From Antrihabitans auranticaus (GTDB lineage Bacteria; Actinomycetota; Actinomycetes; Mycobacteriales; Mycobacteriaceae): a stretch of DNA of 64,000 nucleotides. The stretch covers positions 186,001 to 250,000 of the forward strand of contig NZ_JAEMNW010000002.1 in the NCBI RefSeq assembly GCF_016481275.1, written 5' to 3'. Below the pieces are notes generated by a model. That model worked only from the letters and a program-made list of their open reading frames with translations, had not been told where the DNA came from and did no database searches. Both the position numbers and the translations under genes were made by a program. Positions 1 through 64,000 of this stretch are shown here, one piece after another; position 1 is the first letter of the stretch, and the number at the start of each line of letters is the position of its first letter.

Positions 1-2
1 CG

Positions 3-170
3 ACTGCCGAGTGCTATCCGTTCCCGACGAACCTCGACAACGACCCACCCGGTGATCGGCTGGCACCCCCGTCACAGGTCGACATCGTATGGGACGCACT
101 CGAGCAAGAACTTCCACCGACAACTCTTTCCGCTGCATTGGCAGCCCAATCCGAAAGGCGCAAGCCATGA
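3..170 (+). CDS. C-terminal 55 residues of an upstream gene (partial, unknown, possibly a sugar isomerase)
   Basis: An open frame enters from the left edge and ends in TGA whose first bases overlap the ATG of the next gene (ATGA). That overlap is typical of translationally coupled genes and supports this frame as the real end of an operon member. The visible peptide starts TAECYPFP and ends SERRKP. It is too short for a firm family call. The operon context (dehydrogenase plus TIM-barrel gene) makes a xylose-isomerase-like sugar isomerase/epimerase plausible, but this is inference. Confidence 0.5.
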   Translation, partial: TAECYPFPTNLDNDPPGDRLAPPSQVDIVWDALEQELPPTTLSAALAAQSERRKP

Positions 171-1180
171 CTCACGATTTCCGGATCGGGCTGATCGGGC
201 TAGGCCGCATCGGCGCGTTCCACGCCGAGACGCTGGCTTCGCTGCCCGGTGTTTCTGGGCTGGTCGTTGCCGACGCCGACCTCGCGCGGGCCGAAGCGGT
301 CGGCGCCAAGTTCGGCGCCGAGGTTGCCGCTAGCCCGGACGCACTGTTGGCTTCACGGCCTGACGGGGTGGTCATCGCGGCGGCAACCGATGCGCACGCA
401 GCGCTCATCCTGGCCGCGGTCGATGCGGGAATCCCGACGTTCTGCGAGAAGCCGACTGCGGCAACAGCCGCCGAGAGCCTCGCCGTGCTGGCGGGAACCA
501 GTGGTTCGGGCGTGCCGGTGCAGATCGGTTACCAACGCCGTTTCGATCCGGGATTCGTCGCAGCGCGCGCCGCGGTCGCCTCGGGGGAACTGGGCTGGTT
601 GCACACGGTGCGCTCGACGACGATGGACCCGGTTCCGCCGCCGCCCAGCTACATCGCAACTTCTGGTGGCATCTTCCGGGACTGCGGTGTCCACGACTTC
701 GACATCATCCGGTGGGTCACCGGACGTGAGGTCGTCGAGTTGGTCGCGATCGGGGCCAATCGCGGCGACAAGTCGTTCACGGCGGTCGGCGACGTCGACA
801 CTGCCGCAGTAACGTTGACCCTCGATGACGGGACTCTCGTTATCGTCAGCATCACCCGGTACAACGGTCGGGGGTACGACTGCCGCCTCGAGCTCCACGG
901 TTCCCGGGACAGCGTCGCCGCAGGCTGGGACGATCGACTTCCGATGCGATCGACAGAAGCTGGAGTGGAGTTTCCCGCGGGCGTTCCGCGGCAATTCTTC
1001 ATGGACCGGTTCCTACCCGCATATCGCGCCGAGCTCAGCGCGTTTCTCGATGTGGTCGCAGGCGTTCGCCCGTCGCCGTGCACGCTGAGCGACGCCATCG
1101 AGGCCGGCTGGATCGCAGAGGCGGCAACACTTTCCGCCCGTGAACACCGCGCCGTTCGAATGGAAGAGGTACGTCGATGA
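167..1180 (+). CDS. Gfo/Idh/MocA family oxidoreductase, inositol/sugar dehydrogenase type
   Basis: A 337-residue NAD(P)-dependent dehydrogenase. The N-terminal Rossmann fold carries GLGRIG at residues 11-16, the EKP motif has its conserved lysine at about residue 95, and the substrate-binding domain has the D-x3-H pair (D172, H176). Length is normal for IolG-like enzymes. The start at 167 is preferred over an in-frame ATG 78 bp upstream because it begins at the Rossmann strand and overlaps the upstream stop. It overlaps the next gene by ATGA. It is one of three paralogues in the island, so it probably oxidises an inositol stereoisomer or related polyol. The exact substrate cannot be read from sequence. 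Confidence 0.85.
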   Translation: MTHDFRIGLIGLGRIGAFHAETLASLPGVSGLVVADADLARAEAVGAKFGAEVAASPDALLASRPDGVVIAAATDAHAALILAAVDAGIPTFCEKPTAATAAESLAVLAGTSGSGVPVQIGYQRRFDPGFVAARAAVASGELGWLHTVRSTTMDPVPPPPSYIATSGGIFRDCGVHDFDIIRWVTGREVVELVAIGANRGDKSFTAVGDVDTAAVTLTLDDGTLVIVSITRYNGRGYDCRLELHGSRDSVAAGWDDRLPMRSTEAGVEFPAGVPRQFFMDRFLPAYRAELSAFLDVVAGVRPSPCTLSDAIEAGWIAEAATLSAREHRAVRMEEVRR

Positions 1181-2043
1181 GACTGGCTGGAGCACCGATC
1201 TCCTGGGGTGTGTGCGAAGTGCCGGGCTGGGGATACCAGCTCGCGCCCGAGCGGGTACTGCGCGAGATGGCAGGTGCCGGCCTGCAGGCTGCCGAGTTCG
1301 GTCCGGAGGGTTTTCTGCCTGCCGAACCCGGCGAGTTGACTCGCACCCTCGCGCAACACGGCCTTGCTCCGGTGGGTGCGTTCGCGCCGGTCGTTCTGCA
1401 CCGTGCCGATCACGACCCGGAACCCGAGGTTTCGGCGCTACTGGACACGTTTGCAGTCACTCGCGCGGACGTCCTCGTGCTCGCTGCCGCGACAGGGCAG
1501 GACGGGTACGACAGTCGGCCCGCGCTCGATGCCGACGGTTGGAAGACGTTGCTGCGCAATCTCGACAGGCTTGGCGATCTCGCGGCTGCCCGCGGTGTTC
1601 GTGCGGTTCTGCATCCGCACGTCGGGACGATGGTCGAGCAGCGGGACGAAGTGTTCCGAGTCTTGGACGGGTCGTCCATCGGAATTTGCCTGGACACGGG
1701 TCACCTGCTGATCGGCGGAACGGATCCACTCGAGCTCGTCGAAGCAGCCCCTGCACGGATCGGGCATGTTCACCTGAAGGACGTGAATACCTATCTGGCG
1801 CAACGTGTTCGGACTGGATCGCTGACCTACACCGAAGCTGTTCGGCTGGGCATGTACCAGCCACTCGGTGCCGGGAATGTCGACATCGCGGGCGTTGTAT
1901 CTCGCCTCGACGCGGCCGGCTACGACGGTTGGTATGTCCTGGAGCAAGACACGATCCTCGACGCCGAACCGGTCGGCATCGGTCCCCTCGCCGACGTCGA
2001 GCGGAGTATTGCGTACCTGAATTCTTTGAAGGTCTCGTCGTAA
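1177..2043 (+). CDS. TIM-barrel sugar isomerase/dehydratase, IolE-like (inosose dehydratase type)
   Basis: A 288-residue protein of the xylose isomerase-like (AP endonuclease family 2) fold. It opens with GAPISWGVCEVP, a phrase typical of myo-inosose-2 dehydratase IolE. Metal-ligand-like residues follow in LHPHVGTMVE, CLDTGHL, HVHLKD and a C-terminal LEQD. This set fits IolE, which dehydrates 2-keto-myo-inositol to the trihydroxycyclohexane-dione used by IolD. No other IolE candidate is nearer to iolD, so this is the probable dehydratase of the pathway. IolH-type proteins share the fold, so the symbol is left open. The start overlaps the upstream dehydrogenase stop, which implies coupling. 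Confidence 0.75.
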   Translation: MRLAGAPISWGVCEVPGWGYQLAPERVLREMAGAGLQAAEFGPEGFLPAEPGELTRTLAQHGLAPVGAFAPVVLHRADHDPEPEVSALLDTFAVTRADVLVLAAATGQDGYDSRPALDADGWKTLLRNLDRLGDLAAARGVRAVLHPHVGTMVEQRDEVFRVLDGSSIGICLDTGHLLIGGTDPLELVEAAPARIGHVHLKDVNTYLAQRVRTGSLTYTEAVRLGMYQPLGAGNVDIAGVVSRLDAAGYDGWYVLEQDTILDAEPVGIGPLADVERSIAYLNSLKVSS

Positions 2044-2048
2044 CGCTG

Positions 2049-2070
2049 CCCGCACTCATTCGGATGCGGG
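2049..2070 (+). terminator. Weak stem-loop just after the IolE-like gene
   Basis: CCCGCA (2049-2054) pairs with TGCGGG (2065-2070) around a 10-nt loop, 6 bp past the stop codon. There is no T-run, so it could only be a weak or Rho-assisted stop. Confidence 0.3.
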
Positions 2071-2123
2071 GTTGCCCTGTCGAGTGGGCGGTGGTGGCGG
2101 CGTTGGGCGGGTGATTGCGCTAC

Positions 2124-2860
2124 AGCAGCCCGTTCGGCGACGTTGTTTGGGCCCCGCGCGGCGAGCAGGTGGTTGGTGGGGTGTCGGCCGGGTGGCGGGC
2201 GCGCGACAACTGCCTGGTGGGCGACGTTGGTTGGGCCCCGCGTGGCGAGCAGGTGGTGGGCGGGGTATCGGCCGAGTGGGGGGCGCGGCAACTGCCTGCT
2301 GGGCGGTGCTGCACGGGGCGACCAGGTGGTTGGCGGGGTATCGGCCGGGTAGCGAGCGCGGCAACAGCCTGGTGGGCGACGTTGCACGCGGCGACCTGGC
2401 GGTTGGCGGGGTATCGGCCGAGTGGGGGGCGCGACAACAGCCTGGTGGGCGACGTTGGTTGGGCCCCGCGCGGCGAGCAGGTGGTTGGCGGGGTGTCGGC
2501 CGGGTGGCGGGCGCGGCAACAGCCTGGTGGGCGGTGCGGCACGGGGCGAGCAGGTGGTTGGCGGGGTATCGGCCGAGTGGGGGGCGGCAACTGCCTGGTG
2601 GGCAGTGCGGCACGGGCGACCAGGTGGTTGGCGGGGTGGCGGGCGCGACAACAGCCTGGTGGGCCCCGCGTGGCGAGCAGGTGGTTGGTGGGGTATCGGC
2701 CGAGTGGGGGGCGCGGCAACAGCCTGGTGGGCGACGTTGGTTGGGCCCCGCGTGGCGACCAGGTGGTTGGCGGGGTGTCGGCCGAGTAGCGAGCGCGACA
2801 GCAGCCTGCTGGGCGGTGCGGCAGGGGGGCGACCTCGGCCGAGTAGGGCGCGCGACAACA
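2124..2860. repeat. G-rich imperfect tandem repeat array, nine units
   Basis: Copies of a unit anchored on CAGGTGGTTGGCGGGGT recur with anchors at 2166, 2250, 2323, 2395, 2478, 2551, 2621, 2678 and 2760. Spacings are 84, 73, 72, 83, 73, 70, 57 and 82 bp. Long units (82-84 bp) carry GACGTTGGTTGGGCCCCGCG between anchors. Short units (about 72 bp) carry GGTGCGGCACGGGGCGA instead. Each unit also holds TCGGCCGAGTGG and CAACAGCCTGGTGGGCG. The plus strand is extremely G-rich with repeated GGGG runs. The array fills the gap between two convergent genes and ends at the stop codon of the ABC ATPase. Long open frames across it in several frames are artefacts of missing stops, so I call no protein here. 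Confidence 0.9.
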
Positions 2861-2862
2861 GG

Positions 2863-3678
2863 TCAGCGGCGCAATTCGTGGGTCAGTGCCTCGAGTTCGT
2901 CGCCACCCGCCATTTCCTGGGTGAGTTTGTCGAGGTCGATCTCGTCGTAGCGGCAGTCGAGCTTCTGCCTGCCGCGATTGAGGAGGACGAAGTGATCACC
3001 GACCATGTAGGCGTGATGTGGGTTGTGCGTGATGAAGATGACGCCGAAGCCTTGCTCCTTGGCTGCCGAGATGTAACGCAAGACCATCCCGGACTGCTTG
3101 ACGCCGAGGGCTGCGGTGGGCTCGTCGAGGATCAGCACCCGCGCACCGAAGAAGACTGCTCGGGCGATCGCCACGCATTGCCGCTGACCGCCGGAGAGGC
3201 TGCCGATGGCGGCGTCGACGTCCGGGAGGTCGATACCCATCTTGGCAAGTTCGCTCTTCGTCGTCGCCCGCATTGCGTTGGCGTCCAACGACTTCAGCAC
3301 TTTGCCCTTGCGCAGTTCCTGACCGAGGAAGAAGTTGCGCCACACCGGCATCAGGCTCACCACGGCCAGATCCTGGTACACCGTGGCGATGCCCTTGTTC
3401 AAAGCGTCCTTCGGTGAATTGAAGAGGGTCGGCTCGCCGTCGACGAGCATCTGGCCCTCGGTCGGTTGGTGCAGTCCCGCAATGATCTTGATCAGGGTGG
3501 ACTTGCCCGCACCGTTGTCGCCGAGTACGCCGGTGACCTCGCCGGCGCCGACCCGCAGGTTGATTCCCTTGAGCGCGATGATGTTTCCGTAGCTCTTGCC
3601 GACGTCCCGCAATTCGACGAGAGGGACTTTGCCGCCGGCCGGGGGAGTCTCGATCGGTGCCTCAGTGCTTGTACTCAT
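2863..3678 (-). CDS. Sugar ABC transporter ATP-binding protein (single-domain, FrcA-like)
   Basis: A 271-residue ATPase with Walker A GDNGAGKST (about residues 54-62), signature LSGGQRQ, Walker B LILDEPTAAL and the H-loop ITHNP. It belongs to the ribose/fructose-type importer family but has one nucleotide-binding domain, whereas RbsA-type proteins have two, so it presumably works as a homodimer. It is last in an operon with the permease and binding protein. Its place inside the inositol island suggests it drives inositol (or inositol-derivative) uptake. The stop codon abuts a G-rich repeat array. Confidence 0.92.
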   Translation of the reverse strand: MSTSTEAPIETPPAGGKVPLVELRDVGKSYGNIIALKGINLRVGAGEVTGVLGDNGAGKSTLIKIIAGLHQPTEGQMLVDGEPTLFNSPKDALNKGIATVYQDLAVVSLMPVWRNFFLGQELRKGKVLKSLDANAMRATTKSELAKMGIDLPDVDAAIGSLSGGQRQCVAIARAVFFGARVLILDEPTAALGVKQSGMVLRYISAAKEQGFGVIFITHNPHHAYMVGDHFVLLNRGRQKLDCRYDEIDLDKLTQEMAGGDELEALTHELRR

Positions 3679-3681
3679 GCC

Positions 3682-4740
3682 TCACCTTTTCGCGGCGTAG
3701 TTGCGGAATGCATTGTTGGCGATGACTGCGAACAGCAGCATCGCGCCGAGGAAGAACTTGAACCAGTCCGGGTTCCAGCCCGCGTAGACGATGCCCTGGT
3801 TCGTCATGCCGAAGATGAACGCACCGATTGCCGCCCCGATCGCGGTGCCGTAGCCGCCGGTGAGCAAGCAGCCGCCGATGACGGCCGCGATGATGTAGAG
3901 GAACTCGTTGCCGACGCCCTGACCCGACTGGATCGTGTTGAACGAGAACAGCAAATGCATGCCGACGAACCACGCCGCGAAGCCGACGGTCATGAACAGC
4001 CCGATCTTGACCATCGTCACCGGAACACCGATGGCGCGCGCACTGTCCTGATTGCCGCCGACGGCGAAGATCCAGTTGCCGATCTTCGTCTTGAACAGGA
4101 CGTAGGTTGCGATGGCGGTGAACAGCAGCCACCAGACGACAGTGATCCGAATGGACACATCGCCGATATGGAACGACGACGCGAAGACCTTCTTGGCCGA
4201 CTCGAAACCCTGCATGTCCGAGACGCTCTGCGTGGCAACCTGTCCCGCAACAAGTTTCGTGACGGCAAGGTTCGCGCCGGTGAGCATCAGGAAGGTGCCG
4301 AGCGTGATGAGGAACGACGGAATCTTCGTGCGCATCACGAGGTACCCGTTGACGAATCCGATGGCGAGCGCCAGCACGAGCGCCATGGCGGCGCCGGTCC
4401 ACAGGTTGAGGTGCAGGTTGTAGGCGAACATCGATGCCGCGAGCGAACTTGTCGTGACGGCGACACCCGATGAGAGGTCGAACTCGCCGCCGATCATCAG
4501 CAGCGCTACTGCGCACGCCATGATGCCGATCGTGGAACTGGCGTACAGCACGGTGGCCAGCGCCTCGGGGGTACGGAACGGTGCAGCGACGATACAGAAG
4601 AAGATGAAGATCGCGATTGCGCCGACCAGGGAACCGATTTCCGGTCGAACGAGCAAGCGCTGCAGACGTTTCGTCTCCTTGACGCGCTCGTCACGCACGA
4701 CCTTGTGACTGCCAAGGTCCAAATCTGCCTGTGTGGCCAT
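3682..4740 (-). CDS. Sugar ABC transporter permease (RbsC/FrcC family)
   Basis: A 352-residue hydrophobic protein with about 8-10 predicted membrane segments after a roughly 40-residue cytoplasmic N-terminus. It carries the family pattern GEFDLSSG and, later, GGYGTAIGAAIGAFIFG. It pairs with the single-domain ATPase that begins 3 bp downstream (stop at 3682, next start at 3678) and with the lipoprotein upstream, forming a complete importer. Family membership is clear. The substrate, probably inositol, is inferred from context. Confidence 0.92.
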   Translation of the reverse strand: MATQADLDLGSHKVVRDERVKETKRLQRLLVRPEIGSLVGAIAIFIFFCIVAAPFRTPEALATVLYASSTIGIMACAVALLMIGGEFDLSSGVAVTTSSLAASMFAYNLHLNLWTGAAMALVLALAIGFVNGYLVMRTKIPSFLITLGTFLMLTGANLAVTKLVAGQVATQSVSDMQGFESAKKVFASSFHIGDVSIRITVVWWLLFTAIATYVLFKTKIGNWIFAVGGNQDSARAIGVPVTMVKIGLFMTVGFAAWFVGMHLLFSFNTIQSGQGVGNEFLYIIAAVIGGCLLTGGYGTAIGAAIGAFIFGMTNQGIVYAGWNPDWFKFFLGAMLLFAVIANNAFRNYAAKR

Positions 4741-4766
4741 TGTCTAACCTTTCGTGCCGACTCGTA

Positions 4767-5771
4767 TCAGCGGGTTCCGTTGGCGGCGTATTCGGCTACC
4801 GAGTCGATGTTGGATTGGTCGATGAAGGCGGGACCCGTCAGCGTCGGCTGACCACCGCCGATGACGTTTCCGTTGTTGATGTAGAGCCAGAGCGAGTCGA
4901 CCGCGAGGTAGCCCTGCAGAAACGGCTGCTGATCGACGGCCCATTGCACCGAGCCGTCCCGGATCGCACCTACCAGCGCGGCATTGGTATCGAACGTGAC
5001 CACCTTCGCGCTGCTGCCCGAGTTCGTCACCGACTGCACCGCGGTCAGGGCGAAGGGCGCTCCGAGTGTGAGCACCCGGTCGATGCTCGGGTCCTGCTGA
5101 AGTTTGGCGGTGATCGTCGATTCCACGGACGGCATGTCCTTGCCGTTGACGTTCAGGATCTCCGTCTGCCCACGGAAGGCCTTCTTCACGCCGGCGCAGC
5201 GGGCCTCGAGGCCGACGTGGCCCTGCTCCTGGATCACGCAGAGAGTCTTCTTCGCACCATCCTGGTTCAAGCGCGCGCCCGCGGCCTCACCGGCGATGCC
5301 CTCGTCCTGGCCGAAGTATTCGAGAACGCCCATCTTCTGCCAGTCCGACAACCCGGAATTGAATGCGACGACGGGGATTCCGGCGCTTTCGGCCGCTGTC
5401 ACCGCTGCTGCCATCGCGTCGGGTTTGGCGAGCGTGATGGCGATTCCGTCGACCTTGGTGTCCACTGCAGACTGCACGAGGTTCGCCTGATTCGGCGCTT
5501 CCGGATCGTTGGAATAGCGCAGTTCGATATTGTCCTTCTTCGCCGCCGTCTCAGCGCCCTTGCGGACCAGGTCCCAGAAGGAATCACCGGGGACCTCGTG
5601 GGTGATGAACGCGATGGTCGCCCGCGGAGTATCTGCGGTACCTGCGCCCATGCCACCACCGGACGAGTCTGGCTTTCCTCCGGTGCTCGAGCACGCTGCC
5701 AGCGTGGCCGCCAGCAGCATTGCCCCGGTGGCAAGTGCGCAGGCCCGGCCGCGGGGATTCGGAAACCTCAT
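4767..5771 (-). CDS. Sugar ABC transporter substrate-binding lipoprotein
   Basis: A 334-residue precursor with a lipoprotein signal: a positively charged N-terminus, a hydrophobic stretch, then a lipobox LAAC with the cysteine at about residue 27, followed by a Gly/Ser-rich linker. The mature part is a type I periplasmic binding fold of the ribose/galactose kind (ATIAFITHEVPGDSFW, then GIPVVAFNSG, then VVTFDTNAA). It is first in the importer operon. The 24-bp IolR-type element at 5857-5880 sits about 85 bp upstream of the ATG and likely controls it. Confidence 0.92.
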   Translation of the reverse strand: MRFPNPRGRACALATGAMLLAATLAACSSTGGKPDSSGGGMGAGTADTPRATIAFITHEVPGDSFWDLVRKGAETAAKKDNIELRYSNDPEAPNQANLVQSAVDTKVDGIAITLAKPDAMAAAVTAAESAGIPVVAFNSGLSDWQKMGVLEYFGQDEGIAGEAAGARLNQDGAKKTLCVIQEQGHVGLEARCAGVKKAFRGQTEILNVNGKDMPSVESTITAKLQQDPSIDRVLTLGAPFALTAVQSVTNSGSSAKVVTFDTNAALVGAIRDGSVQWAVDQQPFLQGYLAVDSLWLYINNGNVIGGGQPTLTGPAFIDQSNIDSVAEYAANGTR

Positions 5772-5856
5772 TCGATTCGTCCTCTCGAAGTCGAGCGCCG
5801 GCGCCGGTGTAGTTGGCGCGCAACTGCTACCTGCATGTAATACGCATCACAGTCGG

Positions 5857-5880
5857 ATGTCAATAGTTTGTCCTGACATT
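5857..5880. promoter_or_regulatory. IolR-type operator/promoter element, copy 1 (ABC transporter operon)
   Basis: These 24 bp are identical, in reverse complement, to 9603-9626 in front of iolC. They contain TGTCCTGACA (5869-5878), which fits the KGWCHTRACA motif described for Corynebacterium IolR. They also contain a larger inverted repeat, ATGTCA and TGACAT 11 bp apart. On the minus strand TTGACA within it could serve as the -35 box, with TTACAT 17 bp later as a -10. Confidence 0.75.
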
Positions 5881-5891
5881 AGGACCACGTA

Positions 5892-6893
5892 TCAAATCGC
5901 TGACGAAGTGCCACGTGCGACAAGGTGGGGAGCCACGACGAGGTCCACTGATTCGAGTGGACCCGCACTTTCCACCCGGTCGACGGCCCGTGCAACGGCT
6001 AGGGCGCTGAGTTGGTCGGCGTCCTGTGCGACGGTGGTCAGATCGATGTGCGCGAGTCGGGCCAGCGCGCTGTCGTCGAAGCCGACGACCGATATGGATT
6101 GCGGCACAGCATGTCCGGATCGGATGAGCACGTCGAGCGCACCGACCGCTGAGCGATCGTTGAACGCGAAAAGCGCCGACGGAGCGGTGCTGCGGTCAGC
6201 CAGCAGGACGTGCGCTGCGCGGGCCCCGAACTCCTCTGTCGGACCGCCTTCGACAATCTCGGCCACCTCGCCCAGCCCCGCCCGGCGCATAGCGGAAAGG
6301 TAGCCGCGACGACGATCCGCCGCACCTGGGGCGCGGCCGCCGTCGATGTGCACAATCTTGCGATGGCCCAGCCCGAGCAGATGATCGACGGCAGACCGCG
6401 CTCCGCCGGCATCGTCGCTGTGCACCGAATCCACGCCCGGAACCCGCACGCGTCGTGCGAGTGCGACCACCGGAACCTGCTCCGCCAACTGCTGCAACTG
6501 CCGGGCCGGCAGCTGGGATCCGAGCAACAGCACGGCCTCGCACCGATCGTCGACAAGCGTTCGCACTGTGCGTGATTCGTTTCGGCGGGGCGTCACAGCG
6601 CTGAGGACGACGTCGTAGCCGAGCCGCTCGGCGGCAACGTAGATTCCGTCGACGAGGTCGGCATGAAACTGCTCGCCCGCGGCAAACGCCACGCCGAGGA
6701 GACGGCTGTGGTCTTGGCGCAGTAGGCGGGCGCGGGTGTCGGGTCGATAGCCCAGTTCGGCCGCTGCGGAGCGGACTCGCGTACGAGTCTCCGCGCTGGC
6801 GCCCGGTACGTCACGCATGACTATCGACACGAGCGCCCGGGAGACTCCAGCGTGCTCGGCTACGTCGTTGAGGGTCGGTCGCTTTCTCGTCAC
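5892..6893 (-). CDS. LacI family transcriptional regulator
   Basis: A 333-residue repressor. The N-terminal helix-turn-helix and hinge (TLNDVAEHAGVSRALVS, then YRPDTRARLLR) are followed by a periplasmic-binding-protein-like effector domain with VVGFDDSALA near the C-terminus. It is divergent from the dehydrogenase at 7005, and the gap holds two near-identical palindromes (6903-6918 and 6967-6982). It therefore most likely represses itself and that operon. The likely inducer is an inositol or another polyol, which is inference. Confidence 0.9.
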   Translation of the reverse strand: MTRKRPTLNDVAEHAGVSRALVSIVMRDVPGASAETRTRVRSAAAELGYRPDTRARLLRQDHSRLLGVAFAAGEQFHADLVDGIYVAAERLGYDVVLSAVTPRRNESRTVRTLVDDRCEAVLLLGSQLPARQLQQLAEQVPVVALARRVRVPGVDSVHSDDAGGARSAVDHLLGLGHRKIVHIDGGRAPGAADRRRGYLSAMRRAGLGEVAEIVEGGPTEEFGARAAHVLLADRSTAPSALFAFNDRSAVGALDVLIRSGHAVPQSISVVGFDDSALARLAHIDLTTVAQDADQLSALAVARAVDRVESAGPLESVDLVVAPHLVARGTSSAI

Positions 6894-6902
6894 GCCGCTG
6901 AG

Positions 6903-6918
6903 CCTAGATCGTTCTAGG
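6903..6918. promoter_or_regulatory. LacI-type operator, proximal to regulator gene
   Basis: CCTAGATCGTTCTAGG: arms CCTAGA/TCTAGG are perfectly inverted. Its 14-bp core CTAGATCGTTCTAG differs by one base from the site at 6968-6981. It is 10 bp from the LacI-family ATG. Confidence 0.7.
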
Positions 6919-6966
6919 AAATCCGTGCACGATATTGACCGGTGCGTGTCCGGTGCGGTTCACTCG

Positions 6967-6982
6967 ACTAGAACGTTCTAGT
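6967..6982. promoter_or_regulatory. LacI-type operator, proximal to dehydrogenase gene
   Basis: ACTAGAACGTTCTAGT is a perfect 16-bp palindrome 23 bp upstream of the ATG at 7005. It is centred 64 bp (about six helical turns) from the other copy, so DNA looping between the two is possible. Confidence 0.75.
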
Positions 6983-7004
6983 ACGACCCTTGAAAGGACA
7001 CCTC

Positions 7005-8021
7005 ATGACCCTGCGCGTCGGAATGATCGGCGCCGGGTGGATCGGCCGCTTTCACGCCGAAACACTGGCTCAGCGTCTCCCGGATACCGAATTGGTGGCG
7101 ATCGCAGATCCGATACCGCCTGCGGCAGAGATTCTTTCGTCGAGATTGAACGTGCGCCGGACCTACCTCGACCCTGCCGAGTTGATCTCCGATCCGGCCG
7201 TGCAAGCCGTGGCGATCTGTGCACCGGCCACAAGTCACGCCGACCTGGTCGTCGCGGCAGCCGAGGCGGGCAAGCACGTCTTCTGCGAGAAGCCTATGGC
7301 TCTGACCATCGCAGACGCCGACCGGGCGATCGCGGCTGCCCATGACGCCGGCGTCATCCTGCAGGTCGGTTTCAATCGGCGCTTCGATGCCGGCTTCGCT
7401 GCGGCCGAGCGCGCGATCCGAGCGGGCGAGATCGGAACGCCGCAATTGCTGCGTTCCCTCACCCGCGACCCGGGAATGTCGGTCGACACGGCAGCGCGAG
7501 TGAAGCCGTGGACGATCTTCAACGAGACGCTCATTCACGACTTCGATGCGTTGCGCTTCCTCAATCCGGATGCACGCGTTGTCGAGGTATTCGCGCAGGC
7601 GGACGCCCTCATTCATCCGCAATACAAAGACCGGGGTCTCCTCGACACCGCGATGGTCCAGCTTCGCTTCGACAACGGTGCGTTCGCCGTTGCCGAGGCC
7701 AGCTTCTCCGCGACGTACGGTTACGACATCCGCGGTGAAGTGTTCGGGTCCGACGGCATGGTGACGGCGGGCGAGCTCATGCAGACGTCGATGCGCCGGT
7801 ACGGGGCAGGCGGGCTTTGCATCGAAACCCCGCGGCTCAACATCGAACTCTTCCACGACGCGTACGTCGCCCAGTTTGCGCACTTTGCCGACTGCATCCT
7901 GGCCGGCCGGCCCCCGGCTGTGAACGGTGCGGATGCCAAAGCCGCGCTGGAGATAGCCTTGGCGGCAAGAGAATCCGTCGAGACCGGTGCGCCGGTCCGG
8001 CTCGCGGCGGTTGCAGCATGA
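7005..8021 (+). CDS. Gfo/Idh/MocA dehydrogenase, inositol 2-dehydrogenase type
   Basis: A 338-residue enzyme: Rossmann motif GAGWIG near the N-terminus, EKP lysine at about residue 96, and D..x..H-type substrate residues with H178 in TLIHDFDALRF. The start at 7005 is chosen over a TTG at 6990 because AAAGGA (6994-6999) is correctly spaced as a ribosome binding site. It overlaps the next gene by ATGA. Divergent from the LacI regulator and downstream of its operator, it is probably part of an operon for a polyol that needs its own inducer. It is closer in motif pattern to IolG than to glucose-fructose oxidoreductases. Confidence 0.87.
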   Translation: MTLRVGMIGAGWIGRFHAETLAQRLPDTELVAIADPIPPAAEILSSRLNVRRTYLDPAELISDPAVQAVAICAPATSHADLVVAAAEAGKHVFCEKPMALTIADADRAIAAAHDAGVILQVGFNRRFDAGFAAAERAIRAGEIGTPQLLRSLTRDPGMSVDTAARVKPWTIFNETLIHDFDALRFLNPDARVVEVFAQADALIHPQYKDRGLLDTAMVQLRFDNGAFAVAEASFSATYGYDIRGEVFGSDGMVTAGELMQTSMRRYGAGGLCIETPRLNIELFHDAYVAQFAHFADCILAGRPPAVNGADAKAALEIALAARESVETGAPVRLAAVAA

Positions 8022-8791
8022 GCGTCTCACTGGCGGCGTGCGCCGAGATGGTCTTCACCGACCTGCCGATCGTCGAGCGTGTGAAGCAGATCGACGCGCA
8101 GGGGTTCCTCGTCGAGATCTGGAGTTGGCAGAACAAGGACCTGAAAGCTCTGGCAGCGACCGGCGCGCGGTTCTCGTCGATGACGGGCTATCTGCGCGGC
8201 GACCTCATCGATCCCGAGGGCGCCGTCGAGGTCGTCCGAACGGCCGCTGAATCCATCACGGCAGCAAAGGAACTCGGCATCACTCGACTGGTCGTCCATC
8301 CAGCCGAACTGATCGACGGTAAAGCCGCCCGGCCGCGGCGGCGGTCCGACGGCAGAATGTGGCTCACGGCTATGCACGCGCTGGAGCAATTGGGCGAGTT
8401 GGGCGCGCGACACGGCGTGACGTTCTGCCTGGAGAACCTCAACACTGTGCTCGATCACCCCGGCGTGCCGCTTGCTCGGGCGAAGGACACGTTGGCGCTG
8501 GTAGAGGCCGTTGCGCACCCGAACGTGAAGATGATGCTGGACCTCTATCACCAGCAACTCGGCGAGGGAAACCTCATCGCAATGCTCGAACGGGCGGGGG
8601 AGGCGATCGGCGAAGTGCAGGTTGCCGACGTGCCGGGGCGCTGTGAACCGGGCACGGGCGAGATCAACTACGCGGCCGTCGCCGTGGCGCTGCGCCGCAT
8701 CGGTTACACCGGGACCGTCGGCCTGGAAGCCTGGGCGGCCGGGGACAGCAACGCCGCGCTCACAGCGTTTCGTGCCGCGTTCACCGGTTGA
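8018..8791 (+). CDS. Hydroxypyruvate isomerase-like TIM-barrel protein (Hyi/IolI type)
   Basis: A 257-residue xylose isomerase-like barrel. Two glutamates sit at the positions expected for the catalytic pair of hydroxypyruvate isomerase-type enzymes: the first in VTFCLENLN, the second in VGLEAWAAG near the C-terminus. KMMLDLYHQQ supplies an Asp/His pair. It is coupled to the upstream dehydrogenase by ATGA. In inositol pathways such proteins act as IolI inosose isomerases or Hyi; the sequence does not separate these. Its end overlaps the convergent GntR gene by about 11 bp. Confidence 0.8.
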   Translation: MSVSLAACAEMVFTDLPIVERVKQIDAQGFLVEIWSWQNKDLKALAATGARFSSMTGYLRGDLIDPEGAVEVVRTAAESITAAKELGITRLVVHPAELIDGKAARPRRRSDGRMWLTAMHALEQLGELGARHGVTFCLENLNTVLDHPGVPLARAKDTLALVEAVAHPNVKMMLDLYHQQLGEGNLIAMLERAGEAIGEVQVADVPGRCEPGTGEINYAAVAVALRRIGYTGTVGLEAWAAGDSNAALTAFRAAFTG

Positions 8792-9518
8792 TGAGCGTCG
8801 TATCGAAGTAGTACCGCGAAGCGCGGTAGACGTGGCTGCCGTATTCGACGATTCGCCCGGAATCGTCGAATGCGGTGCGGTTCATGGTGAGTAGCGGTGC
8901 GCGCAACTTTTCGTCGAGCAGCTTTGCCTCTTCGCGGTTTGCTGCTTTCGCGCCGATGCGCTGCCGCGCGAGGCGGATGTGCACGCCTTTGGATCGCAGT
9001 AACTGGTACAGGCCGTGATCCTCCAGATCGGCGCGGTCGGGTGCCCACGCTGCCGGCAGGTGGTTCGTCATCACGGCCAGCGGCTCGCCCATGGAACTGC
9101 GGAGTCTGCGAATCGTCACGACGTCCTGGTCGACGGAGATGTTCAGCTCGCGCGCGATCTCCTCGGTCGGGGGCCCGCGGTGGTAATCGAGAACCGTGGT
9201 CATCGGCGTTTGCCCTGCGCGGGCGAGGTCGTCGAAGAGGCTCGTCAGTTCGACCGGACGGTGGACCGGACTCTGAACCACCTGGGTTCCGACTCCGCGT
9301 TTGCGAACCAGAAGGCCCTTGTCGACGAGTTCCTGGATAGCGCGGCGCGTGGTCGGCCTGGACAGATTCAGTCGCTTGGCGAGGGCAAGTTCGTTCTCGA
9401 ACCTGTCGCCGGGCCGCAGCTCACCCTGGAGGATCGCACTCTCGAACACCTGCGCCAGTTGGAAATACAGCGGCACAGGGCTCGATCGGTCGATCTCAAC
9501 GTCGAGCGTTGGGTTCAC
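8781..9518 (-). CDS. iolR: GntR-family regulator, IolR type
   Basis: A 245-residue HutC/FadR-superfamily regulator: winged helix in LYFQLAQVFESAILQGELRPGDR... RPTTRRAIQELVDKGLLVRKRG, then a UTRA effector domain ending ASRYYFDTTLINR. I chose the GTG at 9518, preceded by GGAG six bases away; the longer frame upstream crosses the shared operator and is not protein-like. It is divergent from iolC. The shared 24-bp element matches the motif known for Corynebacterium IolR, so this is probably the repressor of iolC-mmsA and of the ABC importer. Confidence 0.85.
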   Translation of the reverse strand: MNPTLDVEIDRSSPVPLYFQLAQVFESAILQGELRPGDRFENELALAKRLNLSRPTTRRAIQELVDKGLLVRKRGVGTQVVQSPVHRPVELTSLFDDLARAGQTPMTTVLDYHRGPPTEEIARELNISVDQDVVTIRRLRSSMGEPLAVMTNHLPAAWAPDRADLEDHGLYQLLRSKGVHIRLARQRIGAKAANREEAKLLDEKLRAPLLTMNRTAFDDSGRIVEYGSHVYRASRYYFDTTLINR

Positions 9519-9602
9519 GGTCAGCTCCGATCGTCGGCGGCCGCGAGTCGGCCGCTGGAAAGAAGTGTATGCGATTACGTCCACCGAATGATTGAAAGTT
9601 AG

Positions 9603-9626
9603 AATGTCAGGACAAACTATTGACAT
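9603..9626. promoter_or_regulatory. IolR-type operator/promoter element, copy 2 (iolC operon)
   Basis: Identical over 24 bp to the reverse complement of 5857-5880. It carries TGTCAGGACA (9605-9614) and TTGACA (9620-9625), a good -35 box for iolC transcription. It lies between divergent iolR and iolC, allowing one site to control both. Confidence 0.78.
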
Positions 9627-9705
9627 ACGCCCCTCGCTTGGCGCATTGTCGTGACAGTAGAAATCAGCCCTCCGGGGACTCAGCACGCACGACGGGGAGC
9701 CACTC

Positions 9706-10683
9706 TTGACCGCCACCGCCCAACACGGACACGACGTTCTCGCCATCGGGCGGTCGGGCGTCGATCTGTATCCGCTGCAGACCGGTGTCGGCCTCGAGGA
9801 CGTCGAGACGTTCGGCAAGTTTCTCGGGGGCAGTGCGGCAAACGTGACTGTCGCGGCCGCCCGACTCGGTCGGCGGAGCGCGCTCATCTCGGGCGTCGGC
9901 GCCGACCCGTTCGGAACGTTCGTGCGGCGTGAACTCGACGCGCTCGGTGTAGACAACACCTACGTCCGCACGTACGAGGACTATCCGACGCCGGTGACGT
10001 TCTGCGAGATCTTTCCACCGGACAACTTCCCGCTGTACTTCTATCGCCGGCCGAGTGCGCCCGACCTGCAGCTTCGCGCGGAGGACCTCGACGCGAACGC
10101 GATCCGCGCGGCGAGGTTGTACTGGTCGACCGTGACGGGCCTGTCCGAAGAGCCGAGCAGGAGCGCTCATTTCGCGGCTTGGGAGGCTCGTGGCAGGGCT
10201 CCGCAGACGGTGCTGGATCTCGACTACCGACCGATGTTCTGGACGTCGGCGGCGTCGGCAACCGAGCAAGTGCAGCGAGCTTTGCAGCATGTGACGGTTG
10301 CTGTCGGGAACCGCGAAGAATGCGAGATTGCGGTCGGCGAGACGAACCCGCACAGAGCAGCCGACGCGCTTCTCGATCTCGGTGTCGAACTGGCGATCGT
10401 GAAGCAGGGTCCGCGCGGAGTCCTCGGTAAGACGAAGCACTCCTCGGTCACGGTCCCGCCCAACGAGGTCGATGTGGTCAACGGTCTCGGTGCGGGTGAC
10501 GCCTTCGGTGGCAGCCTCTGCCACGGTCTGCTCGCTGGCTGGCCGCTGGAAAAGACTCTGCGCTATGCGAATGCCGCCGGCGCGATAGTCGCCTCTCGCC
10601 TCGAATGCTCGACCGCTATGCCCACCGCCGCCGAAGTGGCCGAACTTGCAGAAAAGACCGCCGAGGAGGCCGTGAATGTCTGA
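9706..10683 (+). CDS. iolC: 5-dehydro-2-deoxygluconokinase
   Basis: A 325-residue PfkB-family sugar kinase. FLGGSAANVTVAAARLG near residue 45 is the first PfkB signature. NGLGAGDAFGGSLCHG holds the second, with the catalytic aspartate at about residue 265. It phosphorylates 5-dehydro-2-deoxygluconate (DKG) in the cytoplasm, giving the aldolase substrate. The start is TTG at 9706 with GGGGAG seven bases upstream. It overlaps the aldolase gene by 8 bp and is first in the iol operon. Confidence 0.92.
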   Translation: MTATAQHGHDVLAIGRSGVDLYPLQTGVGLEDVETFGKFLGGSAANVTVAAARLGRRSALISGVGADPFGTFVRRELDALGVDNTYVRTYEDYPTPVTFCEIFPPDNFPLYFYRRPSAPDLQLRAEDLDANAIRAARLYWSTVTGLSEEPSRSAHFAAWEARGRAPQTVLDLDYRPMFWTSAASATEQVQRALQHVTVAVGNREECEIAVGETNPHRAADALLDLGVELAIVKQGPRGVLGKTKHSSVTVPPNEVDVVNGLGAGDAFGGSLCHGLLAGWPLEKTLRYANAAGAIVASRLECSTAMPTAAEVAELAEKTAEEAVNV

Positions 10684-11557
10684 CGCACTCGCCAAGAGCT
10701 ACGCCGAGGTCACCGCATTGCGCGCGGCTGACCCGCAGGCAATACAGCGCGCCTGGGGGCAGCGGACAACCCGGCCGACCGTGCGCGACGACGGCAGGCT
10801 CATGATCGTTGCCGCCGACCACCCTGCCCGCGGCGCGCTCGCCGTCGGCGACCGGCCGACCGCAATGAACAGCCGCACCGAGTTGCTCGACCGGCTTCGG
10901 GCAGCACTTGCCAATCCCGGCGTCGACGGCGTCCTTGCGACTTCCGACATCTTGGACGATCTTGTCCTGCTCGGTGCGCTCGAAGACAAGGTCGTCATCT
11001 CGTCGATGAACCGTGGCGGCCTCGCCGGAGCGCGGTTCGAACTCGACGACCGCATGACTGCCGCCACCGCGTCCGCCACGGCCAAGGCCCGAATGAACGG
11101 CGGAAAGATGTTGTGCCGCATCGATCTCGACGATCCGGGAACGGTTGCCACAATGGTCGCGTGCGCCAACGCCGTCAACGAACTCGCGGACCTAGGACTG
11201 ATGGCGATGATCGAGCCGTTCATGTCCAGCCGCGTGAACGGGAAGGTGCGCAACGACCTGAGCGCGGATGCCGTCATCAAATCGGTCCACATCGGTCAGG
11301 GACTCGGAGCAACCTCGGCTCATACCTGGATGAAGCTGCCGGTCGTCGAGGAGATGGATCGGGTGATGGACTCGACGACGTTGCCGACCCTGCTGCTGGG
11401 CGGGGACCCCGCGGATCCCGACGAGGCGTTCGCAAGTTGGGAAAAGGCACTCGGGCTACCGTCGGTCCGCGGCTTGATCGTGGGACGGACGTTGCTGTAT
11501 CCGGCTGACGACGACGTCGCGGCGGCCGTGCAGACCGCAGTGACCATGGTTCGGTGA
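10676..11557 (+). CDS. Cgl0158-family (beta/alpha)8-barrel aldolase, IolJ-like role
   Basis: A 293-residue protein of the family often labelled deoxyribose-phosphate aldolase-like or Cgl0158-type, regularly found next to iolC in actinobacteria. Barrel strands are visible in LMIVAADHPARGAL, GVLATSDIL, VVISSMNRGG and LMAMIEPFM, with WMKLPVV carrying a lysine suited to Schiff-base chemistry. Position suggests it cleaves 2-deoxy-5-keto-gluconate-6-phosphate into dihydroxyacetone phosphate and malonic semialdehyde. The role is context inference. Confidence 0.82.
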   Translation: MSDALAKSYAEVTALRAADPQAIQRAWGQRTTRPTVRDDGRLMIVAADHPARGALAVGDRPTAMNSRTELLDRLRAALANPGVDGVLATSDILDDLVLLGALEDKVVISSMNRGGLAGARFELDDRMTAATASATAKARMNGGKMLCRIDLDDPGTVATMVACANAVNELADLGLMAMIEPFMSSRVNGKVRNDLSADAVIKSVHIGQGLGATSAHTWMKLPVVEEMDRVMDSTTLPTLLLGGDPADPDEAFASWEKALGLPSVRGLIVGRTLLYPADDDVAAAVQTAVTMVR

Positions 11558-11561
11558 CGGA

Positions 11562-12416
11562 GTGGGCAACTACCATCTGCCCCACGGTTCGGCGAGCAAC
11601 GGAAAATTCGCGGTAGCCGTTACTCCCGAGAGCGCCGGGTGGACCGAGACCAGCCTCTGGATCTGTGAGCTGGCGCCGGGCGAACAAGCCGATGTGGAGT
11701 CGGGAACTGACGAGATCATCGTCTTGCCGCTTCGTGGCGGGGCGACGGTGACGTGCGGGGACGAGGAATTCGCCCTACGCGGCCGACCGTCGGTTTTCGC
11801 CGGACCGAGCGACTTCGCCTACGTAGGAAGAGATTCTGAGTACACGATCGCGACCGAGGGCGGTGGCCGGTTCGCACTCTGCGGCGCGCGGGCAGCGGAG
11901 CGCCTGCCGTTCCGCTACGTTTCCGCGGCCGACGTTTCGGTCGAGCTGCGCGGCGCGGGGGATTGTAGTCGCGAGGTGCGCAACTTCGGGACGGCCGACG
12001 CTTTCGCTGCCGACTCGATCATCGCGTGCGAGGTCTTCACTCCCGGCGGGAACTGGTCGTCGTATCCGAGTCACAAGCACGACGAGGACACTGCAGACGA
12101 GTCCCAGCTCGAGGAGATCTACTACTTCGAGATCGCCGGTCCCGAAGGCGGTTTCGGCTATCACCGCGTCTACGGGACGCCGGAACGCCCGATCGATGTC
12201 CTGGCCGAGGTCGGCACCGGTGACGTGGTCCTCGTTCCGCACGGCTATCACGGCCCGTCGATTGCGGCACCCGGGCACGACATGTATTACCTCAATGTAA
12301 TGGCCGGTCCGGGAGCCGAGCGGGCCTGGAAGATCGTCGACGACCCGGCACGCGCCTGGGTTCGAGACAGCTGGCAGAACCAAGAGCTAGATCCACGCCT
12401 CACCGAGAAGGAATGA
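11562..12416 (+). CDS. iolB: 5-deoxy-glucuronate isomerase
   Basis: A 284-residue two-cupin protein. The C-terminal cupin shows the metal-binding pattern YPSHKHDED, then QLEEIYYFE, then VPHGYHGP, which is diagnostic for IolB. It converts 5-deoxy-glucuronate to 5-dehydro-2-deoxygluconate for IolC. It starts with GTG 4 bp after the aldolase stop, and its end is 4 bp before iolD, so it lies in the same transcript. Confidence 0.93.
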   Translation: MGNYHLPHGSASNGKFAVAVTPESAGWTETSLWICELAPGEQADVESGTDEIIVLPLRGGATVTCGDEEFALRGRPSVFAGPSDFAYVGRDSEYTIATEGGGRFALCGARAAERLPFRYVSAADVSVELRGAGDCSREVRNFGTADAFAADSIIACEVFTPGGNWSSYPSHKHDEDTADESQLEEIYYFEIAGPEGGFGYHRVYGTPERPIDVLAEVGTGDVVLVPHGYHGPSIAAPGHDMYYLNVMAGPGAERAWKIVDDPARAWVRDSWQNQELDPRLTEKE

Positions 12417-12420
12417 ATCC

Positions 12421-14352
12421 GTGGCACCAACGAACCACGCAACCGGTGATCGAATCGCCAATGCCGACAACACTGTCCGGCTCACCGTGGCACAAGCCGC
12501 CGTTCGATTTCTCGCTGTGCAATACAGTGAACGCGATGGTGAGCGGCAGCGCCTGTTCGCCGGGTGCTTCGGCATTTTCGGCCATGGAAATGTCGCGGGT
12601 ATCGGGCAGGCCCTGTTGCAGGCCGAGTTGGCCGACCCGGCCACACTGCCTTACGTGCTGGGCCGCAACGAGCAGGCAATGGTGCACACCGCAGTCGCGT
12701 ACGCACGGATGAAAGATCGTCTGCAGACGTGGGCAGTGAGCGCGAGTGTCGGACCCGGCTCGACCAACATGGTCACCGGCGCCGCCCTCGCGACGATCAA
12801 CAGGATTCCTGTGCTGCTGTTGCCGGCTGACACTTTTGCCACTCGAGTGAGTGCGCCGGTACTGCAGGAACTGGAACGCCCCGACAGCGGCGATGTCACG
12901 GTGAACGACGTCTTCCGCCCGGTCTCACGCTTCTTCGACCGAGTCTGGCGCCCTGAACAGTTGCCCAGCGCGCTGCTCGGTGCGATGCGGGTCCTCACCG
13001 ACCCCGTCGAGACGGGTGCGGTGACGATCGCGATCCCGCAGGATGTGCAGGCAGAGGCATTCGACTGGCCGGAGTCGCTTTTCGCGGAACGGACCTGGCA
13101 CGTGGCGCGGCCGCTGCCCGAGCGTGCGGCGCTCGCCCGTGCGGCTGCTGTGATCCGGTCGGCGCGCAGACCCCTGATCGTCGCAGGTGGTGGCGTGCAC
13201 TACTCCGGTGCGACCGGGCAACTTGCACGATTCGCTGAGCTGACCGGGATTCCGGTCGGCCAGTCGCAGGCGGGTAAGGGCACGTTGGTCTACGACCATC
13301 CGCAGTGTGTGGGCGCGGTCGGGTCGACCGGCACGACCGCGGCGAACGCGTTGGCGACCGAGGCGGATGTGGTGATCGGGATCGGCACGCGCTACAGCGA
13401 TTTCACGAGTGCGTCGCGCACGGCCTTCGGCAACCCGGAGGTGCGGTTCGTCAACATCAATGTCGCGTCGTTCGATTCGGTCAAACAGGGCGGCGTGAGC
13501 GTTGTCTCCGACGCCCGTGAGGCGCTCGACGCGCTGACCGTCGAACTGGCCGACTACCGCGTCGACGACGCATACCGGCAAAGGGCAACGGATCTCGCTG
13601 CCGCATGGGATGGAATCGTCGAAGACGCCTATCGCGTCGGCGAGGGAGCCCTCACGCAGAGCAACGTTATCGGCCTGGTGAACTCCCTGTCCGAACCGCG
13701 CGACGTGGTCGTCTGCGCGGCAGGCTCGATGCCCGGCGATCTCCACAAACTTTGGCGCACACGCGATGACAAGGCCTATCACGTCGAGTACGGCTATTCC
13801 TGCATGGGTTACGAGGTCGCCGGCGGCCTGGGTGTGGCTATGGCGTGCCCGGATCGCGACGTGTTCGTCATGGTCGGCGACGGTTCGTACCTGATGATGG
13901 CGACCGAATTGGTCACCGCCGTTCAGGAGGGCCTGAAGGTCATCGTCGTGCTGGTGCAGAACCATGGCTTTGCCTCGATCGGATCGTTGTCGGAATCGCT
14001 TGGCTCGCAAAGGTTCGGCACACAGTACCGGTACCGTTCGGCCGACGGGCGGCTCGACGGTGCTGTGCTGCCCGTCGATCTGGCAGCCAACGCCGCGAGC
14101 CTCGGTGCCGACGTCATCCGGATCACCACGGCGAGCGAGTTCGCCGACGCCGTCAAGGTCGCCAAGGCGAGCGACCGCACCACGGTGCTACACGTCGAAA
14201 CCGATCCGCTGGTCGGTGCGCCCGACAGCGAGTCCTGGTGGGACGTGCCGGTTTCCGGGACGTCGACACTCGGGTCGACGCAGAAAGCTCGCGCGACCTA
14301 CGAATCGTGGAAACGCGTGCAACGCACTTACTTCCGACCCTCCGGTAGTTGA
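12421..14352 (+). CDS. iolD: 3D-(3,5/4)-trihydroxycyclohexane-1,2-dione acylhydrolase (ring-opening)
   Basis: A 643-residue thiamine-diphosphate enzyme of the acetolactate synthase superfamily. The N-terminal domain has the catalytic glutamate region YVLGRNEQAMVHTA. The C-terminal ThDP/Mg motif runs MVGDGSYLMM to VQNHGFAS. Length matches IolD. It opens the inositol-derived ring to 5-deoxy-glucuronate. The GTG start at 12421 has AAGGAA upstream. About 77 bp separates it from iolG, without a clear terminator. Confidence 0.95.
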   Translation: MAPTNHATGDRIANADNTVRLTVAQAAVRFLAVQYSERDGERQRLFAGCFGIFGHGNVAGIGQALLQAELADPATLPYVLGRNEQAMVHTAVAYARMKDRLQTWAVSASVGPGSTNMVTGAALATINRIPVLLLPADTFATRVSAPVLQELERPDSGDVTVNDVFRPVSRFFDRVWRPEQLPSALLGAMRVLTDPVETGAVTIAIPQDVQAEAFDWPESLFAERTWHVARPLPERAALARAAAVIRSARRPLIVAGGGVHYSGATGQLARFAELTGIPVGQSQAGKGTLVYDHPQCVGAVGSTGTTAANALATEADVVIGIGTRYSDFTSASRTAFGNPEVRFVNINVASFDSVKQGGVSVVSDAREALDALTVELADYRVDDAYRQRATDLAAAWDGIVEDAYRVGEGALTQSNVIGLVNSLSEPRDVVVCAAGSMPGDLHKLWRTRDDKAYHVEYGYSCMGYEVAGGLGVAMACPDRDVFVMVGDGSYLMMATELVTAVQEGLKVIVVLVQNHGFASIGSLSESLGSQRFGTQYRYRSADGRLDGAVLPVDLAANAASLGADVIRITTASEFADAVKVAKASDRTTVLHVETDPLVGAPDSESWWDVPVSGTSTLGSTQKARATYESWKRVQRTYFRPSGS

Positions 14353-14429
14353 AGGGTCTGTTCGTGAGCAGGTAGACCCCCTACGGGATCCCGTCCGTCC
14401 ATTTCGACTGAGCCAAGGATTCGAACACT

Positions 14430-15443
14430 ATGGAACTGCGTATTGCCGTGCTCGGAGTCGGCCTCATGGGTGCCGACCACGTCGAGCGAATCACCAGGCG
14501 CATCAGCGGCGCACGGGTCTCGGTCGTCAACGACTACGTCGCAGAGAAGGCGGAGGCTGTCGCGGCGACCGTCCCGGGCGCCCGCGTGGTGGGGGACCCG
14601 TTGGATGCGATCGCCGCCGACGATGTCGATGCCGTGGTGCTTGCAACGCCAGGCCCGACACACGAGAAGCAGCTACTGGCCTGCTTGGAGTATGGCAAGC
14701 CCGTGCTGTGCGAAAAGCCGCTGACCACAGACGTATCGACGGCGCTCGAGGTGGTCAAGCGCGAGGCAGAGCTGGGCCGCAGGCTGATTCAGGTCGGCTT
14801 CATGCGCCGCTTCGATCAGGAGTACGAGGCGCTCAAGGCATTGATCGACTCCGGGGAGCTGGGCCGTCCGCTGCTCGTTCATTGCGCGCACCGCAATCCT
14901 GCCGTGCATTCGCATTTCGACAGCGCGATGATCGTCAAGGACTCGCTGGTGCACGAAGTGGACGTCGCGCGGTTCCTGTTGGCGGAGGAGATCGTGGCGA
15001 TCACGGTCCACAGGCCGGCGACGACGTCGTATGCTCCTGCGGGACTGCAGGATCCGCAGTTTGCGCTGCTCGAGACCGCGAGTGGCAGATTGGTCGACGC
15101 CGAGGTGTTCGTCACCACCGGTATTGCATACGAGGTGCGTACCGAGGTTGTCGCCGAACGCGGTAGCGCGATGATCGGTCTGGGTGTCGGGCTCGTCCGT
15201 AAGTCGGCACCCGGCATCTGGGGTGGCCAGGTAACCCCGGACTTCCGCGCCCGCTTCGGGCAGGCCTACGACACCGAAATTCAGCGGTGGGTAGACGCCG
15301 TGCAGGCCGGGACGAACGTCGATGGGCCGGATGCGTGGGATGGCTATGCGGCGGCAGCAGTCTGCGCTGCCGGCGTTGTCTCGCTGGAATCCGGCCAGCG
15401 CGTCGAGGTCGAGATGGTGACTCGGGAAAGTGCAGGCCTGTAA
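14430..15443 (+). CDS. iolG: Inositol 2-dehydrogenase
   Basis: A 337-residue Gfo/Idh/MocA dehydrogenase: Rossmann GVGLMG, EKP lysine at about residue 96, and the canonical IolG pattern [14 protein letters not shown] with D171 and H175. It oxidises myo-inositol to 2-keto-myo-inositol with NAD. Of the three paralogues here this one has the most IolG-like active-site string and sits next to iolD and mmsA, so it is the best candidate for the main myo-inositol enzyme. Confidence 0.9.
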
Positions 15444-15519
15444 GGCCCGGTCTGGTCCGAGATCGCAAATTCCGTATCACGAACAACTACATCGCCGAGC
15501 TGCGATGAAAGGTAAAGCT

Positions 15520-17016
15520 ATGCCCAACAATGTTATTCAGCACTGGTCCGACGGCAAGCCGTTCGCGGGCACCACCACCGATACCGCACCGGTCACCAAC
15601 CCGGCTACGGGTGCGGTGACCGGTCAGGTCGCGTTGGCGAGTGTCGCGGACGGGCAGCATGTCATCGACTCTGCTGCGGCCGCGTTCCCGGCGTGGCGGG
15701 ATACGTCGCTGGCGAAGCGGACCCAGATCCTGTTCGCGTTTCGAGAACTGCTCAACACCCGCAAACCTGAGCTGGCGAAGATCATCACCGCCGAGCACGG
15801 CAAGGTGCTCTCCGATGCGCTCGGCGAGATCAGCCGCGGCCAGGAGGTCGTCGAATTCGCCTGCGGCATGCCGCATCTGCTCAAGGGCGGCATGACGGAG
15901 AATGCGTCGACGAAGGTCGATGTGTCCGCTATCCGGCAACCGCTGGGCCCGATCGCAATCATCGCACCGTTCAACTTCCCCGCGATGGTGCCGATGTGGT
16001 TCTTCCCGATCGCGATTGCCGCCGGCAACAGTGTCGTGCTGAAGCCGTCGGAGAAAGATCCGAGTGCTGCATTGTGGATGGCGGAACTGTGGGCCGAAGC
16101 CGGGCTGCCCGCAGGTGTATTCAACGTGCTCCAAGGTGACAAGACCGCCGTCGACGAACTACTGACCAACCCGAAGATCAAAGCGATCTCGTTCGTCGGG
16201 TCCACACCGGTCGCGCAATACGTCTACGCGACCGGAACATCGCACGGCAAACGAGTGCAGGCGCTCGGCGGTGCGAAAAACCACATGGTGGTGCTGCCCG
16301 ACGCGGATCTGGACCTGGCTGCCGATGCCGCCGTCAACGCCGGGTTCGGCTCGGCCGGTGAGCGGTGCATGGCGATCAGCGCTGTCGTCGCCGTCGGCGG
16401 GGTCGGCGACGAACTGGTGAGCAAGATCGCCGATCGTGCGCGGACCATCAAGACCGGTGACGGGACGCGAGATGCGGACATGGGTCCGCTCGTGACGAAG
16501 GTGCACCGCGACAAGGTTGCCTCCTACGTCGATGCTGGTGAACGCGACGGTGCCACTCTGGTACTCGACGGTCGCGTGGTCGACGCAGATGGCGGCGCAG
16601 ACGGGTTCTGGCTCGGGCCGACGCTGCTCGACAACGTCGCGACCGATATGAGTGTCTACACCGACGAAATCTTCGGACCTGTGCTGTCTGTTGTGCGCGT
16701 CGGTACGTATGACGAGGCTCTGCGCCTGATCAACTCGAACCAGTACGGCAACGGCACCGCCATCTTCACCAACGACGGCGGCGCGGCCCGCCGGTTCCAG
16801 AACGAGGTGGAGGTCGGCATGATCGGGATCAACGTGCCGATTCCAGTTCCTATGGCCTACTACAGCTTCGGCGGCTGGAAGAACTCCCTGTTCGGTGACA
16901 TGCACGCTCACGGTACCGAGGGTGTGCAGTTCTTCACTCGCGGCAAAGTGGTCACCACCCGCTGGCTGGACCCCAGTCACGGTGGCCTCGAACTCGGCTT
17001 CCCTCAGAACAACTGA
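15520..17016 (+). CDS. mmsA: Methylmalonate/malonate semialdehyde dehydrogenase (CoA-acylating)
   Basis: A 498-residue aldehyde dehydrogenase of the MmsA/IolA group. FVGSTPVAQYVYATGT and the catalytic cysteine in GSAGERCMAIS (about C283) are visible. IAPFNFPAMVPMWFFP is typical of the CoA-acylating subgroup. It would convert malonic semialdehyde from inositol to acetyl-CoA, and also act in valine breakdown. ATG 15520 is chosen because AAAGG at 15508-15512 gives proper spacing; upstream in-frame starts run through non-coding-like sequence. It is the last gene of the iol operon. Confidence 0.92.
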   Translation: MPNNVIQHWSDGKPFAGTTTDTAPVTNPATGAVTGQVALASVADGQHVIDSAAAAFPAWRDTSLAKRTQILFAFRELLNTRKPELAKIITAEHGKVLSDALGEISRGQEVVEFACGMPHLLKGGMTENASTKVDVSAIRQPLGPIAIIAPFNFPAMVPMWFFPIAIAAGNSVVLKPSEKDPSAALWMAELWAEAGLPAGVFNVLQGDKTAVDELLTNPKIKAISFVGSTPVAQYVYATGTSHGKRVQALGGAKNHMVVLPDADLDLAADAAVNAGFGSAGERCMAISAVVAVGGVGDELVSKIADRARTIKTGDGTRDADMGPLVTKVHRDKVASYVDAGERDGATLVLDGRVVDADGGADGFWLGPTLLDNVATDMSVYTDEIFGPVLSVVRVGTYDEALRLINSNQYGNGTAIFTNDGGAARRFQNEVEVGMIGINVPIPVPMAYYSFGGWKNSLFGDMHAHGTEGVQFFTRGKVVTTRWLDPSHGGLELGFPQNN

Positions 17017-17061
17017 TGGCCCTGTGCCGGTGGCGGGCATCACACCCGCGAACTGCACTAT

Positions 17062-17085
17062 GTCTGTAGTAATGACACTACAGAC
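17062..17085. promoter_or_regulatory. Inverted repeat in front of the GtrA-like gene
   Basis: GTCTGTAGT (17062-17070) and ACTACAGAC (17077-17085) are perfect inverted arms around AATGAC. TAGTAC just after it could be a -10 box for a leaderless transcript starting near 17100. The modest GC content and lack of a T-run argue for an operator rather than an mmsA terminator. Confidence 0.5.
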
Positions 17086-17102
17086 GTAGTACTCTCCACT
17101 GC

Positions 17103-17933
17103 ATGACGAAGCCGTCGGCAGTATCCAGGGCGCACCACCCCCTGTGGGTCGTGCTCACTCAACTCATGCGTTTCGCGATGGTCGGCGGAGCGAGCAACGT
17201 TGCCTACTTCGTCATCTTCGTATCGATGCGCAGCGACGGTGCTCAGCTCGCGAACGCTATCGGGACGATTGCGAGCACAATTCTGGCGAACGAACTCCAT
17301 CGTCGGCTTACCTTCCGTGCTGCAGGGCGGGTCGGCTGGTTCGCTGCGCAGTGGGCCGGTGGCGGGCTTGCGTTCGTCGGTCTGATCTTCAGCTCGACCG
17401 CTATTGCCCTGTTGCACTTCGCTTTTCCGGCGGTTGGCGACATCGGGGCCGGGCTGGTCGTGGTCGGCGTCAGTGCCGCCGTCGGCGGGATGCGCTTTCT
17501 CGCGCTGCGCGGCTGGGTGTTCGCGGACCAGAATGTCGGCCGAGCTACCGGTTCGCCGGCACCAGCAGCCGGCCTCGAACGGTTCCGGACCGACGTGGTT
17601 GGGAATCGTTGTTCCCGCCAGGCTCGGATGCTCGAGTGCGGCTCTGCCGCCGCCGAACTAGTCCACGCGCGCAACGGATCAGCATCCTTTCAGCAAGCGC
17701 GGCGTCGCACATCGAATATCCTGGGCTGGCGGGACGTAGACCGAGAACGAGTGCGACCTCATCACCCTGACGCAGCGGAGGGACAGCAGTGGCTCACAAG
17801 GCGTTCGTCGCCGGCTATCGGACTGATCACACGCTCGAACCGATCCAGCACATCACAGCAACATTCGCAGTGCTCGACAGCGCCGCCAGTGCGCTTGTCC
17901 GTGCGCCGGACGGCGCACACCACAGCGAGGTAG
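17103..17933 (+). CDS. GtrA-like membrane protein, 3' end doubtful
   Basis: Residues 1 to about 145 form a GtrA-like four-helix membrane protein: MRFAMVGGASNVAYFVIF opens the first helix, further helices follow, and it closes with GMRFLALRGWVF, a typical family ending. GtrA proteins flip lipid-linked sugars or assist cell-wall glycosylation. The remaining 130 residues are Arg/Ser-rich, have no membrane helix, and run 145 bp into the next gene through that gene's strong ribosome binding site. That tail is probably not native: either a frameshift removed the normal stop, or the true protein ends earlier. The start has no clear ribosome binding site and may be leaderless. Confidence 0.6.
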   Translation: MTKPSAVSRAHHPLWVVLTQLMRFAMVGGASNVAYFVIFVSMRSDGAQLANAIGTIASTILANELHRRLTFRAAGRVGWFAAQWAGGGLAFVGLIFSSTAIALLHFAFPAVGDIGAGLVVVGVSAAVGGMRFLALRGWVFADQNVGRATGSPAPAAGLERFRTDVVGNRCSRQARMLECGSAAAELVHARNGSASFQQARRRTSNILGWRDVDRERVRPHHPDAAEGQQWLTRRSSPAIGLITRSNRSSTSQQHSQCSTAPPVRLSVRRTAHTTAR

Positions 17934-18064
17934 AGGTGTCGATCGTCTATTCGGATACTCCGCAGACGATTCACAACAAGGTCCGTTCGGCGATCCGAAA
18001 GCTGTTCGCAGATCCTACGCTCACCGTGGTCTTCCTCGACGGGGGCGGGCTGAACGGGGGCTAG
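17789..18064 (+). CDS. Small protein of unknown function
   Basis: A 91-residue protein beginning with GTG, preceded by GGAGGG (17778-17783), one of the strongest ribosome binding sites in the window. It has alternating hydrophobic/charged segments (EVEVSIVYSD, LTVVFLDGGG) but no signal peptide, membrane helix or motif I recognise. It lies between the GtrA-like gene and a TetR regulator on the same strand. Confidence 0.6.
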   Translation: MAHKAFVAGYRTDHTLEPIQHITATFAVLDSAASALVRAPDGAHHSEVEVSIVYSDTPQTIHNKVRSAIRKLFADPTLTVVFLDGGGLNGG

Positions 18065-18105
18065 CCCATGGCCTGGCCAGGGCCACGTCGACTACGATTC
18101 GACGG

Positions 18106-18807
18106 ATGGCGACCGACCCGACTCCGCGGCGAACCCGCCTACCGGAGTTGAAGGGTGACGCCAGGACCGATCGCTGGCGGGAGCACCGCGCAGCTGTGCG
18201 AGCCGACTTGATCGAAGCCACGTTGCGGGCGATCGACGAGTACGGCCCGGACCTCTCCATCGACGACATCATCAGCACTGCCGAGGTGCCGCGCCCCAAG
18301 CTGTATCGGTTCTTCCAGGACAAGGACGAGCTGTTCGGCGCGGTGAGCGAACGCGTGCAAGACATGATCCTGGAGCGCCTGGCGCCGCACCTGGTCCTGT
18401 CCGGGACCGCGCTGGATGCCGTCGGGTCGACGTTGCGCGCGTATGTCGATCTGGTGGCCGAGCGGCCGAATGTCTTTCGCTTCATTGTGACTTCGCAGTT
18501 CAGCAGCGGCCGTTCGTCGACACACCTGTTGGAGCGCGGTCGCGCGCTTTCGGATGCTGCGGCGGGACTGGTCAGCGTCATTCTTCGGGTGCGCGGCGGA
18601 AACGGCGAGAATGTCGAGTACGTGGTCGACGCAATTCTCGGGGCAGTGGCGCTCGGTGTACTGCGCTGGCTGAACACGCCGACCATCGACAAGGACGCGC
18701 TCGTCGAGGAACTGACCGTGTTCGTCTGGGGTGCATTGGCGGCTTCGGCGAAGTCTCGTGGCGTTCTGCTCGATCCGGACGAGGAACTCTCCGAAGCCTC
18801 GGATTAG
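18106..18807 (+). CDS. TetR family regulator
   Basis: A 233-residue regulator. The N-terminal helix-turn-helix spans LIEATLRAIDEYGPDLSIDDIISTAEVPRPKLYRFFQDKDELF. It shares the unusual lead-in RTDRWREHR and the HTH layout with the TetR at 38716, so the two are paralogues. It lies directly upstream of a di-iron enzyme gene that carries a 29-bp palindrome, making it one candidate regulator of that site. No classical Shine-Dalgarno is seen; a short inverted repeat (CGTCGA/TCGACG, 18086-18104) abuts the start. Confidence 0.88.
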   Translation: MATDPTPRRTRLPELKGDARTDRWREHRAAVRADLIEATLRAIDEYGPDLSIDDIISTAEVPRPKLYRFFQDKDELFGAVSERVQDMILERLAPHLVLSGTALDAVGSTLRAYVDLVAERPNVFRFIVTSQFSSGRSSTHLLERGRALSDAAAGLVSVILRVRGGNGENVEYVVDAILGAVALGVLRWLNTPTIDKDALVEELTVFVWGALAASAKSRGVLLDPDEELSEASD

Positions 18808-18950
18808 AGCTCGAAACAGCCTCATCGGCAACGCTGTTCACCGGGCGGTGCCGATTGATCGTTGTGTGCACCCGCCGAACCGACTGCGCCTCGCTGACGC
18901 GTCGTGGGTCTTGCGTATCCGCGGATCGAGTCCTACTCTCGGCAAAGTTA

Positions 18951-18979
18951 GAACTCGCAGTACTAGATACTGAATGTTC
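18951..18979. promoter_or_regulatory. 29-bp palindromic operator, copy 1
   Basis: Outer arms GAAC/GTTC and inner arms CAGTA/TACTG (inner core 18958-18972) share one centre region. The same design and length recur at 21847-21875 and 43181-43209. It ends two bases before the ATG at 18981. Confidence 0.65.
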
Positions 18980-18980
18980 G

Positions 18981-19886
18981 ATGAAAGGTCGTGGACTCGT
19001 GCAAACGAAAGCCCAGCGAAACGGATCGACCGGAGATGCCGCGGTGGCGGTATACCCGAAGACGCGGCGGATTCGCTTCCGCTTCGGTGCGGATGGCGCA
19101 ACGGAGAAGTACTTCGTCGACGACGACGTGGTGTTCAGCCACTTCGTCGCGGGACTGTCGGCGGGCTTTCCGCCGGGTGAGGAATCGTTCATCAGATCGG
19201 TGCGGCGATTCGCCGATCAGATCACCGACCCGGTGCTGAAGAAGCGTGTGGCCGGGTTCATCGGGCAAGAGGCGATGCATGGAATGGAACACCGCAGGCT
19301 GAATCAGAAGCTCGTCGAGTTGGGCTATCCGATCGAGTGGCTCGATCGGGATAGATTGAAGGAAAGGCAGATTCGGGTCGAAGATCGATTGCCCGGTCGG
19401 CTGCATCTGGCAATGACAGCCGCTGCGGAGCACTACACCGCCGTCCTGGCCGAACGCGTACTCTCCAGCGACGAGATCCAGGCGATCCCGGGTGAGCCGG
19501 AGATGTGGCACCTGCTGAACTGGCACGCGATGGAGGAACTCGAACACAAGTCGGTTGCGTTCGACGTCTACCGCGCAGTCGGCGGGAGCGAACGGATGCG
19601 AATCGCGGTGATGGCAGCCATCTATGCGTTCACCATCCCGTTCACGTTCACCACGCTGACGATCTCGCTGGCAAAGGATCCGACAGCTCGGCAACAGCCA
19701 CTGCGCTTGGCGCGAGAGGCGTACGGGCTCTTCCGTGGACCGGTGTTCAGGGGCCTGATGCCTGAGCTCGCAAAGTATCTGCGACCGGGTTTTCACCCCG
19801 ACGACATCGACACCGAGGCCCTGCTCGAGCGCTGGCAGGAGCACCTCTTCGGCGCCGACGGCGTACTCGTCGACCACGTGAAATAG
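18981..19886 (+). CDS. Predicted metal-dependent hydrolase (PF10118-like, ferritin-type di-iron fold)
   Basis: A protein of about 301 residues with helical metal-ligand motifs: GQEAMHGMEHRRLN (about residues 95-108), an EHY motif near residue 153, and HAMEELEHKSVAFDVY near residue 180. These match the uncharacterised metal-dependent hydrolase family built on a ferritin-like bundle. A C-terminal hydrophobic stretch (AVMAAIYAFTIPFTFTTL) may touch the membrane. ATG 18981 lies just after the palindrome; GTG at 18999 with AAAGG 10 bases upstream is an alternative start. The operator shared with an oxygenase operon suggests lipid or hydrophobic-compound oxidation. Confidence 0.78.
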   Translation: MKGRGLVQTKAQRNGSTGDAAVAVYPKTRRIRFRFGADGATEKYFVDDDVVFSHFVAGLSAGFPPGEESFIRSVRRFADQITDPVLKKRVAGFIGQEAMHGMEHRRLNQKLVELGYPIEWLDRDRLKERQIRVEDRLPGRLHLAMTAAAEHYTAVLAERVLSSDEIQAIPGEPEMWHLLNWHAMEELEHKSVAFDVYRAVGGSERMRIAVMAAIYAFTIPFTFTTLTISLAKDPTARQQPLRLAREAYGLFRGPVFRGLMPELAKYLRPGFHPDDIDTEALLERWQEHLFGADGVLVDHVK

Positions 19887-19891
19887 CACAC

Positions 19892-19919
19892 GCGGCCGCG
19901 GCGTTTCCGCCGCGGCCGC
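19892..19919. terminator. Bidirectional terminator hairpin
   Basis: A perfect 12-bp stem GCGGCCGCGGCG / CGCCGCGGCCGC with a TTTC loop, located between the convergent ends of the di-iron enzyme and the EphD-like gene. Confidence 0.75.
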
Positions 19920-19937
19920 ATCTGCCAACGACCGTCG

Positions 19938-21752
19938 CTACGACGTGATGTCTGCCCGGCCTGCCGCAAACCGGGTAATCGCAGGGGCGATGCGGTTGGC
20001 GTGGTACTGCAGGTGCGCTTCGGGTGTCACCGGAACGATGGCCCTGTTCTTCTGGACTGCCTTGACGATCTGCCTGGCGACCTTCTCGGGGCCATACCGC
20101 CGCATCCGGTACAGGCGGTCGAATCGCTCCTGCTTCTTCGCTTCCTCCGCCTTCGAAACGCCGGAGAAGGTCGTTGTCGCAACGATGTTCGTATGGACGA
20201 TGCCCGGGCAGATCGTGCTGACGCCGATTCCGGCACCCGCAAGCTCGGCACGCAGGCAGTCGGAGAACATGAAGACCGCGGACTTGCTGGTGGAGTAAGC
20301 CGAGAAGCCCTGCTGTGGTGAGTAGGCGGCCATGCTGGACAGATTCACGATGTGTCCGCCGAGACCACGTTCTGCCATCTTCGACCCGAATGCTCTGCAG
20401 CCGTTGACAACCCCGTACAGGTTGATGTCCAGGACCCGCTCGAACTCGGCCGGGGGAGTGTCGAGAAATCGTCCTGCCTGGCCGACCCCGGCATTGTTCA
20501 CCAGAACGTCTGGAACACCGTGCTTTTCGACGACCACGTCCGCATGCTTCTGGATGGCGTCCGCATCGCCGACATCGAGTTGGTAGGCATGCGCCAGTCC
20601 ACCCTGCTCGGCGATCAGCGCTGCTGTCTCTTTGGCGGATGCAAGATTGACGTCGGACAGGACGACTTCGGCACCCGCGCGCGCGAAGGCCAGCGCCGTC
20701 GCGCGCCCGATGCCCGAACCGGCGCCGGTGATAACCAATAGCTGATCATCGAATGGCATTCGTGCTCTGCCCATTTCGGCTCTGCGCAAAGTGCGGGCAG
20801 GCGGCTTTCCGCCCACGGCGTCGATCAGTTCGGTCGCAGCGTTGGCGAGGAACTCCGGATGGGAGAACGGCAACCAGTGCCCGCCCTTGATGACGCGTCG
20901 CCATACCGCAGGCGCCCACTTCGGTTCGTCGTCGTAGCCGGACTGGCGAATCGCGGGATCGCGCGTGCCGACGATGATCTGGACCGGAACGTCGGTGAAC
21001 CGCTCGCGGGGGCGCGCCAGTGCGGGGATCGCATTGGCCCGGTAGATGCGCAGGCCGTTTCCGATGTCCTTCTTGAACGTGGGACCCAGATGGATGTCGT
21101 CGAGTGCCGCACCCTCGGCGCGGGAAAGTCCCTGCCGCCAGCGCTTTTCGCTCATCCCGACGGCGAATGCGACCTTCGGGACGACCGGCGTCATGAAGAA
21201 GAACATGTAGCCGATCGAGCCCAGTTGGGACAGTGCAAGAGCGAGATTCTTCGGGGTCGGTCGCGCGAACTTGCTGCGCGCCCAGATCGCCATGTGTTCG
21301 GCGTTCGGACCTGAGACCGAGGTGAACGAGGCGATTCTTTCTCCGGCACCTGCCTCGCAGACCGCTTCCCACATGGCAACGCTGCCCCAGTCGTGCGCGA
21401 GAACGTGTACCGGCTTGCCAGGGCTCACCGCGTCGATCACGGCGAGGTAGTCGGATGCGAGGGCGGCGAGCCGGAAATCTCGGAAGCTTCTGGGGTTGGT
21501 CGACTTTCCGTGGCCGCGGTTGTCGACAGATACGACGTGGAACCGATCGGTCAGGTGTGGTGTGACGCCGTCCCAGAGGTGATGGGAGTCGGGCCAGCCG
21601 TGCAGCAGGAGCACGGTCTCACCCGCTGGGTTGCCCTGCTCGAAGACGGCGACGTCTATGTCGCCGTTACGTACGAACCGTTCGGTGATTTCTGGGTCAG
21701 GCGCCGAGGTCGGCTGCGCCAGTGTGGGGTCCAACTTTTGCTCCGACGTCAT
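19938..21752 (-). CDS. EphD-like fusion: alpha/beta hydrolase (epoxide hydrolase type) plus short-chain dehydrogenase
   Basis: A 604-residue two-domain protein. Residues about 25-315 are an alpha/beta hydrolase with LLHGWPDS, the nucleophile region VLAHDWGSVAM (D121, epoxide-hydrolase type) and a late GGHWLPFSHP histidine. Residues about 330-600 are an SDR with TGAGSGIG, NNAG, a serine in LSSM and YSTSK. This arrangement is that of mycobacterial EphD, proposed to act on mycolic-acid epoxides. ATG 21752 has GGAGAACC upstream. It is divergent from the enoyl reductase-like gene, sharing the palindrome at 21847-21875. Confidence 0.9.
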   Translation of the reverse strand: MTSEQKLDPTLAQPTSAPDPEITERFVRNGDIDVAVFEQGNPAGETVLLLHGWPDSHHLWDGVTPHLTDRFHVVSVDNRGHGKSTNPRSFRDFRLAALASDYLAVIDAVSPGKPVHVLAHDWGSVAMWEAVCEAGAGERIASFTSVSGPNAEHMAIWARSKFARPTPKNLALALSQLGSIGYMFFFMTPVVPKVAFAVGMSEKRWRQGLSRAEGAALDDIHLGPTFKKDIGNGLRIYRANAIPALARPRERFTDVPVQIIVGTRDPAIRQSGYDDEPKWAPAVWRRVIKGGHWLPFSHPEFLANAATELIDAVGGKPPARTLRRAEMGRARMPFDDQLLVITGAGSGIGRATALAFARAGAEVVLSDVNLASAKETAALIAEQGGLAHAYQLDVGDADAIQKHADVVVEKHGVPDVLVNNAGVGQAGRFLDTPPAEFERVLDINLYGVVNGCRAFGSKMAERGLGGHIVNLSSMAAYSPQQGFSAYSTSKSAVFMFSDCLRAELAGAGIGVSTICPGIVHTNIVATTTFSGVSKAEEAKKQERFDRLYRMRRYGPEKVARQIVKAVQKNRAIVPVTPEAHLQYHANRIAPAITRFAAGRADITS

Positions 21753-21846
21753 ATCGGTTCTCCGTCCGCGGTCGAATGTGACTGCCCGAATGCCGCCGCC
21801 GCGTTGACACGTCGTGCGAGGTGCGACACACTCGAGAATGTACACG

Positions 21847-21875
21847 GAACCAGCAGTATTGGGTACTGCATGTTT
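21847..21875. promoter_or_regulatory. 29-bp palindromic operator, copy 2
   Basis: Same outer GAAC/GTTT and inner GCAGTA/TACTGC design as copies 1 and 3. Including flanks, about 40 of 45 bp match the region around 43170-43215. It is placed between the divergent EphD-like and enoyl reductase-like genes. Confidence 0.75.
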
Positions 21876-21892
21876 GAACTAAAGGGAGAGAC

Positions 21893-23170
21893 GTGGCCGG
21901 CGTGCAGAATCTCGATCGCGAGTACGACATTGCGCTCTATGGCGCGACAGGATTTGTCGGCGGCCTCACCGCTGCCTATCTGGCGAAGGCAGCACCGACC
22001 GATGTTCGGATCGCGCTTGCCGGGCGCTCGCAACGCAAACTCGAGGCAGTGCGCGCAGGACTCGGTCCCGCAGCGGAGAACTGGGCCATCGTTCTCGCTG
22101 ACGCGACAGATCAGAGTTCGCTCGACGCCCTGGCTGCGAGCGCTCGCAGCATCGTCAGCACGGTCGGTCCCTACACCGAGCACGGCTTGCCCCTGGTCGC
22201 GGCGTGCGCCGCCGCGGGAACGGACTACGCGGATCTGACGGGAGAGTCGTTGTTCGTCCGGCGCAGTATCGACGGCTATCACAAGCAGGCTGCCGACACG
22301 ACCGCACGGATCGTGCACAGCTGCGGATTCGACTCGGTTCCATCGGATCTCAGCGTCCATGCGCTGTACCGCCGGGCGCTGGCCGACGATGCCGGCGAGC
22401 TGCGTGAGACCACGCTGGTGGTGCGGCGGATTCGCGGCGGAGTGAGCGGCGGAACGGCGGCCTCCGGGCTCGCGCAGCTGCGCGAGATGGCTACCGATCC
22501 AGCCGCGCGCCGACTTGCGGTCGATCCTTACACGCTGAGTCCCGTCCGTGCCGCCGAGCCCGAGCTGGGCCGTCAATCCGACGGCTCGCTGAAGCGCGCG
22601 GCCGGTATCGACCGCTCGCTCTCGGGTTGGACGGCAGGATTCTTCATGGGTCCGTACAACACGCGGATCGTGCGTCGTAGCAATGCAATACGCGACTTCG
22701 CGTACGGCCGCGAGTTTCGGTACAGCGAGGTCATGTCCCTCGGTCGAACACCGTTCGCTCTTGTGCCGGCGGCTGTACTGGCGGGCGGACTCACCGCAGG
22801 GGTGGCGCTCTCGCCATTGCTGCGGTTCGTGCCGCACAGCCTGCTGGCTCGACTGAGCCCGCGGCCGGGAACAGGACCGAGCGAGCGGTCGCGTGCGAAA
22901 GGCTTCTTCGCGATCGAGACGTTCGCGACGACGTCGTCGGGCAGGCGTTATCGCGCGCGCTTCGCGATGCAGGGTGACCCCGGCTATGCCGCTACTGCTG
23001 TACTGCTCGGTGAGTCGGCACTGGCGCTGGCACTCGATACGGACCGCCTCTCGCGCAGTGGCGGAGTGCTGACGCCCGCGACGGCGATGGGTGACCCGCT
23101 GCTGGATCGCTTGGTGCGCGCAGGCGTGGACATCCAGGTCGACGAACTGGTGGGCGCAGCCGCGCGGTGA
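21893..23170 (+). CDS. Trans-acting enoyl reductase / saccharopine dehydrogenase-like protein
   Basis: A 425-residue protein with an N-terminal NAD(P)-binding motif YGATGFVGG (residues about 16-24) and AGRS (about 43-46). SCGFDSVPSDLSVH follows at mid-length, a hallmark of the mycobacterial Rv2449c/Rv2953 group, of which the latter reduces phenolphthiocerol/phthiocerol precursors in trans. A hydrophobic stretch near residue 290 may dock it to the membrane. The GTG start has AAGGGAGAG upstream. It converges with the acyl-CoA synthetase gene, with 6 bp between stops. The lipid substrate is unknown. Confidence 0.85.
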   Translation: MAGVQNLDREYDIALYGATGFVGGLTAAYLAKAAPTDVRIALAGRSQRKLEAVRAGLGPAAENWAIVLADATDQSSLDALAASARSIVSTVGPYTEHGLPLVAACAAAGTDYADLTGESLFVRRSIDGYHKQAADTTARIVHSCGFDSVPSDLSVHALYRRALADDAGELRETTLVVRRIRGGVSGGTAASGLAQLREMATDPAARRLAVDPYTLSPVRAAEPELGRQSDGSLKRAAGIDRSLSGWTAGFFMGPYNTRIVRRSNAIRDFAYGREFRYSEVMSLGRTPFALVPAAVLAGGLTAGVALSPLLRFVPHSLLARLSPRPGTGPSERSRAKGFFAIETFATTSSGRRYRARFAMQGDPGYAATAVLLGESALALALDTDRLSRSGGVLTPATAMGDPLLDRLVRAGVDIQVDELVGAAAR

Positions 23171-23176
23171 ACGTGG

Positions 23177-24790
23177 CTAGCCGAGGGCGCGGCGCAGGAG
23201 CTTTCCCGTTGCGGTACGGGGTAATTCGTCGATGAAATGCACGTCCCTGGGTACTTTGAACCGCGCCAGGTTTTCCCTGACGTGGCTGCGGACCGCGTCG
23301 GCATCGATGGCCGCGTCGGGCGTTCGGACGATGTAGGCGGCAAGGCGCTGTCCGAACTCCTCGTCGGCCACGGCGACAACCGCGGCTTCGCTGACGGCCG
23401 GGTGCGCGTAGAGCAATTCCTCGACCTCCCCGGGGAATACGTTCTCGCCGCCGGAGACGATCATGTCGTCGTCACGGCCGTCGATGAACAGGCGCCCGCC
23501 TTCGTCCCAGTGTCCGACATCGCCCGAACTGAGCAAGCCGTCGATGATCTTCTTGCCGCCACCGCCCGAATATTCGGCGAACGAGAGCATGCTGCCGACG
23601 AATATGGTGCCTTTGACGCCCGGTTCGGTCACCAGGCGATCGTTGTCGTCGTACAACCGCACGGTGACGCTCGTGGGTGATTTGCCCACGGTTCCGGGTG
23701 CGACCTTCCAGTCGGCGGGGGTCGAGATGGCTGCGACACCGACCTCCGTCGACCCGTAGAAGTTGTAGAGCACGTCGCCGAACGCACGGGTGGCCTCGTT
23801 GCCGAGCGCCGCGGGCAATGCCGATCCTGCGCTGAAGATGATCCGTAGTGACGAAGTGTCGTAGCGTGCAAGGACTTCCGGACCGAGGTCGAGGATCCGG
23901 CGCAACATCGTCGGAACGACGACGAGTGCCGTTGCCCGATGCTTGGCGATGCCCGCGATCGTTGCCGTGGCGTCGAAGCGGCGGCGAACGACAACCGTGC
24001 TGCCGAGGGAGAACGACATGATGAACTGCGTGAGAGCGGTGCCGTGAAAGAGCGGTGCAGCAAGGACGGTCACCTCGCCGCGGCGTAGCGGAACTCGCTC
24101 GAGAAATGCTGCGGCGGCAAGAGGCGACCTGACGCGGCGCGGAACGCCACGCGGCGTGCCTGTCGTGCCGCCCGTCAGGAGGACGAATCCCCCTTGCGTC
24201 CGAGGCGGTTCCAGCTCGAAATCGACGTTTGTGTCTATCAGCACGTCGACCGTTGGGGTGGCTTCCTCGGGTTCGTCCTGCCAGGCAAGCACCCGCGTGA
24301 CGGTTGTCGGCAACTCGGCGAGGAGGGCGGTGAATTCCTGGTCGTAGACGATGGCCGTCGCACCTTCCCGCACTGCGACGTCGGCCAGCTGACGAGCACT
24401 GAAACCTGTGTTGAACAGGACGAGGGTCGCGCCGATCTTCGCGGTCGCGAGCATCGTGTCGACCAGCCCGCGATGGTCGCGGCACAGCGACGCCACGACC
24501 GACTCCGGCCCGATACCTAGCGCAATCAGCCCACGCGCCAGCGCGTTCGAGCGCGAGTCCAGGTCCTTGTAGGTCAGCGAACCGGACTCGTCGATCAACG
24601 CGATCGCTCCCGGCGTGCGGTGCGCTGATGCAATTGCCGCGCCGGCGATCGGGCCGTACTGGCGGATCGCTCGCGAGGCGTGGACGATCGTGGCGGGCCG
24701 GCGAAAATCGATGGTCCCTGCGCGCTGCAGGATGCCGACCGAGTGCAGATTGACGTGCGTGGTGCGGACGATGCGGGAGAAAGAAGTCAC
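23177..24790 (-). CDS. Acyl-CoA synthetase (FadD12-like AMP-binding enzyme)
   Basis: A 537-residue ANL-superfamily adenylating enzyme. The phosphate loop is LLTGGTTGTPRGVP (about residues 203-216), the adenylate motif is NFYGSTEVG, the hinge region has DGRDDDMIVSGGENVFP, and the C-terminal catalytic lysine lies in LPRTATGKLLRR. It activates a fatty or aromatic acid as acyl-AMP and then acyl-CoA. It lies downstream of the mce operon on the same strand but with 90 bp between, where an inverted repeat (24839-24849) suggests its own promoter. Activation of lipids imported by the Mce system is a reasonable inference. Confidence 0.9.
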   Translation of the reverse strand: MTSFSRIVRTTHVNLHSVGILQRAGTIDFRRPATIVHASRAIRQYGPIAGAAIASAHRTPGAIALIDESGSLTYKDLDSRSNALARGLIALGIGPESVVASLCRDHRGLVDTMLATAKIGATLVLFNTGFSARQLADVAVREGATAIVYDQEFTALLAELPTTVTRVLAWQDEPEEATPTVDVLIDTNVDFELEPPRTQGGFVLLTGGTTGTPRGVPRRVRSPLAAAAFLERVPLRRGEVTVLAAPLFHGTALTQFIMSFSLGSTVVVRRRFDATATIAGIAKHRATALVVVPTMLRRILDLGPEVLARYDTSSLRIIFSAGSALPAALGNEATRAFGDVLYNFYGSTEVGVAAISTPADWKVAPGTVGKSPTSVTVRLYDDNDRLVTEPGVKGTIFVGSMLSFAEYSGGGGKKIIDGLLSSGDVGHWDEGGRLFIDGRDDDMIVSGGENVFPGEVEELLYAHPAVSEAAVVAVADEEFGQRLAAYIVRTPDAAIDADAVRSHVRENLARFKVPRDVHFIDELPRTATGKLLRRALG

Positions 24791-24838
24791 AGCGAATGAT
24801 CCTCGCGGCGTGAGCGACCGGGAGACTACATTTGAAAA

Positions 24839-24849
24839 GGTAGATTACC
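24839..24849. promoter_or_regulatory. Small inverted repeat upstream of the acyl-CoA synthetase
   Basis: GGTAGATTACC (arms GGTA/TACC) in a locally AT-rich patch 49 bp upstream of the GTG start; a possible operator. Confidence 0.3.
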
Positions 24850-24879
24850 AGATAGCGACCGGGTCCGGTCTGCGGTTGC

Positions 24880-25443
24880 TCACTTGGGGCTGTAGTTGTC
24901 GACGAGCCACTGTCCACCATCGTGCGCCACGGTCACCGAGAGCAGGTTCGGGACGGTCGACGCGTCCGGTTGTTGCACATTCTCGGTCTTCTGCGTCGCA
25001 AACACGGTGACCTCGAAACGATTGTCGCCTGCCGGTTGGACGGCTGTAGCTACCACCGTGCCGGTCGCGACGACCTGCGCTTCGGTCATGATGGCGCCGA
25101 GCGTCTCCCGAACCTGGTTGTATCTGTCCTGCAAAGAGTTCGACGCGTCTTGCACGACGCCCGCGAAGAACGGGTCGAGATTGCGGTAGTCGTAGGTCAA
25201 CGAGCGCGTCACGTAGTCACTTGCGACCTGACCGGCTTTGTCGCTCTCGGCCTGTCGGTCGCGCAGCGCTGCCAGGTCGCCGGATGTCGAGTGCCATTCC
25301 CAGCCGAGCACGGCGGCAAGGGCGACCAGCGAGGTAGCACACAGCGCCAGTGCGACTCGCACCCTGCGCGAGAGCTTCGGCGTCGGCGGCGCAGCTTCGT
25401 CCGTCTGGTCTGTGCTGGTCGAAAGCTCTTGTGTGACAGTCAT
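24880..25443 (-). CDS. Mce-associated membrane protein
   Basis: A 187-residue protein with a single membrane helix near residues 30-50 (VRVALALCATSLVALAAVLGW), followed by an extracytoplasmic domain ending DGGQWLVDNYSPK. Such proteins regularly close mce operons and stabilise the transporter. ATG 25443 is preferred, with GAGGTGAG upstream, over a GTG three codons earlier. The gap to mceF is 13 bp. Confidence 0.88.
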   Translation of the reverse strand: MTVTQELSTSTDQTDEAAPPTPKLSRRVRVALALCATSLVALAAVLGWEWHSTSGDLAALRDRQAESDKAGQVASDYVTRSLTYDYRNLDPFFAGVVQDASNSLQDRYNQVRETLGAIMTEAQVVATGTVVATAVQPAGDNRFEVTVFATQKTENVQQPDASTVPNLLSVTVAHDGGQWLVDNYSPK

Positions 25444-25456
25444 TCGTCTCACCTCA

Positions 25457-26401
25457 TCAGTTGGGTACTGGTACTGCGATCCGGGCCGGACCGCTGTCCG
25501 GAAACACCGTGAGCAGTATGTTCATGATCGAGCCGGCGTCGACTCTGAGTGGTCGCAACTGCGACGTTGCAGGTTTCACGATCGTCGAAACCAGCGCGAG
25601 GTCGGGCGCCAGCAGTCCTAGATATTCGCCGAGTTTCGTCACGAGCGGCCCGATCGGCTGATCCCAGATGTTCTCTCCGACATAGGAGTAGTGCTCGAAC
25701 TCCTGGATGATCTGCACAGCGTTGGGCGTCAGCGACTCGACCGCCGGCGTTGTATCTCCGAGCACGCTGCCGTAGCCGTCGAAGTTGTCGCCGAGCGTCT
25801 GCACGTTGACGTAGAGCCGCGTGATGGCGTCTTTCTTGTCGTGCAACATCTGTGCGAACATGACCATCGCTCGGCTGAGCTTCGCCACGTCCTCGTCGCG
25901 GCCCAAGTTGCCGACTGTGAAGGTCGAGACGAGCCGCTCCAACGTCGCGGGATCCAATTGCGCCGTCAGAGAGTCGATCTTCGTCAAAGTGTCGCTGACG
26001 GTGGCCGATGTCTTGACCTGGCTCGCGGGTACCACTGCGCCGTCACCCAGATAGGGACCGGCTTCCGATGTGGGACGGAAGTCGATGAATTGTTCGCCGG
26101 CCGCCGAGAGGTTGCCGATCCGGACTTCGCTGTCGACCGGAATCGGGTACGCGGCATCGACCTGCACATCGACGGCGAGTCCCTCGGCTGTGGTCGAGAT
26201 TCGTTCGACGCGACCGATTTTCATTCCGCGCAGGTCAACCTCGGAAATATCCATGAGGCCGCCGGATGAATCGAGCAGCACCGTGATCGTGTGTGTTTCG
26301 CGCCGGGGATCCCAATCCAGCACTGCCACAGCCATGTACGCCGAACACACGAGGGTCATGGCGAGCAGCATGACGAGGGAGACGGGCGCTGGAATTTTCA
26401 T
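25457..26401 (-). CDS. mceF: Mce family protein, MceF
   Basis: A 314-residue protein with an N-terminal signal/anchor (VSLVMLLAMTLVCSAYMAV), the MCE/MlaD domain over about residues 37-115 (THTITVLLDSSGG... EVRIGNLSAAGEQFIDFRP), then a helical region. It is the sixth MCE subunit; these proteins build a hexameric tunnel that carries lipids from the outer layer to YrbE permeases. The ATG overlaps the mceE stop by 4 bp. Confidence 0.93.
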   Translation of the reverse strand: MKIPAPVSLVMLLAMTLVCSAYMAVAVLDWDPRRETHTITVLLDSSGGLMDISEVDLRGMKIGRVERISTTAEGLAVDVQVDAAYPIPVDSEVRIGNLSAAGEQFIDFRPTSEAGPYLGDGAVVPASQVKTSATVSDTLTKIDSLTAQLDPATLERLVSTFTVGNLGRDEDVAKLSRAMVMFAQMLHDKKDAITRLYVNVQTLGDNFDGYGSVLGDTTPAVESLTPNAVQIIQEFEHYSYVGENIWDQPIGPLVTKLGEYLGLLAPDLALVSTIVKPATSQLRPLRVDAGSIMNILLTVFPDSGPARIAVPVPN

Positions 26402-27390
26402 CGGACCAAACCGATCGAGCGGAGCACGTGGATCAACTGGTCTGCCTGGGCGCCGGCATCGATCCGAACGTTCGGAGCCGCCGACAGAAACGGAACAATC
26501 TTGTCGCGCAACAGCCGATCTACAGTGTCGACGTTCATCGGGACACTGGTATCTGCGTTCCCGATCGTGACCAGCGCGGGCGCGATCACCGCGATGATGT
26601 CGTGCACGTCGCCCGCGATCGGGACGAGAATATCGCCCAGGGGCCGCGCCAGATCGCGGAGCCGGAAGATCAGTTCGACAACACCGAACAGCACACCGCT
26701 CAGGCCCTCGGCCCGAGCAGGACCGTACTGCAATATTTCGTCTACACGCTCGTTGTTGGCTGCCAGATCGGTCGACACCGCAGCGGCCGCGCCGAGTATC
26801 CGGTCGATGTCGTCGGTATTCACCGTCAAGTCGTGCAGTGCCGCTTGCCCGGCGACAAATATCCTGCGGAAATCTTCGTCCGTCGCCGGAAACGCGGCGT
26901 TGAACTGGTTCACGACATCCTGTAGTTGCGCGACGCGACCACCCGAGACCATGCTCGACAGCCCGCGCAGCAGGTCTTCGATGTTGTCGGCCGGCGCAGT
27001 CTGTGACCGGGGGATCGTGTCACCGTCGACCAGGTACGGCCCCGTCGAATCCGCCGGCGGCAGTAACGAAATGTAGATCTCACCGAGGATGGTCGCTTGC
27101 CGCAGTTCGGCCCGCGTCGACACAGGAAGCTGGACCTCGCCTTTCAGGTCGACCTTCGCCACTGCCGACTCGCCGACCAACTCGACTCGGTCGACGATCC
27201 CGACCTCGACACCCTCTGCTACGACCTTTGCCTTGTCCGGAAGGTTGAGCGCACTGGAGAACTCGACGCTGACGGTGTACTTCGCGCCCTCGACGTACGT
27301 GCCCGGTATCGGCAGGTCTGCCGGGTCGAACCCGCACCCCGAGACGGCGAAGAGCGCAATACCGAAGATGACCGGCAGGACCTTCTTCAT
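26398..27390 (-). CDS. mceE: Mce family lipoprotein, MceE (LprN-like)
   Basis: A 330-residue protein with a lipobox VSGC (cysteine at about residue 19), the feature that marks MceE. An MCE domain follows (KYTVSVEFSSALNL... ILGEIYISLLPP). The downstream helical part forms the tunnel wall in known systems. Start 27390 follows the lipoprotein signal; a longer frame upstream is antisense-like Arg/His-rich sequence and was discarded. It overlaps mceD and mceF by 4 bp. Confidence 0.93.
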   Translation of the reverse strand: MKKVLPVIFGIALFAVSGCGFDPADLPIPGTYVEGAKYTVSVEFSSALNLPDKAKVVAEGVEVGIVDRVELVGESAVAKVDLKGEVQLPVSTRAELRQATILGEIYISLLPPADSTGPYLVDGDTIPRSQTAPADNIEDLLRGLSSMVSGGRVAQLQDVVNQFNAAFPATDEDFRRIFVAGQAALHDLTVNTDDIDRILGAAAAVSTDLAANNERVDEILQYGPARAEGLSGVLFGVVELIFRLRDLARPLGDILVPIAGDVHDIIAVIAPALVTIGNADTSVPMNVDTVDRLLRDKIVPFLSAAPNVRIDAGAQADQLIHVLRSIGLVR

Positions 27391-28340
27391 CGTGTCGCCG
27401 CCTGTCCGAGCAGTGATGCCATCAGGTCGCGCGATGCCTGGGGGACGTAGGCGAGGAGATCGCGGATGTCGCCGGCGCGGCTGAGCAGTTGGTGTGAGAA
27501 GGGGAGTGCCTTGTCGAGAAAGGCATAGGACTGTTCGTCGTACTTGTCGATCGTGCGTGCGGCCACTGGGAGAAACTCGTTCGCCTTCGCGAGCGCCGTC
27601 CCGAGTCCCGAAGCGATACCGTCGACGACCTCGAGGCCGTTGCCGAGATTCTGCAGCAGGGTGCTGAAGTCGGGCCAGTTGGTGACGAACATGGTGGTGA
27701 GGCGGTCGAGATTGTCGATGAGGCGACGGACGACGACGTCCTTGTCCGCTGGATCGCCCACAAGAGTGCTCAGCCGCCCGAGCAGCGAATTGAACGTGGG
27801 GCCTGTTCCGTCGAGTGCCGCGTCGAGTGAGTTCAGCGCGTCGGCCAGGATGGGATCCGGTGGGGTACCGGGTCCGCCGTCGGATTCGGAGCCGAGTAGG
27901 TCGGCGGCAACGGCGTTCACCGCGTCGAAGGTCTCGCTGATCCCGAGCGGTGTCTTGGTGCGCGTCAGCGGGATGCATTGTGCACCCTCGAATAGCGGAC
28001 CCCCGGTGTAGGGCTTGGTGAGCTCGACGTGCCGGTCGGTCACGATCGAACTCGACATGGTCACTGCACCGACATCCGCGGGAACCGCAATGTCGTGATC
28101 GATGTCCATCGTGACCTTCATGCGATCGCCCATGGGCTCGATCGCCGCGACGCTTCCGATTTCGATGCCCAGCAAGGTGACGTCGTTGCCCTCGTACAGC
28201 CCGACAGTGTCGGTGAATTCCGCGCACATCGTCTTCGAATCCCGATCCAGACTGCTTACCGCGGAAGTTGCTGCGCCGCCAAGCAATACGACGGCGGCAG
28301 CGCCGAGGGCGAGATAACCGACCTTCTTTCCCACGCTCAC
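27387..28340 (-). CDS. mceD: Mce family protein, MceD
   Basis: A 317-residue protein with an N-terminal hydrophobic anchor (VGYLALGAAAVVLLGGAA) and an MCE domain (CAEFTDTVGLYEGNDVTLLGIEIGSV... SSSIVTDRHVELT). I chose GTG 28340, just after the mceC stop, because upstream in-frame starts would extend into mceC without similarity. The MCE domain includes a cysteine shortly before the core strand, common in MceD. Confidence 0.92.
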   Translation of the reverse strand: MSVGKKVGYLALGAAAVVLLGGAATSAVSSLDRDSKTMCAEFTDTVGLYEGNDVTLLGIEIGSVAAIEPMGDRMKVTMDIDHDIAVPADVGAVTMSSSIVTDRHVELTKPYTGGPLFEGAQCIPLTRTKTPLGISETFDAVNAVAADLLGSESDGGPGTPPDPILADALNSLDAALDGTGPTFNSLLGRLSTLVGDPADKDVVVRRLIDNLDRLTTMFVTNWPDFSTLLQNLGNGLEVVDGIASGLGTALAKANEFLPVAARTIDKYDEQSYAFLDKALPFSHQLLSRAGDIRDLLAYVPQASRDLMASLLGQAATR

Positions 28341-28341
28341 G

Positions 28342-29343
28342 TCAGCACTCTCGCATTGCGCTGGGGATACAGATTCCGGCATCGGTGGTGGCGCCGCCGA
28401 GTTCGTCGGCATGCGCGTTCTCGATACCGAGCATGGCCGAAATCGACGTCATGAACTCCTGGATTCCTGCGATGACTTCATCGAGCTTGCTGGTGTCGGC
28501 GAAGACTTTGTTCACGACTTCTTCGAGTTCCGCTATCGGGGGTTCGAGTCCGTCGGCATAGGCCATGATCGGGCGGTGTACGACGTCGGCCAACCGCCGC
28601 AGTAGCTGGAACGTCTGCACCACATCGTCTTTGTGCGAGCCGAGCTTCACCGCGACGATGCCGAGCTGACGGACGAAATCAGCCAGCACCGCCTGGTCGT
28701 CGGCAATGGCGGCGATGTATTCGTCGGATACCCGGAGTCCCTGGTCCAGCTGGTCGGAGCGCTGCGCCAGTACGCCCGTGAGGTCGTTGACGTTGTTGAG
28801 CAGGTTGCGAACCGCCTCCGGCTGACCGGCCATCGCCTTGTTCACCTCGGTGATCGTGGCCCGCAGCGTAGTGCCGTCGACCTGGCGCAGCATGGGTGTC
28901 GCGTCCTGCATGATGTCGGTGATCTCGTACGGGGTCTTGGTGCGTTCCGGCGGTATGTGAGCTGACCCGAGGTCGTCGTCGCCGGCTGGTGAAAGCGCGA
29001 GGTAGTGTCCGCCGATCGGTGTCAGCATCTTGATTTCGACGGCAGAGAGGTCGCCGACGTGCACGCCCTGGTCGACGGCGAAGCGAACCTCGACGTGATC
29101 ACCGACCAGGCGGACCGACTGGACGCTGCCGACTTTGATGCCCGCGACCCTGACCTCGTTGCCGCTGCGCGCCCCGCCCGCGCTGCGGAAATCCGCGACG
29201 TAGGTGTCGGTACCGAAGGGCACCAGATAGATCACGGCACTGATCGCGAGTCCGACGATCGCGACGACGATACCGGTTGCGCCCCAGCGTAGTTGAGAAT
29301 TGGGCTCGTCCACGACCGGACGTGGCTTGCGGCCGATCTTCAT
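28342..29343 (-). CDS. mceC: Mce family protein, MceC
   Basis: A 333-residue protein: short basic N-terminus (MKIGRKPRP), membrane segment IVVAIVGLAISAVIYLV, MCE domain (TYVADFRSAGGARSGNEVRVAGIKVG... IGGHYLALSP), then a long helical domain. ATG 29343 overlaps the mceB stop. It ends with a cysteine (AMREC). Confidence 0.93.
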   Translation of the reverse strand: MKIGRKPRPVVDEPNSQLRWGATGIVVAIVGLAISAVIYLVPFGTDTYVADFRSAGGARSGNEVRVAGIKVGSVQSVRLVGDHVEVRFAVDQGVHVGDLSAVEIKMLTPIGGHYLALSPAGDDDLGSAHIPPERTKTPYEITDIMQDATPMLRQVDGTTLRATITEVNKAMAGQPEAVRNLLNNVNDLTGVLAQRSDQLDQGLRVSDEYIAAIADDQAVLADFVRQLGIVAVKLGSHKDDVVQTFQLLRRLADVVHRPIMAYADGLEPPIAELEEVVNKVFADTSKLDEVIAGIQEFMTSISAMLGIENAHADELGGATTDAGICIPSAMREC

Positions 29344-30341
29344 TTGCAGATCACCAGCCGTTGGTTGCCGAGCACGGCAGAGCCGATGCCGGGAAGGTCT
29401 GCGCCGCCTGTCGGGCAGGCGAAGCCGGCGGCCGCGGCGGGCGTCCGGTTGTTCAAGCCGGACAGCAGCGACGGCACGAGCGACAAGATTTCGACCCATT
29501 GGTCGGAGCGGGGGACCACGCGGCGAAACAGTCCGTGCAGCGGCAGGTAGCTCTCGTCGTACGCGCCCTGCAGTTGTTCGAGCAGTTCGACCGCCGGTTG
29601 CAGCGCGCGATTTGCTTCCTTTGTCGCAGAGACGATTTCGTCTGCCTTGGTGCTGAACCTGCTGAGCAGGCCACCGAGTTGCTCGACCAGATCGCCCACC
29701 TGCGCGGACCTGCCCGCAATCTGGTTGGAGATCTCGCCGAGGTTTCGGATCAACAGGACGATCACGGCCTCGCGGTCCTTTGCGTACTTCGTCAGCGTGT
29801 CGAGATCGGCCAGGACGGGACCGATTCCGGCACCGTCGCCCTGCAACACGCGAAGGATGTTCTCGCCGAACTGGTTCAGTTGCGCGGTGTCGAGTGTGTC
29901 GAACAGCGGCCGAAACCCGTTGAACAGCTTGGAGACGTCGAAGCTCGGTATCGTCGCCGCGAGCGGAAAAGCGTAGTTTCGGGCCACGGGCGTCGCGGTG
30001 GCATCCGGTTGTACGAGTTCGATGTACCGCTGGCCCAACAGGTTCTGATAGCGGACGGCGGGCTGTGTCGTTTCGTAGACGGGCCGGTCGGCTTGCACCG
30101 AGAAGCGGACACGCGCATTCACGCCATCGAGCGTGACCGACTCGACCTTGCCGACCTGCACCCCGGACATCCGGACGTCGTCACCGGCGAAGAGGCCGGA
30201 TACGTCGGAGAAGAGAGCTTCGAACTCGACTTTGTCGCCCGGTACCGGGGTGCGCAGCGCGGTAACGATGACCACCGAACACGCGGTCACGATCACGACG
30301 AAGATTGCGAGGCGCAGCACTGCGCCGCGAACGGTGATCAT
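29340..30341 (-). CDS. mceB: Mce family protein, MceB
   Basis: A 333-residue protein with an N-terminal hydrophobic segment (VLRLAIFVVIVTACSVVIVTAL) and an MCE domain (DKVEFEALFSDVSGLFAGDDVRMSGVQVGKV... NLLGQRYIELVQP). The helical tail carries an LLEQLQGAYD repeat-like amphipathic stretch. It overlaps mceA and mceC by 4 bp, typical of the operon. Confidence 0.93.
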   Translation of the reverse strand: MITVRGAVLRLAIFVVIVTACSVVIVTALRTPVPGDKVEFEALFSDVSGLFAGDDVRMSGVQVGKVESVTLDGVNARVRFSVQADRPVYETTQPAVRYQNLLGQRYIELVQPDATATPVARNYAFPLAATIPSFDVSKLFNGFRPLFDTLDTAQLNQFGENILRVLQGDGAGIGPVLADLDTLTKYAKDREAVIVLLIRNLGEISNQIAGRSAQVGDLVEQLGGLLSRFSTKADEIVSATKEANRALQPAVELLEQLQGAYDESYLPLHGLFRRVVPRSDQWVEILSLVPSLLSGLNNRTPAAAAGFACPTGGADLPGIGSAVLGNQRLVICK

Positions 30342-31366
30342 CGCGGCCCTCCGACGATCGAATCGACGAGATACGGCATGTCTTTGGAAATCAGTTCCAG
30401 CTGCAATTGCACACGGCCGTCGACAACCGGGAATGCGCCGTCGATCCGGTCGAGCAACTCGGGGACCCGGTTATAGGTCGGTGCGACCGAACCGATCGAC
30501 GCGGCAATCGGAATGACAAGGTCGAGAACGGTACTCACGATGGTGGACAGATCGACGCTGTTGTCGCGCAGGATCGTCGCGAGCGGCGCCAACGCCTGAT
30601 CGGCGAGGCCGTAGATGGCTTTGTTCGTCCGGTCCTGGTTGCTCGTTTCGCCGAAATATGCACTGGTGTCGAGCAACTGAGCGATGAGATCGACAGCTGG
30701 GGGAGTGAGTTCGGCGACTCCCGTCGCCACGTCACCGCCGATGCGTACGTACTCCGCGACTGGAGCGCGTTGGTAGTCGGCGAGCATCCGCGCGGTTTCG
30801 AAAAAGGCGCGGGTGGTCGGTCCGAGTGTCTCGGTATTCGTGATGAGTAGATCGAACAGCCGGTCGACGTCCTCGGTGTCGAGTATTCGCGTGAGCTGCC
30901 CGGCCTTGCGGAAAACGCTCGTGACCGTCGCGTTGGCGCTGTTCTCGCCGATATGCAGTGTCGAGTCCTCCTCCAATGGGTTCCCGCCGCCGCGATTGAC
31001 GAGTTCGATTGCTGTGGAACCGAAGACATTCGAGGACGTGTATCTGGCGATGACGTTGTCGGTCAGGTGCTCGGCTTGCCTGCGATCGAGCGAGAGTTCC
31101 AGTTGCTGATGCCCGAAACCGATCGTGTCGATCCGGCTGACGGTCCCGATGGCGAAGCCGTGCAGCTTCACCTCGGCACCTGGCGCTAGCCCTTCGCCAA
31201 CCGTCGCCGCGTCGATCCACACCGTGAAGCGATCGCTGAATTTGCCCTGGCTGTATGCGGTCAGCGTCACCGCGACAACCGCGATCACGGCTACGATCGC
31301 AAGCCCGCGGAGCCGAAGTGCCAGCTTGCCTGCGGATCTGCCCGAGAAGTCCTGGTATACCGGCAC
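30338..31366 (-). CDS. mceA: Mce family protein, MceA
   Basis: A 342-residue protein: membrane anchor LRGLAIVAVIAVVAVTLTA, MCE domain (FTVWIDAATVGEGLAPGAEVKLHGFAIGTV... SSNVFGSTAIELVNRG), then the helical region. The GTG at 31366 has GGGGTAAG just upstream, overlapping the yrbEB stop. A much longer upstream frame lies antisense-like across yrbEB and was rejected. Confidence 0.92.
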   Translation of the reverse strand: MPVYQDFSGRSAGKLALRLRGLAIVAVIAVVAVTLTAYSQGKFSDRFTVWIDAATVGEGLAPGAEVKLHGFAIGTVSRIDTIGFGHQQLELSLDRRQAEHLTDNVIARYTSSNVFGSTAIELVNRGGGNPLEEDSTLHIGENSANATVTSVFRKAGQLTRILDTEDVDRLFDLLITNTETLGPTTRAFFETARMLADYQRAPVAEYVRIGGDVATGVAELTPPAVDLIAQLLDTSAYFGETSNQDRTNKAIYGLADQALAPLATILRDNSVDLSTIVSTVLDLVIPIAASIGSVAPTYNRVPELLDRIDGAFPVVDGRVQLQLELISKDMPYLVDSIVGGPR

Positions 31367-31368
31367 TC

Positions 31369-32244
31369 TTACCCCGAAATCCTGATGCCGACATCGAGTC
31401 CCCAGAACAGCAGAGTCATCACCATGTCCGCGATGACAACGCCGATCAGGCTCGCCCGGATCGCCCGGCCGGACGCCCTGCCCACGCCCTCGGGGCCGCC
31501 GGTCGCGTAGAAGCCCTGGTAGCCGTGAATGATGATGATCATCACGACGAAAACGATCGCCTTCACCAGTGAGAACAGCACGTCGGACGGTTGAATGAAC
31601 GCCCCGAAGTAGTGGTAGTAGGTGCCGCTGGATTGTCCGTGCAGGACGTTGACCACGACGGCGCACGAGAGGTAGCTGAGGATCAACGTCAGCAGAAACA
31701 GCGGAACGATCGTGATCACACCCGCGATGACCCGCGTGGTCACGACGAACGGAATAGGCCGCACCGCAGTTGCTTCCAGTGCATCGATCTCCTCGGAGAT
31801 CCGCATCGCCCCGATCTCGGCGGTCATGCGGCACCCCGCCTGTGCGGCGAAGCCGATCGCCGCGATCATCGGTGCCATTTCCCGGGTATTGGCGTAGGCC
31901 GACACGAATCCGGTGAGTGGGCCCATCCCCACCATGTCGAGGGTCGAGAAGCCTTCGACGCCGATCGAGCCGCCCACCGCGACGCCGAGAAACGCCAGGA
32001 CGGCGACAGTGCCGCCGCCGACAATGATCGACCCGTTGCCCCAGGTGATGTCGGTCAGGATCAGCATCGTCTGGCGCCGATAGGCGCGAAGCGTGTGCGG
32101 TACCGCGGCAAGCACCTGCCAGACGAAGGTGAACTGGTGGCCGAGGTGCTCCGCGAAAGCTACGGGTGTCCGCACGACCGCGGCGGCGCCGCCGAAGAGA
32201 GTGGCAGTGCCGTATGGCCGCACCTTCGCCGGTGTATCGACCAT
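31369..32244 (-). CDS. MlaE/YrbE family permease, YrbEB
   Basis: A 291-residue integral membrane protein of the MlaE family with about five to six helices. The cytoplasmic coupling segment is AEIGAMRISEEIDALEATAVRPIPFVVTTRV, the conserved contact for the ATPase (Mkl, encoded elsewhere). ATG 32244 overlaps the yrbEA stop. It forms the inner-membrane permease of the Mce lipid importer with YrbEA. Confidence 0.94.
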   Translation of the reverse strand: MVDTPAKVRPYGTATLFGGAAAVVRTPVAFAEHLGHQFTFVWQVLAAVPHTLRAYRRQTMLILTDITWGNGSIIVGGGTVAVLAFLGVAVGGSIGVEGFSTLDMVGMGPLTGFVSAYANTREMAPMIAAIGFAAQAGCRMTAEIGAMRISEEIDALEATAVRPIPFVVTTRVIAGVITIVPLFLLTLILSYLSCAVVVNVLHGQSSGTYYHYFGAFIQPSDVLFSLVKAIVFVVMIIIIHGYQGFYATGGPEGVGRASGRAIRASLIGVVIADMVMTLLFWGLDVGIRISG

Positions 32245-33074
32245 CAACCGATCCTTGTTGGCATGAACATCGAAACAAGCTGTGTAATAACCAGATTGAC
32301 ACCGAAGGCTGCCATCACGCCGATCACGACGGCAGCGTTCACCGCGTTCGCAACGCCCTTGGGCCCGTGTGTCGATTCAAGCCCGCGCTGGCAGGCCACG
32401 ATCACCACGATGATGCCGAACAAGATCGATTTGGCAACGGCGACAAGTAGATCGGAGACCGAAGCGAACGACGCGAACGACGACAGGTAGCTGCCGGGTG
32501 TCCCACCCTGAGCGCCGACATTGATCAGGTAACCGGTCCCGACACCCATGAAGACGATCACCAGGCACAGCAGTGGAGCGATCGCGGCCATCGCCGCAAG
32601 GCGCGGCGCAACGAGCCTGCGGACCGGGTCGATGCCCATCGTGCGCATGGCGTCGATCTCGTCGCGGATCGTTCTGGCTCCGAGATCCGCTGCGATCGCC
32701 GAGCCCGCGGCGCCGCCGAGCAGTAGGGCGGCGACGATCGGAGCACCCTGCCGGATCACTCCGAGGCCGCCTGCTGCACCTGCGATCGACGTGGCGCCGA
32801 CCTGCTGAGTCAGGCTGCCGACCTGAACGGAGACGATGACACCGAACGGCACCGACACCAGCACCGCAGGTACGGCCGTCACGCTGACGATGAACCAGGC
32901 CTGTAACAGTGTCTCGCGCAATGGATGCCGCAAGCGCACGATGTCGATTACCAGATACATGCCGGCGTCCACGCCGAGTCGGAGTGCGCGGCCGACGGTC
33001 CGAGTCGCGGTGAGGCCGAGGTCGACTCCCCATCGAACGGTGCGAGCGGGTGTCTGGACAACTGTGTCCAACAT
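32244..33074 (-). CDS. MlaE/YrbE family permease, YrbEA
   Basis: A 276-residue MlaE-family permease with the coupling helix LGARTIRDEIDAMRTMGIDPVRRLVAPRLAAM. The start at 33074 is chosen because GAGGAGG lies four bases ahead; an earlier ATG at 33140 would add an unrelated 22-residue leader over the promoter region. It is first in the nine-gene mce operon, which is headed by the promoter at 33141-33169. Confidence 0.93.
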   Translation of the reverse strand: MLDTVVQTPARTVRWGVDLGLTATRTVGRALRLGVDAGMYLVIDIVRLRHPLRETLLQAWFIVSVTAVPAVLVSVPFGVIVSVQVGSLTQQVGATSIAGAAGGLGVIRQGAPIVAALLLGGAAGSAIAADLGARTIRDEIDAMRTMGIDPVRRLVAPRLAAMAAIAPLLCLVIVFMGVGTGYLINVGAQGGTPGSYLSSFASFASVSDLLVAVAKSILFGIIVVIVACQRGLESTHGPKGVANAVNAAVVIGVMAAFGVNLVITQLVSMFMPTRIG

Positions 33075-33140
33075 TTCCGCCTCCTCGAAGTTCGGCCAGC
33101 CGACGTGACCGCCGTCACCAGGTGTTCGAAAACCTAGCAT

Positions 33141-33169
33141 ATTTATCGGACTGATGCGTCACTTCTTTA
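33141..33169 (-). promoter_or_regulatory. mce operon promoter with operator TGATGCGTCA
   Basis: On the minus strand the -35 is TAAAGA (33164-33169) and the -10 is ATAAAT (33141-33146), with a 17-bp spacer. The operator TGATGCGTCA (33152-33161) sits in the spacer, 5 bp from the -10. The same geometry recurs at 37664-37692 and 40925-40953. Confidence 0.65.
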
Positions 33170-33185
33170 AATAGATCGGCTCAGG

Positions 33186-35229
33186 TCAGTTTCTGACAGG
33201 CGTGAGCGGCACGGTGAGATGTGAGCTGAACTGTGCGGTGCGCAGCACGTCGTAGCTGCTCCCGAACAGGCTCGGATAGTCCTTCGGATTGAGAATGTGC
33301 GTCGGTGCATCGCCGGACGCGATGGTCAGCTGCAGCCGATGACCAGCCTCGAAGACATGGAAAGCCGGCCGGACCTTGACGTTGTACTCGGTGATCTCGC
33401 CCGGTACGACAGGCAGCAGCGACTCCCGCCTACCTGGATGGAACGGTCCGAGAAGACTGCCGTCCGCGGTTCGCCAACTCCTCGATTCGTCGAGTGCGCG
33501 GAAGTTTCCCGCGAGCTGACCTTCGGTCAGCGCCGTCGCAGTTCCGTCGGGCGCGATGTCCTGGACTGTCACGCTGAATGCCGACGCGGGCTTGTTCGAG
33601 ATCGCGAACAGCGTTGCGCCGATGGACCGCCAGGGCGGTCCGTTGTGTGAAGGGCTCCGTCGTGTACTGCGGGTTGTCGACTACCGGCGGCAAATCGCCC
33701 TGCGGGACGAACGCGGCGCAGGGATCGTCGACGGCGAACACTCGCGCGAGTAGCTGGTACGTCCCGGCGAAATTCTGTGAGAACGAACGGTTGCAGATGG
33801 TTCCGCTGTTGATCGCGCTGAACGTCACGCGGTCGGAGCCGGCTGTGCTGGTTGGCTTTTCGCCGCTCAGTGCGCCGTCCGTCTGCAGATACAGATTTTG
33901 CGCGGGAGCTGCGCCGACTGGATAGGTGGCACTCTCGATCACGTTGCCGTTGATGTCGATTGCGTGCAGCGGCGTGTCGGTCTCGTCGATTCCGTTGTGA
34001 TCGTTCTTGAGCCACCGATCGAACCAGGCGAGCGCAATCGCGTGGAGATCGATATCGGTCGTGGTGTTCTGGATGCCCGGCTGAACATGGAACCACGGGC
34101 CGAACAGGAGCTGAAAGCGTCCCGTCGACCGCGCATCGCCCGGCATCGGGCCACCGTGCGGGCGACCGGCCCACGCGTTCTGCAGTGCCGAGAATGTGCG
34201 TGGGGTGCCGTCCTGCAGCAGGTCGTACTGTCCGCCGATCAAGTACGTCGGAATGTCGTTGTCCGCCAGCTTCTCCAGGACGTTGTCGATTGCCCGCGAC
34301 TCCCAGTACGGGCCCGAATATGCCTTGTCGCCGTCGGACAGCGCGCTGATGACCGACAACCACGAACCGTCGGGTGCGACGTTGCTCAGCAGATGGTCGA
34401 CAACTACCTCCAGCATCTTCTCGGGCTGTTGGTAGAGGCCGAGGATTGGATCGATCTCGGGGAGAAGAGTATTCGGGAACCACAGGTACGCGGCGAGGAA
34501 AGCGATGTTGTAGAAGCCGTCGTGATTGAGGATGTCCTGGAAGAGGTTGTTGCCCGGCATCAGCGGGAACAGCGCTTTCACCGGCCCGCCTTCTTCGAGG
34601 ACGCCCGCCGCGAGCAACCCGCTCATGCCGAGGTAGGAGAGACCGTAGAGGCCGATTTCACCGGTCGAATTCGGCAGTTGCGCCGCCCATTCCAAGGCGC
34701 GCTTGGAGTCGTCGCGTTCCTGTGGGTTGAGAATGCTCCACTGGCCGCCGGACGAACCCGTGCCGCGCAGGTCGAGGATCACCTGGATATAGCCGCGCCG
34801 GACGAAGTAGTCGCCGTAGCCGGCGGCGTCGGCTACCTGCCGGAGCACCTCGACGCCGGTGGGGAGAATTCGGTCGAGGACCGGCCCCAGCCAGTCGTAG
34901 GACAGGATCCGCAGTAGGCCGGTGCTGTCCTTGCCGTATGCGGTCTGCGTCATGACGATGGGGAACGGTCCGGTGGCGGGGGACCCGTCGGGATTCGTCG
35001 GATACCGAACGTCGGCGCGAAGAACGACGCCGTCCGCCATCACGATCTCGTGGTTCTTCTGCTCGCCGATGCCGAAGCGCTCCGGCCCCGGACTCCACCC
35101 CTGCGGGAGTCCGGTGCGGGCGTCGACCCGTGAGACGTCCAGTCCGGCGGCCGGGTCCGCCTGGGCGGGGCCCGCCGCGACCGTCAGTGCGGCTGCGAGG
35201 AAGATCGCCAGGAGGACCCGGACGATCAC
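33186..35229 (-). pseudogene. Secreted S15/CocE-NonD family hydrolase, frameshifted near 33641-33647
   Basis: The 5' part (35229 down to about 33645) encodes a Sec signal peptide (LLAIFLAAALTVAAGPAQA) and an alpha/beta-hydrolase S15 domain with VILDLRGTGSSGG and the nucleophile region GLYGLSYLGMSG. The C-terminal jelly-roll domain starts normally. At CACAACGG the frame shifts by one base, and the remaining 150 residues continue in another frame (GPPWRSIGATLFAIS... to LTPVRN). Joined, the protein would be about 680 residues, the usual length. The GTG at 35229 overlaps the lipase stop (GTGA). It could be a true pseudogene or a sequencing error. Intact, it would hydrolyse esters or amides outside the cell. 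Confidence 0.8.
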
Positions 35230-36626
35230 CGCCCCGTACCGATCGCGTGCCCGATCAGTGCTTGTCCCGCGAGCGGCAAGATGTCCGAAAGGCCTTGTGC
35301 GAATTTGGGATCGGTGACCGAGGTCGTCGGGCTCGTGATCGTGCAACCGGCGGGTGCCGGGACACCGTTCAGCCGGTCCTGGATCCAGTAGAACGCGCCC
35401 GGAAGGTGTGTACCGACGCCGGAGATGTGCTCGGCGAGGAACTCGCGAACATACGTGACGCTGGGAGCGCCTGCGCTGCAGTACTTGTCGACGATGCGAT
35501 CCGTACCGGCGATCGGAATGATCTCGTCGTTCTGGGCGTGGTAGATGTACACGGGCACCGTCGGAGTGCGCTGGCCGAGCGAGTTGTCCATGATCGCGTC
35601 TCTGATCTCGGGTAGCGCCAGCGGATCGGCGCCCTGGAACGTTCCCATGTAGTTCAGGCCGGGGAAGACGCTCGTTCCCATCGGGTGGCAGAGCACCTTC
35701 TTGGAGGCGAGCACGAACTGGCCGAGCGGGTCGACGCGCTCGCGCATGACTCGCTGCATCTCCGGGTACTCGGTCGCGATTCCTACGAAGGCGCCACTGA
35801 TCAGACCTGCGTACACACCATTGTTGTTGTGCCGCACAAGTGTTTCGTAATCGGCTGCGGCGACGCCGCCCGATGCCGTGCCGACGATGTTCAGTTCCGG
35901 TGCGTATTCGTCCTTGATCTCGGCCACGAAGGAGGTCGGGATCGTGCCGCCGGAGTAGCCCCAGAGAGCGGTCGGTGTGGCCGGTCCGTCCAGCTCCGAA
36001 GGTGCGAAATTCTCCGCCGCGCGGATTCCGTCCAGCGTGGCGTGTGCACCGAGACGCGATGCGCCGTATGCAGAGTTCGGGCCCTCGTAGTCGGGCAGTG
36101 CGACGGTCCAGCCGTGGCCGAGGCCTGCCGCGATCGGAATCAAGATCTCGGCCGCGTTGACGTAATCGGCGGGAATTGCGCCCGACTGCACAACGTAGGA
36201 GGGGGCACAGTACTGCGCGGCGGAGTCCTCGGCGATTTGGTAGGACAACAACTTTCGCCCACCGGCCGGCGCGGGTCCGCGGGGAGTGAGGATTGTGGTC
36301 ACTGTGGCGATCGGCTCGCCGTGGCTGTTCGTGGTCCGGTAGAGCAACTGCCAGGCATCCACGTCCATGTGGAGGATTCCGAAGAACGCCGGGAGGATGG
36401 CCCGGGCGCGCAGGATTTCGCCGGGTTCAGCCGCTGCGACGAGACCCGCCGCGGGCCTGTAGAAGTCGTCGAACTCCGGTGGCAGAGTGACCGCCGGGGC
36501 GGGCTCGATCGCAACATCGGCGGGTGCCGGGTCGGCCGTTGCGACCAATCCCGTCAGCAGGGGCGCGGCCAGCGCGGCCACTGCGGCCAGCGTCAGAACA
36601 CGAATCGATCGGCGTGCATTCGTCAT
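35226..36626 (-). CDS. Secreted LIP-family lipase (triacylglycerol lipase type)
   Basis: A 466-residue precursor. An N-terminal signal peptide (LTLAAVAALAAPLLTGLVATADP) precedes a LIP lipase domain. The nucleophile elbow is WGYSGG with serine at about residue 225; a late YIYHAQNDEIIP supplies the catalytic aspartate region and GVGTHLPG a histidine. Such secreted lipases release fatty acids from triacylglycerol. It forms a two-gene unit with the S15 hydrolase and lies next to the mce operon, which fits lipid scavenging. Confidence 0.9.
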   Translation of the reverse strand: MTNARRSIRVLTLAAVAALAAPLLTGLVATADPAPADVAIEPAPAVTLPPEFDDFYRPAAGLVAAAEPGEILRARAILPAFFGILHMDVDAWQLLYRTTNSHGEPIATVTTILTPRGPAPAGGRKLLSYQIAEDSAAQYCAPSYVVQSGAIPADYVNAAEILIPIAAGLGHGWTVALPDYEGPNSAYGASRLGAHATLDGIRAAENFAPSELDGPATPTALWGYSGGTIPTSFVAEIKDEYAPELNIVGTASGGVAAADYETLVRHNNNGVYAGLISGAFVGIATEYPEMQRVMRERVDPLGQFVLASKKVLCHPMGTSVFPGLNYMGTFQGADPLALPEIRDAIMDNSLGQRTPTVPVYIYHAQNDEIIPIAGTDRIVDKYCSAGAPSVTYVREFLAEHISGVGTHLPGAFYWIQDRLNGVPAPAGCTITSPTTSVTDPKFAQGLSDILPLAGQALIGHAIGTGR

Positions 36627-36929
36627 TGAAAGGCGCTCTCTCGGGGTGCCGGATACGGATTCTCACTACAGCGTCGATGCTGTGTGGGTTGTCACAACAG
36701 CGATAACGGTAAGATAGATTTTCAGATTGTCAACCACCGGGGCCGATCGTCTCGTAATCCGTGGGTCTGGCGGCAGGAGCGCTGGGCGCGCTCGAAAGCG
36801 CGACATGGCGGTCAGGTGTTTTGCTGTGGGGGAGTGGGATTCACCGCCCCGAGTCGTGTGCGGTGACTGGACCACATGGCAGGTCCGACGCCGTTGGCGG
36901 CCTGCCATGCGGAGCTCTGCCCGCTCAGA
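36627..36929. other. Intergenic region upstream of the lipase
   Basis: A 303-bp gap. An AT-rich patch at about 36695-36735 includes TTGACA on the minus strand (36726-36731), the only promoter-like signal for the lipase unit, though a well-spaced -10 is not obvious. The rest shows no gene, repeat or hairpin that I can support. Confidence 0.5.
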
Positions 36930-37610
36930 TCATGCGGTCAGTTCGAGTGTGCCGCGAGGGTTCCACGGCATCGGTCCGGTCGGGAAGCTGAAGCGCAGCA
37001 ATCGATGGGAACCGCTTGCTTCGAAATGCGCGGTGAACGGTGGTAGGAAGCCTGCGATCACCTTGTCGAGCAGGCCGTTGATGTGCGCGAATCCCGGCCG
37101 GATCTTGACCTGCCAGGCGTCGAAGCTGCCGGCCGTCACCTTGACCGTGGTGCGCTTCTCGATCTTGATCTCGAGGGGCCAGTAGATCGAGTAGGCGAGC
37201 CAGATGTCGTGCTTGGACTTCGCTCCCTTGCTGAAGTCGAGCCCGCGCAGCAGGGTGAGCCCACCGATCAGCGGCATCACGCCCTTCGGGAAGGGCTGCA
37301 GTTCGCCGCCGAACTGGAGGTGCTGGGTCCCTGCGAAGTAGCCCTCCTCGCGGGTGACCAACTGGCCCTCGAAAAAGCTTGCCGCCTTGTAGCTTTCGGT
37401 CGAGATTCGGCCGTTCTCACGGCGAAAGCGCTGCTCGACCTGCATCGCGAACTGTTCCTTCAGCCCAGCATCCACCGAGGACACGTACACGTCGCCGTCG
37501 TGCTCGACGAGGGCCGAGATCGTGTACATCGTGGGGTCGTCGCCCACTCGGATGCCATAGACGGATTTCTCGCCGTCCTCGATCGCGGGGTCGCGGAAAG
37601 GGCTTGTCAT
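36930..37610 (-). CDS. Conserved hypothetical protein, cytoplasmic beta-rich
   Basis: A 226-residue protein with no signal peptide or membrane segment. It reads as alternating beta strands (MYTISALVEHDGDVYVSSVDAG, then TTVKVTAGSFDAWQVKIRP). The string TAGSFDAWQVKI resembles lipocalin-like DUF3108-type folds, but I do not recognise the family with confidence. Its promoter carries the same operator as the mce and UbiB-like promoters, which links it to the lipid-uptake regulon. Confidence 0.7.
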   Translation of the reverse strand: MTSPFRDPAIEDGEKSVYGIRVGDDPTMYTISALVEHDGDVYVSSVDAGLKEQFAMQVEQRFRRENGRISTESYKAASFFEGQLVTREEGYFAGTQHLQFGGELQPFPKGVMPLIGGLTLLRGLDFSKGAKSKHDIWLAYSIYWPLEIKIEKRTTVKVTAGSFDAWQVKIRPGFAHINGLLDKVIAGFLPPFTAHFEASGSHRLLRFSFPTGPMPWNPRGTLELTA

Positions 37611-37663
37611 TCGGTTCTCCTGGGTTGGGTCGGAGGTGCCGCGGCCGCCGAGGCGCGCGTCCG

Positions 37664-37692
37664 ATTAAACAGACTGATATATCATTCGTCAA
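37664..37692 (-). promoter_or_regulatory. Promoter with operator TGATATATCA
   Basis: Minus-strand -35 TTGACG (37687-37692) and -10 TTTAAT (37664-37669), with a 17-bp spacer. The perfect palindrome TGATATATCA (37675-37684) lies in the spacer, 5 bp from the -10. It drives the gene starting at 37610. Confidence 0.7.
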
Positions 37693-37737
37693 ATATTCCG
37701 ACAGTATCCCGGACTCGCGAACGAGCCCGGAGCGGGG

Positions 37738-38706
37738 TCAGCGCGATGCTTTGTCGGACGAGCTCAGGGCGCTGAAATTCGCGCCTGTGAGTTCGACGGA
37801 CTTCTCCCACAGTGCTGCGGCGAGGTCGGCGTTGCGGGCTGAGCGTGTGCGCGGGGAGCGGCTGATCGGTCCGCGGACGCCGAAGAGGCGGTTGGGTCCG
37901 ATGTAGTCGTCGTTGCGAACGTCGCCCATGGTCGCCGCGTACAGCTGGCTCAACGCGCCGTGCCGCTCGCTGTTGCCGAACAGGCGGAGCCCGAGGTGCG
38001 TGGCCGCGAGAGCGCCAGGAATGGGCGGCACCATCGAATCGAAGAGGTTCGTCGCGGCAACGCCGGGGTGGGCGGCTATCGACGTGAGGTTCGAGCCCGC
38101 GGCAGAGCTGCGCCGTGCGAGTTCGGCGCTGAACAAGAGGTTGGCGAGTTTGGACTGCCCGTAGGCTGTCATGCGTCCGTAGCGGCGGCGGTCGAAGTTG
38201 AGGTCGTCGAGCACGATTCGGCCCTGCCTGTGCGCGATACTCGCAAGGTTGACGACGCGCGGCGCGGAAGCGGCGACAAGCGCGGAAAGAAGGCCGTCGG
38301 TGTAGGCGAAGTGGCCGAAATGATTTGTCCCGATCTGCATCTCGAAGCCGTCAGCCGTTCGCGCGAACGGTACCGCCATGAGGCCGGCGTTATTCACCAA
38401 CACATCGATCTCGGGCGCGACTGCGATCGTCTGCGATGCTGCACGACGCACCGAGGCGAGGTCGGCGAGGTCCAGCTCGACCAATTGGTGGTCGGCTGCC
38501 GGGCCTGCCTGTGCAACGAGTGAAAGTGCCTGCTGCCCAGTGGTCTGATTACGGCAGGCGAGCACTATTCGGGCTCCAGCCCCGGCGAGAGCGGTCGCAG
38601 CCTGCAAGCCGAGGCCGTTGTTGGCGCCGGTGATGACGATCGTCTTCCCCGTCTGGTCGGGAATGTGGGGTACGCGGAAGTTCTTGATCGCCAGTGCGTT
38701 TGCCAT
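37738..38706 (-). CDS. Short-chain dehydrogenase/reductase, retinol dehydrogenase-like
   Basis: A 322-residue SDR. The cofactor motif is TGANNGLG (about residues 26-33), NNAGLM is central, the catalytic serine lies in VNLASIAH, and YGQSKLANLLF gives the Tyr-x3-Lys. It resembles the retinol dehydrogenase/protochlorophyllide-reductase-like subgroup common in mycobacteria. The TetR gene lies upstream, 9 bp away on the same strand, so the two are likely co-transcribed. Substrate unknown. Confidence 0.88.
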   Translation of the reverse strand: MANALAIKNFRVPHIPDQTGKTIVITGANNGLGLQAATALAGAGARIVLACRNQTTGQQALSLVAQAGPAADHQLVELDLADLASVRRAASQTIAVAPEIDVLVNNAGLMAVPFARTADGFEMQIGTNHFGHFAYTDGLLSALVAASAPRVVNLASIAHRQGRIVLDDLNFDRRRYGRMTAYGQSKLANLLFSAELARRSSAAGSNLTSIAAHPGVAATNLFDSMVPPIPGALAATHLGLRLFGNSERHGALSQLYAATMGDVRNDDYIGPNRLFGVRGPISRSPRTRSARNADLAAALWEKSVELTGANFSALSSSDKASR

Positions 38707-38715
38707 GTGGGTTCC

Positions 38716-39450
38716 TTACTCGGTTGGTTCGGTCATCGAAAATGCAAGGTGCAGAGGTTGTTCGGGAGCGATGAGAACGCCGTTCATCCGGGCATTGGAC
38801 TCCGCGATGCTGGAAATGGTCGTCGCGAGGTAGTCGACGAACTGCTCGATCGGCATGGGGAGAGGCCGATTGCGCGAGGCGCCGAGCCACCAATCCGTCG
38901 CAGACGCAACAGTTCCGAAGACGGTGTATATGGTCAGTTCGGCACGATCGATGTCGACCGAACGGTGGTCCAGAGTTTCGGCGAGCAGTACTGCCGCGCG
39001 ACGCGCGTACTGCCGCGCGGACTGCAGTGCCCGCTCCGACTCGTCGGCCTGCTGAGTGAAGTGGCTGTGAACCATGAATCTGAAGGCGTTCGGATGTTCG
39101 GTGACAACCAGCGCGTATTCGGCCGCTCCGCGCCGCACCAACTCGCGGGTGGTGTCGTTCAACAAGTTCACGCTTGCGATGAGGCGCTCCCAGAGCAACT
39201 CCTGCGTGCGGTCGACAATCGCGTTGTACAAGTCGATCTTGTCCTCGAAGTGCCTGTACAGCTTAGGTTTTGCCGCGCCGGCCTCCTTGGCGATGTCGTC
39301 CATGCTCACGTCGGGACCGAACTTGTCCAGCGCCCTGAACGCGGCATCGACAAACTCGTTTCGCACTTTGATCCGGTGCTCGCGCCAGCGCTCGGTGCGT
39401 GCGTCCACACGCTGGCCGGTCGACTGCTTCTTGCCCCTCGCAGGTATCAC
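38716..39450 (-). CDS. TetR family regulator
   Basis: A 244-residue regulator with the HTH EFVDAAFRALDKFGPDVSMDDIAKEAGAAKPKLYRHFEDKIDLY, preceded by RTERWREHR as in the TetR at 18106. The GTG start has no ribosome binding site. A palindrome TAGTATCCGATACTA lies 9-24 bp upstream, implying a leaderless, self-repressed transcript. It is co-directional with the SDR gene downstream. It is a candidate regulator for the lipid-uptake or the 29-bp-palindrome regulon. Confidence 0.88.
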   Translation of the reverse strand: MIPARGKKQSTGQRVDARTERWREHRIKVRNEFVDAAFRALDKFGPDVSMDDIAKEAGAAKPKLYRHFEDKIDLYNAIVDRTQELLWERLIASVNLLNDTTRELVRRGAAEYALVVTEHPNAFRFMVHSHFTQQADESERALQSARQYARRAAVLLAETLDHRSVDIDRAELTIYTVFGTVASATDWWLGASRNRPLPMPIEQFVDYLATTISSIAESNARMNGVLIAPEQPLHLAFSMTEPTE

Positions 39451-39459
39451 AGGGAGCGA

Positions 39460-39474
39460 TAGTATCCGATACTA
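39460..39474. promoter_or_regulatory. Palindrome TAGTATCCGATACTA in front of the TetR gene
   Basis: A perfect 7-bp inverted repeat around C, overlapping the 3' end of the UbiB-like gene. The core AGTA..TACT resembles the inner part of the 29-bp palindromes but lacks their GAAC/GTTC outer arms. Confidence 0.55.
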
Positions 39475-40884
39475 GCGGTACTGGCTACTACTGGTTCCGT
39501 TTGCTTTCGCTTCCCGGTCGGCGAGCCAGCGGGCGTGCGCCTCGCCGAGCGGCGTAGTCGGCGCTTCGCCGTAGATCCATTCTCGCGCGATCCGATGCCA
39601 GTTGTTGGCGGCGCCGAGCTGGCCGAGCACGCCGAACGTCAGGAAGTCGGCACGACGGGAAAAGATGTGTTCGGGCGGCAAATTCTGGTGTCGCATACCG
39701 GCGAACTCCGATACCCGCGGGTCGATGGCGAGCAGAATGCTCCCGCTCGCCATGGCCGGCGTCACGGCGATCTGCTCGTCGGTCAGGTGCCAGCCCGCCG
39801 CACCGTGGACATAGTCGAGACACTCGTCGACGGTGACTCCGGCGTCTGCATTGATCACGCCGCGCGCCACCATGAGATCGAAGAGATCCTGACTGCGGTT
39901 CTCGGTTGCAGCGCGTAGGCACTGTTTCTCGAAATCGACGTGGATCGGATCCATGCGGTTGTAGAGACCGAAATCGATGAATCCGACCTTGCCGTTCGCG
40001 CCAAGCAGGATGTTGCCGGGATGCGGATCGCCGCAGAACTCGTTGAACGCGAACAGCGACCCGATATAGAAGCGGTAGACGATTTCCCCGACTCGGTCGC
40101 GATCCTGTTGTGGCAGTGCGCGTATCGCGTCGAACGACTGACCGTCGAAGAGCTCGGTGACGACGACCTTTGGCCCGCTCGCTGCGGGGACGCTGTCGGG
40201 TACCTCGATGAACGGATGGTCTGCGAAGAGCAGCGCAAGCTCGTGCTGGGTGCGTGCTTCGCGCTCGTAGTCGAGCTCGCTCTCCATATTGAGCTTGATC
40301 TCGTGTGCGAGCTCGGGCGCCGCGACGGCGGGAAGGGTCGATCGCCAGAACTTCAGAAACATCGCGAGGTTCTTCATGTCCGCGCGAATAGCGACGTCGA
40401 TGCCGGGATACTGCACCTTGACTGCAACGGGGCGCCCGTCGTGCAGACGGGCGCGATAGACCTGACCGATCGATGCCGCTGCGATCGGCACGTCGTCGAA
40501 CTCGGCGAACACTGCGGAGATCGGCCGGCCGAGATCGCTCTCCAGGGTGGCACGCATCGTGTCGAACGAGACCTTCGGCGCCTGATCGCGCAGCACGGCG
40601 AGCTTTCGCTGGAAGCTCTCACGGTGTGACTCGGGAACGAGCTCCAGATCGATCACCGAAAGCATCTGGCCCAGCTTCATGGCCGCGCCCTTCATGCTGC
40701 CGAGCACGGTTACCAGCTGATCGGCTGCCTGGAGTGCGGCCTTCTCCGAAATCCGAATCTTCGCATCGTGCGATCGGCCGATCATGGATACGCGCGTGCC
40801 GGCCGAACGGAACGCCTGGCCCGCTGCCACTTTGCCGATCTTGGAGCCGCGCGCGACACGAGATGTCGGAACCTGGTCGTTCAT
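39472..40884 (-). CDS. UbiB/ABC1/AarF family atypical kinase
   Basis: A 470-residue protein-kinase-like ATPase. It shows the UbiB-specific KxGQ motif (MKLGQML), the alanine-rich loop AAASIGQVYRA, the lysine strand VAVKVQYPG, the catalytic-loop-like FCGDPHPGN, and the metal motif FIDFG. These features are family-defining. Family members support lipid or quinone metabolism; the substrate here is unknown. Start 40884 has AAGGACC upstream. Its promoter (40925-40953) shares the operator of the mce operon. Confidence 0.9.
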   Translation of the reverse strand: MNDQVPTSRVARGSKIGKVAAGQAFRSAGTRVSMIGRSHDAKIRISEKAALQAADQLVTVLGSMKGAAMKLGQMLSVIDLELVPESHRESFQRKLAVLRDQAPKVSFDTMRATLESDLGRPISAVFAEFDDVPIAAASIGQVYRARLHDGRPVAVKVQYPGIDVAIRADMKNLAMFLKFWRSTLPAVAAPELAHEIKLNMESELDYEREARTQHELALLFADHPFIEVPDSVPAASGPKVVVTELFDGQSFDAIRALPQQDRDRVGEIVYRFYIGSLFAFNEFCGDPHPGNILLGANGKVGFIDFGLYNRMDPIHVDFEKQCLRAATENRSQDLFDLMVARGVINADAGVTVDECLDYVHGAAGWHLTDEQIAVTPAMASGSILLAIDPRVSEFAGMRHQNLPPEHIFSRRADFLTFGVLGQLGAANNWHRIAREWIYGEAPTTPLGEAHARWLADREAKANGTSSSQYR

Positions 40885-40924
40885 ACTTCGGTCCTTCGCT
40901 CGGCCCGGTCGACGGATGGGTCGC

Positions 40925-40953
40925 AATTATTCGACTGACGTGTCACTCTTTGA
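40925..40953 (-). promoter_or_regulatory. UbiB-like gene promoter with operator TGACGTGTCA
   Basis: Minus-strand -35 TCAAAG (40948-40953) and -10 ATAATT (40925-40930), with a 17-bp spacer. The operator TGACGTGTCA (40936-40945) is 5 bp from the -10. Because it lies in a divergent gap, it may also control the small gene at 41019. Confidence 0.68.
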
Positions 40954-41018
40954 TGTGGCACAGACTACAGACGGTCCGAGCAATGCCACAACGACTTGTC
41001 ACGAAAGGAACGTCGCAG

Positions 41019-41348
41019 ATGATTCGACGCAAACGCAAGGCCCCACGGTCCAGTGCCACGCAGAAACCAGTGATTCTGCACGTGCGGACGCCCGACAGCC
41101 TGCCCGTGCGAATGCTCGGCCTCGGCCTGGCAGGTACGGGTGCTGCGCACTTCACCGCGCCGCGAGCCTTCGACGGCATCACTGCCACGGCTTTCCCCGA
41201 GAAAACGCGGCAGTGGACATACCGCAACGGCATGACGGAACTGTTGCTCGGACTGGCAATCGCCTTCCGTCGAACGCGACCCGTGGGCGCGATCGGTTCG
41301 GTCGCCTACGCGGCATTCCTCGCGAATCGTGTCTCGTCGCAGCGCTGA
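41019..41348 (+). CDS. Small membrane-associated protein, unknown
   Basis: A 109-residue protein: basic N-terminus (MIRRKRKAPRSS), then hydrophobic segments at about residues 30-47 (VRMLGLGLAGTGAAHF), 75-88 and 90-105. Hydrophobic layout and the HFTAPRAFDGI string are reminiscent of DoxX-like small membrane proteins, but the match is weak. ATG 41019 has AAAGGAACG upstream. It is divergent from the UbiB-like kinase. Confidence 0.65.
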   Translation: MIRRKRKAPRSSATQKPVILHVRTPDSLPVRMLGLGLAGTGAAHFTAPRAFDGITATAFPEKTRQWTYRNGMTELLLGLAIAFRRTRPVGAIGSVAYAAFLANRVSSQR

Positions 41349-41416
41349 GCCCACGGGCCGGTACCGTCGCAGATGCGACTGGAGTAACGGCTGAGATTCG
41401 GTGAAGGCGGGTGAGC

Positions 41417-42115
41417 ATGGCACATCCTGAAGCGGTGGCGAACGCTGAATCGGCGACGACTGCAGGTGCGCCGCGCCCACGGCGCGGCCGGCCCAAGCAG
41501 GAGGGGCTCGCCGAGCGGCGCCGCGAACAGATCATCGAATCCGCGTACTACGTGTTCGCCGCAAAAGGGTACGAATCGACGACGATCTCCGACGTCGCGA
41601 AGCATGCGGGGGTCGGCCAAGGCACCGTGTACCGGTACTTCGACAGCAAGCGCGAAATTCTCGACCAGGTCTTCGACTACTCGGCCGAGCGGTTCGTCAG
41701 TCTGATCGCGACGGACGACCTCATGGCACCCGTTCGCTCGCTCGCGGATTTCGCCGACCGCTTGACGCAGATCGCCACCCGGATGGCAGGCGCGATCGAG
41801 CGAGAGCCCGAGTTGCTACGGCTGATCATCGTCGAGGCCAGCGCCGCTGACGCAGAGCTCAATGCACGCGTTCTGGGCCTGAAGAGCTTTCTGTCGGAAA
41901 TGATTGCGCGGATCCTCGAGGACGGGATCGAGCGCGGTTGGATTCGTCCCGAAATCGACACCGGAACGTATGGGCAGTACATCATCGCGCTGGTGCTGCC
42001 TGGGTTGCGGCATGCAGTTCAGGGCACGCTGACCGCGGACTGGAAGACCAGATTCACCGAACAGACTGTCGGCATCCTCGCAGCGGCAATGCGCGTCCCG
42101 GGGCATAGCTCATGA
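41417..42115 (+). CDS. TetR family regulator (first of an overlapping pair)
   Basis: About 232 residues. After a disordered N-terminus with an AT-hook-like RPRRGRPKQ comes the HTH IIESAYYVFAAKGYESTTISDVAKHAGVGQGTVYRYFDSKREIL. ATG 41417 is chosen; GTG 41411 is nearly as good relative to GAAGG at 41402. Its end overlaps the second TetR by ATGA, so both are made from one mRNA. Confidence 0.88.
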   Translation: MAHPEAVANAESATTAGAPRPRRGRPKQEGLAERRREQIIESAYYVFAAKGYESTTISDVAKHAGVGQGTVYRYFDSKREILDQVFDYSAERFVSLIATDDLMAPVRSLADFADRLTQIATRMAGAIEREPELLRLIIVEASAADAELNARVLGLKSFLSEMIARILEDGIERGWIRPEIDTGTYGQYIIALVLPGLRHAVQGTLTADWKTRFTEQTVGILAAAMRVPGHSS

Positions 42116-42729
42116 CCGCTCAGGAAACGTCTGATCGCCTCGAAGCCCGCCGTGCCGACTTGATCCGTACCGCAACGGAATTGATCCTCGGCAAGGGCTA
42201 CCGAAATACGTCGGTGGCCGACATCGTGGGCGCCCTGGGGCTCAGCCACGGCACCTTCTACAACTACTTCGACAGCAGGCGTGACATCCTCGATGCGGTG
42301 ATCGACCATGGCGGCAAACTGCTGACGCAGCGCTTGGTCGGACCCGACGAGCCCACGTCCGCCGAGACGCTCGACGAGTTCCTGGCGCAAGTTGCCCGAA
42401 TAAACAATCGCGTCCACGAACTGGTTGCCGACGAGCCGGCGCTGCTGCAGTTCGTAGTTTTCGAAGCGGCGTCGATCGACGAAGCCGTGGTGCAGCGGAT
42501 GCTCGCGACGTATCAGGCCTTTGCTGCGGCGAGTAGGTCCTACGTCGAGAACGGCATCGAAAGAGGTTTCCTCCGAAGCGATCTCGATCCCGAAGTAGCC
42601 GGGGAAGCACTCGCGACCGTACTGCTCTCCAGCACGATCGGCGCGCTCGGCGACGGTGTCGCTGCCGATGCGGCGGTCTCGACAGCGGCGCTCGTCGATT
42701 TCGTCAGGCACGGGATGGGCAACGAGTAG
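42112..42729 (+). CDS. TetR family regulator (second of an overlapping pair)
   Basis: A 205-residue regulator with HTH LIRTATELILGKGYRNTSVADIVGALGLSHGTFYNYFDSRRDIL and an all-helical ligand domain. It overlaps the upstream TetR by 4 bp. The two proteins have similar length, and both have an (I/V)ENGIERGF/LEDGIERGW-type segment, consistent with an old duplication. They may form a heterodimer. Confidence 0.88.
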   Translation: MTAQETSDRLEARRADLIRTATELILGKGYRNTSVADIVGALGLSHGTFYNYFDSRRDILDAVIDHGGKLLTQRLVGPDEPTSAETLDEFLAQVARINNRVHELVADEPALLQFVVFEAASIDEAVVQRMLATYQAFAAASRSYVENGIERGFLRSDLDPEVAGEALATVLLSSTIGALGDGVAADAAVSTAALVDFVRHGMGNE

Positions 42730-42735
42730 CTGCTG

Positions 42736-43071
42736 TTACTCGACCTCGCTCAACTCGGTGGCCACGTGGAACGGCGGCGTGCTCTTTCCCATGATGCGGT
42801 ACCGATTCCAGGGGTCGGGATCGCCGACGAAGGCGTCGCGAGCGCTGTGCGGCGTCCGAACCGTCACCTTCGTGCGTGGCTCGTCCCCAAGAATTGCAGT
42901 CAGCTCAGGGTTGGGGTCGATTCGGCCGATCCAGCGGAAGATCCCATCGATCGGCTCGCGGTACCCCCGCATCTCGACCCGCGCTGCGATCTCTGTTCCG
43001 TGAACGACGAGAGTCGCCTCGCCGAGATAGTCGGAGCCTTCGTGGGGGCTGTGCGGAACGACGCTGTTCAT
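42736..43071 (-). CDS. DUF4873 domain protein
   Basis: A 111-residue protein reading YLGEATLVVHGTEIAARVEMRGYREPIDGIFRWIGRI, the typical opening of the DUF4873 domain. That domain is often found fused to, or next to, flavin monooxygenases in mycobacteria. It converges with the TetR pair (6 bp between stops) and is divergent from the oxygenase operon, so it may help the monooxygenase encoded there. Function unknown. Confidence 0.78.
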   Translation of the reverse strand: MNSVVPHSPHEGSDYLGEATLVVHGTEIAARVEMRGYREPIDGIFRWIGRIDPNPELTAILGDEPRTKVTVRTPHSARDAFVGDPDPWNRYRIMGKSTPPFHVATELSEVE

Positions 43072-43180
43072 CCTGCCTCCTGAAAAGTGGTGCAGTCAAA
43101 GTAGTTGCAGCTGAGTGATATTCAGGTTGTCGTGACCGTTGACATCGGGGTCGACCTGGGTCACACTTCGAATGTACACG

Positions 43181-43209
43181 GAACTGGCAGTATTGGGTAC
43201 TGTCAGTTC
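43181..43209. promoter_or_regulatory. 29-bp palindromic operator, copy 3 (oxygenase operon)
   Basis: Outer arms GAAC/GTTC and inner CAGTA/TACTG (43188-43202). The upstream flank AATGTACACG is identical to that of copy 2. It sits 35 bp before the ATG of the first di-iron gene and 110 bp before the DUF4873 gene. Confidence 0.78.
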
Positions 43210-43243
43210 GGACTTGCGCTTGATTCAGGAAGCGGTGAGGACA

Positions 43244-44203
43244 ATGACGTCCGGCAGCGAGTACGAGTTCAAGCCCGCGATCACGGCGGCGGGTGGAGCG
43301 GTCCGGCGGCGGCGCCACGTCGGCGATAGGCAGCTGACCGCAAGGCGACTGCTGTTCGCCGCATCGGAGGCGAACTACGATCCGGACCTCGATATCGATT
43401 GGGACGCGGCACCCGATCCGGACAAGGATTGGCTTCCAGCCCAGCGTGTTTCGCTCTACGGCACGCGGCTGTGGCACAGTCTCGACGACGAGCAGCGGCG
43501 TGAACTCGGCAAGCACGAACTCGTCAGCATGCTGAGTGCAGGCATCTACGCGCAGTCGATCCTCTCGATGCTGATGTTTCGCGACATCGTCGAGGGTGAC
43601 GGCCTGGTCGACGATCTGACGCGCTTCACACTCGCCTCGATCAACGACGAGAGTCGCAGTACGACGATGTTCAGCCGGTTGGTTAACGCCACGGGCGCGG
43701 CTCCCTACCGACTGCCGGGGCCGTTGCAGCGACTCACGAAGCTGACGCTGCTGGCCCCGACCGGTCCGCTCGGCCGCGGCTTTCGGCTGCTGCTCGAAGA
43801 GATGCTCGATTCGGTCCTGCGTGAGCTCGCGGCGGATCCGAGTATTCAGCCGCACGTACAGCAGCTCACGAAAATTCACGTAGTTGCCGGCGCTCGGCAT
43901 ATCGAGTTCGCGCGCGATGACCTGATCAGGGCAATCGAGTCGCATGGCCCGATTGCCAATGCGCTGCATCGCTGGGCCCTGGCCGCCGTGACAGCAGCCT
44001 GTTACGCCGTCGTCGTCAATCCGAACGCTTATCGGGCCGTCGGGATCAATCCGGTTCGCGGCTTGGTTGCGGCCCTGGTCAGTGCCAACTACGGGCGGAA
44101 CGCGCGGCGGGCAACCGCATCGTTTCGCCGCTTCACCCGCGACGAAGGGCTGCTGAACGGTCCGGTCGCCGGAACCATTCTGCGACTCGGCCGAGTCGGA
44201 TGA
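43244..44203 (+). CDS. AurF-like di-iron oxygenase paralogue with incomplete metal site
   Basis: A 319-residue protein of the para-aminobenzoate N-oxygenase (AurF) family, aligned without gaps in its metal-ligand regions to the downstream paralogue. E92, E136, H212 and H219 are kept, but the histidine at 139 is Ser (DESRS) and the glutamate at 216 is Gly (HVVAGARH). Two ligands are thus lost, so it is probably inactive as an oxygenase. A scaffold or partner role for the second protein is inference. ATG 43244 has GGTGAGG upstream. First gene of the redox operon. Confidence 0.82.
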   Translation: MTSGSEYEFKPAITAAGGAVRRRRHVGDRQLTARRLLFAASEANYDPDLDIDWDAAPDPDKDWLPAQRVSLYGTRLWHSLDDEQRRELGKHELVSMLSAGIYAQSILSMLMFRDIVEGDGLVDDLTRFTLASINDESRSTTMFSRLVNATGAAPYRLPGPLQRLTKLTLLAPTGPLGRGFRLLLEEMLDSVLRELAADPSIQPHVQQLTKIHVVAGARHIEFARDDLIRAIESHGPIANALHRWALAAVTAACYAVVVNPNAYRAVGINPVRGLVAALVSANYGRNARRATASFRRFTRDEGLLNGPVAGTILRLGRVG

Positions 44204-44249
44204 ACAGCACGCTCGGCCCGGTTGGGCCGAACCGAAAGGAGTGGATGTC

Positions 44250-45257
44250 ATGACCGCGGAGTCCATGAGCGAACGAAGGCCTGTCGTCACGACAGCCGGC
44301 GCGTCGACAGTACGTCGCAAGACCGTAGGTGATCGGCAGAAAACAGCTCAGCGCCTGCTGCGCTCGACCGCTGAGCGGTCCTACGACGGCGAACTCGACA
44401 TCGACTGGGACGCACCTGTCGATCCGGACAAGAAGTGGATGCCGGAGCACCGGCAATCGCTGTACGGCACCAAGCTGTGGGACAAGCTGACCCAGGAGCA
44501 GCGCAACGAACTCGGCAAGCACGAGGCTGCGAGCGTGCTCAGTTTCGGCATCTATGCGGAATCCGGTCTGTCCACGATTCTACTTCGCGGAATCATGGAG
44601 AGCGAAGGCCTCGTCGATGATCACTCTCGCTACGCACTCGCTGAAATCGGCGAGGAGACAAGACATTCCACGATGTTCAGTCGGCTCGTCAACATCACCG
44701 GCGTGAAGCCCTATCTGATGCCCAAGGCGGCGCGCAAGTTCTTCCGGCTCGCAGGCCTGATTCCGATCGGGCCTTCGTCGTACGCCGGTACGCTCTTGAT
44801 CGAAGAGTTGCTCGACCGGCTGCAGCGCGAGGCGATGAACGATCCCGACGTGCAGCCACACATGCGGCAGTTGATGAAGATCCATGTCCTCGAAGAGGCA
44901 CGCCACATCACGTACGCTCGTGAGGAACTCGTTCGGGCAATCGAAGCTCGCGGCAAGGTCTCGAATGCGTTCCACCGCTTCGTCTTCGCGGTGATGGTGC
45001 TCGGTGTGTATCCGGTGCTCGTGAACCCGCTGGTCTATCGCTGCGTCGGCATCAGCCCGCTCGAGGGTTTCCTGGCCGCGATGACATCGCCCAACTACCG
45101 CGTCAACGCGACCTTTGCCGGTGAACCGCTACTGCGCTTCGGCCATGAGGTCGGATTGCTCGACGGCGCCGTGACACGGCGCCTGTTCAAGCTTTCCCGC
45201 TCGGTGCCGGAGGACATCCTCGCCGAGCTCGATCGCGGCACATCCATCGCAAGCTGA
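44250..45257 (+). CDS. AurF-like di-iron oxygenase
   Basis: A 335-residue protein with a complete AurF-type ligand set: E92 (GKHEAAS), E136 and H139 (EETRH), a glutamate near 185 (LLIEELL), and H212, E216, H219 (HVLEEARH). Known relatives oxidise amines or hydroxylate small molecules with a di-iron centre. AAAGGAG lies 8 bases before ATG 44250. It follows its degenerate paralogue by 46 bp, with the monooxygenase next. The substrate is unknown; the neighbouring reductase could deliver electrons. Confidence 0.86.
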   Translation: MTAESMSERRPVVTTAGASTVRRKTVGDRQKTAQRLLRSTAERSYDGELDIDWDAPVDPDKKWMPEHRQSLYGTKLWDKLTQEQRNELGKHEAASVLSFGIYAESGLSTILLRGIMESEGLVDDHSRYALAEIGEETRHSTMFSRLVNITGVKPYLMPKAARKFFRLAGLIPIGPSSYAGTLLIEELLDRLQREAMNDPDVQPHMRQLMKIHVLEEARHITYAREELVRAIEARGKVSNAFHRFVFAVMVLGVYPVLVNPLVYRCVGISPLEGFLAAMTSPNYRVNATFAGEPLLRFGHEVGLLDGAVTRRLFKLSRSVPEDILAELDRGTSIAS

Positions 45258-45288
45258 CCTCACCAGCCATAACAGAACGGAATGCACT

Positions 45289-46869
45289 GTGGCACAGAAG
45301 AAGAAATCGGTCCAACAACCGGACGTCTCGGCGCCCATTCACACCCGGGTCCTGATCATCGGTAGTGGATTCTCGGGTCTCGGCATGGGAATTGCGCTCC
45401 AGAAGGCGGGAATCGACGACTTCGTGATCCTGGAGAAGGCCGGAGAGGTGGGCGGCACCTGGCGCGACAACACCTATCCGGGCGCGGCGTGCGACGTGCC
45501 GACACACCTGTACTCGTACTCGTTCGAGCCGCGCGCCGATTGGTCACAGCTGTTTTCGCGGCAGCCCGAGATTTTCGACTACCTCAAGGGCGTTGCCGAC
45601 AAGTACGGACTTCGTCCACATATCCGCTTCGGTCAGCACATGACGCGCGGACATTGGGACGAAGCCGAGAACCGCTGGCACGCATATGCTTCGGACGGCC
45701 ACGAGTACATCGCGCAGTTCGTCGTATCGGCGATCGGCGCGCTGCATATTCCGAGCATTCCGCAACTCGCGGGGATCGAGGAATTCGCGGGTGCCGCATT
45801 CCATTCCGCGCAGTGGGACCACGACTTCGACCTCACGGGCAAGCGCGTGGCCGTGATCGGAACAGGTGCCAGCGCAATACAATTCGTCCCGGAGATCGTC
45901 GACCGCGTCGGTGAGTTGAAGTTGTTCCAGCGCACTGCGCCATGGGTGCTCCCGCGCTCCAACGTCGACTTCCCGCAGGGCTTCCAACGCGCATTGCGGC
46001 GGGTCCCTGGGTTGCGGTTCGCGCTGCGCAACGGGATCTATTGGACGGCGGAGTCGGGCGCCTACGCGATGAACAAGCGGCCCGGACTGCTCAAGGGCAT
46101 CGAGTGGGCCGGCCGCCGCCACATTCGCCGACAGATCTCCGATCCCATTGTGCGCGAGAAGGTTACACCGGACTACCGGGCGGGCTGCAAGCGCCTGCTC
46201 GGGTCGAACAGTTACTACCGCGCCATCGACAATCCCAAAACCGAACTGATCACCGAGGGGATCGAGCGCGTCACGACGGACGGCATTGTGACAAAGGACG
46301 GCGTCGAACACAAAGTCGACGCCATCATCTACGGCACCGGTTTTCACGTCATCGATTCGTTCACCAACCTGAGCATCAAGGGTCGCGACGGCGAGGACCT
46401 GACGGACCGGTGGACGCAGGAGGGTGTGCAGGCGCACCGCGGCATCACAGTGGCGGGCGTACCGAATGCGTTCTTTCTCCTCGGACCGAACACCGGCTTG
46501 GGGCACAACTCGATCGTGTTCATGATCGAGTCACAGATCCACTATGTGATCCAGGCGATCGAGCTCGTCGACGCGCACGGCGTCGCTGCGCTGGCACCGC
46601 GTCGGGAGGCGCAGGACCGCTTCAACGAAAGTCTGCAGCGCGACCTCGCCGGTTCGGTCTGGAACAGCGGTGGCTGCAAGAGCTGGTACCTCGATGAGCA
46701 CGGTAACAACCGGACGCTGTGGGCAGGATTCACCTGGCAGTACTGGCTGCAGACACGGCGCGTCGACCTTTCCGAGTACGAGCTGATCGGCAAGCGCCCC
46801 CGGCCTGCGGTCCGCTCGACAGTGCCCGCAGCAGATTTTCCACCGCAAGCTCTCCCGGCGAACGTGTAG
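45289..46869 (+). CDS. Flavin-containing monooxygenase, Baeyer-Villiger type
   Basis: A 526-residue FAD/NADPH enzyme. The FAD motif is IIGSGFSGLGMG (about residues 24-35). The BVMO fingerprint FAGAAFHSAQWD (FxGxxxHxxxWD) lies before the NADPH motif VIGTGASAIQ. It resembles the EthA/MymA group, which insert oxygen next to ketones or oxidise sulfur. The GTG start lies 31 bp after the di-iron gene. Substrates are unknown; in this operon a ketone formed by the SDR is plausible. Confidence 0.92.
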   Translation: MAQKKKSVQQPDVSAPIHTRVLIIGSGFSGLGMGIALQKAGIDDFVILEKAGEVGGTWRDNTYPGAACDVPTHLYSYSFEPRADWSQLFSRQPEIFDYLKGVADKYGLRPHIRFGQHMTRGHWDEAENRWHAYASDGHEYIAQFVVSAIGALHIPSIPQLAGIEEFAGAAFHSAQWDHDFDLTGKRVAVIGTGASAIQFVPEIVDRVGELKLFQRTAPWVLPRSNVDFPQGFQRALRRVPGLRFALRNGIYWTAESGAYAMNKRPGLLKGIEWAGRRHIRRQISDPIVREKVTPDYRAGCKRLLGSNSYYRAIDNPKTELITEGIERVTTDGIVTKDGVEHKVDAIIYGTGFHVIDSFTNLSIKGRDGEDLTDRWTQEGVQAHRGITVAGVPNAFFLLGPNTGLGHNSIVFMIESQIHYVIQAIELVDAHGVAALAPRREAQDRFNESLQRDLAGSVWNSGGCKSWYLDEHGNNRTLWAGFTWQYWLQTRRVDLSEYELIGKRPRPAVRSTVPAADFPPQALPANV

Positions 46870-46879
46870 AGGAACGCAG

Positions 46880-47728
46880 ATGAAGAACTTCGAAGGCAAA
46901 GTTGCTGTGATCACGGGTGCGGGCTCGGGAATCGGTCGCAGCCTCGCATTGGATCTCGCCGGCCGCGGCGCGGAACTCGCGCTGTCCGACATCGACACCG
47001 CAGCAGTCGCAGACACCGCCGGGAGATGCGAGAAGCTCGGCGCCAAAGCAATTCCGTTCGAGCTCGACGTCGCCAGCCGGGCCGCCGTCTACGCGCATGC
47101 CGAGGCCGTCCGAGGTGAGTTCGGCCGGGTGAACCTGGTGTTCAACAACGCAGGGGTCGCGCTGAACGCCGACGTCGTGGACATGGAATGGGCCGACTTC
47201 GACTGGTTGATGAACATCAACTTCTGGGGCGTCGCGCATGGCACCAAGGCGTTTCTGCCCGACCTCATCGAGTCCGGTGACGGGCACGTCGTCAACGTGT
47301 CGTCGGTTTTCGGCCTGATGGGTATACCGTCGCAAAGCGCTTACAACGCAGCGAAATTCGCGGTGCGGGGATTCACGGAGGCGCTGCGCCAGGAGATGAA
47401 GATCGCCCGGCATCCAGTCGGCGTGACCTGTGTACATCCCGGCGGCATCAAGACCAACATCGCCGTGAACGCCCGCGGGATTCCGGAGGGAGTCGACACC
47501 GAGACCGTGCGGAAGGGATTTCAGTTGATTGCGTTGACCAGCCCGGACGCGGCGGCTCGCATCATTCTGAAAGGCGTCGAGAAGAACAAGGCGCGGGTAC
47601 TCATCGGACCCGACGCCCGCGGATTCGATCTCATTCCACGGGTTGTCGGGCCACGGTACGAAGATCTCGGCGTTCCGCTGTACCGGCTCGGCCGTCGAAC
47701 TGCCGAACGTTTCGGCATCGACATCTAG
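46880..47728 (+). CDS. Short-chain dehydrogenase/reductase
   Basis: A 282-residue classical SDR: TGAGSGIG (about residues 13-20), NNAGVA, catalytic serine in VNVSSVFG, and YNAAKFAV carrying Tyr-x3-Lys. It lies 10 bp after the monooxygenase. It probably interconverts an alcohol and the ketone used by the BVMO, by analogy with the mycobacterial mymA region where a BVMO, an SDR and an alcohol dehydrogenase are linked. Confidence 0.9.
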   Translation: MKNFEGKVAVITGAGSGIGRSLALDLAGRGAELALSDIDTAAVADTAGRCEKLGAKAIPFELDVASRAAVYAHAEAVRGEFGRVNLVFNNAGVALNADVVDMEWADFDWLMNINFWGVAHGTKAFLPDLIESGDGHVVNVSSVFGLMGIPSQSAYNAAKFAVRGFTEALRQEMKIARHPVGVTCVHPGGIKTNIAVNARGIPEGVDTETVRKGFQLIALTSPDAAARIILKGVEKNKARVLIGPDARGFDLIPRVVGPRYEDLGVPLYRLGRRTAERFGIDI

Positions 47729-47736
47729 GAATTGCG

Positions 47737-48774
47737 ATGTCACGCAACGCTCATGTGCACACGCTGGAAGTCGTCGAGGTGATCAAGGAGACCGACGAGG
47801 CGGCATCGCTTGTCTTCACGGTCCCGGACCGGCTCGTCGACGACTTCCGGTATCACCCCGGGCAGTTTCTGACGTTGGAGATACCGAGCAAAAGAACCGG
47901 TTCGGTTGCTCGGTGTTACTCGTTGTCGAGTTCGCCGCACCTCGACGACGAACTGATCGTGACAGTGAAACGCACGGCCGGCGGCTATGCCTCGAACTGG
48001 CTGTGCGACAACGTTGCCGTCGGCACGGCATTGCGCGTGCTGCGGCCATCGGGGGTCTTCGTCCCGAAGTCGCTCGACGCTGACCTGTTGTTGCTCGCGG
48101 CCGGCAGTGGAATTACCCCGATCATGTCGATCGCCAAGTCGGCGTTGCTCGGTGGTACCGGGACGGTCTATCTGATCTACGCGAATGCGGAGGCCGGAGC
48201 AGTGATCTTCGGAGCCGAACTGGCCGAGATGATCGTCGAATTTCCGGACCGGTTTCAGGTCGTGCACTGGCTGGCATCCGAACGAGGTCTGCCGACGGTC
48301 GACGGACTGAGCGAGTTGCTCCTGACCTACGAGCACTACGACACATTCGTGTGCGGTCCAGCGCCGTTCATGGCGGTGTGTCGCGCGGCTCTGCGCGAGA
48401 TCGGGACACCGGACAAGCATGTACACGTCGAGAAATTCCAGTCTCTGACGGGTGACCCGTTCGCCGACATCTCGGTGCCGAACGCCGGTGACGCCGAATC
48501 TGCCACGGCGACCGTCGCAATCGACGGGCGGAGTATGGAGGTCGACTGGCCGCGGGAGACCCCGCTGCTCGATGTACTGCTGGCCAGGGGCATCGATGCG
48601 CCCTATTCGTGCCGAGCGGGTGAATGCAGTGCGTGTGCCTGCACTGTGCGGTCGGGCGAGGTCCGGATGCTGAAGAACGACACCCTCGTCGATGCGGATC
48701 TGGCACTCGGCCTCACGCTTGCGTGCCAGGCCGTGCCAGTCAGCGACCGCCTCGACATCGCGTTCGACCAGTAG
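47737..48774 (+). CDS. Ferredoxin-NADPH reductase with C-terminal 2Fe-2S domain (KshB-like)
   Basis: A 345-residue three-domain reductase. FAD-binding RCYSLSSSP at about residue 58, NAD(P)-binding AAGSGITPIMS near 115, and a C-terminal plant-type 2Fe-2S cluster with CRAGECSACAC plus a later cysteine in LACQA. This layout matches KshB/HmpX-type reductases that feed Rieske or di-iron oxygenases. As last gene of the operon it is the natural electron donor for the AurF-like enzyme. Confidence 0.9.
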   Translation: MSRNAHVHTLEVVEVIKETDEAASLVFTVPDRLVDDFRYHPGQFLTLEIPSKRTGSVARCYSLSSSPHLDDELIVTVKRTAGGYASNWLCDNVAVGTALRVLRPSGVFVPKSLDADLLLLAAGSGITPIMSIAKSALLGGTGTVYLIYANAEAGAVIFGAELAEMIVEFPDRFQVVHWLASERGLPTVDGLSELLLTYEHYDTFVCGPAPFMAVCRAALREIGTPDKHVHVEKFQSLTGDPFADISVPNAGDAESATATVAIDGRSMEVDWPRETPLLDVLLARGIDAPYSCRAGECSACACTVRSGEVRMLKNDTLVDADLALGLTLACQAVPVSDRLDIAFDQ

Positions 48775-48782
48775 CCGGAACG

Positions 48783-49802
48783 TCAGTTCACGAGCGACAG
48801 CAGCTTGGTGAGTGTGTCGAGCTGCTCGTCGTAGGGGCCGTCTACTTTGGCGAGAAGTGTAGTTATTCCTGCATCCTCGTACTTTCGAATGCGCTCGGCC
48901 AAGAGGTCGGGCGTACCGAGGAGGTTGGTGAGCGCGCCTAGATCCAACGGCACTTCGCGGCGTGCCGCCTCGTGGTCGCCGGCTTCCCACAGTTCGCGAA
49001 CGGTCGTGATCGCGGCACCATAGCCCAGCCTCGTGAATGCGTCGTTGTAGAAGTTGCGGCCCCCGGCACCCATCGAGCCGATCGTGAATGCGTACCCGTC
49101 GGCATGGCGGCGGGACGCGGCAGCTGTCGCCGCCTCGTCTGCGGTGAACTCCACCGCGACCGGTGCGACGAGGTCGATATCGCTCAGGGCGCGGCCCACC
49201 GATTCGGCACCCTCGCGGATGGGGGCAAGGAACGTTTCGGCGGACTCCGGGATGAAGGCGTTCCCGAGCCACCCGTTCGCGGTTTCGCCGGTGAGGCGCA
49301 GGTTCGCGGGACCCATGGCCGCGATGTAGACAGGAACGTGATCGGGTCGAACGAGCGGCCGAAGTGCGCGTCCTGCACTGTCCGGCAAGGGGAGTGGATA
49401 GATCTCGCCGCTGTGCTCGAGACGGTCGCCCCGGCACACCGTGCGGATGATCTCGATGGTCTCGCGCGTTGTCTGCACCGGCTTGCGGAACCGCACCCCG
49501 TGCCAGCCTTCCATGACGCGCGGACCGGAGACGCCGATGCCGAGGTCGAATCGGCCGCCGGAGAGTTCCTCGAGGCTCAGCGCGGAGGTCGCGAGCAATG
49601 CCGGTGTGCGTGAGCCGAGTTGGACGACGAAGGTCCCGAGCCGGATCGTCGACGTTTTGGCCGCAAGGTATGCGATTCCGGTCAGCGCGTCGTAGCCCCA
49701 GACTTCCGGAACCCACAATGACGAGACGCCGATTCGTTCTGCTTCGACAGCGAAGTCGACCGCACCGGGTAGCCGCGGTTCGATCATGGCACCGATCTGC
49801 AT
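48783..49802 (-). CDS. LLM-class F420-dependent oxidoreductase
   Basis: A 339-residue TIM-barrel luciferase-like protein. F420-family strings include GVSSLWVPEVWGYDALT near the N-terminus, RLGTFVVQLGSRTP, LSGGRFDLGIGVSGP and VPVYIAAMGPANLRLTGE. The ATG at 49802 has GAGGAG seven bases upstream; a GTG two codons earlier is less well spaced. It converges with the redox operon and is divergent from the SRPBCC gene. Reaction unknown. Confidence 0.88.
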   Translation of the reverse strand: MQIGAMIEPRLPGAVDFAVEAERIGVSSLWVPEVWGYDALTGIAYLAAKTSTIRLGTFVVQLGSRTPALLATSALSLEELSGGRFDLGIGVSGPRVMEGWHGVRFRKPVQTTRETIEIIRTVCRGDRLEHSGEIYPLPLPDSAGRALRPLVRPDHVPVYIAAMGPANLRLTGETANGWLGNAFIPESAETFLAPIREGAESVGRALSDIDLVAPVAVEFTADEAATAAASRRHADGYAFTIGSMGAGGRNFYNDAFTRLGYGAAITTVRELWEAGDHEAARREVPLDLGALTNLLGTPDLLAERIRKYEDAGITTLLAKVDGPYDEQLDTLTKLLSLVN

Positions 49803-49835
49803 GCGCACGCTCCTCAGTCACGGTCGTCGACGATG

Positions 49836-49853
49836 TTATGCTATCTCGCATAA
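49836..49853. promoter_or_regulatory. Inverted repeat between LLM and SRPBCC genes
   Basis: TTATGC and GCATAA are perfect arms around TATCTC in the AT-rich divergent gap. It may be an operator for either gene; no regulator gene is adjacent. Confidence 0.5.
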
Positions 49854-49884
49854 TTCTGTGTGGAACGAGGCCCTCAGGAGTGCC

Positions 49885-50406
49885 GTGCGCTATCGCGATT
49901 GTCCGACCGTCGAAGTGTCGGAAAAGATCTCGGGTACTCCCGCCGAGGTATGGGCGCTCGTCACGGATATCGAACTGCCCGTTAGATACTCGTCCGAACT
50001 TCAGTCGGTCGAGTGGGTCGGTGCGGAGGAAGGTATTCGGGTCGGAGCACGCTTTCGGGGCCGGAATCGCCACGCGTCCATGGGTGAATGGGAAGTCGAG
50101 TGCGAGGTAGTCGAGATCGAGGACGAGCGCCGCTGGGTGTGGACCGTGGGCGGGCCGGACTACGTCGGGGCAACCTGGGGCTTCGAGATCGACCCCGGAC
50201 GAGACGGTGTGATCGTCCGGCAGTGGGCACGGATGGGTCCGGGCCCATCGGGCCTCAGTCTCGCGATCGCATCGATGCCGGACAAAGAGGCGCGCATCAT
50301 CGCCCGCCGCCTCGAAGAATGGGAAGTCGGGATGCGAGCGAATCTCGCGGGAATCAAGACGCAACTTGGGGGGCGAGTTCAGCCCCGACCGGCGAACGAA
50401 CGGTGA
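49885..50406 (+). CDS. SRPBCC (START-like) family protein
   Basis: A 173-residue single-domain lipid/ligand-binding protein of the Bet v1-like fold. It opens PTVEVSEKISGTPAEVWALVTDIELPVRYSSELQSVEWV, the usual polyketide cyclase/dehydrase signature. The GTG start has CAGGAG four bases ahead. Divergent from the LLM gene. It may bind a hydrophobic substrate or product of the nearby oxidation pathway. Confidence 0.82.
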   Translation: MRYRDCPTVEVSEKISGTPAEVWALVTDIELPVRYSSELQSVEWVGAEEGIRVGARFRGRNRHASMGEWEVECEVVEIEDERRWVWTVGGPDYVGATWGFEIDPGRDGVIVRQWARMGPGPSGLSLAIASMPDKEARIIARRLEEWEVGMRANLAGIKTQLGGRVQPRPANER

Positions 50407-50501
50407 ACACGGTATTGCCGCACGGGCGCACAGCGAACAAGTAGCATTCTCGTTTGCCGAAGTTGGTGCACGAGACGGCCAGTTGCGGCAAAGTAAGTGA
50501 A

Positions 50502-50918
50502 ATGACGAGCCCTAAGGTTCCCAATCCGACGGATATTCTGCGTGCTGCGCAGTCCGCCGTCGAAGCCGCTCAAGCTGTGGCGGCCAGTGCCTTCGACACG
50601 GCGGTCCGTACGCCGCAAGCGTCGGCGCAATTGGCCGCGCAGCTGCCGGATACGCTCGAAAGTCTCGCGGTGACCGTCGAACGTCTCAACAGGACGGTCG
50701 ATCGGCTGGACCGCACGTTGTCGCTCGCCGACCCACTGTTTGCGACGCTCGACCGCATCATGCCGCGGCTCGAGCAATTGGCCGCAACTGCCGAGGACGT
50801 TCGCAAACTCTTGGCGCGCCTACCCGGCGTCGACACCTTGGGCCGCATCACCGGTGTCAGCTTCGACGACGAACCCGCGCCCGTGACCAAGCCGCCCAAG
50901 CCACGCGGCCGCCACTGA
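50502..50918 (+). CDS. Conserved coiled-coil hypothetical protein
   Basis: A 138-residue protein, mostly helical with heptad-like pattern (LESLAVTVERLNRTVDRLDRTLSLADPLFATLDRIMPRLEQLAATAEDVRKLLARL). The tail PVTKPPKPRGRH is basic. It resembles short helical proteins found in mycobacteria next to ADC synthase-like genes, but I cannot name a family. It converges with the pabAB-like gene. Confidence 0.6.
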   Translation: MTSPKVPNPTDILRAAQSAVEAAQAVAASAFDTAVRTPQASAQLAAQLPDTLESLAVTVERLNRTVDRLDRTLSLADPLFATLDRIMPRLEQLAATAEDVRKLLARLPGVDTLGRITGVSFDDEPAPVTKPPKPRGRH

Positions 50919-50941
50919 ATCGAAGCGCGCGGGTCGCAGGA

Positions 50942-52990
<2,049 letters not shown>

Positions 52991-53072
52991 GCCTGCCTTC
53001 TGTCCGGTGACCCTGGAATCTTCCCAGACGTCGCGTGGGTGTCCGGTTCCGGCATCCGGCACAATTGGCGCC

Positions 53073-54131
53073 ATGTCAACTGAGCAGCCGGCCAATGTGG
53101 ACCGGGACCTTGTCGACTTCGCGATCGTCGGCGAATGGATGGCAGGCCAGGGCCTGACCGGCGGCGACTTCGAGAACGTGCAACCGATCGGCGGAGGCAC
53201 CCAGAACATTCTGCTGCGCTTCACCCGCGGTGGCCGTGATTACGTCCTTCGACGCCCGCCCAAACACCTGCGGGCCAAGAGCAACGAGGTGCTGCGACGC
53301 GAGTCCCGGCTGCTGGAAGCCCTCAACGACACGGACGTCCCTGCGCCTCGCCTGATCGCGGCCTGCACGGACGAGTCGGTTCTCGGTGGCGCGGTCTTCT
53401 ACCTGATGGAACCGGTCGACGGCTTCAGCCCCGCGACGGGACTGCCCGAACTGCACTCGTCGAACGCGGAGGTCCGGCACGGCATGGGGTTGTCGGCGGC
53501 CGCCGGGCTCGCTCAGCTCGGCGCCGTCGACTACGAGAAGATCGGGCTCGCCGATTACGGCAAGCCGGAAGGCTTCCTCGAACGTCAAGTACCGCGATGG
53601 CTGGGGGAGTTGGAGTCCTACAGCAGCAATGCCGGCTATCCGGGACCGGAGATTCCGGGGGTGGACCGCGTCGCTGACTGGCTGGAGCGCAACCGTCCGA
53701 CAGAATGGCGACCGGGCATCCTGCACGGCGACTGCCATCTGGCCAACATGATGTTCCGCAACGACGGACCCGAGTTGGCTGCGCTCGTCGACTGGGAGAT
53801 GTCCACGATCGGTGATCCGCTGCTGGATCTAGGTTGGCTGATCGCGACCTGGCCGGATGGATCAGTCGTCGGAGGCTCACTGGTCGGCGCGCTGAATGCG
53901 GCGGGCGGACTCCCCACACCGAAGGAACTGATCGCCCATTACGGCGAACGGTCCGACCGTGACCTGAGCGCGATGGACTGGTACACCGTCCTCGCGTGCT
54001 TCAAACTCGGCATCGTTCTCGAGGGCACCCATGCGCGGGTCTTCGCCGGCAAGGCGCCCAAACCGGTCGGCGACATGCTGCACACACTGACTCTGCATCT
54101 CTTCGAGCGGGCCGCTGCTCTCGCCGTGTAG
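53073..54131 (+). CDS. Aminoglycoside phosphotransferase-family protein (ACAD10/FadE36-like kinase)
   Basis: A 352-residue APH-fold protein. GGGTQNILLRF is the nucleotide loop, YVLRRPP the lysine strand, LHGDCHLANMMF the catalytic loop, and LVDWEMSTIGDPLLDLGW the metal-binding motif. Strong similarity in wording to the kinase domain of ACAD10 and mycobacterial FadE36, which phosphorylate hydroxyacyl-type substrates in lipid breakdown. ACAATT at 53061 is placed for a leaderless start, and no ribosome binding site is seen. Confidence 0.88.
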   Translation: MSTEQPANVDRDLVDFAIVGEWMAGQGLTGGDFENVQPIGGGTQNILLRFTRGGRDYVLRRPPKHLRAKSNEVLRRESRLLEALNDTDVPAPRLIAACTDESVLGGAVFYLMEPVDGFSPATGLPELHSSNAEVRHGMGLSAAAGLAQLGAVDYEKIGLADYGKPEGFLERQVPRWLGELESYSSNAGYPGPEIPGVDRVADWLERNRPTEWRPGILHGDCHLANMMFRNDGPELAALVDWEMSTIGDPLLDLGWLIATWPDGSVVGGSLVGALNAAGGLPTPKELIAHYGERSDRDLSAMDWYTVLACFKLGIVLEGTHARVFAGKAPKPVGDMLHTLTLHLFERAAALAV

Positions 54132-54151
54132 CAGAAATGTCTCGATATCGT

Positions 54152-54178
54152 GGGCCACTGGCTGTTTGTTGGTGGCCC
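54152..54178 (+). terminator. Weak stem-loop after the phosphotransferase gene
   Basis: GGGCCAC (54152-54158) pairs with GTGGCCC (54172-54178). No T-run follows, so termination strength is doubtful. Confidence 0.3.
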
Positions 54179-54207
54179 GGGAGTACCGCGAAACCTATTC
54201 TGAGGCA

Positions 54208-54744
54208 ATGACAATCGTGCCCGATTCCAAGGACTGGACCTGGGTTCTCGCGCAGCCCTGCCCGGAATGTTCGTTCGATTCGGGCGCGCCGGCCTACGAG
54301 GACATTCCGGCGCTGATTCTCGACAACGCGCGGTCGTGGCCGACAGTGCTCGCGCGCGAGGATGTTCGGGTTCGTCCGGATGAAGCGACCTGGTCCGCAC
54401 TCGAATACGCCGCGCACGTCCGCGACGTGTTCCGCATCTTCACCGAGCGCCTGGAACTTATTCTCGCGCAGAACAATCCGACCTTCGCGAACTGGGATCA
54501 GGATGCGACGGCCATCGCCGACCGGTACAGCGAGCAGGATCCCGAAACGATCGCGGTCGAACTCATGGCGGCGGCGGAGCGGGCGGCGAGCGCTTACGGC
54601 GCGGTCGCCTCCGCCGACCGGTCGCGGACAGCGCTGCGAAGCAACGGCTCGCAGTTCACGGTGGAGTCGCTTGCGCGCTACTTCGTTCACGACGTGATCC
54701 ATCACCGGCACGACGTCGCGGGCCAAAGGGGAGGCCCCCACTAG
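54208..54744 (+). CDS. DinB/maleylpyruvate isomerase-like four-helix protein
   Basis: A 178-residue protein with SALEYAAHVRDVF and a C-terminal YFVHDVIHHRHDV. These histidine-bearing helices are typical of the DinB metal-binding superfamily, which includes mycothiol-dependent enzymes. ATG 54208 is preferred over an upstream start at 54166 because the conserved part starts later. Its stop codon TAG lies inside the KstR-like site for the next gene. Confidence 0.75.
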   Translation: MTIVPDSKDWTWVLAQPCPECSFDSGAPAYEDIPALILDNARSWPTVLAREDVRVRPDEATWSALEYAAHVRDVFRIFTERLELILAQNNPTFANWDQDATAIADRYSEQDPETIAVELMAAAERAASAYGAVASADRSRTALRSNGSQFTVESLARYFVHDVIHHRHDVAGQRGGPH

Positions 54745-54755
54745 AACGTGTTCCA
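54742..54755. promoter_or_regulatory. KstR-like operator
   Basis: TAGAACGTGTTCCA matches TNNAACNNGTTNNA, the motif known for the cholesterol regulator KstR. Its 3' edge is 57 bp upstream of the NDMA-alcohol dehydrogenase start. Confidence 0.6.
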
Positions 54756-54812
54756 GTTCTGCCGTATTGTGGCTCCCATCACACAGTGGTGGGGCACACG
54801 AAAGGCGTTGGA

Positions 54813-55943
54813 ATGAAAACAAAAGGCGCGGTCCTGTGGGGGCTCGGCCAAGAGTGGTCGGTCGAGGAAATCGAGATCGGCGAACCGGTCGTCGGTGAGG
54901 TACAGATCCAGCTCGAAACCGCTGGCATGTGCCACTCGGATCACCACATCGTGACAGGCGCGACCCCGATGCCGGCCTTCCCCGTCATGGGCGGGCACGA
55001 GGGTGCGGGCATCATCACGAAGCTCGGTCCGGGGGTTCCAACCGACCTCGCAGTCGGGGATCACGTTGTCCTGTCGTTCATCCCGGCCTGTGGCCGTTGT
55101 CCGGCGTGCGTGAGCGGTCAGATGGCGCTCTGCGATCTCGGCGCTGGACTGCTGTCGGGTCTTTCTATCAGCGACGGCACCTACCGGATCCAGGCGCGCG
55201 GTCAGAACGTCATTCCCATGTGCCTGCTCGGCACATTCTCGCCGTACATGACGGTCCATCACACGTCCGTTGTGAAGATCGATCCCAGTGTGCCGTTCGA
55301 GGTCGCCTGCCTTGTCGGCTGCGGTGTGCCGACCGGATTCGGTTCGGCGACCAACGTCGCCAACGTGATGCCGGGCGACTCCGTCGCGATCGTCGGAATC
55401 GGTGGCGTAGGCATGAGCGCGCTGCAGGGCGCGGTGCTGTCGGGAGCGACGAACGTCATCGCAATCGACCCGCTCGCCTGGAAGCGTGAGCAGGCACTGA
55501 AGTTCGGCGCGACGCATGCCTTCGAAAACGTCGAATCGGCGATCGTGCCGATCATGGAACTGACCGAAGGCCGGATGTGTGAAAAGACGATCATCACCGT
55601 CGGCGAAATGCACGGCGAGATCGTCGAGCCGACGTTGACGCTCACCAGTAAGGGCGGGACCTGCGTCGTCACCGCGATGGGTCACATGGTGGATTTCGAC
55701 GTCAAGCAGAACAACTTCCTGCTTGCGATGCTGCAGAAGCGGGTTCAGGGCGCCATCTTCGGTGGCGGCAACGCGCGCAAGGACATCCCGCGACTGCTGC
55801 GGCTCTACAAGTCGGGGCAGCTGAACCTCGACGACATGGTCACCAGGACCTACTCACTCGAAGAGGTCAACCAGGGCTACAAGGACATGCTCGAAGGCCG
55901 CAACATTCGCGGAATCATCAAGTACACCGACGCCGACCGCTAG
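54813..55943 (+). CDS. NDMA-dependent alcohol dehydrogenase
   Basis: A 376-residue zinc-dependent medium-chain dehydrogenase. Catalytic zinc residues: C40 (GMCHSDHH) and GHEGAG. Structural zinc cysteines: CGRCPACVSGQMALC. Coenzyme motif: IVGIGGVGMS. The mycobacterial/rhodococcal group with this wording (GQEWSVEEIEIGEPVVGEV) holds tightly bound NAD and is assayed with nitrosodimethylaniline. AAAGG precedes ATG 54813. The KstR-like site suggests a role in sterol side-chain or other lipid alcohol oxidation. Confidence 0.9.
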   Translation: MKTKGAVLWGLGQEWSVEEIEIGEPVVGEVQIQLETAGMCHSDHHIVTGATPMPAFPVMGGHEGAGIITKLGPGVPTDLAVGDHVVLSFIPACGRCPACVSGQMALCDLGAGLLSGLSISDGTYRIQARGQNVIPMCLLGTFSPYMTVHHTSVVKIDPSVPFEVACLVGCGVPTGFGSATNVANVMPGDSVAIVGIGGVGMSALQGAVLSGATNVIAIDPLAWKREQALKFGATHAFENVESAIVPIMELTEGRMCEKTIITVGEMHGEIVEPTLTLTSKGGTCVVTAMGHMVDFDVKQNNFLLAMLQKRVQGAIFGGGNARKDIPRLLRLYKSGQLNLDDMVTRTYSLEEVNQGYKDMLEGRNIRGIIKYTDADR

Positions 55944-55985
55944 AGGCGCGCGCGAGTGGGGTAGCGCGCCTCCTAGGCTGTGTTG

Positions 55986-56795
55986 GTGACTTCTCTCGAT
56001 CAGGTGCGCCAATGGCCGGTGGACAACGCATCGGCCGCCGTCGTCGGGAAAGGCGGAGTGCTCGACTCGTATGGCGACATGGATCGTGTTTATCCACTCG
56101 CTTCGGTGACGAAGCTGCTGGTCGCCTACGGTGCCCTCGTCGCAATCGAGGAGGGCGCGATCGAACTCGACCAGCCGGCGGGTCCGGCTGGTTCGACGGT
56201 CCGGCACCTGCTCGCGCACGCGTCGGGTCTGGCGTTCGACCAGAACCGGGTGCAAGCCCCGCCGGGGGAGCGGCGCATCTACTCCAGTGAAGGTTTCGAG
56301 GTCCTCGCAGGCTTCATCGAGTACGAGTCGACCATTCCGTTTGCCGAGTACCTGCACGAAGCGGTTTTCGTGCCGCTCGCGATGGCAAGTTCGGCGCTGA
56401 CCGGTCCCGCCGGGCATGCGGCGGAATCCACCGCGGGCGACCTCGCCCGATTCGCGGGCGAACTGCTCTCGCCCAGCTTGATTTCGGAGCCGACACTGCG
56501 TGCCGCCACGACCGTGCAGTATCCGGGTCTCGCGGGGATCCTGCCAGGCTTCGGCCAGCAGCGCCCGAACGACTGGGGTCTCGGATTCGAAATCAGAGGC
56601 AACAAATCTCCGCATTGGACCGGTGAGTCCAATTCGCCGCGGACCTTCGGCCACTTCGGTCAGTCGGGAACCTTCCTGTGGGTCGACCCGGAATCGACTC
56701 TCGCCTGTGTGGGCTTGAGCGATCGGGCCTTCGGCGATTGGGCCAAGGTTGCGTGGCCGGACGTCAGCGACACCGTGATCGCCGAATTCGGGTGA
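55986..56795 (+). CDS. Beta-lactamase-family serine hydrolase
   Basis: About 269 residues of the class C beta-lactamase/esterase EstB type. SVTK (Ser40, Lys43) is the nucleophile motif, IYSSEGFEVL supplies the Tyr-x-Ser/Asn element, and GHFGQSG replaces KTG. No signal peptide is visible, so it is probably a cytoplasmic esterase or D-aminopeptidase-like enzyme. TAGGCT at 55974-55979 fits a leaderless GTG at 55986; GTG at 55980 is the alternative. Confidence 0.8.
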   Translation: MTSLDQVRQWPVDNASAAVVGKGGVLDSYGDMDRVYPLASVTKLLVAYGALVAIEEGAIELDQPAGPAGSTVRHLLAHASGLAFDQNRVQAPPGERRIYSSEGFEVLAGFIEYESTIPFAEYLHEAVFVPLAMASSALTGPAGHAAESTAGDLARFAGELLSPSLISEPTLRAATTVQYPGLAGILPGFGQQRPNDWGLGFEIRGNKSPHWTGESNSPRTFGHFGQSGTFLWVDPESTLACVGLSDRAFGDWAKVAWPDVSDTVIAEFG

Positions 56796-56955
56796 ATGAT
56801 CCGGGCTTCATGATAAACACGCCGGTCACTGCACTAGCGCAACAAGGGCAACACAAGGCACACTAGTACACTGAAGCATCGCTCGCGAAGACAGTCCTGG
56901 ACTTGGCAGAGGTCGTTGGGGAAGACGTCCCTTGTCGAAGCCGGAGGTGTTTGAG

Positions 56956-57468
56956 GTGCGCGCTTTGAACCAGTTCGCAGACGCGACGACTGGAGTGGTG
57001 TACATCCACTCGTCGCCAGCTGCGCTGTGCCCGCATGTCGAATGGGCGCTCACGGCTGCATTGGAGTCGCGGGCGAACTTGAAATGGACCGCGCAGCCTG
57101 CCGATGGCGGGATGCAGCGAGCTACGAGCAACTGGGTCGGACCCGTCGGCACAGCCGCGCGGATCGCGAACGCCTTGCGCTCGTGGTCGATGCTGCGGTT
57201 CGAAGTCACCGAAGACCCGAGCGAAGGTGTCGACGGCGAACGCTTCAGCTTCGTTCCGGGCCTCGGCCTGTGGCGCGGCTCGACGAGCGCGAACGGCGAT
57301 GTGGTCATCGGCGAGATGCGGCTGAAAGCGATGCTCGCGAACGGCCGCGACAGCTTCCTGACCGAGATCGACACCGCACTCGGTACCGCGTGGGACGACG
57401 CTCTGGAGTCCTATCGCAGCGGTAGCGAGGGCGCCGAGGTCACGTGGTTGCGACGCGACGTCGGCTGA
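56956..57468 (+). CDS. DUF3145 family protein
   Basis: A 170-residue protein reading MRALNQFADATTGVVYIHSSPAALCPHVEWAL, almost the exact opening of the conserved mycobacterial DUF3145 protein (Rv2239c type). GGAGGTG at 56943-56949 supports GTG 56956 over a TTG eight codons earlier. In mycobacteria the gene also lies close to aceE/fabD, so synteny agrees. Function unknown. Confidence 0.9.
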   Translation: MRALNQFADATTGVVYIHSSPAALCPHVEWALTAALESRANLKWTAQPADGGMQRATSNWVGPVGTAARIANALRSWSMLRFEVTEDPSEGVDGERFSFVPGLGLWRGSTSANGDVVIGEMRLKAMLANGRDSFLTEIDTALGTAWDDALESYRSGSEGAEVTWLRRDVG

Positions 57469-57510
57469 TGCGCAAGGTTTGACCCGGCCGGGAATGGGAA
57501 CACGTTTCGT

Positions 57511-58080
57511 ATGAAAACTGACGGAGCGGAAGCAGCCAGAACGTCCGAAAACGACGAGCCCGACACTTCGTCACAGTCTTCCGGCTCGTCCGAGAGTTCG
57601 CAGTCCGACTCCGGCGACGCGAAGTCAGGCGAGAAGTCGAACGAAGGGCCCACAGAGGGCACTGTCCGGGAGCCCGAGGTCGATCTGGAAGAGGGCGCGG
57701 TGCACGTCGACCTCGAGAACATCGACGTGTCCGATGTGAAGCCGCAGGACCAAAAGGACTCCGAGGACGACCGTGAGCGGACCGAAGAGCCCGAACTGGA
57801 CGATGATGCACGCGAGAAGGCCAAGGAAAACGCGGAGTATCTCGACACCAAGTATCAGCCCGACGCGCGCGAGTCCGTCGTCCTACCGGGCACCGACGGC
57901 ACGGTGTCGGGAACGGCTATCGCCGACTGGCTCGATGACGACGGCAACATCACCGATCCGGAGACGCGTGGCGACGCGAACGATGATGACGACAAGGACG
58001 GCACCTCCGGCGAGGCAACCGACGACGCACAAGACGAAGCGGCCGACAACGCGGAGAACGAGTCAGCGGTAAACAAGTAA
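57511..58080 (+). CDS. Acidic, intrinsically disordered hypothetical protein
   Basis: A 189-residue protein dominated by Asp, Glu and Ser with almost no aromatic residues. Its first 60 residues are Ser/Glu low complexity (SSQSSGSSESSQSD), and the last 50 repeat Asp/Glu/Ala. A middle part (AEYLDTKYQPDARESVVLPGTDGTVSGTAIADWL) looks like a short ordered segment and may bind a partner. No signal peptide. It ends just before a strong terminator shared with accD6. Confidence 0.72.
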   Translation: MKTDGAEAARTSENDEPDTSSQSSGSSESSQSDSGDAKSGEKSNEGPTEGTVREPEVDLEEGAVHVDLENIDVSDVKPQDQKDSEDDRERTEEPELDDDAREKAKENAEYLDTKYQPDARESVVLPGTDGTVSGTAIADWLDDDGNITDPETRGDANDDDDKDGTSGEATDDAQDEAADNAENESAVNK

Positions 58081-58097
58081 TCGGCATCGAACACGAA

Positions 58098-58121
58098 AAG
58101 GCCCCCTGGAAAGGGGGCCTT
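58098..58121. terminator. Bidirectional intrinsic terminator
   Basis: A perfect 10-bp stem AAGGCCCCCT / AGGGGGCCTT with loop GGAA, followed by CTCTTGTTT on the plus strand and preceded by a CGAAAA tract for the minus strand. It lies between the convergent acidic-protein gene and accD6. Confidence 0.85.
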
Positions 58122-58140
58122 CTCTTGTTTCAAGTCTTGA

Positions 58141-59574
58141 TCAGAGCGGGATGTTCTTGTGCTGACCGCGGCGGGCGGGTGCCTCCGCGAGTGCTGCTGT
58201 GATCACGCTCCGGGTCTTCGCCGGATCGATGATCTTGTCGACCACGCCGATCGACACCGCACGACCGACGCCGCCCGCGATGGCCTCGTGTTCGGCCGCC
58301 AGCCGGTCGTGAAGAGCTTCGCGCTCTTCCTCGGGCGCCGCGGCAAGTGCGCGCTTGTGGAGGATGCCGACAGCGGCTTTCGCGCCCATGACGGCTACTT
58401 CGGATTCCGGCCACGCAAACACCGCGGTGGCACCGAGAGCTCGTGCGTTCATCGCGATGTAGGCGCCGCCGTAGATCTTGCGCGTGACGAGCGTGACGCG
58501 GGGGACTCGGGCCTCGGCAAACGCGTGCAGCAGCTTCGCTCCGCGGCGGACCACGCCTTCCCACTCCTGGCTGACGCCGGGCAGGTAACCGGGGACGTCG
58601 ACGATCACGACGAGCGGAATGCCGAACGCGTCGCACATCCGCACGAACCGGGCCGCCTTTTCGGCGCTCTCCGAGTTCAGGCAGCCGCCGAGCCGGATCG
58701 GGTTGTTTGCGATCACGCCGACCGTCCGGCCGGCCATCCGGCCTAGGCCGGTCACGATGCTGCGGGCCCAATTAGCTTGCAGCTCTTCGAAGCTCGACTC
58801 ACCGTCGACGTTGTCGAGGAGTTCGTGCACGATCGGTTTGACGTCGTATGCGCGCCGCGCCGAAGGCGGCATCATCGCTTTGAGGTCGGCGTCGCCGTGC
58901 GCCGCCGCAACCAGGTCGAAACTGCCCTGGTCGGCAAACATCGATACGAGGCGACGCGCGCGATGCAATGCGTCTTCCTCGTCGTCGGCAGCGATATGAG
59001 CTACGCCGGACTTCTTGGTGTGCGTGTCGGGCCCGCCGAGCGATGCCATGTCGACCTGCTCACCGGTGACGCTGCGAACGACGTCCGGACCCGTCACGAA
59101 GACGCGGCCCTCCGGCGCCATGATCACGATGTCGGTGAGGGCAGGTCCGTACGCGGCGCCGCCCGCGGCAAAGCCGAGCACGACGGAAATTTGGGGGACG
59201 TGGCCGGATGCGCGGACCATCGCCTCGAAAACGAGACCGACCGCATGCAGAGCCTCGACGCCTTCGGCGAGCCGGGCACCACCCGAATGCCACAGTCCGA
59301 CGACCGGTATCTCGAGTTCGATAGCTGTATCGATCGCAGCGACGATGTGTCGGCAACCGTCGACGCCCATCGCGCCACCCATGATCATTGCGTCGGAGCA
59401 GTAGGCGACGGTTCGGACTCCATCGACCTCGCCGATGGCCGCAAGCACACCAGAACGGTCGCGAGCGTGCAGTAGTTTCACAGAGCCGGCGTCGAAGAAA
59501 CGCTGCAGCCTGGCAAGAGGGTCACGCGGGTCGGTGGCTGTATTCGCTTTCGCAGCGGGGGCCAAGACAGTCAT
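58141..59574 (-). CDS. accD6: Acetyl/propionyl-CoA carboxylase beta subunit, AccD6-like
   Basis: A 477-residue biotin-dependent carboxyltransferase. N-terminal acyl-CoA site: LWHSGGARLAEGVEAL and FAAGGAAYGPAL. C-terminal biotin-side site: VDVPGYLPGVSQEWEGVVRRGAKLL and RKIYGGAYIAMNARAL. It carboxylates acetyl-CoA to malonyl-CoA for fatty and mycolic acid elongation. Last in fabD-acpM-kas-accD6. GAGGAGGA lies before the ATG; the 93-bp leader after kas holds competing hairpins. Confidence 0.94.
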   Translation of the reverse strand: MTVLAPAAKANTATDPRDPLARLQRFFDAGSVKLLHARDRSGVLAAIGEVDGVRTVAYCSDAMIMGGAMGVDGCRHIVAAIDTAIELEIPVVGLWHSGGARLAEGVEALHAVGLVFEAMVRASGHVPQISVVLGFAAGGAAYGPALTDIVIMAPEGRVFVTGPDVVRSVTGEQVDMASLGGPDTHTKKSGVAHIAADDEEDALHRARRLVSMFADQGSFDLVAAAHGDADLKAMMPPSARRAYDVKPIVHELLDNVDGESSFEELQANWARSIVTGLGRMAGRTVGVIANNPIRLGGCLNSESAEKAARFVRMCDAFGIPLVVIVDVPGYLPGVSQEWEGVVRRGAKLLHAFAEARVPRVTLVTRKIYGGAYIAMNARALGATAVFAWPESEVAVMGAKAAVGILHKRALAAAPEEEREALHDRLAAEHEAIAGGVGRAVSIGVVDKIIDPAKTRSVITAALAEAPARRGQHKNIPL

Positions 59575-59590
59575 CGCGTCCTCCTCGAAG

Positions 59591-59644
59591 TGCGCCCGGA
59601 GCGGGCGGTGTCCGGGCGCAGGCGGCGTTAGCGGCCTGCGCCCG
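59591..59644 (-). promoter_or_regulatory. Mutually exclusive RNA hairpins in the kas-accD6 gap
   Basis: In mRNA order: arm 1 CCGGGCGCAGGC (59644-59633), arm 2 GCCTGCGCCCGG (59622-59611), arm 3 CCGGGCGC (59598-59591). Arm 2 pairs perfectly with arm 1 (12 bp) or with arm 3 (8 bp), and arm 3 abuts the accD6 ribosome binding site. No T-run, so a translation or processing role is more likely than termination. Confidence 0.5.
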
Positions 59645-59667
59645 GGTCGAGCTTCTCGTTGTCGGGG

Positions 59668-60930
59668 TTATGCCCGACCGAAGGCGAGTGCGACGTTGTG
59701 CCCGCCGAAACCGAACGAGTTGTTGATTGCGTACTCGATTTCGCCACGGCGAGGTTCGCCGTGCACGACGTCGAGATCGATCTCCGGATCCTGGTTCTCC
59801 AGGTTCAGCGTCGGAGGGACGATGCCCTCGCGGATGCTGAGCACTGTCAGGACCGACTCGAGCGCACCCACAGCGCCGATCGAGTGACCGAGTGCCGACT
59901 TCGGTGCGTACACCGAAGCGTGGTTGCCGACCGCCAGATTGATGGCGTTGGCTTCGGCGGTGTCACCGATCGGGGTAGCCGTTGCGTGGGCGTTGACGTG
60001 CGTGATGTCTGCCTTCGTCAAGCCCGCGGTCTGGATTGCGCGGGTCATGGCGCGTGCTGCGCCGCGGCCCGTCGGATCCGGTGCGACCAGATGGAATCCG
60101 TCGGACGTGATGCCTGCGCCGAGAATGCGAGCGTGAATCGTCGCGCCACGGGCACGGGCATGTTCCTCGGACTCCAGCACCATCAGTGCGCCGGCCTCGC
60201 CGAACACAAACCCATCGCGGTCCTTGTCGAACGGACGCGAAGCAGCCTTCGGATCGTCGTTGCGGGTGCTCATCGCACGCATCATCGTGAATGCGGCGAT
60301 CGGCACAGCGTCGATATGTCCTTCGACGCCACCGGTCACGACGATGTCCGCGTCACCCATCACGATCATCCGCCAGGCGTTTGCGATGGCTTCCGATCCC
60401 GACGAGCACGCCGACACGGGAGTGATAACGCCGCCGCGGGCCTCGAGCTCGAGCCCGACGACCGCGGACGGTCCGTTCGGCATGATCATCTGCACTGCCA
60501 GCGGCGACACCTTGCGGTATCCGCCGTTCTTGAGCTTGTCGACAGAGTCGATGAGTGCGTCGCCACCGCCGAGCCCGGTGCCGATCGCAACGGCAAGCCG
60601 ATCCTTGTCGACCTCCGGGCTGCCGGCGTTGCGCCACACTTCGCGGCCGAGGACCGTGGCCATTCGTTCGACGTAAGCCAGCCGCCGAAGCTCGACCCGG
60701 CTGAGCAGAGACTCTGCCGATACCTTGAGCTTTCCGCCGATACGCACTGGAAGGTCGTACTCATCGACGAAGGGGTCATCGAGCAGGTCGATGCCACTTT
60801 CGCCGTTGAGAAGGCCCTTCCACGTTGCGTCGACGTCACCCGCGATCGACGTCGTCGCGGCCATGCTGGTCACGACGACACTGGGGAAGTTCCCGTTCTT
60901 GGTGGAAGGAATGGTCACGGTTTTGCTCAC
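59668..60930 (-). CDS. Beta-ketoacyl-ACP synthase, KasA/KasB type
   Basis: A 420-residue condensing enzyme of FAS-II/mycolic acid synthesis. The catalytic triad is Cys175 (SACSSGSEA), histidine in [12 protein letters not shown] and histidine in [14 protein letters not shown], giving the KAS II C-H-H set. N-terminal [16 protein letters not shown] is Kas-like. The GTG start overlaps the acpM stop by 4 bp. Only one kas gene lies between acpM and accD6, whereas M. tuberculosis has two (kasA, kasB), so KasA versus KasB cannot be assigned. Confidence 0.94.
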
Positions 60931-61232
60931 TCGTCCGTAGCGGAATCGAACTTTGCGCGGAGCTCTTCGGCCAGGTCAGCGTTCTCGGCCTCGAGCTTCT
61001 GGATGTACTTGACGGTGTCGCCAACGGTGCGCAGGCTTGCCAGATCCTCGTCCGGGATCTTCACGCCGTACTTGTCTTCGGTCTGCACTGCAATCTCGAC
61101 CATGGAGAGGGAATCGATGTCGAGGTCGTCGACGAACGACTTCTCGATTGTCACCTCGGACGGCTCAATGCCGGTGACTTCCTCGATGATCTCGGCGAGA
61201 ACGGCAATGATTTCTTCTTCGGTGGCGGCCAC
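60927..61232 (-). CDS. acpM: Meromycolate-type acyl carrier protein
   Basis: A 101-residue ACP. The phosphopantetheine serine is S41 in [12 protein letters not shown]. It has the C-terminal extension typical of AcpM ([23 protein letters not shown]), absent from ordinary ACPs of about 80 residues. The GTG start follows GGAAGGGAG. It carries growing acyl chains for FabD, Kas and later enzymes. Confidence 0.95.
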
Positions 61233-61330
61233 TTAATGGCTCCCTTCCTGTAGTTCCATATGTTGTGTCGACTTTTTGCGACCGATAGTTACCGGTCGCG
61301 CTACGGGACGCACTCTGGGCGTCTTGCGTT

Positions 61331-61350
61331 GCGCGCAGAATCCTGCGCGC
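61331..61350 (-). promoter_or_regulatory. Stem-loop between fabD and acpM
   Basis: A perfect 8-bp stem GCGCGCAG/CTGCGCGC with a 4-nt loop, six bases downstream of the fabD stop. No T-run follows; probably an RNA-stability or processing element in a 123-bp gap. Confidence 0.45.
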
Positions 61351-61355
61351 GCAAT

Positions 61356-62273
61356 CTAGCCGAACCCTGGAAGCTCTGCGACGGCGGCTAGGTCGCCGGG
61401 CTCCTTCAGCGCAAGGATCGGGGTTCCACGCATTTCCCGCTTCGCGATTCCTGCCAGCGCACCGGCCGGCGGGAACTCCACGAGTGCGGTCACTTCGGCG
61501 GACTTGAAACTGGCCGTGCACAGGTCCCAGCGAACCGGTCGGGTCACCTGAGCTGCCAGCTTGGTCAAGGCATCTGCGCCCGAAGACACGGCCTGTCCGT
61601 CGAAGTTGGACAGTAGCGTGCGAGTTGGGTCCAGTGGGGTGATCTTCTCCGCAGCCGCGGTCACAGCGTCCTGTGCAGGTGCCATGAACTTGGTGTGGAA
61701 CGCCCCTGCCACCGTCAGCGGTCGGATCCGAGCCTTTTCCGGCGGATTCGCGGCAAGCTCGGCGAGTGCGTCGAGCCGACCTGCCGCAACGATCTGTCCG
61801 GCTGCATTCCTGTTTGCCGGAACCAGATCCAGCTCCGCGAGCCGGGCGAGCACTTCTTCCTCGTTGCCGCCCAGTACCGCGGACATTCCTGTGGCTTCCA
61901 GCGCGCACGCCTTGGCCATTTCAGCTCCCCGGATCGCGGCGAGCAGTATTGCGTCGTCTGCCGAGATGACTCCCGCGATTGCGGCCGCCGCGAGCTCACC
62001 GACCGAGTGGCCGGCCACGACGGTCGTCTTGGGCGTCAGTCCGCGTGACTCGAGTTCTTCGAATGCGAGCAACGCGGCTGCGACGACAAGCGGTTGTGTA
62101 ATCGACGTGTCCGTTATTTCCTCGGCCGTTGCAGTGGTACCGAGGCGAGCAAGATCCAGGCCCGATGCCTTGGACCACAGCTCTAGTCGTTCACTGGCAC
62201 CGGGGAGCTCGAGCCAAGGGCTGAGCATTCCGGGGGTCTGTGAGCCCTGTCCGGGCGCAAGCAACGCGATCAC
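61356..62273 (-). CDS. fabD: Malonyl-CoA:ACP transacylase
   Basis: A 305-residue acyltransferase: N-terminal APGQGSQ, nucleophile serine S90 in AGHSVGE, and histidine in GAFHTKFM. It loads malonyl onto AcpM. First of the fabD-acpM-kas-accD6 run. The GTG start has no strong ribosome binding site. An imperfect inverted repeat 66 bp upstream may be the regulator site. Confidence 0.94.
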   Translation of the reverse strand: MIALLAPGQGSQTPGMLSPWLELPGASERLELWSKASGLDLARLGTTATAEEITDTSITQPLVVAAALLAFEELESRGLTPKTTVVAGHSVGELAAAAIAGVISADDAILLAAIRGAEMAKACALEATGMSAVLGGNEEEVLARLAELDLVPANRNAAGQIVAAGRLDALAELAANPPEKARIRPLTVAGAFHTKFMAPAQDAVTAAAEKITPLDPTRTLLSNFDGQAVSSGADALTKLAAQVTRPVRWDLCTASFKSAEVTALVEFPPAGALAGIAKREMRGTPILALKEPGDLAAVAELPGFG

Positions 62274-62339
62274 GTCTTAAGGGAACACCCTCCACCCCCG
62301 GATCAGAGATGTTGTTGACCATGAACCTTGTGGGGCTGT

Positions 62340-62358
62340 TTTGTTTGGTTCCAACAAA
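62340..62358. promoter_or_regulatory. Imperfect inverted repeat upstream of fabD
   Basis: TTTGTTTGG and CCAACAAA form arms with one bulged T around TT. Its position in the fabD promoter region and the adjacent PucR-type gene make it a candidate binding site for that regulator. Confidence 0.45.
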
Positions 62359-62399
62359 GTCGCACGAAAACAGGCTCCATCGGTCGAAACGCTCGGGTG

Positions 62400-63728
62400 T
62401 TACGTGCCAAATTCTCCAAATGGGACAGATGTGACTGAAGAGGTAGAAGCTCGCAAATCGTTACGATTTTGCGTCAGTCGACCCACTGTTGAGGCGACGC
62501 GAAGTACGTATGCATCCCGTGGATTCATCGGGTCGCGACCCGTGATCTCTGCGATTCGTTTCAAACGGTAACGAACGGTATTTGGATGAACAAACAGTAC
62601 GCGTGCGCAGGTTTCGACAGCCCCGCCGCAGTCTAGATACGCATCGAGGGTGTCCGCAAGGGCTGATCCGGCCGCCACAAGAGGAATCACCAAATGCTCG
62701 TTCAGAGTAGTCACAGCAGCCGGATCTCCGAGTAAGGCGCGCTCGGGAAGCAACTCTGCCGCGTTGACCGGACGCGGCGCCCCGCGCCACCCGGAGACCG
62801 CTGCCATGCCCGCAAGCGCCTCGGTAGCGCTCGTATGCGCGGCGCTCAGAGTCCGGGTGGTGGGACCGATGACCACCGGCCCATCGGAGAACGCGCCGAG
62901 CAGGTCGGTCAGGAACGTGACGCTCGCCGAGCCCTCGTGCAATTCGCCGCTGACGACCGTCACAAGACGCGAACCCTGCACCACCGCGAGCGCGGCCCGG
63001 CCGTGCTTCTGCGCGATCGTGTGCATGAGGCCGACGACGAGGACACCCTGGTCCTCCGGCGGTGTTCCGACGAGAACGGTGGCGGGGGCGGTGGCATCCC
63101 AGTTGAGTGTCGCGGCGCGCGACAACATGTCCGACCCGGTGTCGCCGCGCACGACGGCGTCGACCACGAGCGCCTCGAGCCGCGTATCCCACGCGCCGCG
63201 AGATTCCGCCGCACTCGCATAGACCGAGGCTGCAGCGAAGCCGAGCTCACGCCCGTAGCGCAGGACCGCCTCCGTCAATGCGACAAGCTGGCGATCGTTT
63301 CGGGCCAGGGCGGGCAGATAGTGCTCGAAGAACTCCATCGCGACTCGGACCATGTCCACGGTTTGGCGCAATGTCAGCCTGCGTGCGAGGTCCTGTGGCC
63401 CCTGGAAGGCGTCCAAACTGAAACGGATGTCGCTTTCCGGATTCTGTAGCCACTCGAGAAAGTTGACGACGGCTGTCTGCACGAGCATCTGGACGCTTGC
63501 CCGCTGATGCGCATCGAGGTCCGCGAAGAACGGGAGCTGATCCTGCATCGACGTCACGGCTTCGGTCGACAACCGGCCCGAGAACTGCTTCACGCGCCGC
63601 AGCAGAGTGTCCGGCAGCGGGTCGCGATTCTGTCGCGCGGGGGAGAGAGCAGCTACCGGCAGGTATACCTCGGTCTCCGAGCTGGGCTCGACGTCCTTGC
63701 GCCCGGTCGGCGGTAGTTGCTCGGCCAT
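62400..63728 (-). CDS. PucR-family transcriptional regulator of the fabD operon (Rv2242-like)
   Basis: A 442-residue regulator. N-terminal and central helical/GGDEF-like domain, then the C-terminal PucR HTH: LDAYLDCGGAVETCARVLFVHPNTVRYRLKRIAEITGRDP. M. tuberculosis Rv2242 and the FasR activator of Streptomyces hold this position before fabD. It probably activates the fatty-acid operon in response to acyl metabolites. A 12-bp hairpin ends 9 bp before its ATG. The last 30 residues (LTQNRNDLRASTSSV...) are less conserved. Confidence 0.88.
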   Translation of the reverse strand: MAEQLPPTGRKDVEPSSETEVYLPVAALSPARQNRDPLPDTLLRRVKQFSGRLSTEAVTSMQDQLPFFADLDAHQRASVQMLVQTAVVNFLEWLQNPESDIRFSLDAFQGPQDLARRLTLRQTVDMVRVAMEFFEHYLPALARNDRQLVALTEAVLRYGRELGFAAASVYASAAESRGAWDTRLEALVVDAVVRGDTGSDMLSRAATLNWDATAPATVLVGTPPEDQGVLVVGLMHTIAQKHGRAALAVVQGSRLVTVVSGELHEGSASVTFLTDLLGAFSDGPVVIGPTTRTLSAAHTSATEALAGMAAVSGWRGAPRPVNAAELLPERALLGDPAAVTTLNEHLVIPLVAAGSALADTLDAYLDCGGAVETCARVLFVHPNTVRYRLKRIAEITGRDPMNPRDAYVLRVASTVGRLTQNRNDLRASTSSVTSVPFGEFGT

Positions 63729-63736
63729 GACAGAAA

Positions 63737-63768
63737 CCTACGCTCCCCACTTCTGCGGGGAGCGTAGG
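63737..63768 (-). terminator. Strong hairpin between aceE and the PucR-type gene
   Basis: A perfect 12-bp stem CCTACGCTCCCC / GGGGAGCGTAGG with an 8-nt loop. On the minus strand it is followed by TTTCTGTC and then the ATG at 63728. It can act as an aceE terminator; it also masks a GGGGAG that might serve as ribosome binding site. Confidence 0.65.
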
Positions 63769-63784
63769 GACCTGCGATCGGTGC

Positions 63785-64000
63785 TCACGCGTCGCCGGGC
63801 TCCGAGGTGTCCTCCGGTGCTGCGAGGACGTCGTCGATGCCGTACTTCGTCGCGGCCTCCACCGCCTTCGACCTGTCGACCTCGCCGCTGCGCGCGAGCG
63901 CGGCGAGAACAGCGACGGTGATCGACTGCGCGTCGATGTTGAAAACGCGTCGCGCGGCAGTGCGCGTGTCGGAAAACCCGAATCCGTCGGCACCGAGGGT
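63785..64000 (-). CDS. aceE: Pyruvate dehydrogenase E1 component, C-terminal 71 residues (partial)
   Basis: Translation of the last 216 bases on the minus strand gives [25 protein letters not shown]... ending EPGDA, the standard C-terminus of homodimeric E1 (AceE). It oxidatively decarboxylates pyruvate with thiamine diphosphate in the pyruvate dehydrogenase complex. The gene continues beyond the right edge. The aceE-regulator-fabD order equals that of M. tuberculosis. Confidence 0.92.

Follow-up and report, generated by a model that had tools for sequence, protein, structure and literature searches.

A putative TetR-type operator in front of lipid-oxidation genes of Antrihabitans and other Mycobacteriales

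KstR and KstR2, which govern the cholesterol regulons of Mycobacterium and Rhodococcus, are TetR repressors with palindromic operators and control many lipid-catabolic and mce uptake genes. The locus described here lies in a 64-kb window (the whole stretch of DNA analysed) of the 6.5-Mb genome of a cave actinobacterium of the genus Antrihabitans, and it resembles these regulons in combining TetR proteins, a palindrome and probable lipid-catabolic genes with mce uptake genes. It differs in its TetR subfamily and in its enzymes, and the KstR/KstR2 operator is unlike the palindrome of the window. Neither of the two candidate regulators, TetR_A and TetR_B, matches the NCBIfam KstR model, and another TetR protein of the window, TetR_C, scores 45.6 bits against that model's cut-off of 280. 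The best NCBIfam model for TetR_A and TetR_B is FasR of Mycobacterium tuberculosis, the activator of fatty acid synthase. Both proteins fall outside that family, however, scoring 41 and 47 bits where the model requires 330, and FasR activates. The first PDB matches of TetR_B are 6o6n to 6o6p, listed as TetR family regulator, which we take to be FasR. On the enzyme side, phenylacetyl-CoA epoxidase PaaABCE contains an active/inactive pair of ferritin-like subunits and the PaaE reductase. Two proteins of the window, AurF2 and AurF1, together with a PaaE-like reductase, may by analogy form such an active/inactive arrangement, although these subunits belong to the AurF family and no PaaB was seen.

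Other TetR systems also invite comparison. Mce3R is described in PMC11667970 as a TetR-like repressor of lipid-related genes, a double TetR on a non-palindromic sequence; it differs in this from the single TetRs and strict palindrome of the window. In Rhodococcus, the hydrocarbon-induced alkane hydroxylase operon AlkU-alkB includes a TetR repressor (PMC6921075), but AlkB is a membrane enzyme and the operators proposed there (GATTTacAAATC and ACAAATcTtcAtATTTGT) have no relation to the window sites. QacR occupies its long operator, a 28-bp palindrome, as a tetramer (cited in PMC4482099), and the 25-29 bp palindrome of the window could likewise, by analogy, hold two dimers. TetR regulons are a known kind, and the regulon with the present operator has apparently not been described so far. 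No description of the regulon, the enzyme combination or the operator strings was found in the open-licence full-text literature, where the operator comparison covered letters other than those of the MAB_4384 operator (M. abscessus MmpS5/L5) and the motif logos of a mycobacterial TetR survey.

Taken together, we read the palindrome as the operator of a repressor of the TetR_A/TetR_B subfamily that controls a lipid-oxidation regulon, and we give this joint reading a probability of roughly 0.8. What the sequence itself shows is where the sites are and how they are spaced, their promoter-like geometry, how far they are conserved and which genes surround them; binding, repression, ligand and reaction order are what we infer from this.

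The palindrome and its family-wide form

The pattern searched was GAAC-N3-CAGTA-N5-TACTG-N3-GTTC, 29 bp long. An earlier note on this DNA had placed three copies in the window, and direct reading of the sequence found all of them: putative operator site 1 at 18951..18979 (GAACTCGCAGTACTAGATACTGAATGTTC), site 2 at 21847..21875 (GAACCAGCAGTATTGGGTACTGCATGTTT) and site 3 at 43181..43209 (GAACTGGCAGTATTGGGTACTGTCAGTTC), none with a strand. The arms and spacing said to be common to the copies are exact in sites 1 and 3, while site 2 has one mismatch, its outer right arm being GTTT and not GTTC. The gene context is as had been stated, with site 1 before a PF10118 gene, site 2 between the divergent EphD-like and enoyl-reductase-like (TER-like) genes and site 3 before the aurF operon.

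The window contains three matches at two or fewer mismatches, against none in 100 dinucleotide shuffles. A genome-wide scan, as the note had proposed, returned sites 1-3 alone at up to two mismatches, so the motif is not random; the next-best places in the 6.5 Mb have three mismatches, and the chance expectation at one mismatch or fewer is about 0.002. A looser 16-bp core pattern found the same three sites genome-wide and added none at one mismatch. A chance origin of the palindrome is ruled out by the shuffles, by the whole-genome scan and by the reversed and mis-spaced patterns given below.

Each site lies just downstream of a putative promoter, the hexamers of which are predictions on the + strand. 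The promoter of the PF10118 gene (18911..18939) reads TTGCGT-17-TACTCT, and A. stalagmiti has TTGCCA-17-TAGCCT at the same position. TTGACA-17-CACACT occurs both at 21804..21832, facing the TER-like gene, and at 43139..43167, in front of the aurF operon. The upstream flank that copies 2 and 3 had been said to share is indeed common to them and consists of this promoter plus AATGTACACG. With spacers of 17 nt throughout, sites 1, 2 and 3 begin 11, 14 and 13 nt downstream of the -10 element. The aurF promoter, with identical hexamers and 17-nt spacing, and its operator are kept together in six further species: A. stalagmiti, A. stalactiti, N. amikacinitolerans, N. lijiangensis, N. xishanensis and N. 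puris. The likely start codons, read by hand, are GTG 18999 (PF10118), ATG 21752 (EphD-like) and ATG 43244 (AurF1), and none falls inside an operator.

The position just downstream of a promoter is the classical one for a repressor operator, and the palindrome overlaps or adjoins the predicted promoters as in a TetR repressor/operator system. The site is most likely a repressor operator of this kind, serving several lipid-oxidation genes. A repressor bound just downstream of the -10 element would bar RNA polymerase from the PF10118 gene, from the EphD/enoyl-reductase pair and from the aurF1-aurF2-BVMO-SDR-reductase operon (BVMO, Baeyer-Villiger-type monooxygenase).

A matrix of six sites gave a more general operator form, ACY-N2-YRGTAY-N3-RTACYR-N2-RGT. 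Allowing one mismatch, 13 genomes hold 44 forward matches to it versus 6 for the reversed pattern. Across 79 loci fetched by AurF2 homology there are 47 matches at spacer 3 and 0-1 at other tested spacers, except for 5 at spacer 7. Sixty-two of these loci around AurF relatives were held out, having been taken by contig match as outside the derivation genomes although some may be close relatives, and they yielded 23 matches at the correct spacing and 0-1 at wrong spacings, again except for 5 at spacer 7. Called coding sequence makes up 85% of these loci, yet all but one of the 23 held-out matches fall in the gaps between called genes, and nearly all are 50-80 nt before aurF. In 53 of the 79 loci the core RGTAYN3VTACY lies no more than about 290 nt from the first aurF, where about one would be expected. 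In Nocardia loci that scored as lacking the site, a diverged form of the operator directly follows the promoter.

Among 401 family genomes, the exact site is present in 38 (45 matches, versus 3 for a reversed-pattern control). It is commoner alongside AurF2, occurring in 27 of 74 genomes that have this protein and in 11 of 327 that do not (odds ratio 16.5). The pattern falls short of full specificity, since some exact matches in genomes without AurF2 look like conserved sites of another kind. Outer arms of the GAAC/GTTC type characterise the form seen in Antrihabitans and Nocardia, and other genera mostly have (G/A)TAC. In the window, the general form also uncovered a putative site 4 (39453..39497, no strand), which is not in the earlier note: two overlapping family-type sites, 16 bp apart and each one mismatch from the family-wide pattern, directly before the TetR_B gene.

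The loci found come nearly all from Mycobacteriales. In several genera the site stands before aurF1 and aurF2, frequently the two of them, and before TER, EphD, the SDR of the type at 37738, the reductase, PF10118, mce and TetR genes. Since the same site precedes the same genes in five genera (Nocardia, Gordonia, Williamsia, Rhodococcus and Dietzia), these genes seem to belong to a single pathway under joint control. Some twelve scattered genes with no more than a family-level annotation would thereby be tied together in these genera and, through weaker sites, in the Mycobacteroides group, and the operator code offers a means to map the regulon in any of these genomes.

Two same-genus genomes, A. 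stalagmiti YC3-6 and A. stalactiti YC2-7, share the locus. In A. stalactiti, aurF1-aurF2-BVMO-SDR-reductase-EphD-TetR_A is a single run behind one site, and TER and EphD are joined to the aurF cluster in G. hirsuta, G. effusa and G. alkanivorans. The presence of TER and EphD in aurF clusters or operons of other species unites the second and third units of the window. Together with the same operator before the same genes elsewhere, this genomic context supports the earlier proposal that the three units are under shared control. For the first unit, the counterpart of site 1 in A. stalagmiti is GAACTCGTAGTACTAGATACTTACTGTTC, between TetR_A and PF10118, in the order TetR_A, site, two PF10118 genes, BVMO, hydrolases and reductase; outside Antrihabitans, a PF10118 gene clearly has the site in a single Nocardia species only, N. 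vulneris. Aldersonia (L041) and Nocardia sp. BSTN01 (L148) also have the site in front of their mce permease genes; in G. araii (L044) it stands before a hydrolase gene that directly precedes mce. The window's own mce operon (25457-33140) has no operator site.

Candidate regulators

TetR_A (18106..18807, + strand) carries TetR_N plus TetR_C_32/46 in Pfam. TetR_B (38716..39450, - strand; Pfam) likewise has the TetR_N DNA-binding domain and is probably autoregulated, with the double site 4 before it. The two are paralogues of one subfamily. In A. stalactiti and N. puris, TetR_A orthologues adjoin AurF clusters that have the site; in A. stalagmiti the orthologue adjoins PF10118. TetR_B orthologues, 71-73% identical, are divergent from aurF1 with the site in between in three Nocardia species. 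A. stalagmiti (L136) and A. stalactiti (L137) likewise have double sites resembling site 4 in front of TetR_B-like genes. The candidate regulator gene lies beside its putative targets with a site of its own, as in TetR repressor/operator systems. The recognition helix (K/R)P(K/T)LYR(H/F/Y)F is nearly constant in TetR_A, TetR_B and their relatives beside sites. A TetR_A/B-type gene is present in 47 of the 79 loci and in 24 of the 33 with a strict site; the remaining 9 strict-site loci show none within the stretch seen, and 23 loci have the gene without a strict site, some of them with a diverged one.

The earlier note had named the genes at 18106 and 38716 as candidates. They stand because relatives of the same subfamily adjoin the site in other species, because TetR_B has a double site and because the tandem TetR pair discussed below is rare at such loci. 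From this pattern of sequences, the subfamily represented by the genes at 18106 and 38716 most likely supplies the regulator, through one of them or both. The repressor's own tetR-SDR unit would be repressed through the double site, and a hydrophobic ligand, probably a substrate or intermediate, would release the protein. The inducing ligand should reveal the substrate.

The two proteins, with their common recognition helix, may instead share one operator and answer to different ligands, TetR_A governing PF10118 and TetR_B the aurF operon, so that the units would be co-targeted and not one response. Both genes are in the window, the paralogues are just 35% identical, and GAAC-type operators lie beside orthologues of either one, depending on the species. 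However, sites 1-3 have common arms and spacing that should suit either protein, and one such TetR per cluster is usual in other species. We consider this division between two regulators a real possibility, if not a probable one.

Enzymes and the proposed route

The aurF operon (all genes Pfam-assigned or domain-assigned, + strand) begins with AurF1 (43244..44203), an AurF-fold protein without metal ligands, and AurF2 (44241..45257), by sequence a catalytic di-iron oxygenase with an AurF domain. Equivalents of the AurF di-iron ligands H142, E219 and E135 are missing in 41 of 41 AurF1-type proteins, whereas the full E/H ligand set is kept in 97 AurF2-type proteins, both sets containing repeats of the same genomes. 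The predicted fold of AurF1 matches AurF (3chu/2jcd), so the fold is kept; a PDB profile search with AurF2 gave no match. The PaaE-like flavin/2Fe-2S reductase (47737..48774) has Fer2, NAD and FAD domains, and its best NCBIfam model is PaaE (240.6 bits, below the cut-off). The ligands kept in AurF2 and lost in AurF1, along with this reductase, suggest an unusual active/inactive AurF pair, in which AurF1 is probably a conserved, metal-ligand-less structural partner of AurF2. Between these genes lie the BVMO (45289..46869), which has the type I fingerprint FxGxxxHxxxW(P/D) as FAGAAFHSAQWD and has BVMOs as its nearest solved relatives, and an SDR alcohol dehydrogenase (46880..47728) with YxxxK and TGxxxGIG.

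The PF10118 protein (18999..19886, + strand; Pfam) is a ferritin-like di-metal oxidase candidate. Its probable start, GTG 18999, was chosen by hand from the frame, from an alignment with A. stalagmiti and from a ribosome site, GAAAGG. The term di-iron, which the earlier note had used for it, agrees with the sequence motif, E67, E97xxH100, E150 and E186xxH189 being invariant in 29 sequences; the predicted model matches R2-like oxidases weakly (E about 0.03, TM about 0.46). The EphD-like alpha/beta hydrolase-SDR fusion (19938..21752, - strand; Pfam, and NCBIfam NF004514 above cut-off) has the site before its orthologues in A. stalagmiti, G. hirsuta and G. araii. The TER-like reductase (21893..23170, + strand), with a saccharopine-dehydrogenase-type NADP domain (PF03435), has it in three Gordonia species, and the SDR downstream of TetR_B (37738..38706, - strand; Pfam) has it in G. 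alkanivorans.

In the route we propose from these enzyme families, AurF2 with the metal-less AurF1 and the PaaE-type reductase would hydroxylate an imported hydrophobic compound, and PF10118 would hydroxylate in parallel. The SDR would turn the alcohol into a ketone, the BVMO would insert oxygen, and alpha/beta hydrolases would then cleave the ester. A broader proposal is that Mycobacteriales widely possess a Baeyer-Villiger route for a hydrophobic substrate, opened by a di-iron monooxygenase of AurF type with two subunits (catalytic AurF2 and metal-less AurF1, with the PaaE-like reductase), under a single operator code that a whole TetR subfamily recognises; we put this forward tentatively, at a little under even odds. 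Subterminal oxidation via a BVMO is known in Rhodococcus (PMC12724338).

The enzymes might also make or modify an endogenous envelope or storage lipid rather than degrade an imported compound. The near-restriction of the loci to Mycobacteriales would be in keeping with this, as would the TER-like and EphD-like proteins, which are relatives of mycobacterial envelope-lipid enzymes. Yet uptake and breakdown agree better with the BVMO, the hydrolases and the mce genes, which share an operon or lie in adjacent ones and in part have the site, and an endogenous substrate seems rather unlikely to us.

Remaining alternatives and further sites

The regulators nearest to site 3 are a tandem TetR pair (41411/42112, TetR_C/D) directly upstream of the aurF operon, an arrangement kept in A. 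stalagmiti. That this pair binds the sites is nevertheless improbable, as TetR_C/D occurs in only 1 of the 33 site-bearing loci and is absent beside the cluster in Nocardia and Gordonia, where the site is kept; its distribution over loci disfavours it as the regulator. It is very improbable that the palindrome is an activator site, a terminator or some other RNA feature: NCBIfam labels FasR, the closest family with a name, as an activator, but the site is downstream of the -10 element, not upstream of the -35, and is conserved as a spaced DNA palindrome.

Beyond the window, the Antrihabitans genome has two one-mismatch sites of the family-wide form with no obvious target gene. One (L129:8241; G000:C12:112240) lies 3' of a TetR gene that neighbours another operon of the order PF10118-PF10118-BVMO-hydrolase-reductase, and the other (L130:7624; G000:C1:1470623), partly doubled, lies in a 2.5-kb stretch without called genes. 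A second aurF2-type copy occurs at G000:C1:1545858-1551232 with a TetR_B-type gene nearby; in the corresponding region of A. stalagmiti (L169) the genes run aurF2-BVMO-SDR-reductase-TetR, and the operator has diverged. In A. stalagmiti (L128:11332-12841), the EphD-adjacent site keeps the AATGTACACG flank, and a P450 gene on the opposite strand takes the place of TER. A second cluster, ABC1-TER-TetR-SDR, is present in all three Antrihabitans genomes (L131, L136, L137), and its A. stalagmiti copy additionally contains a methyltransferase and a PPK2 gene.
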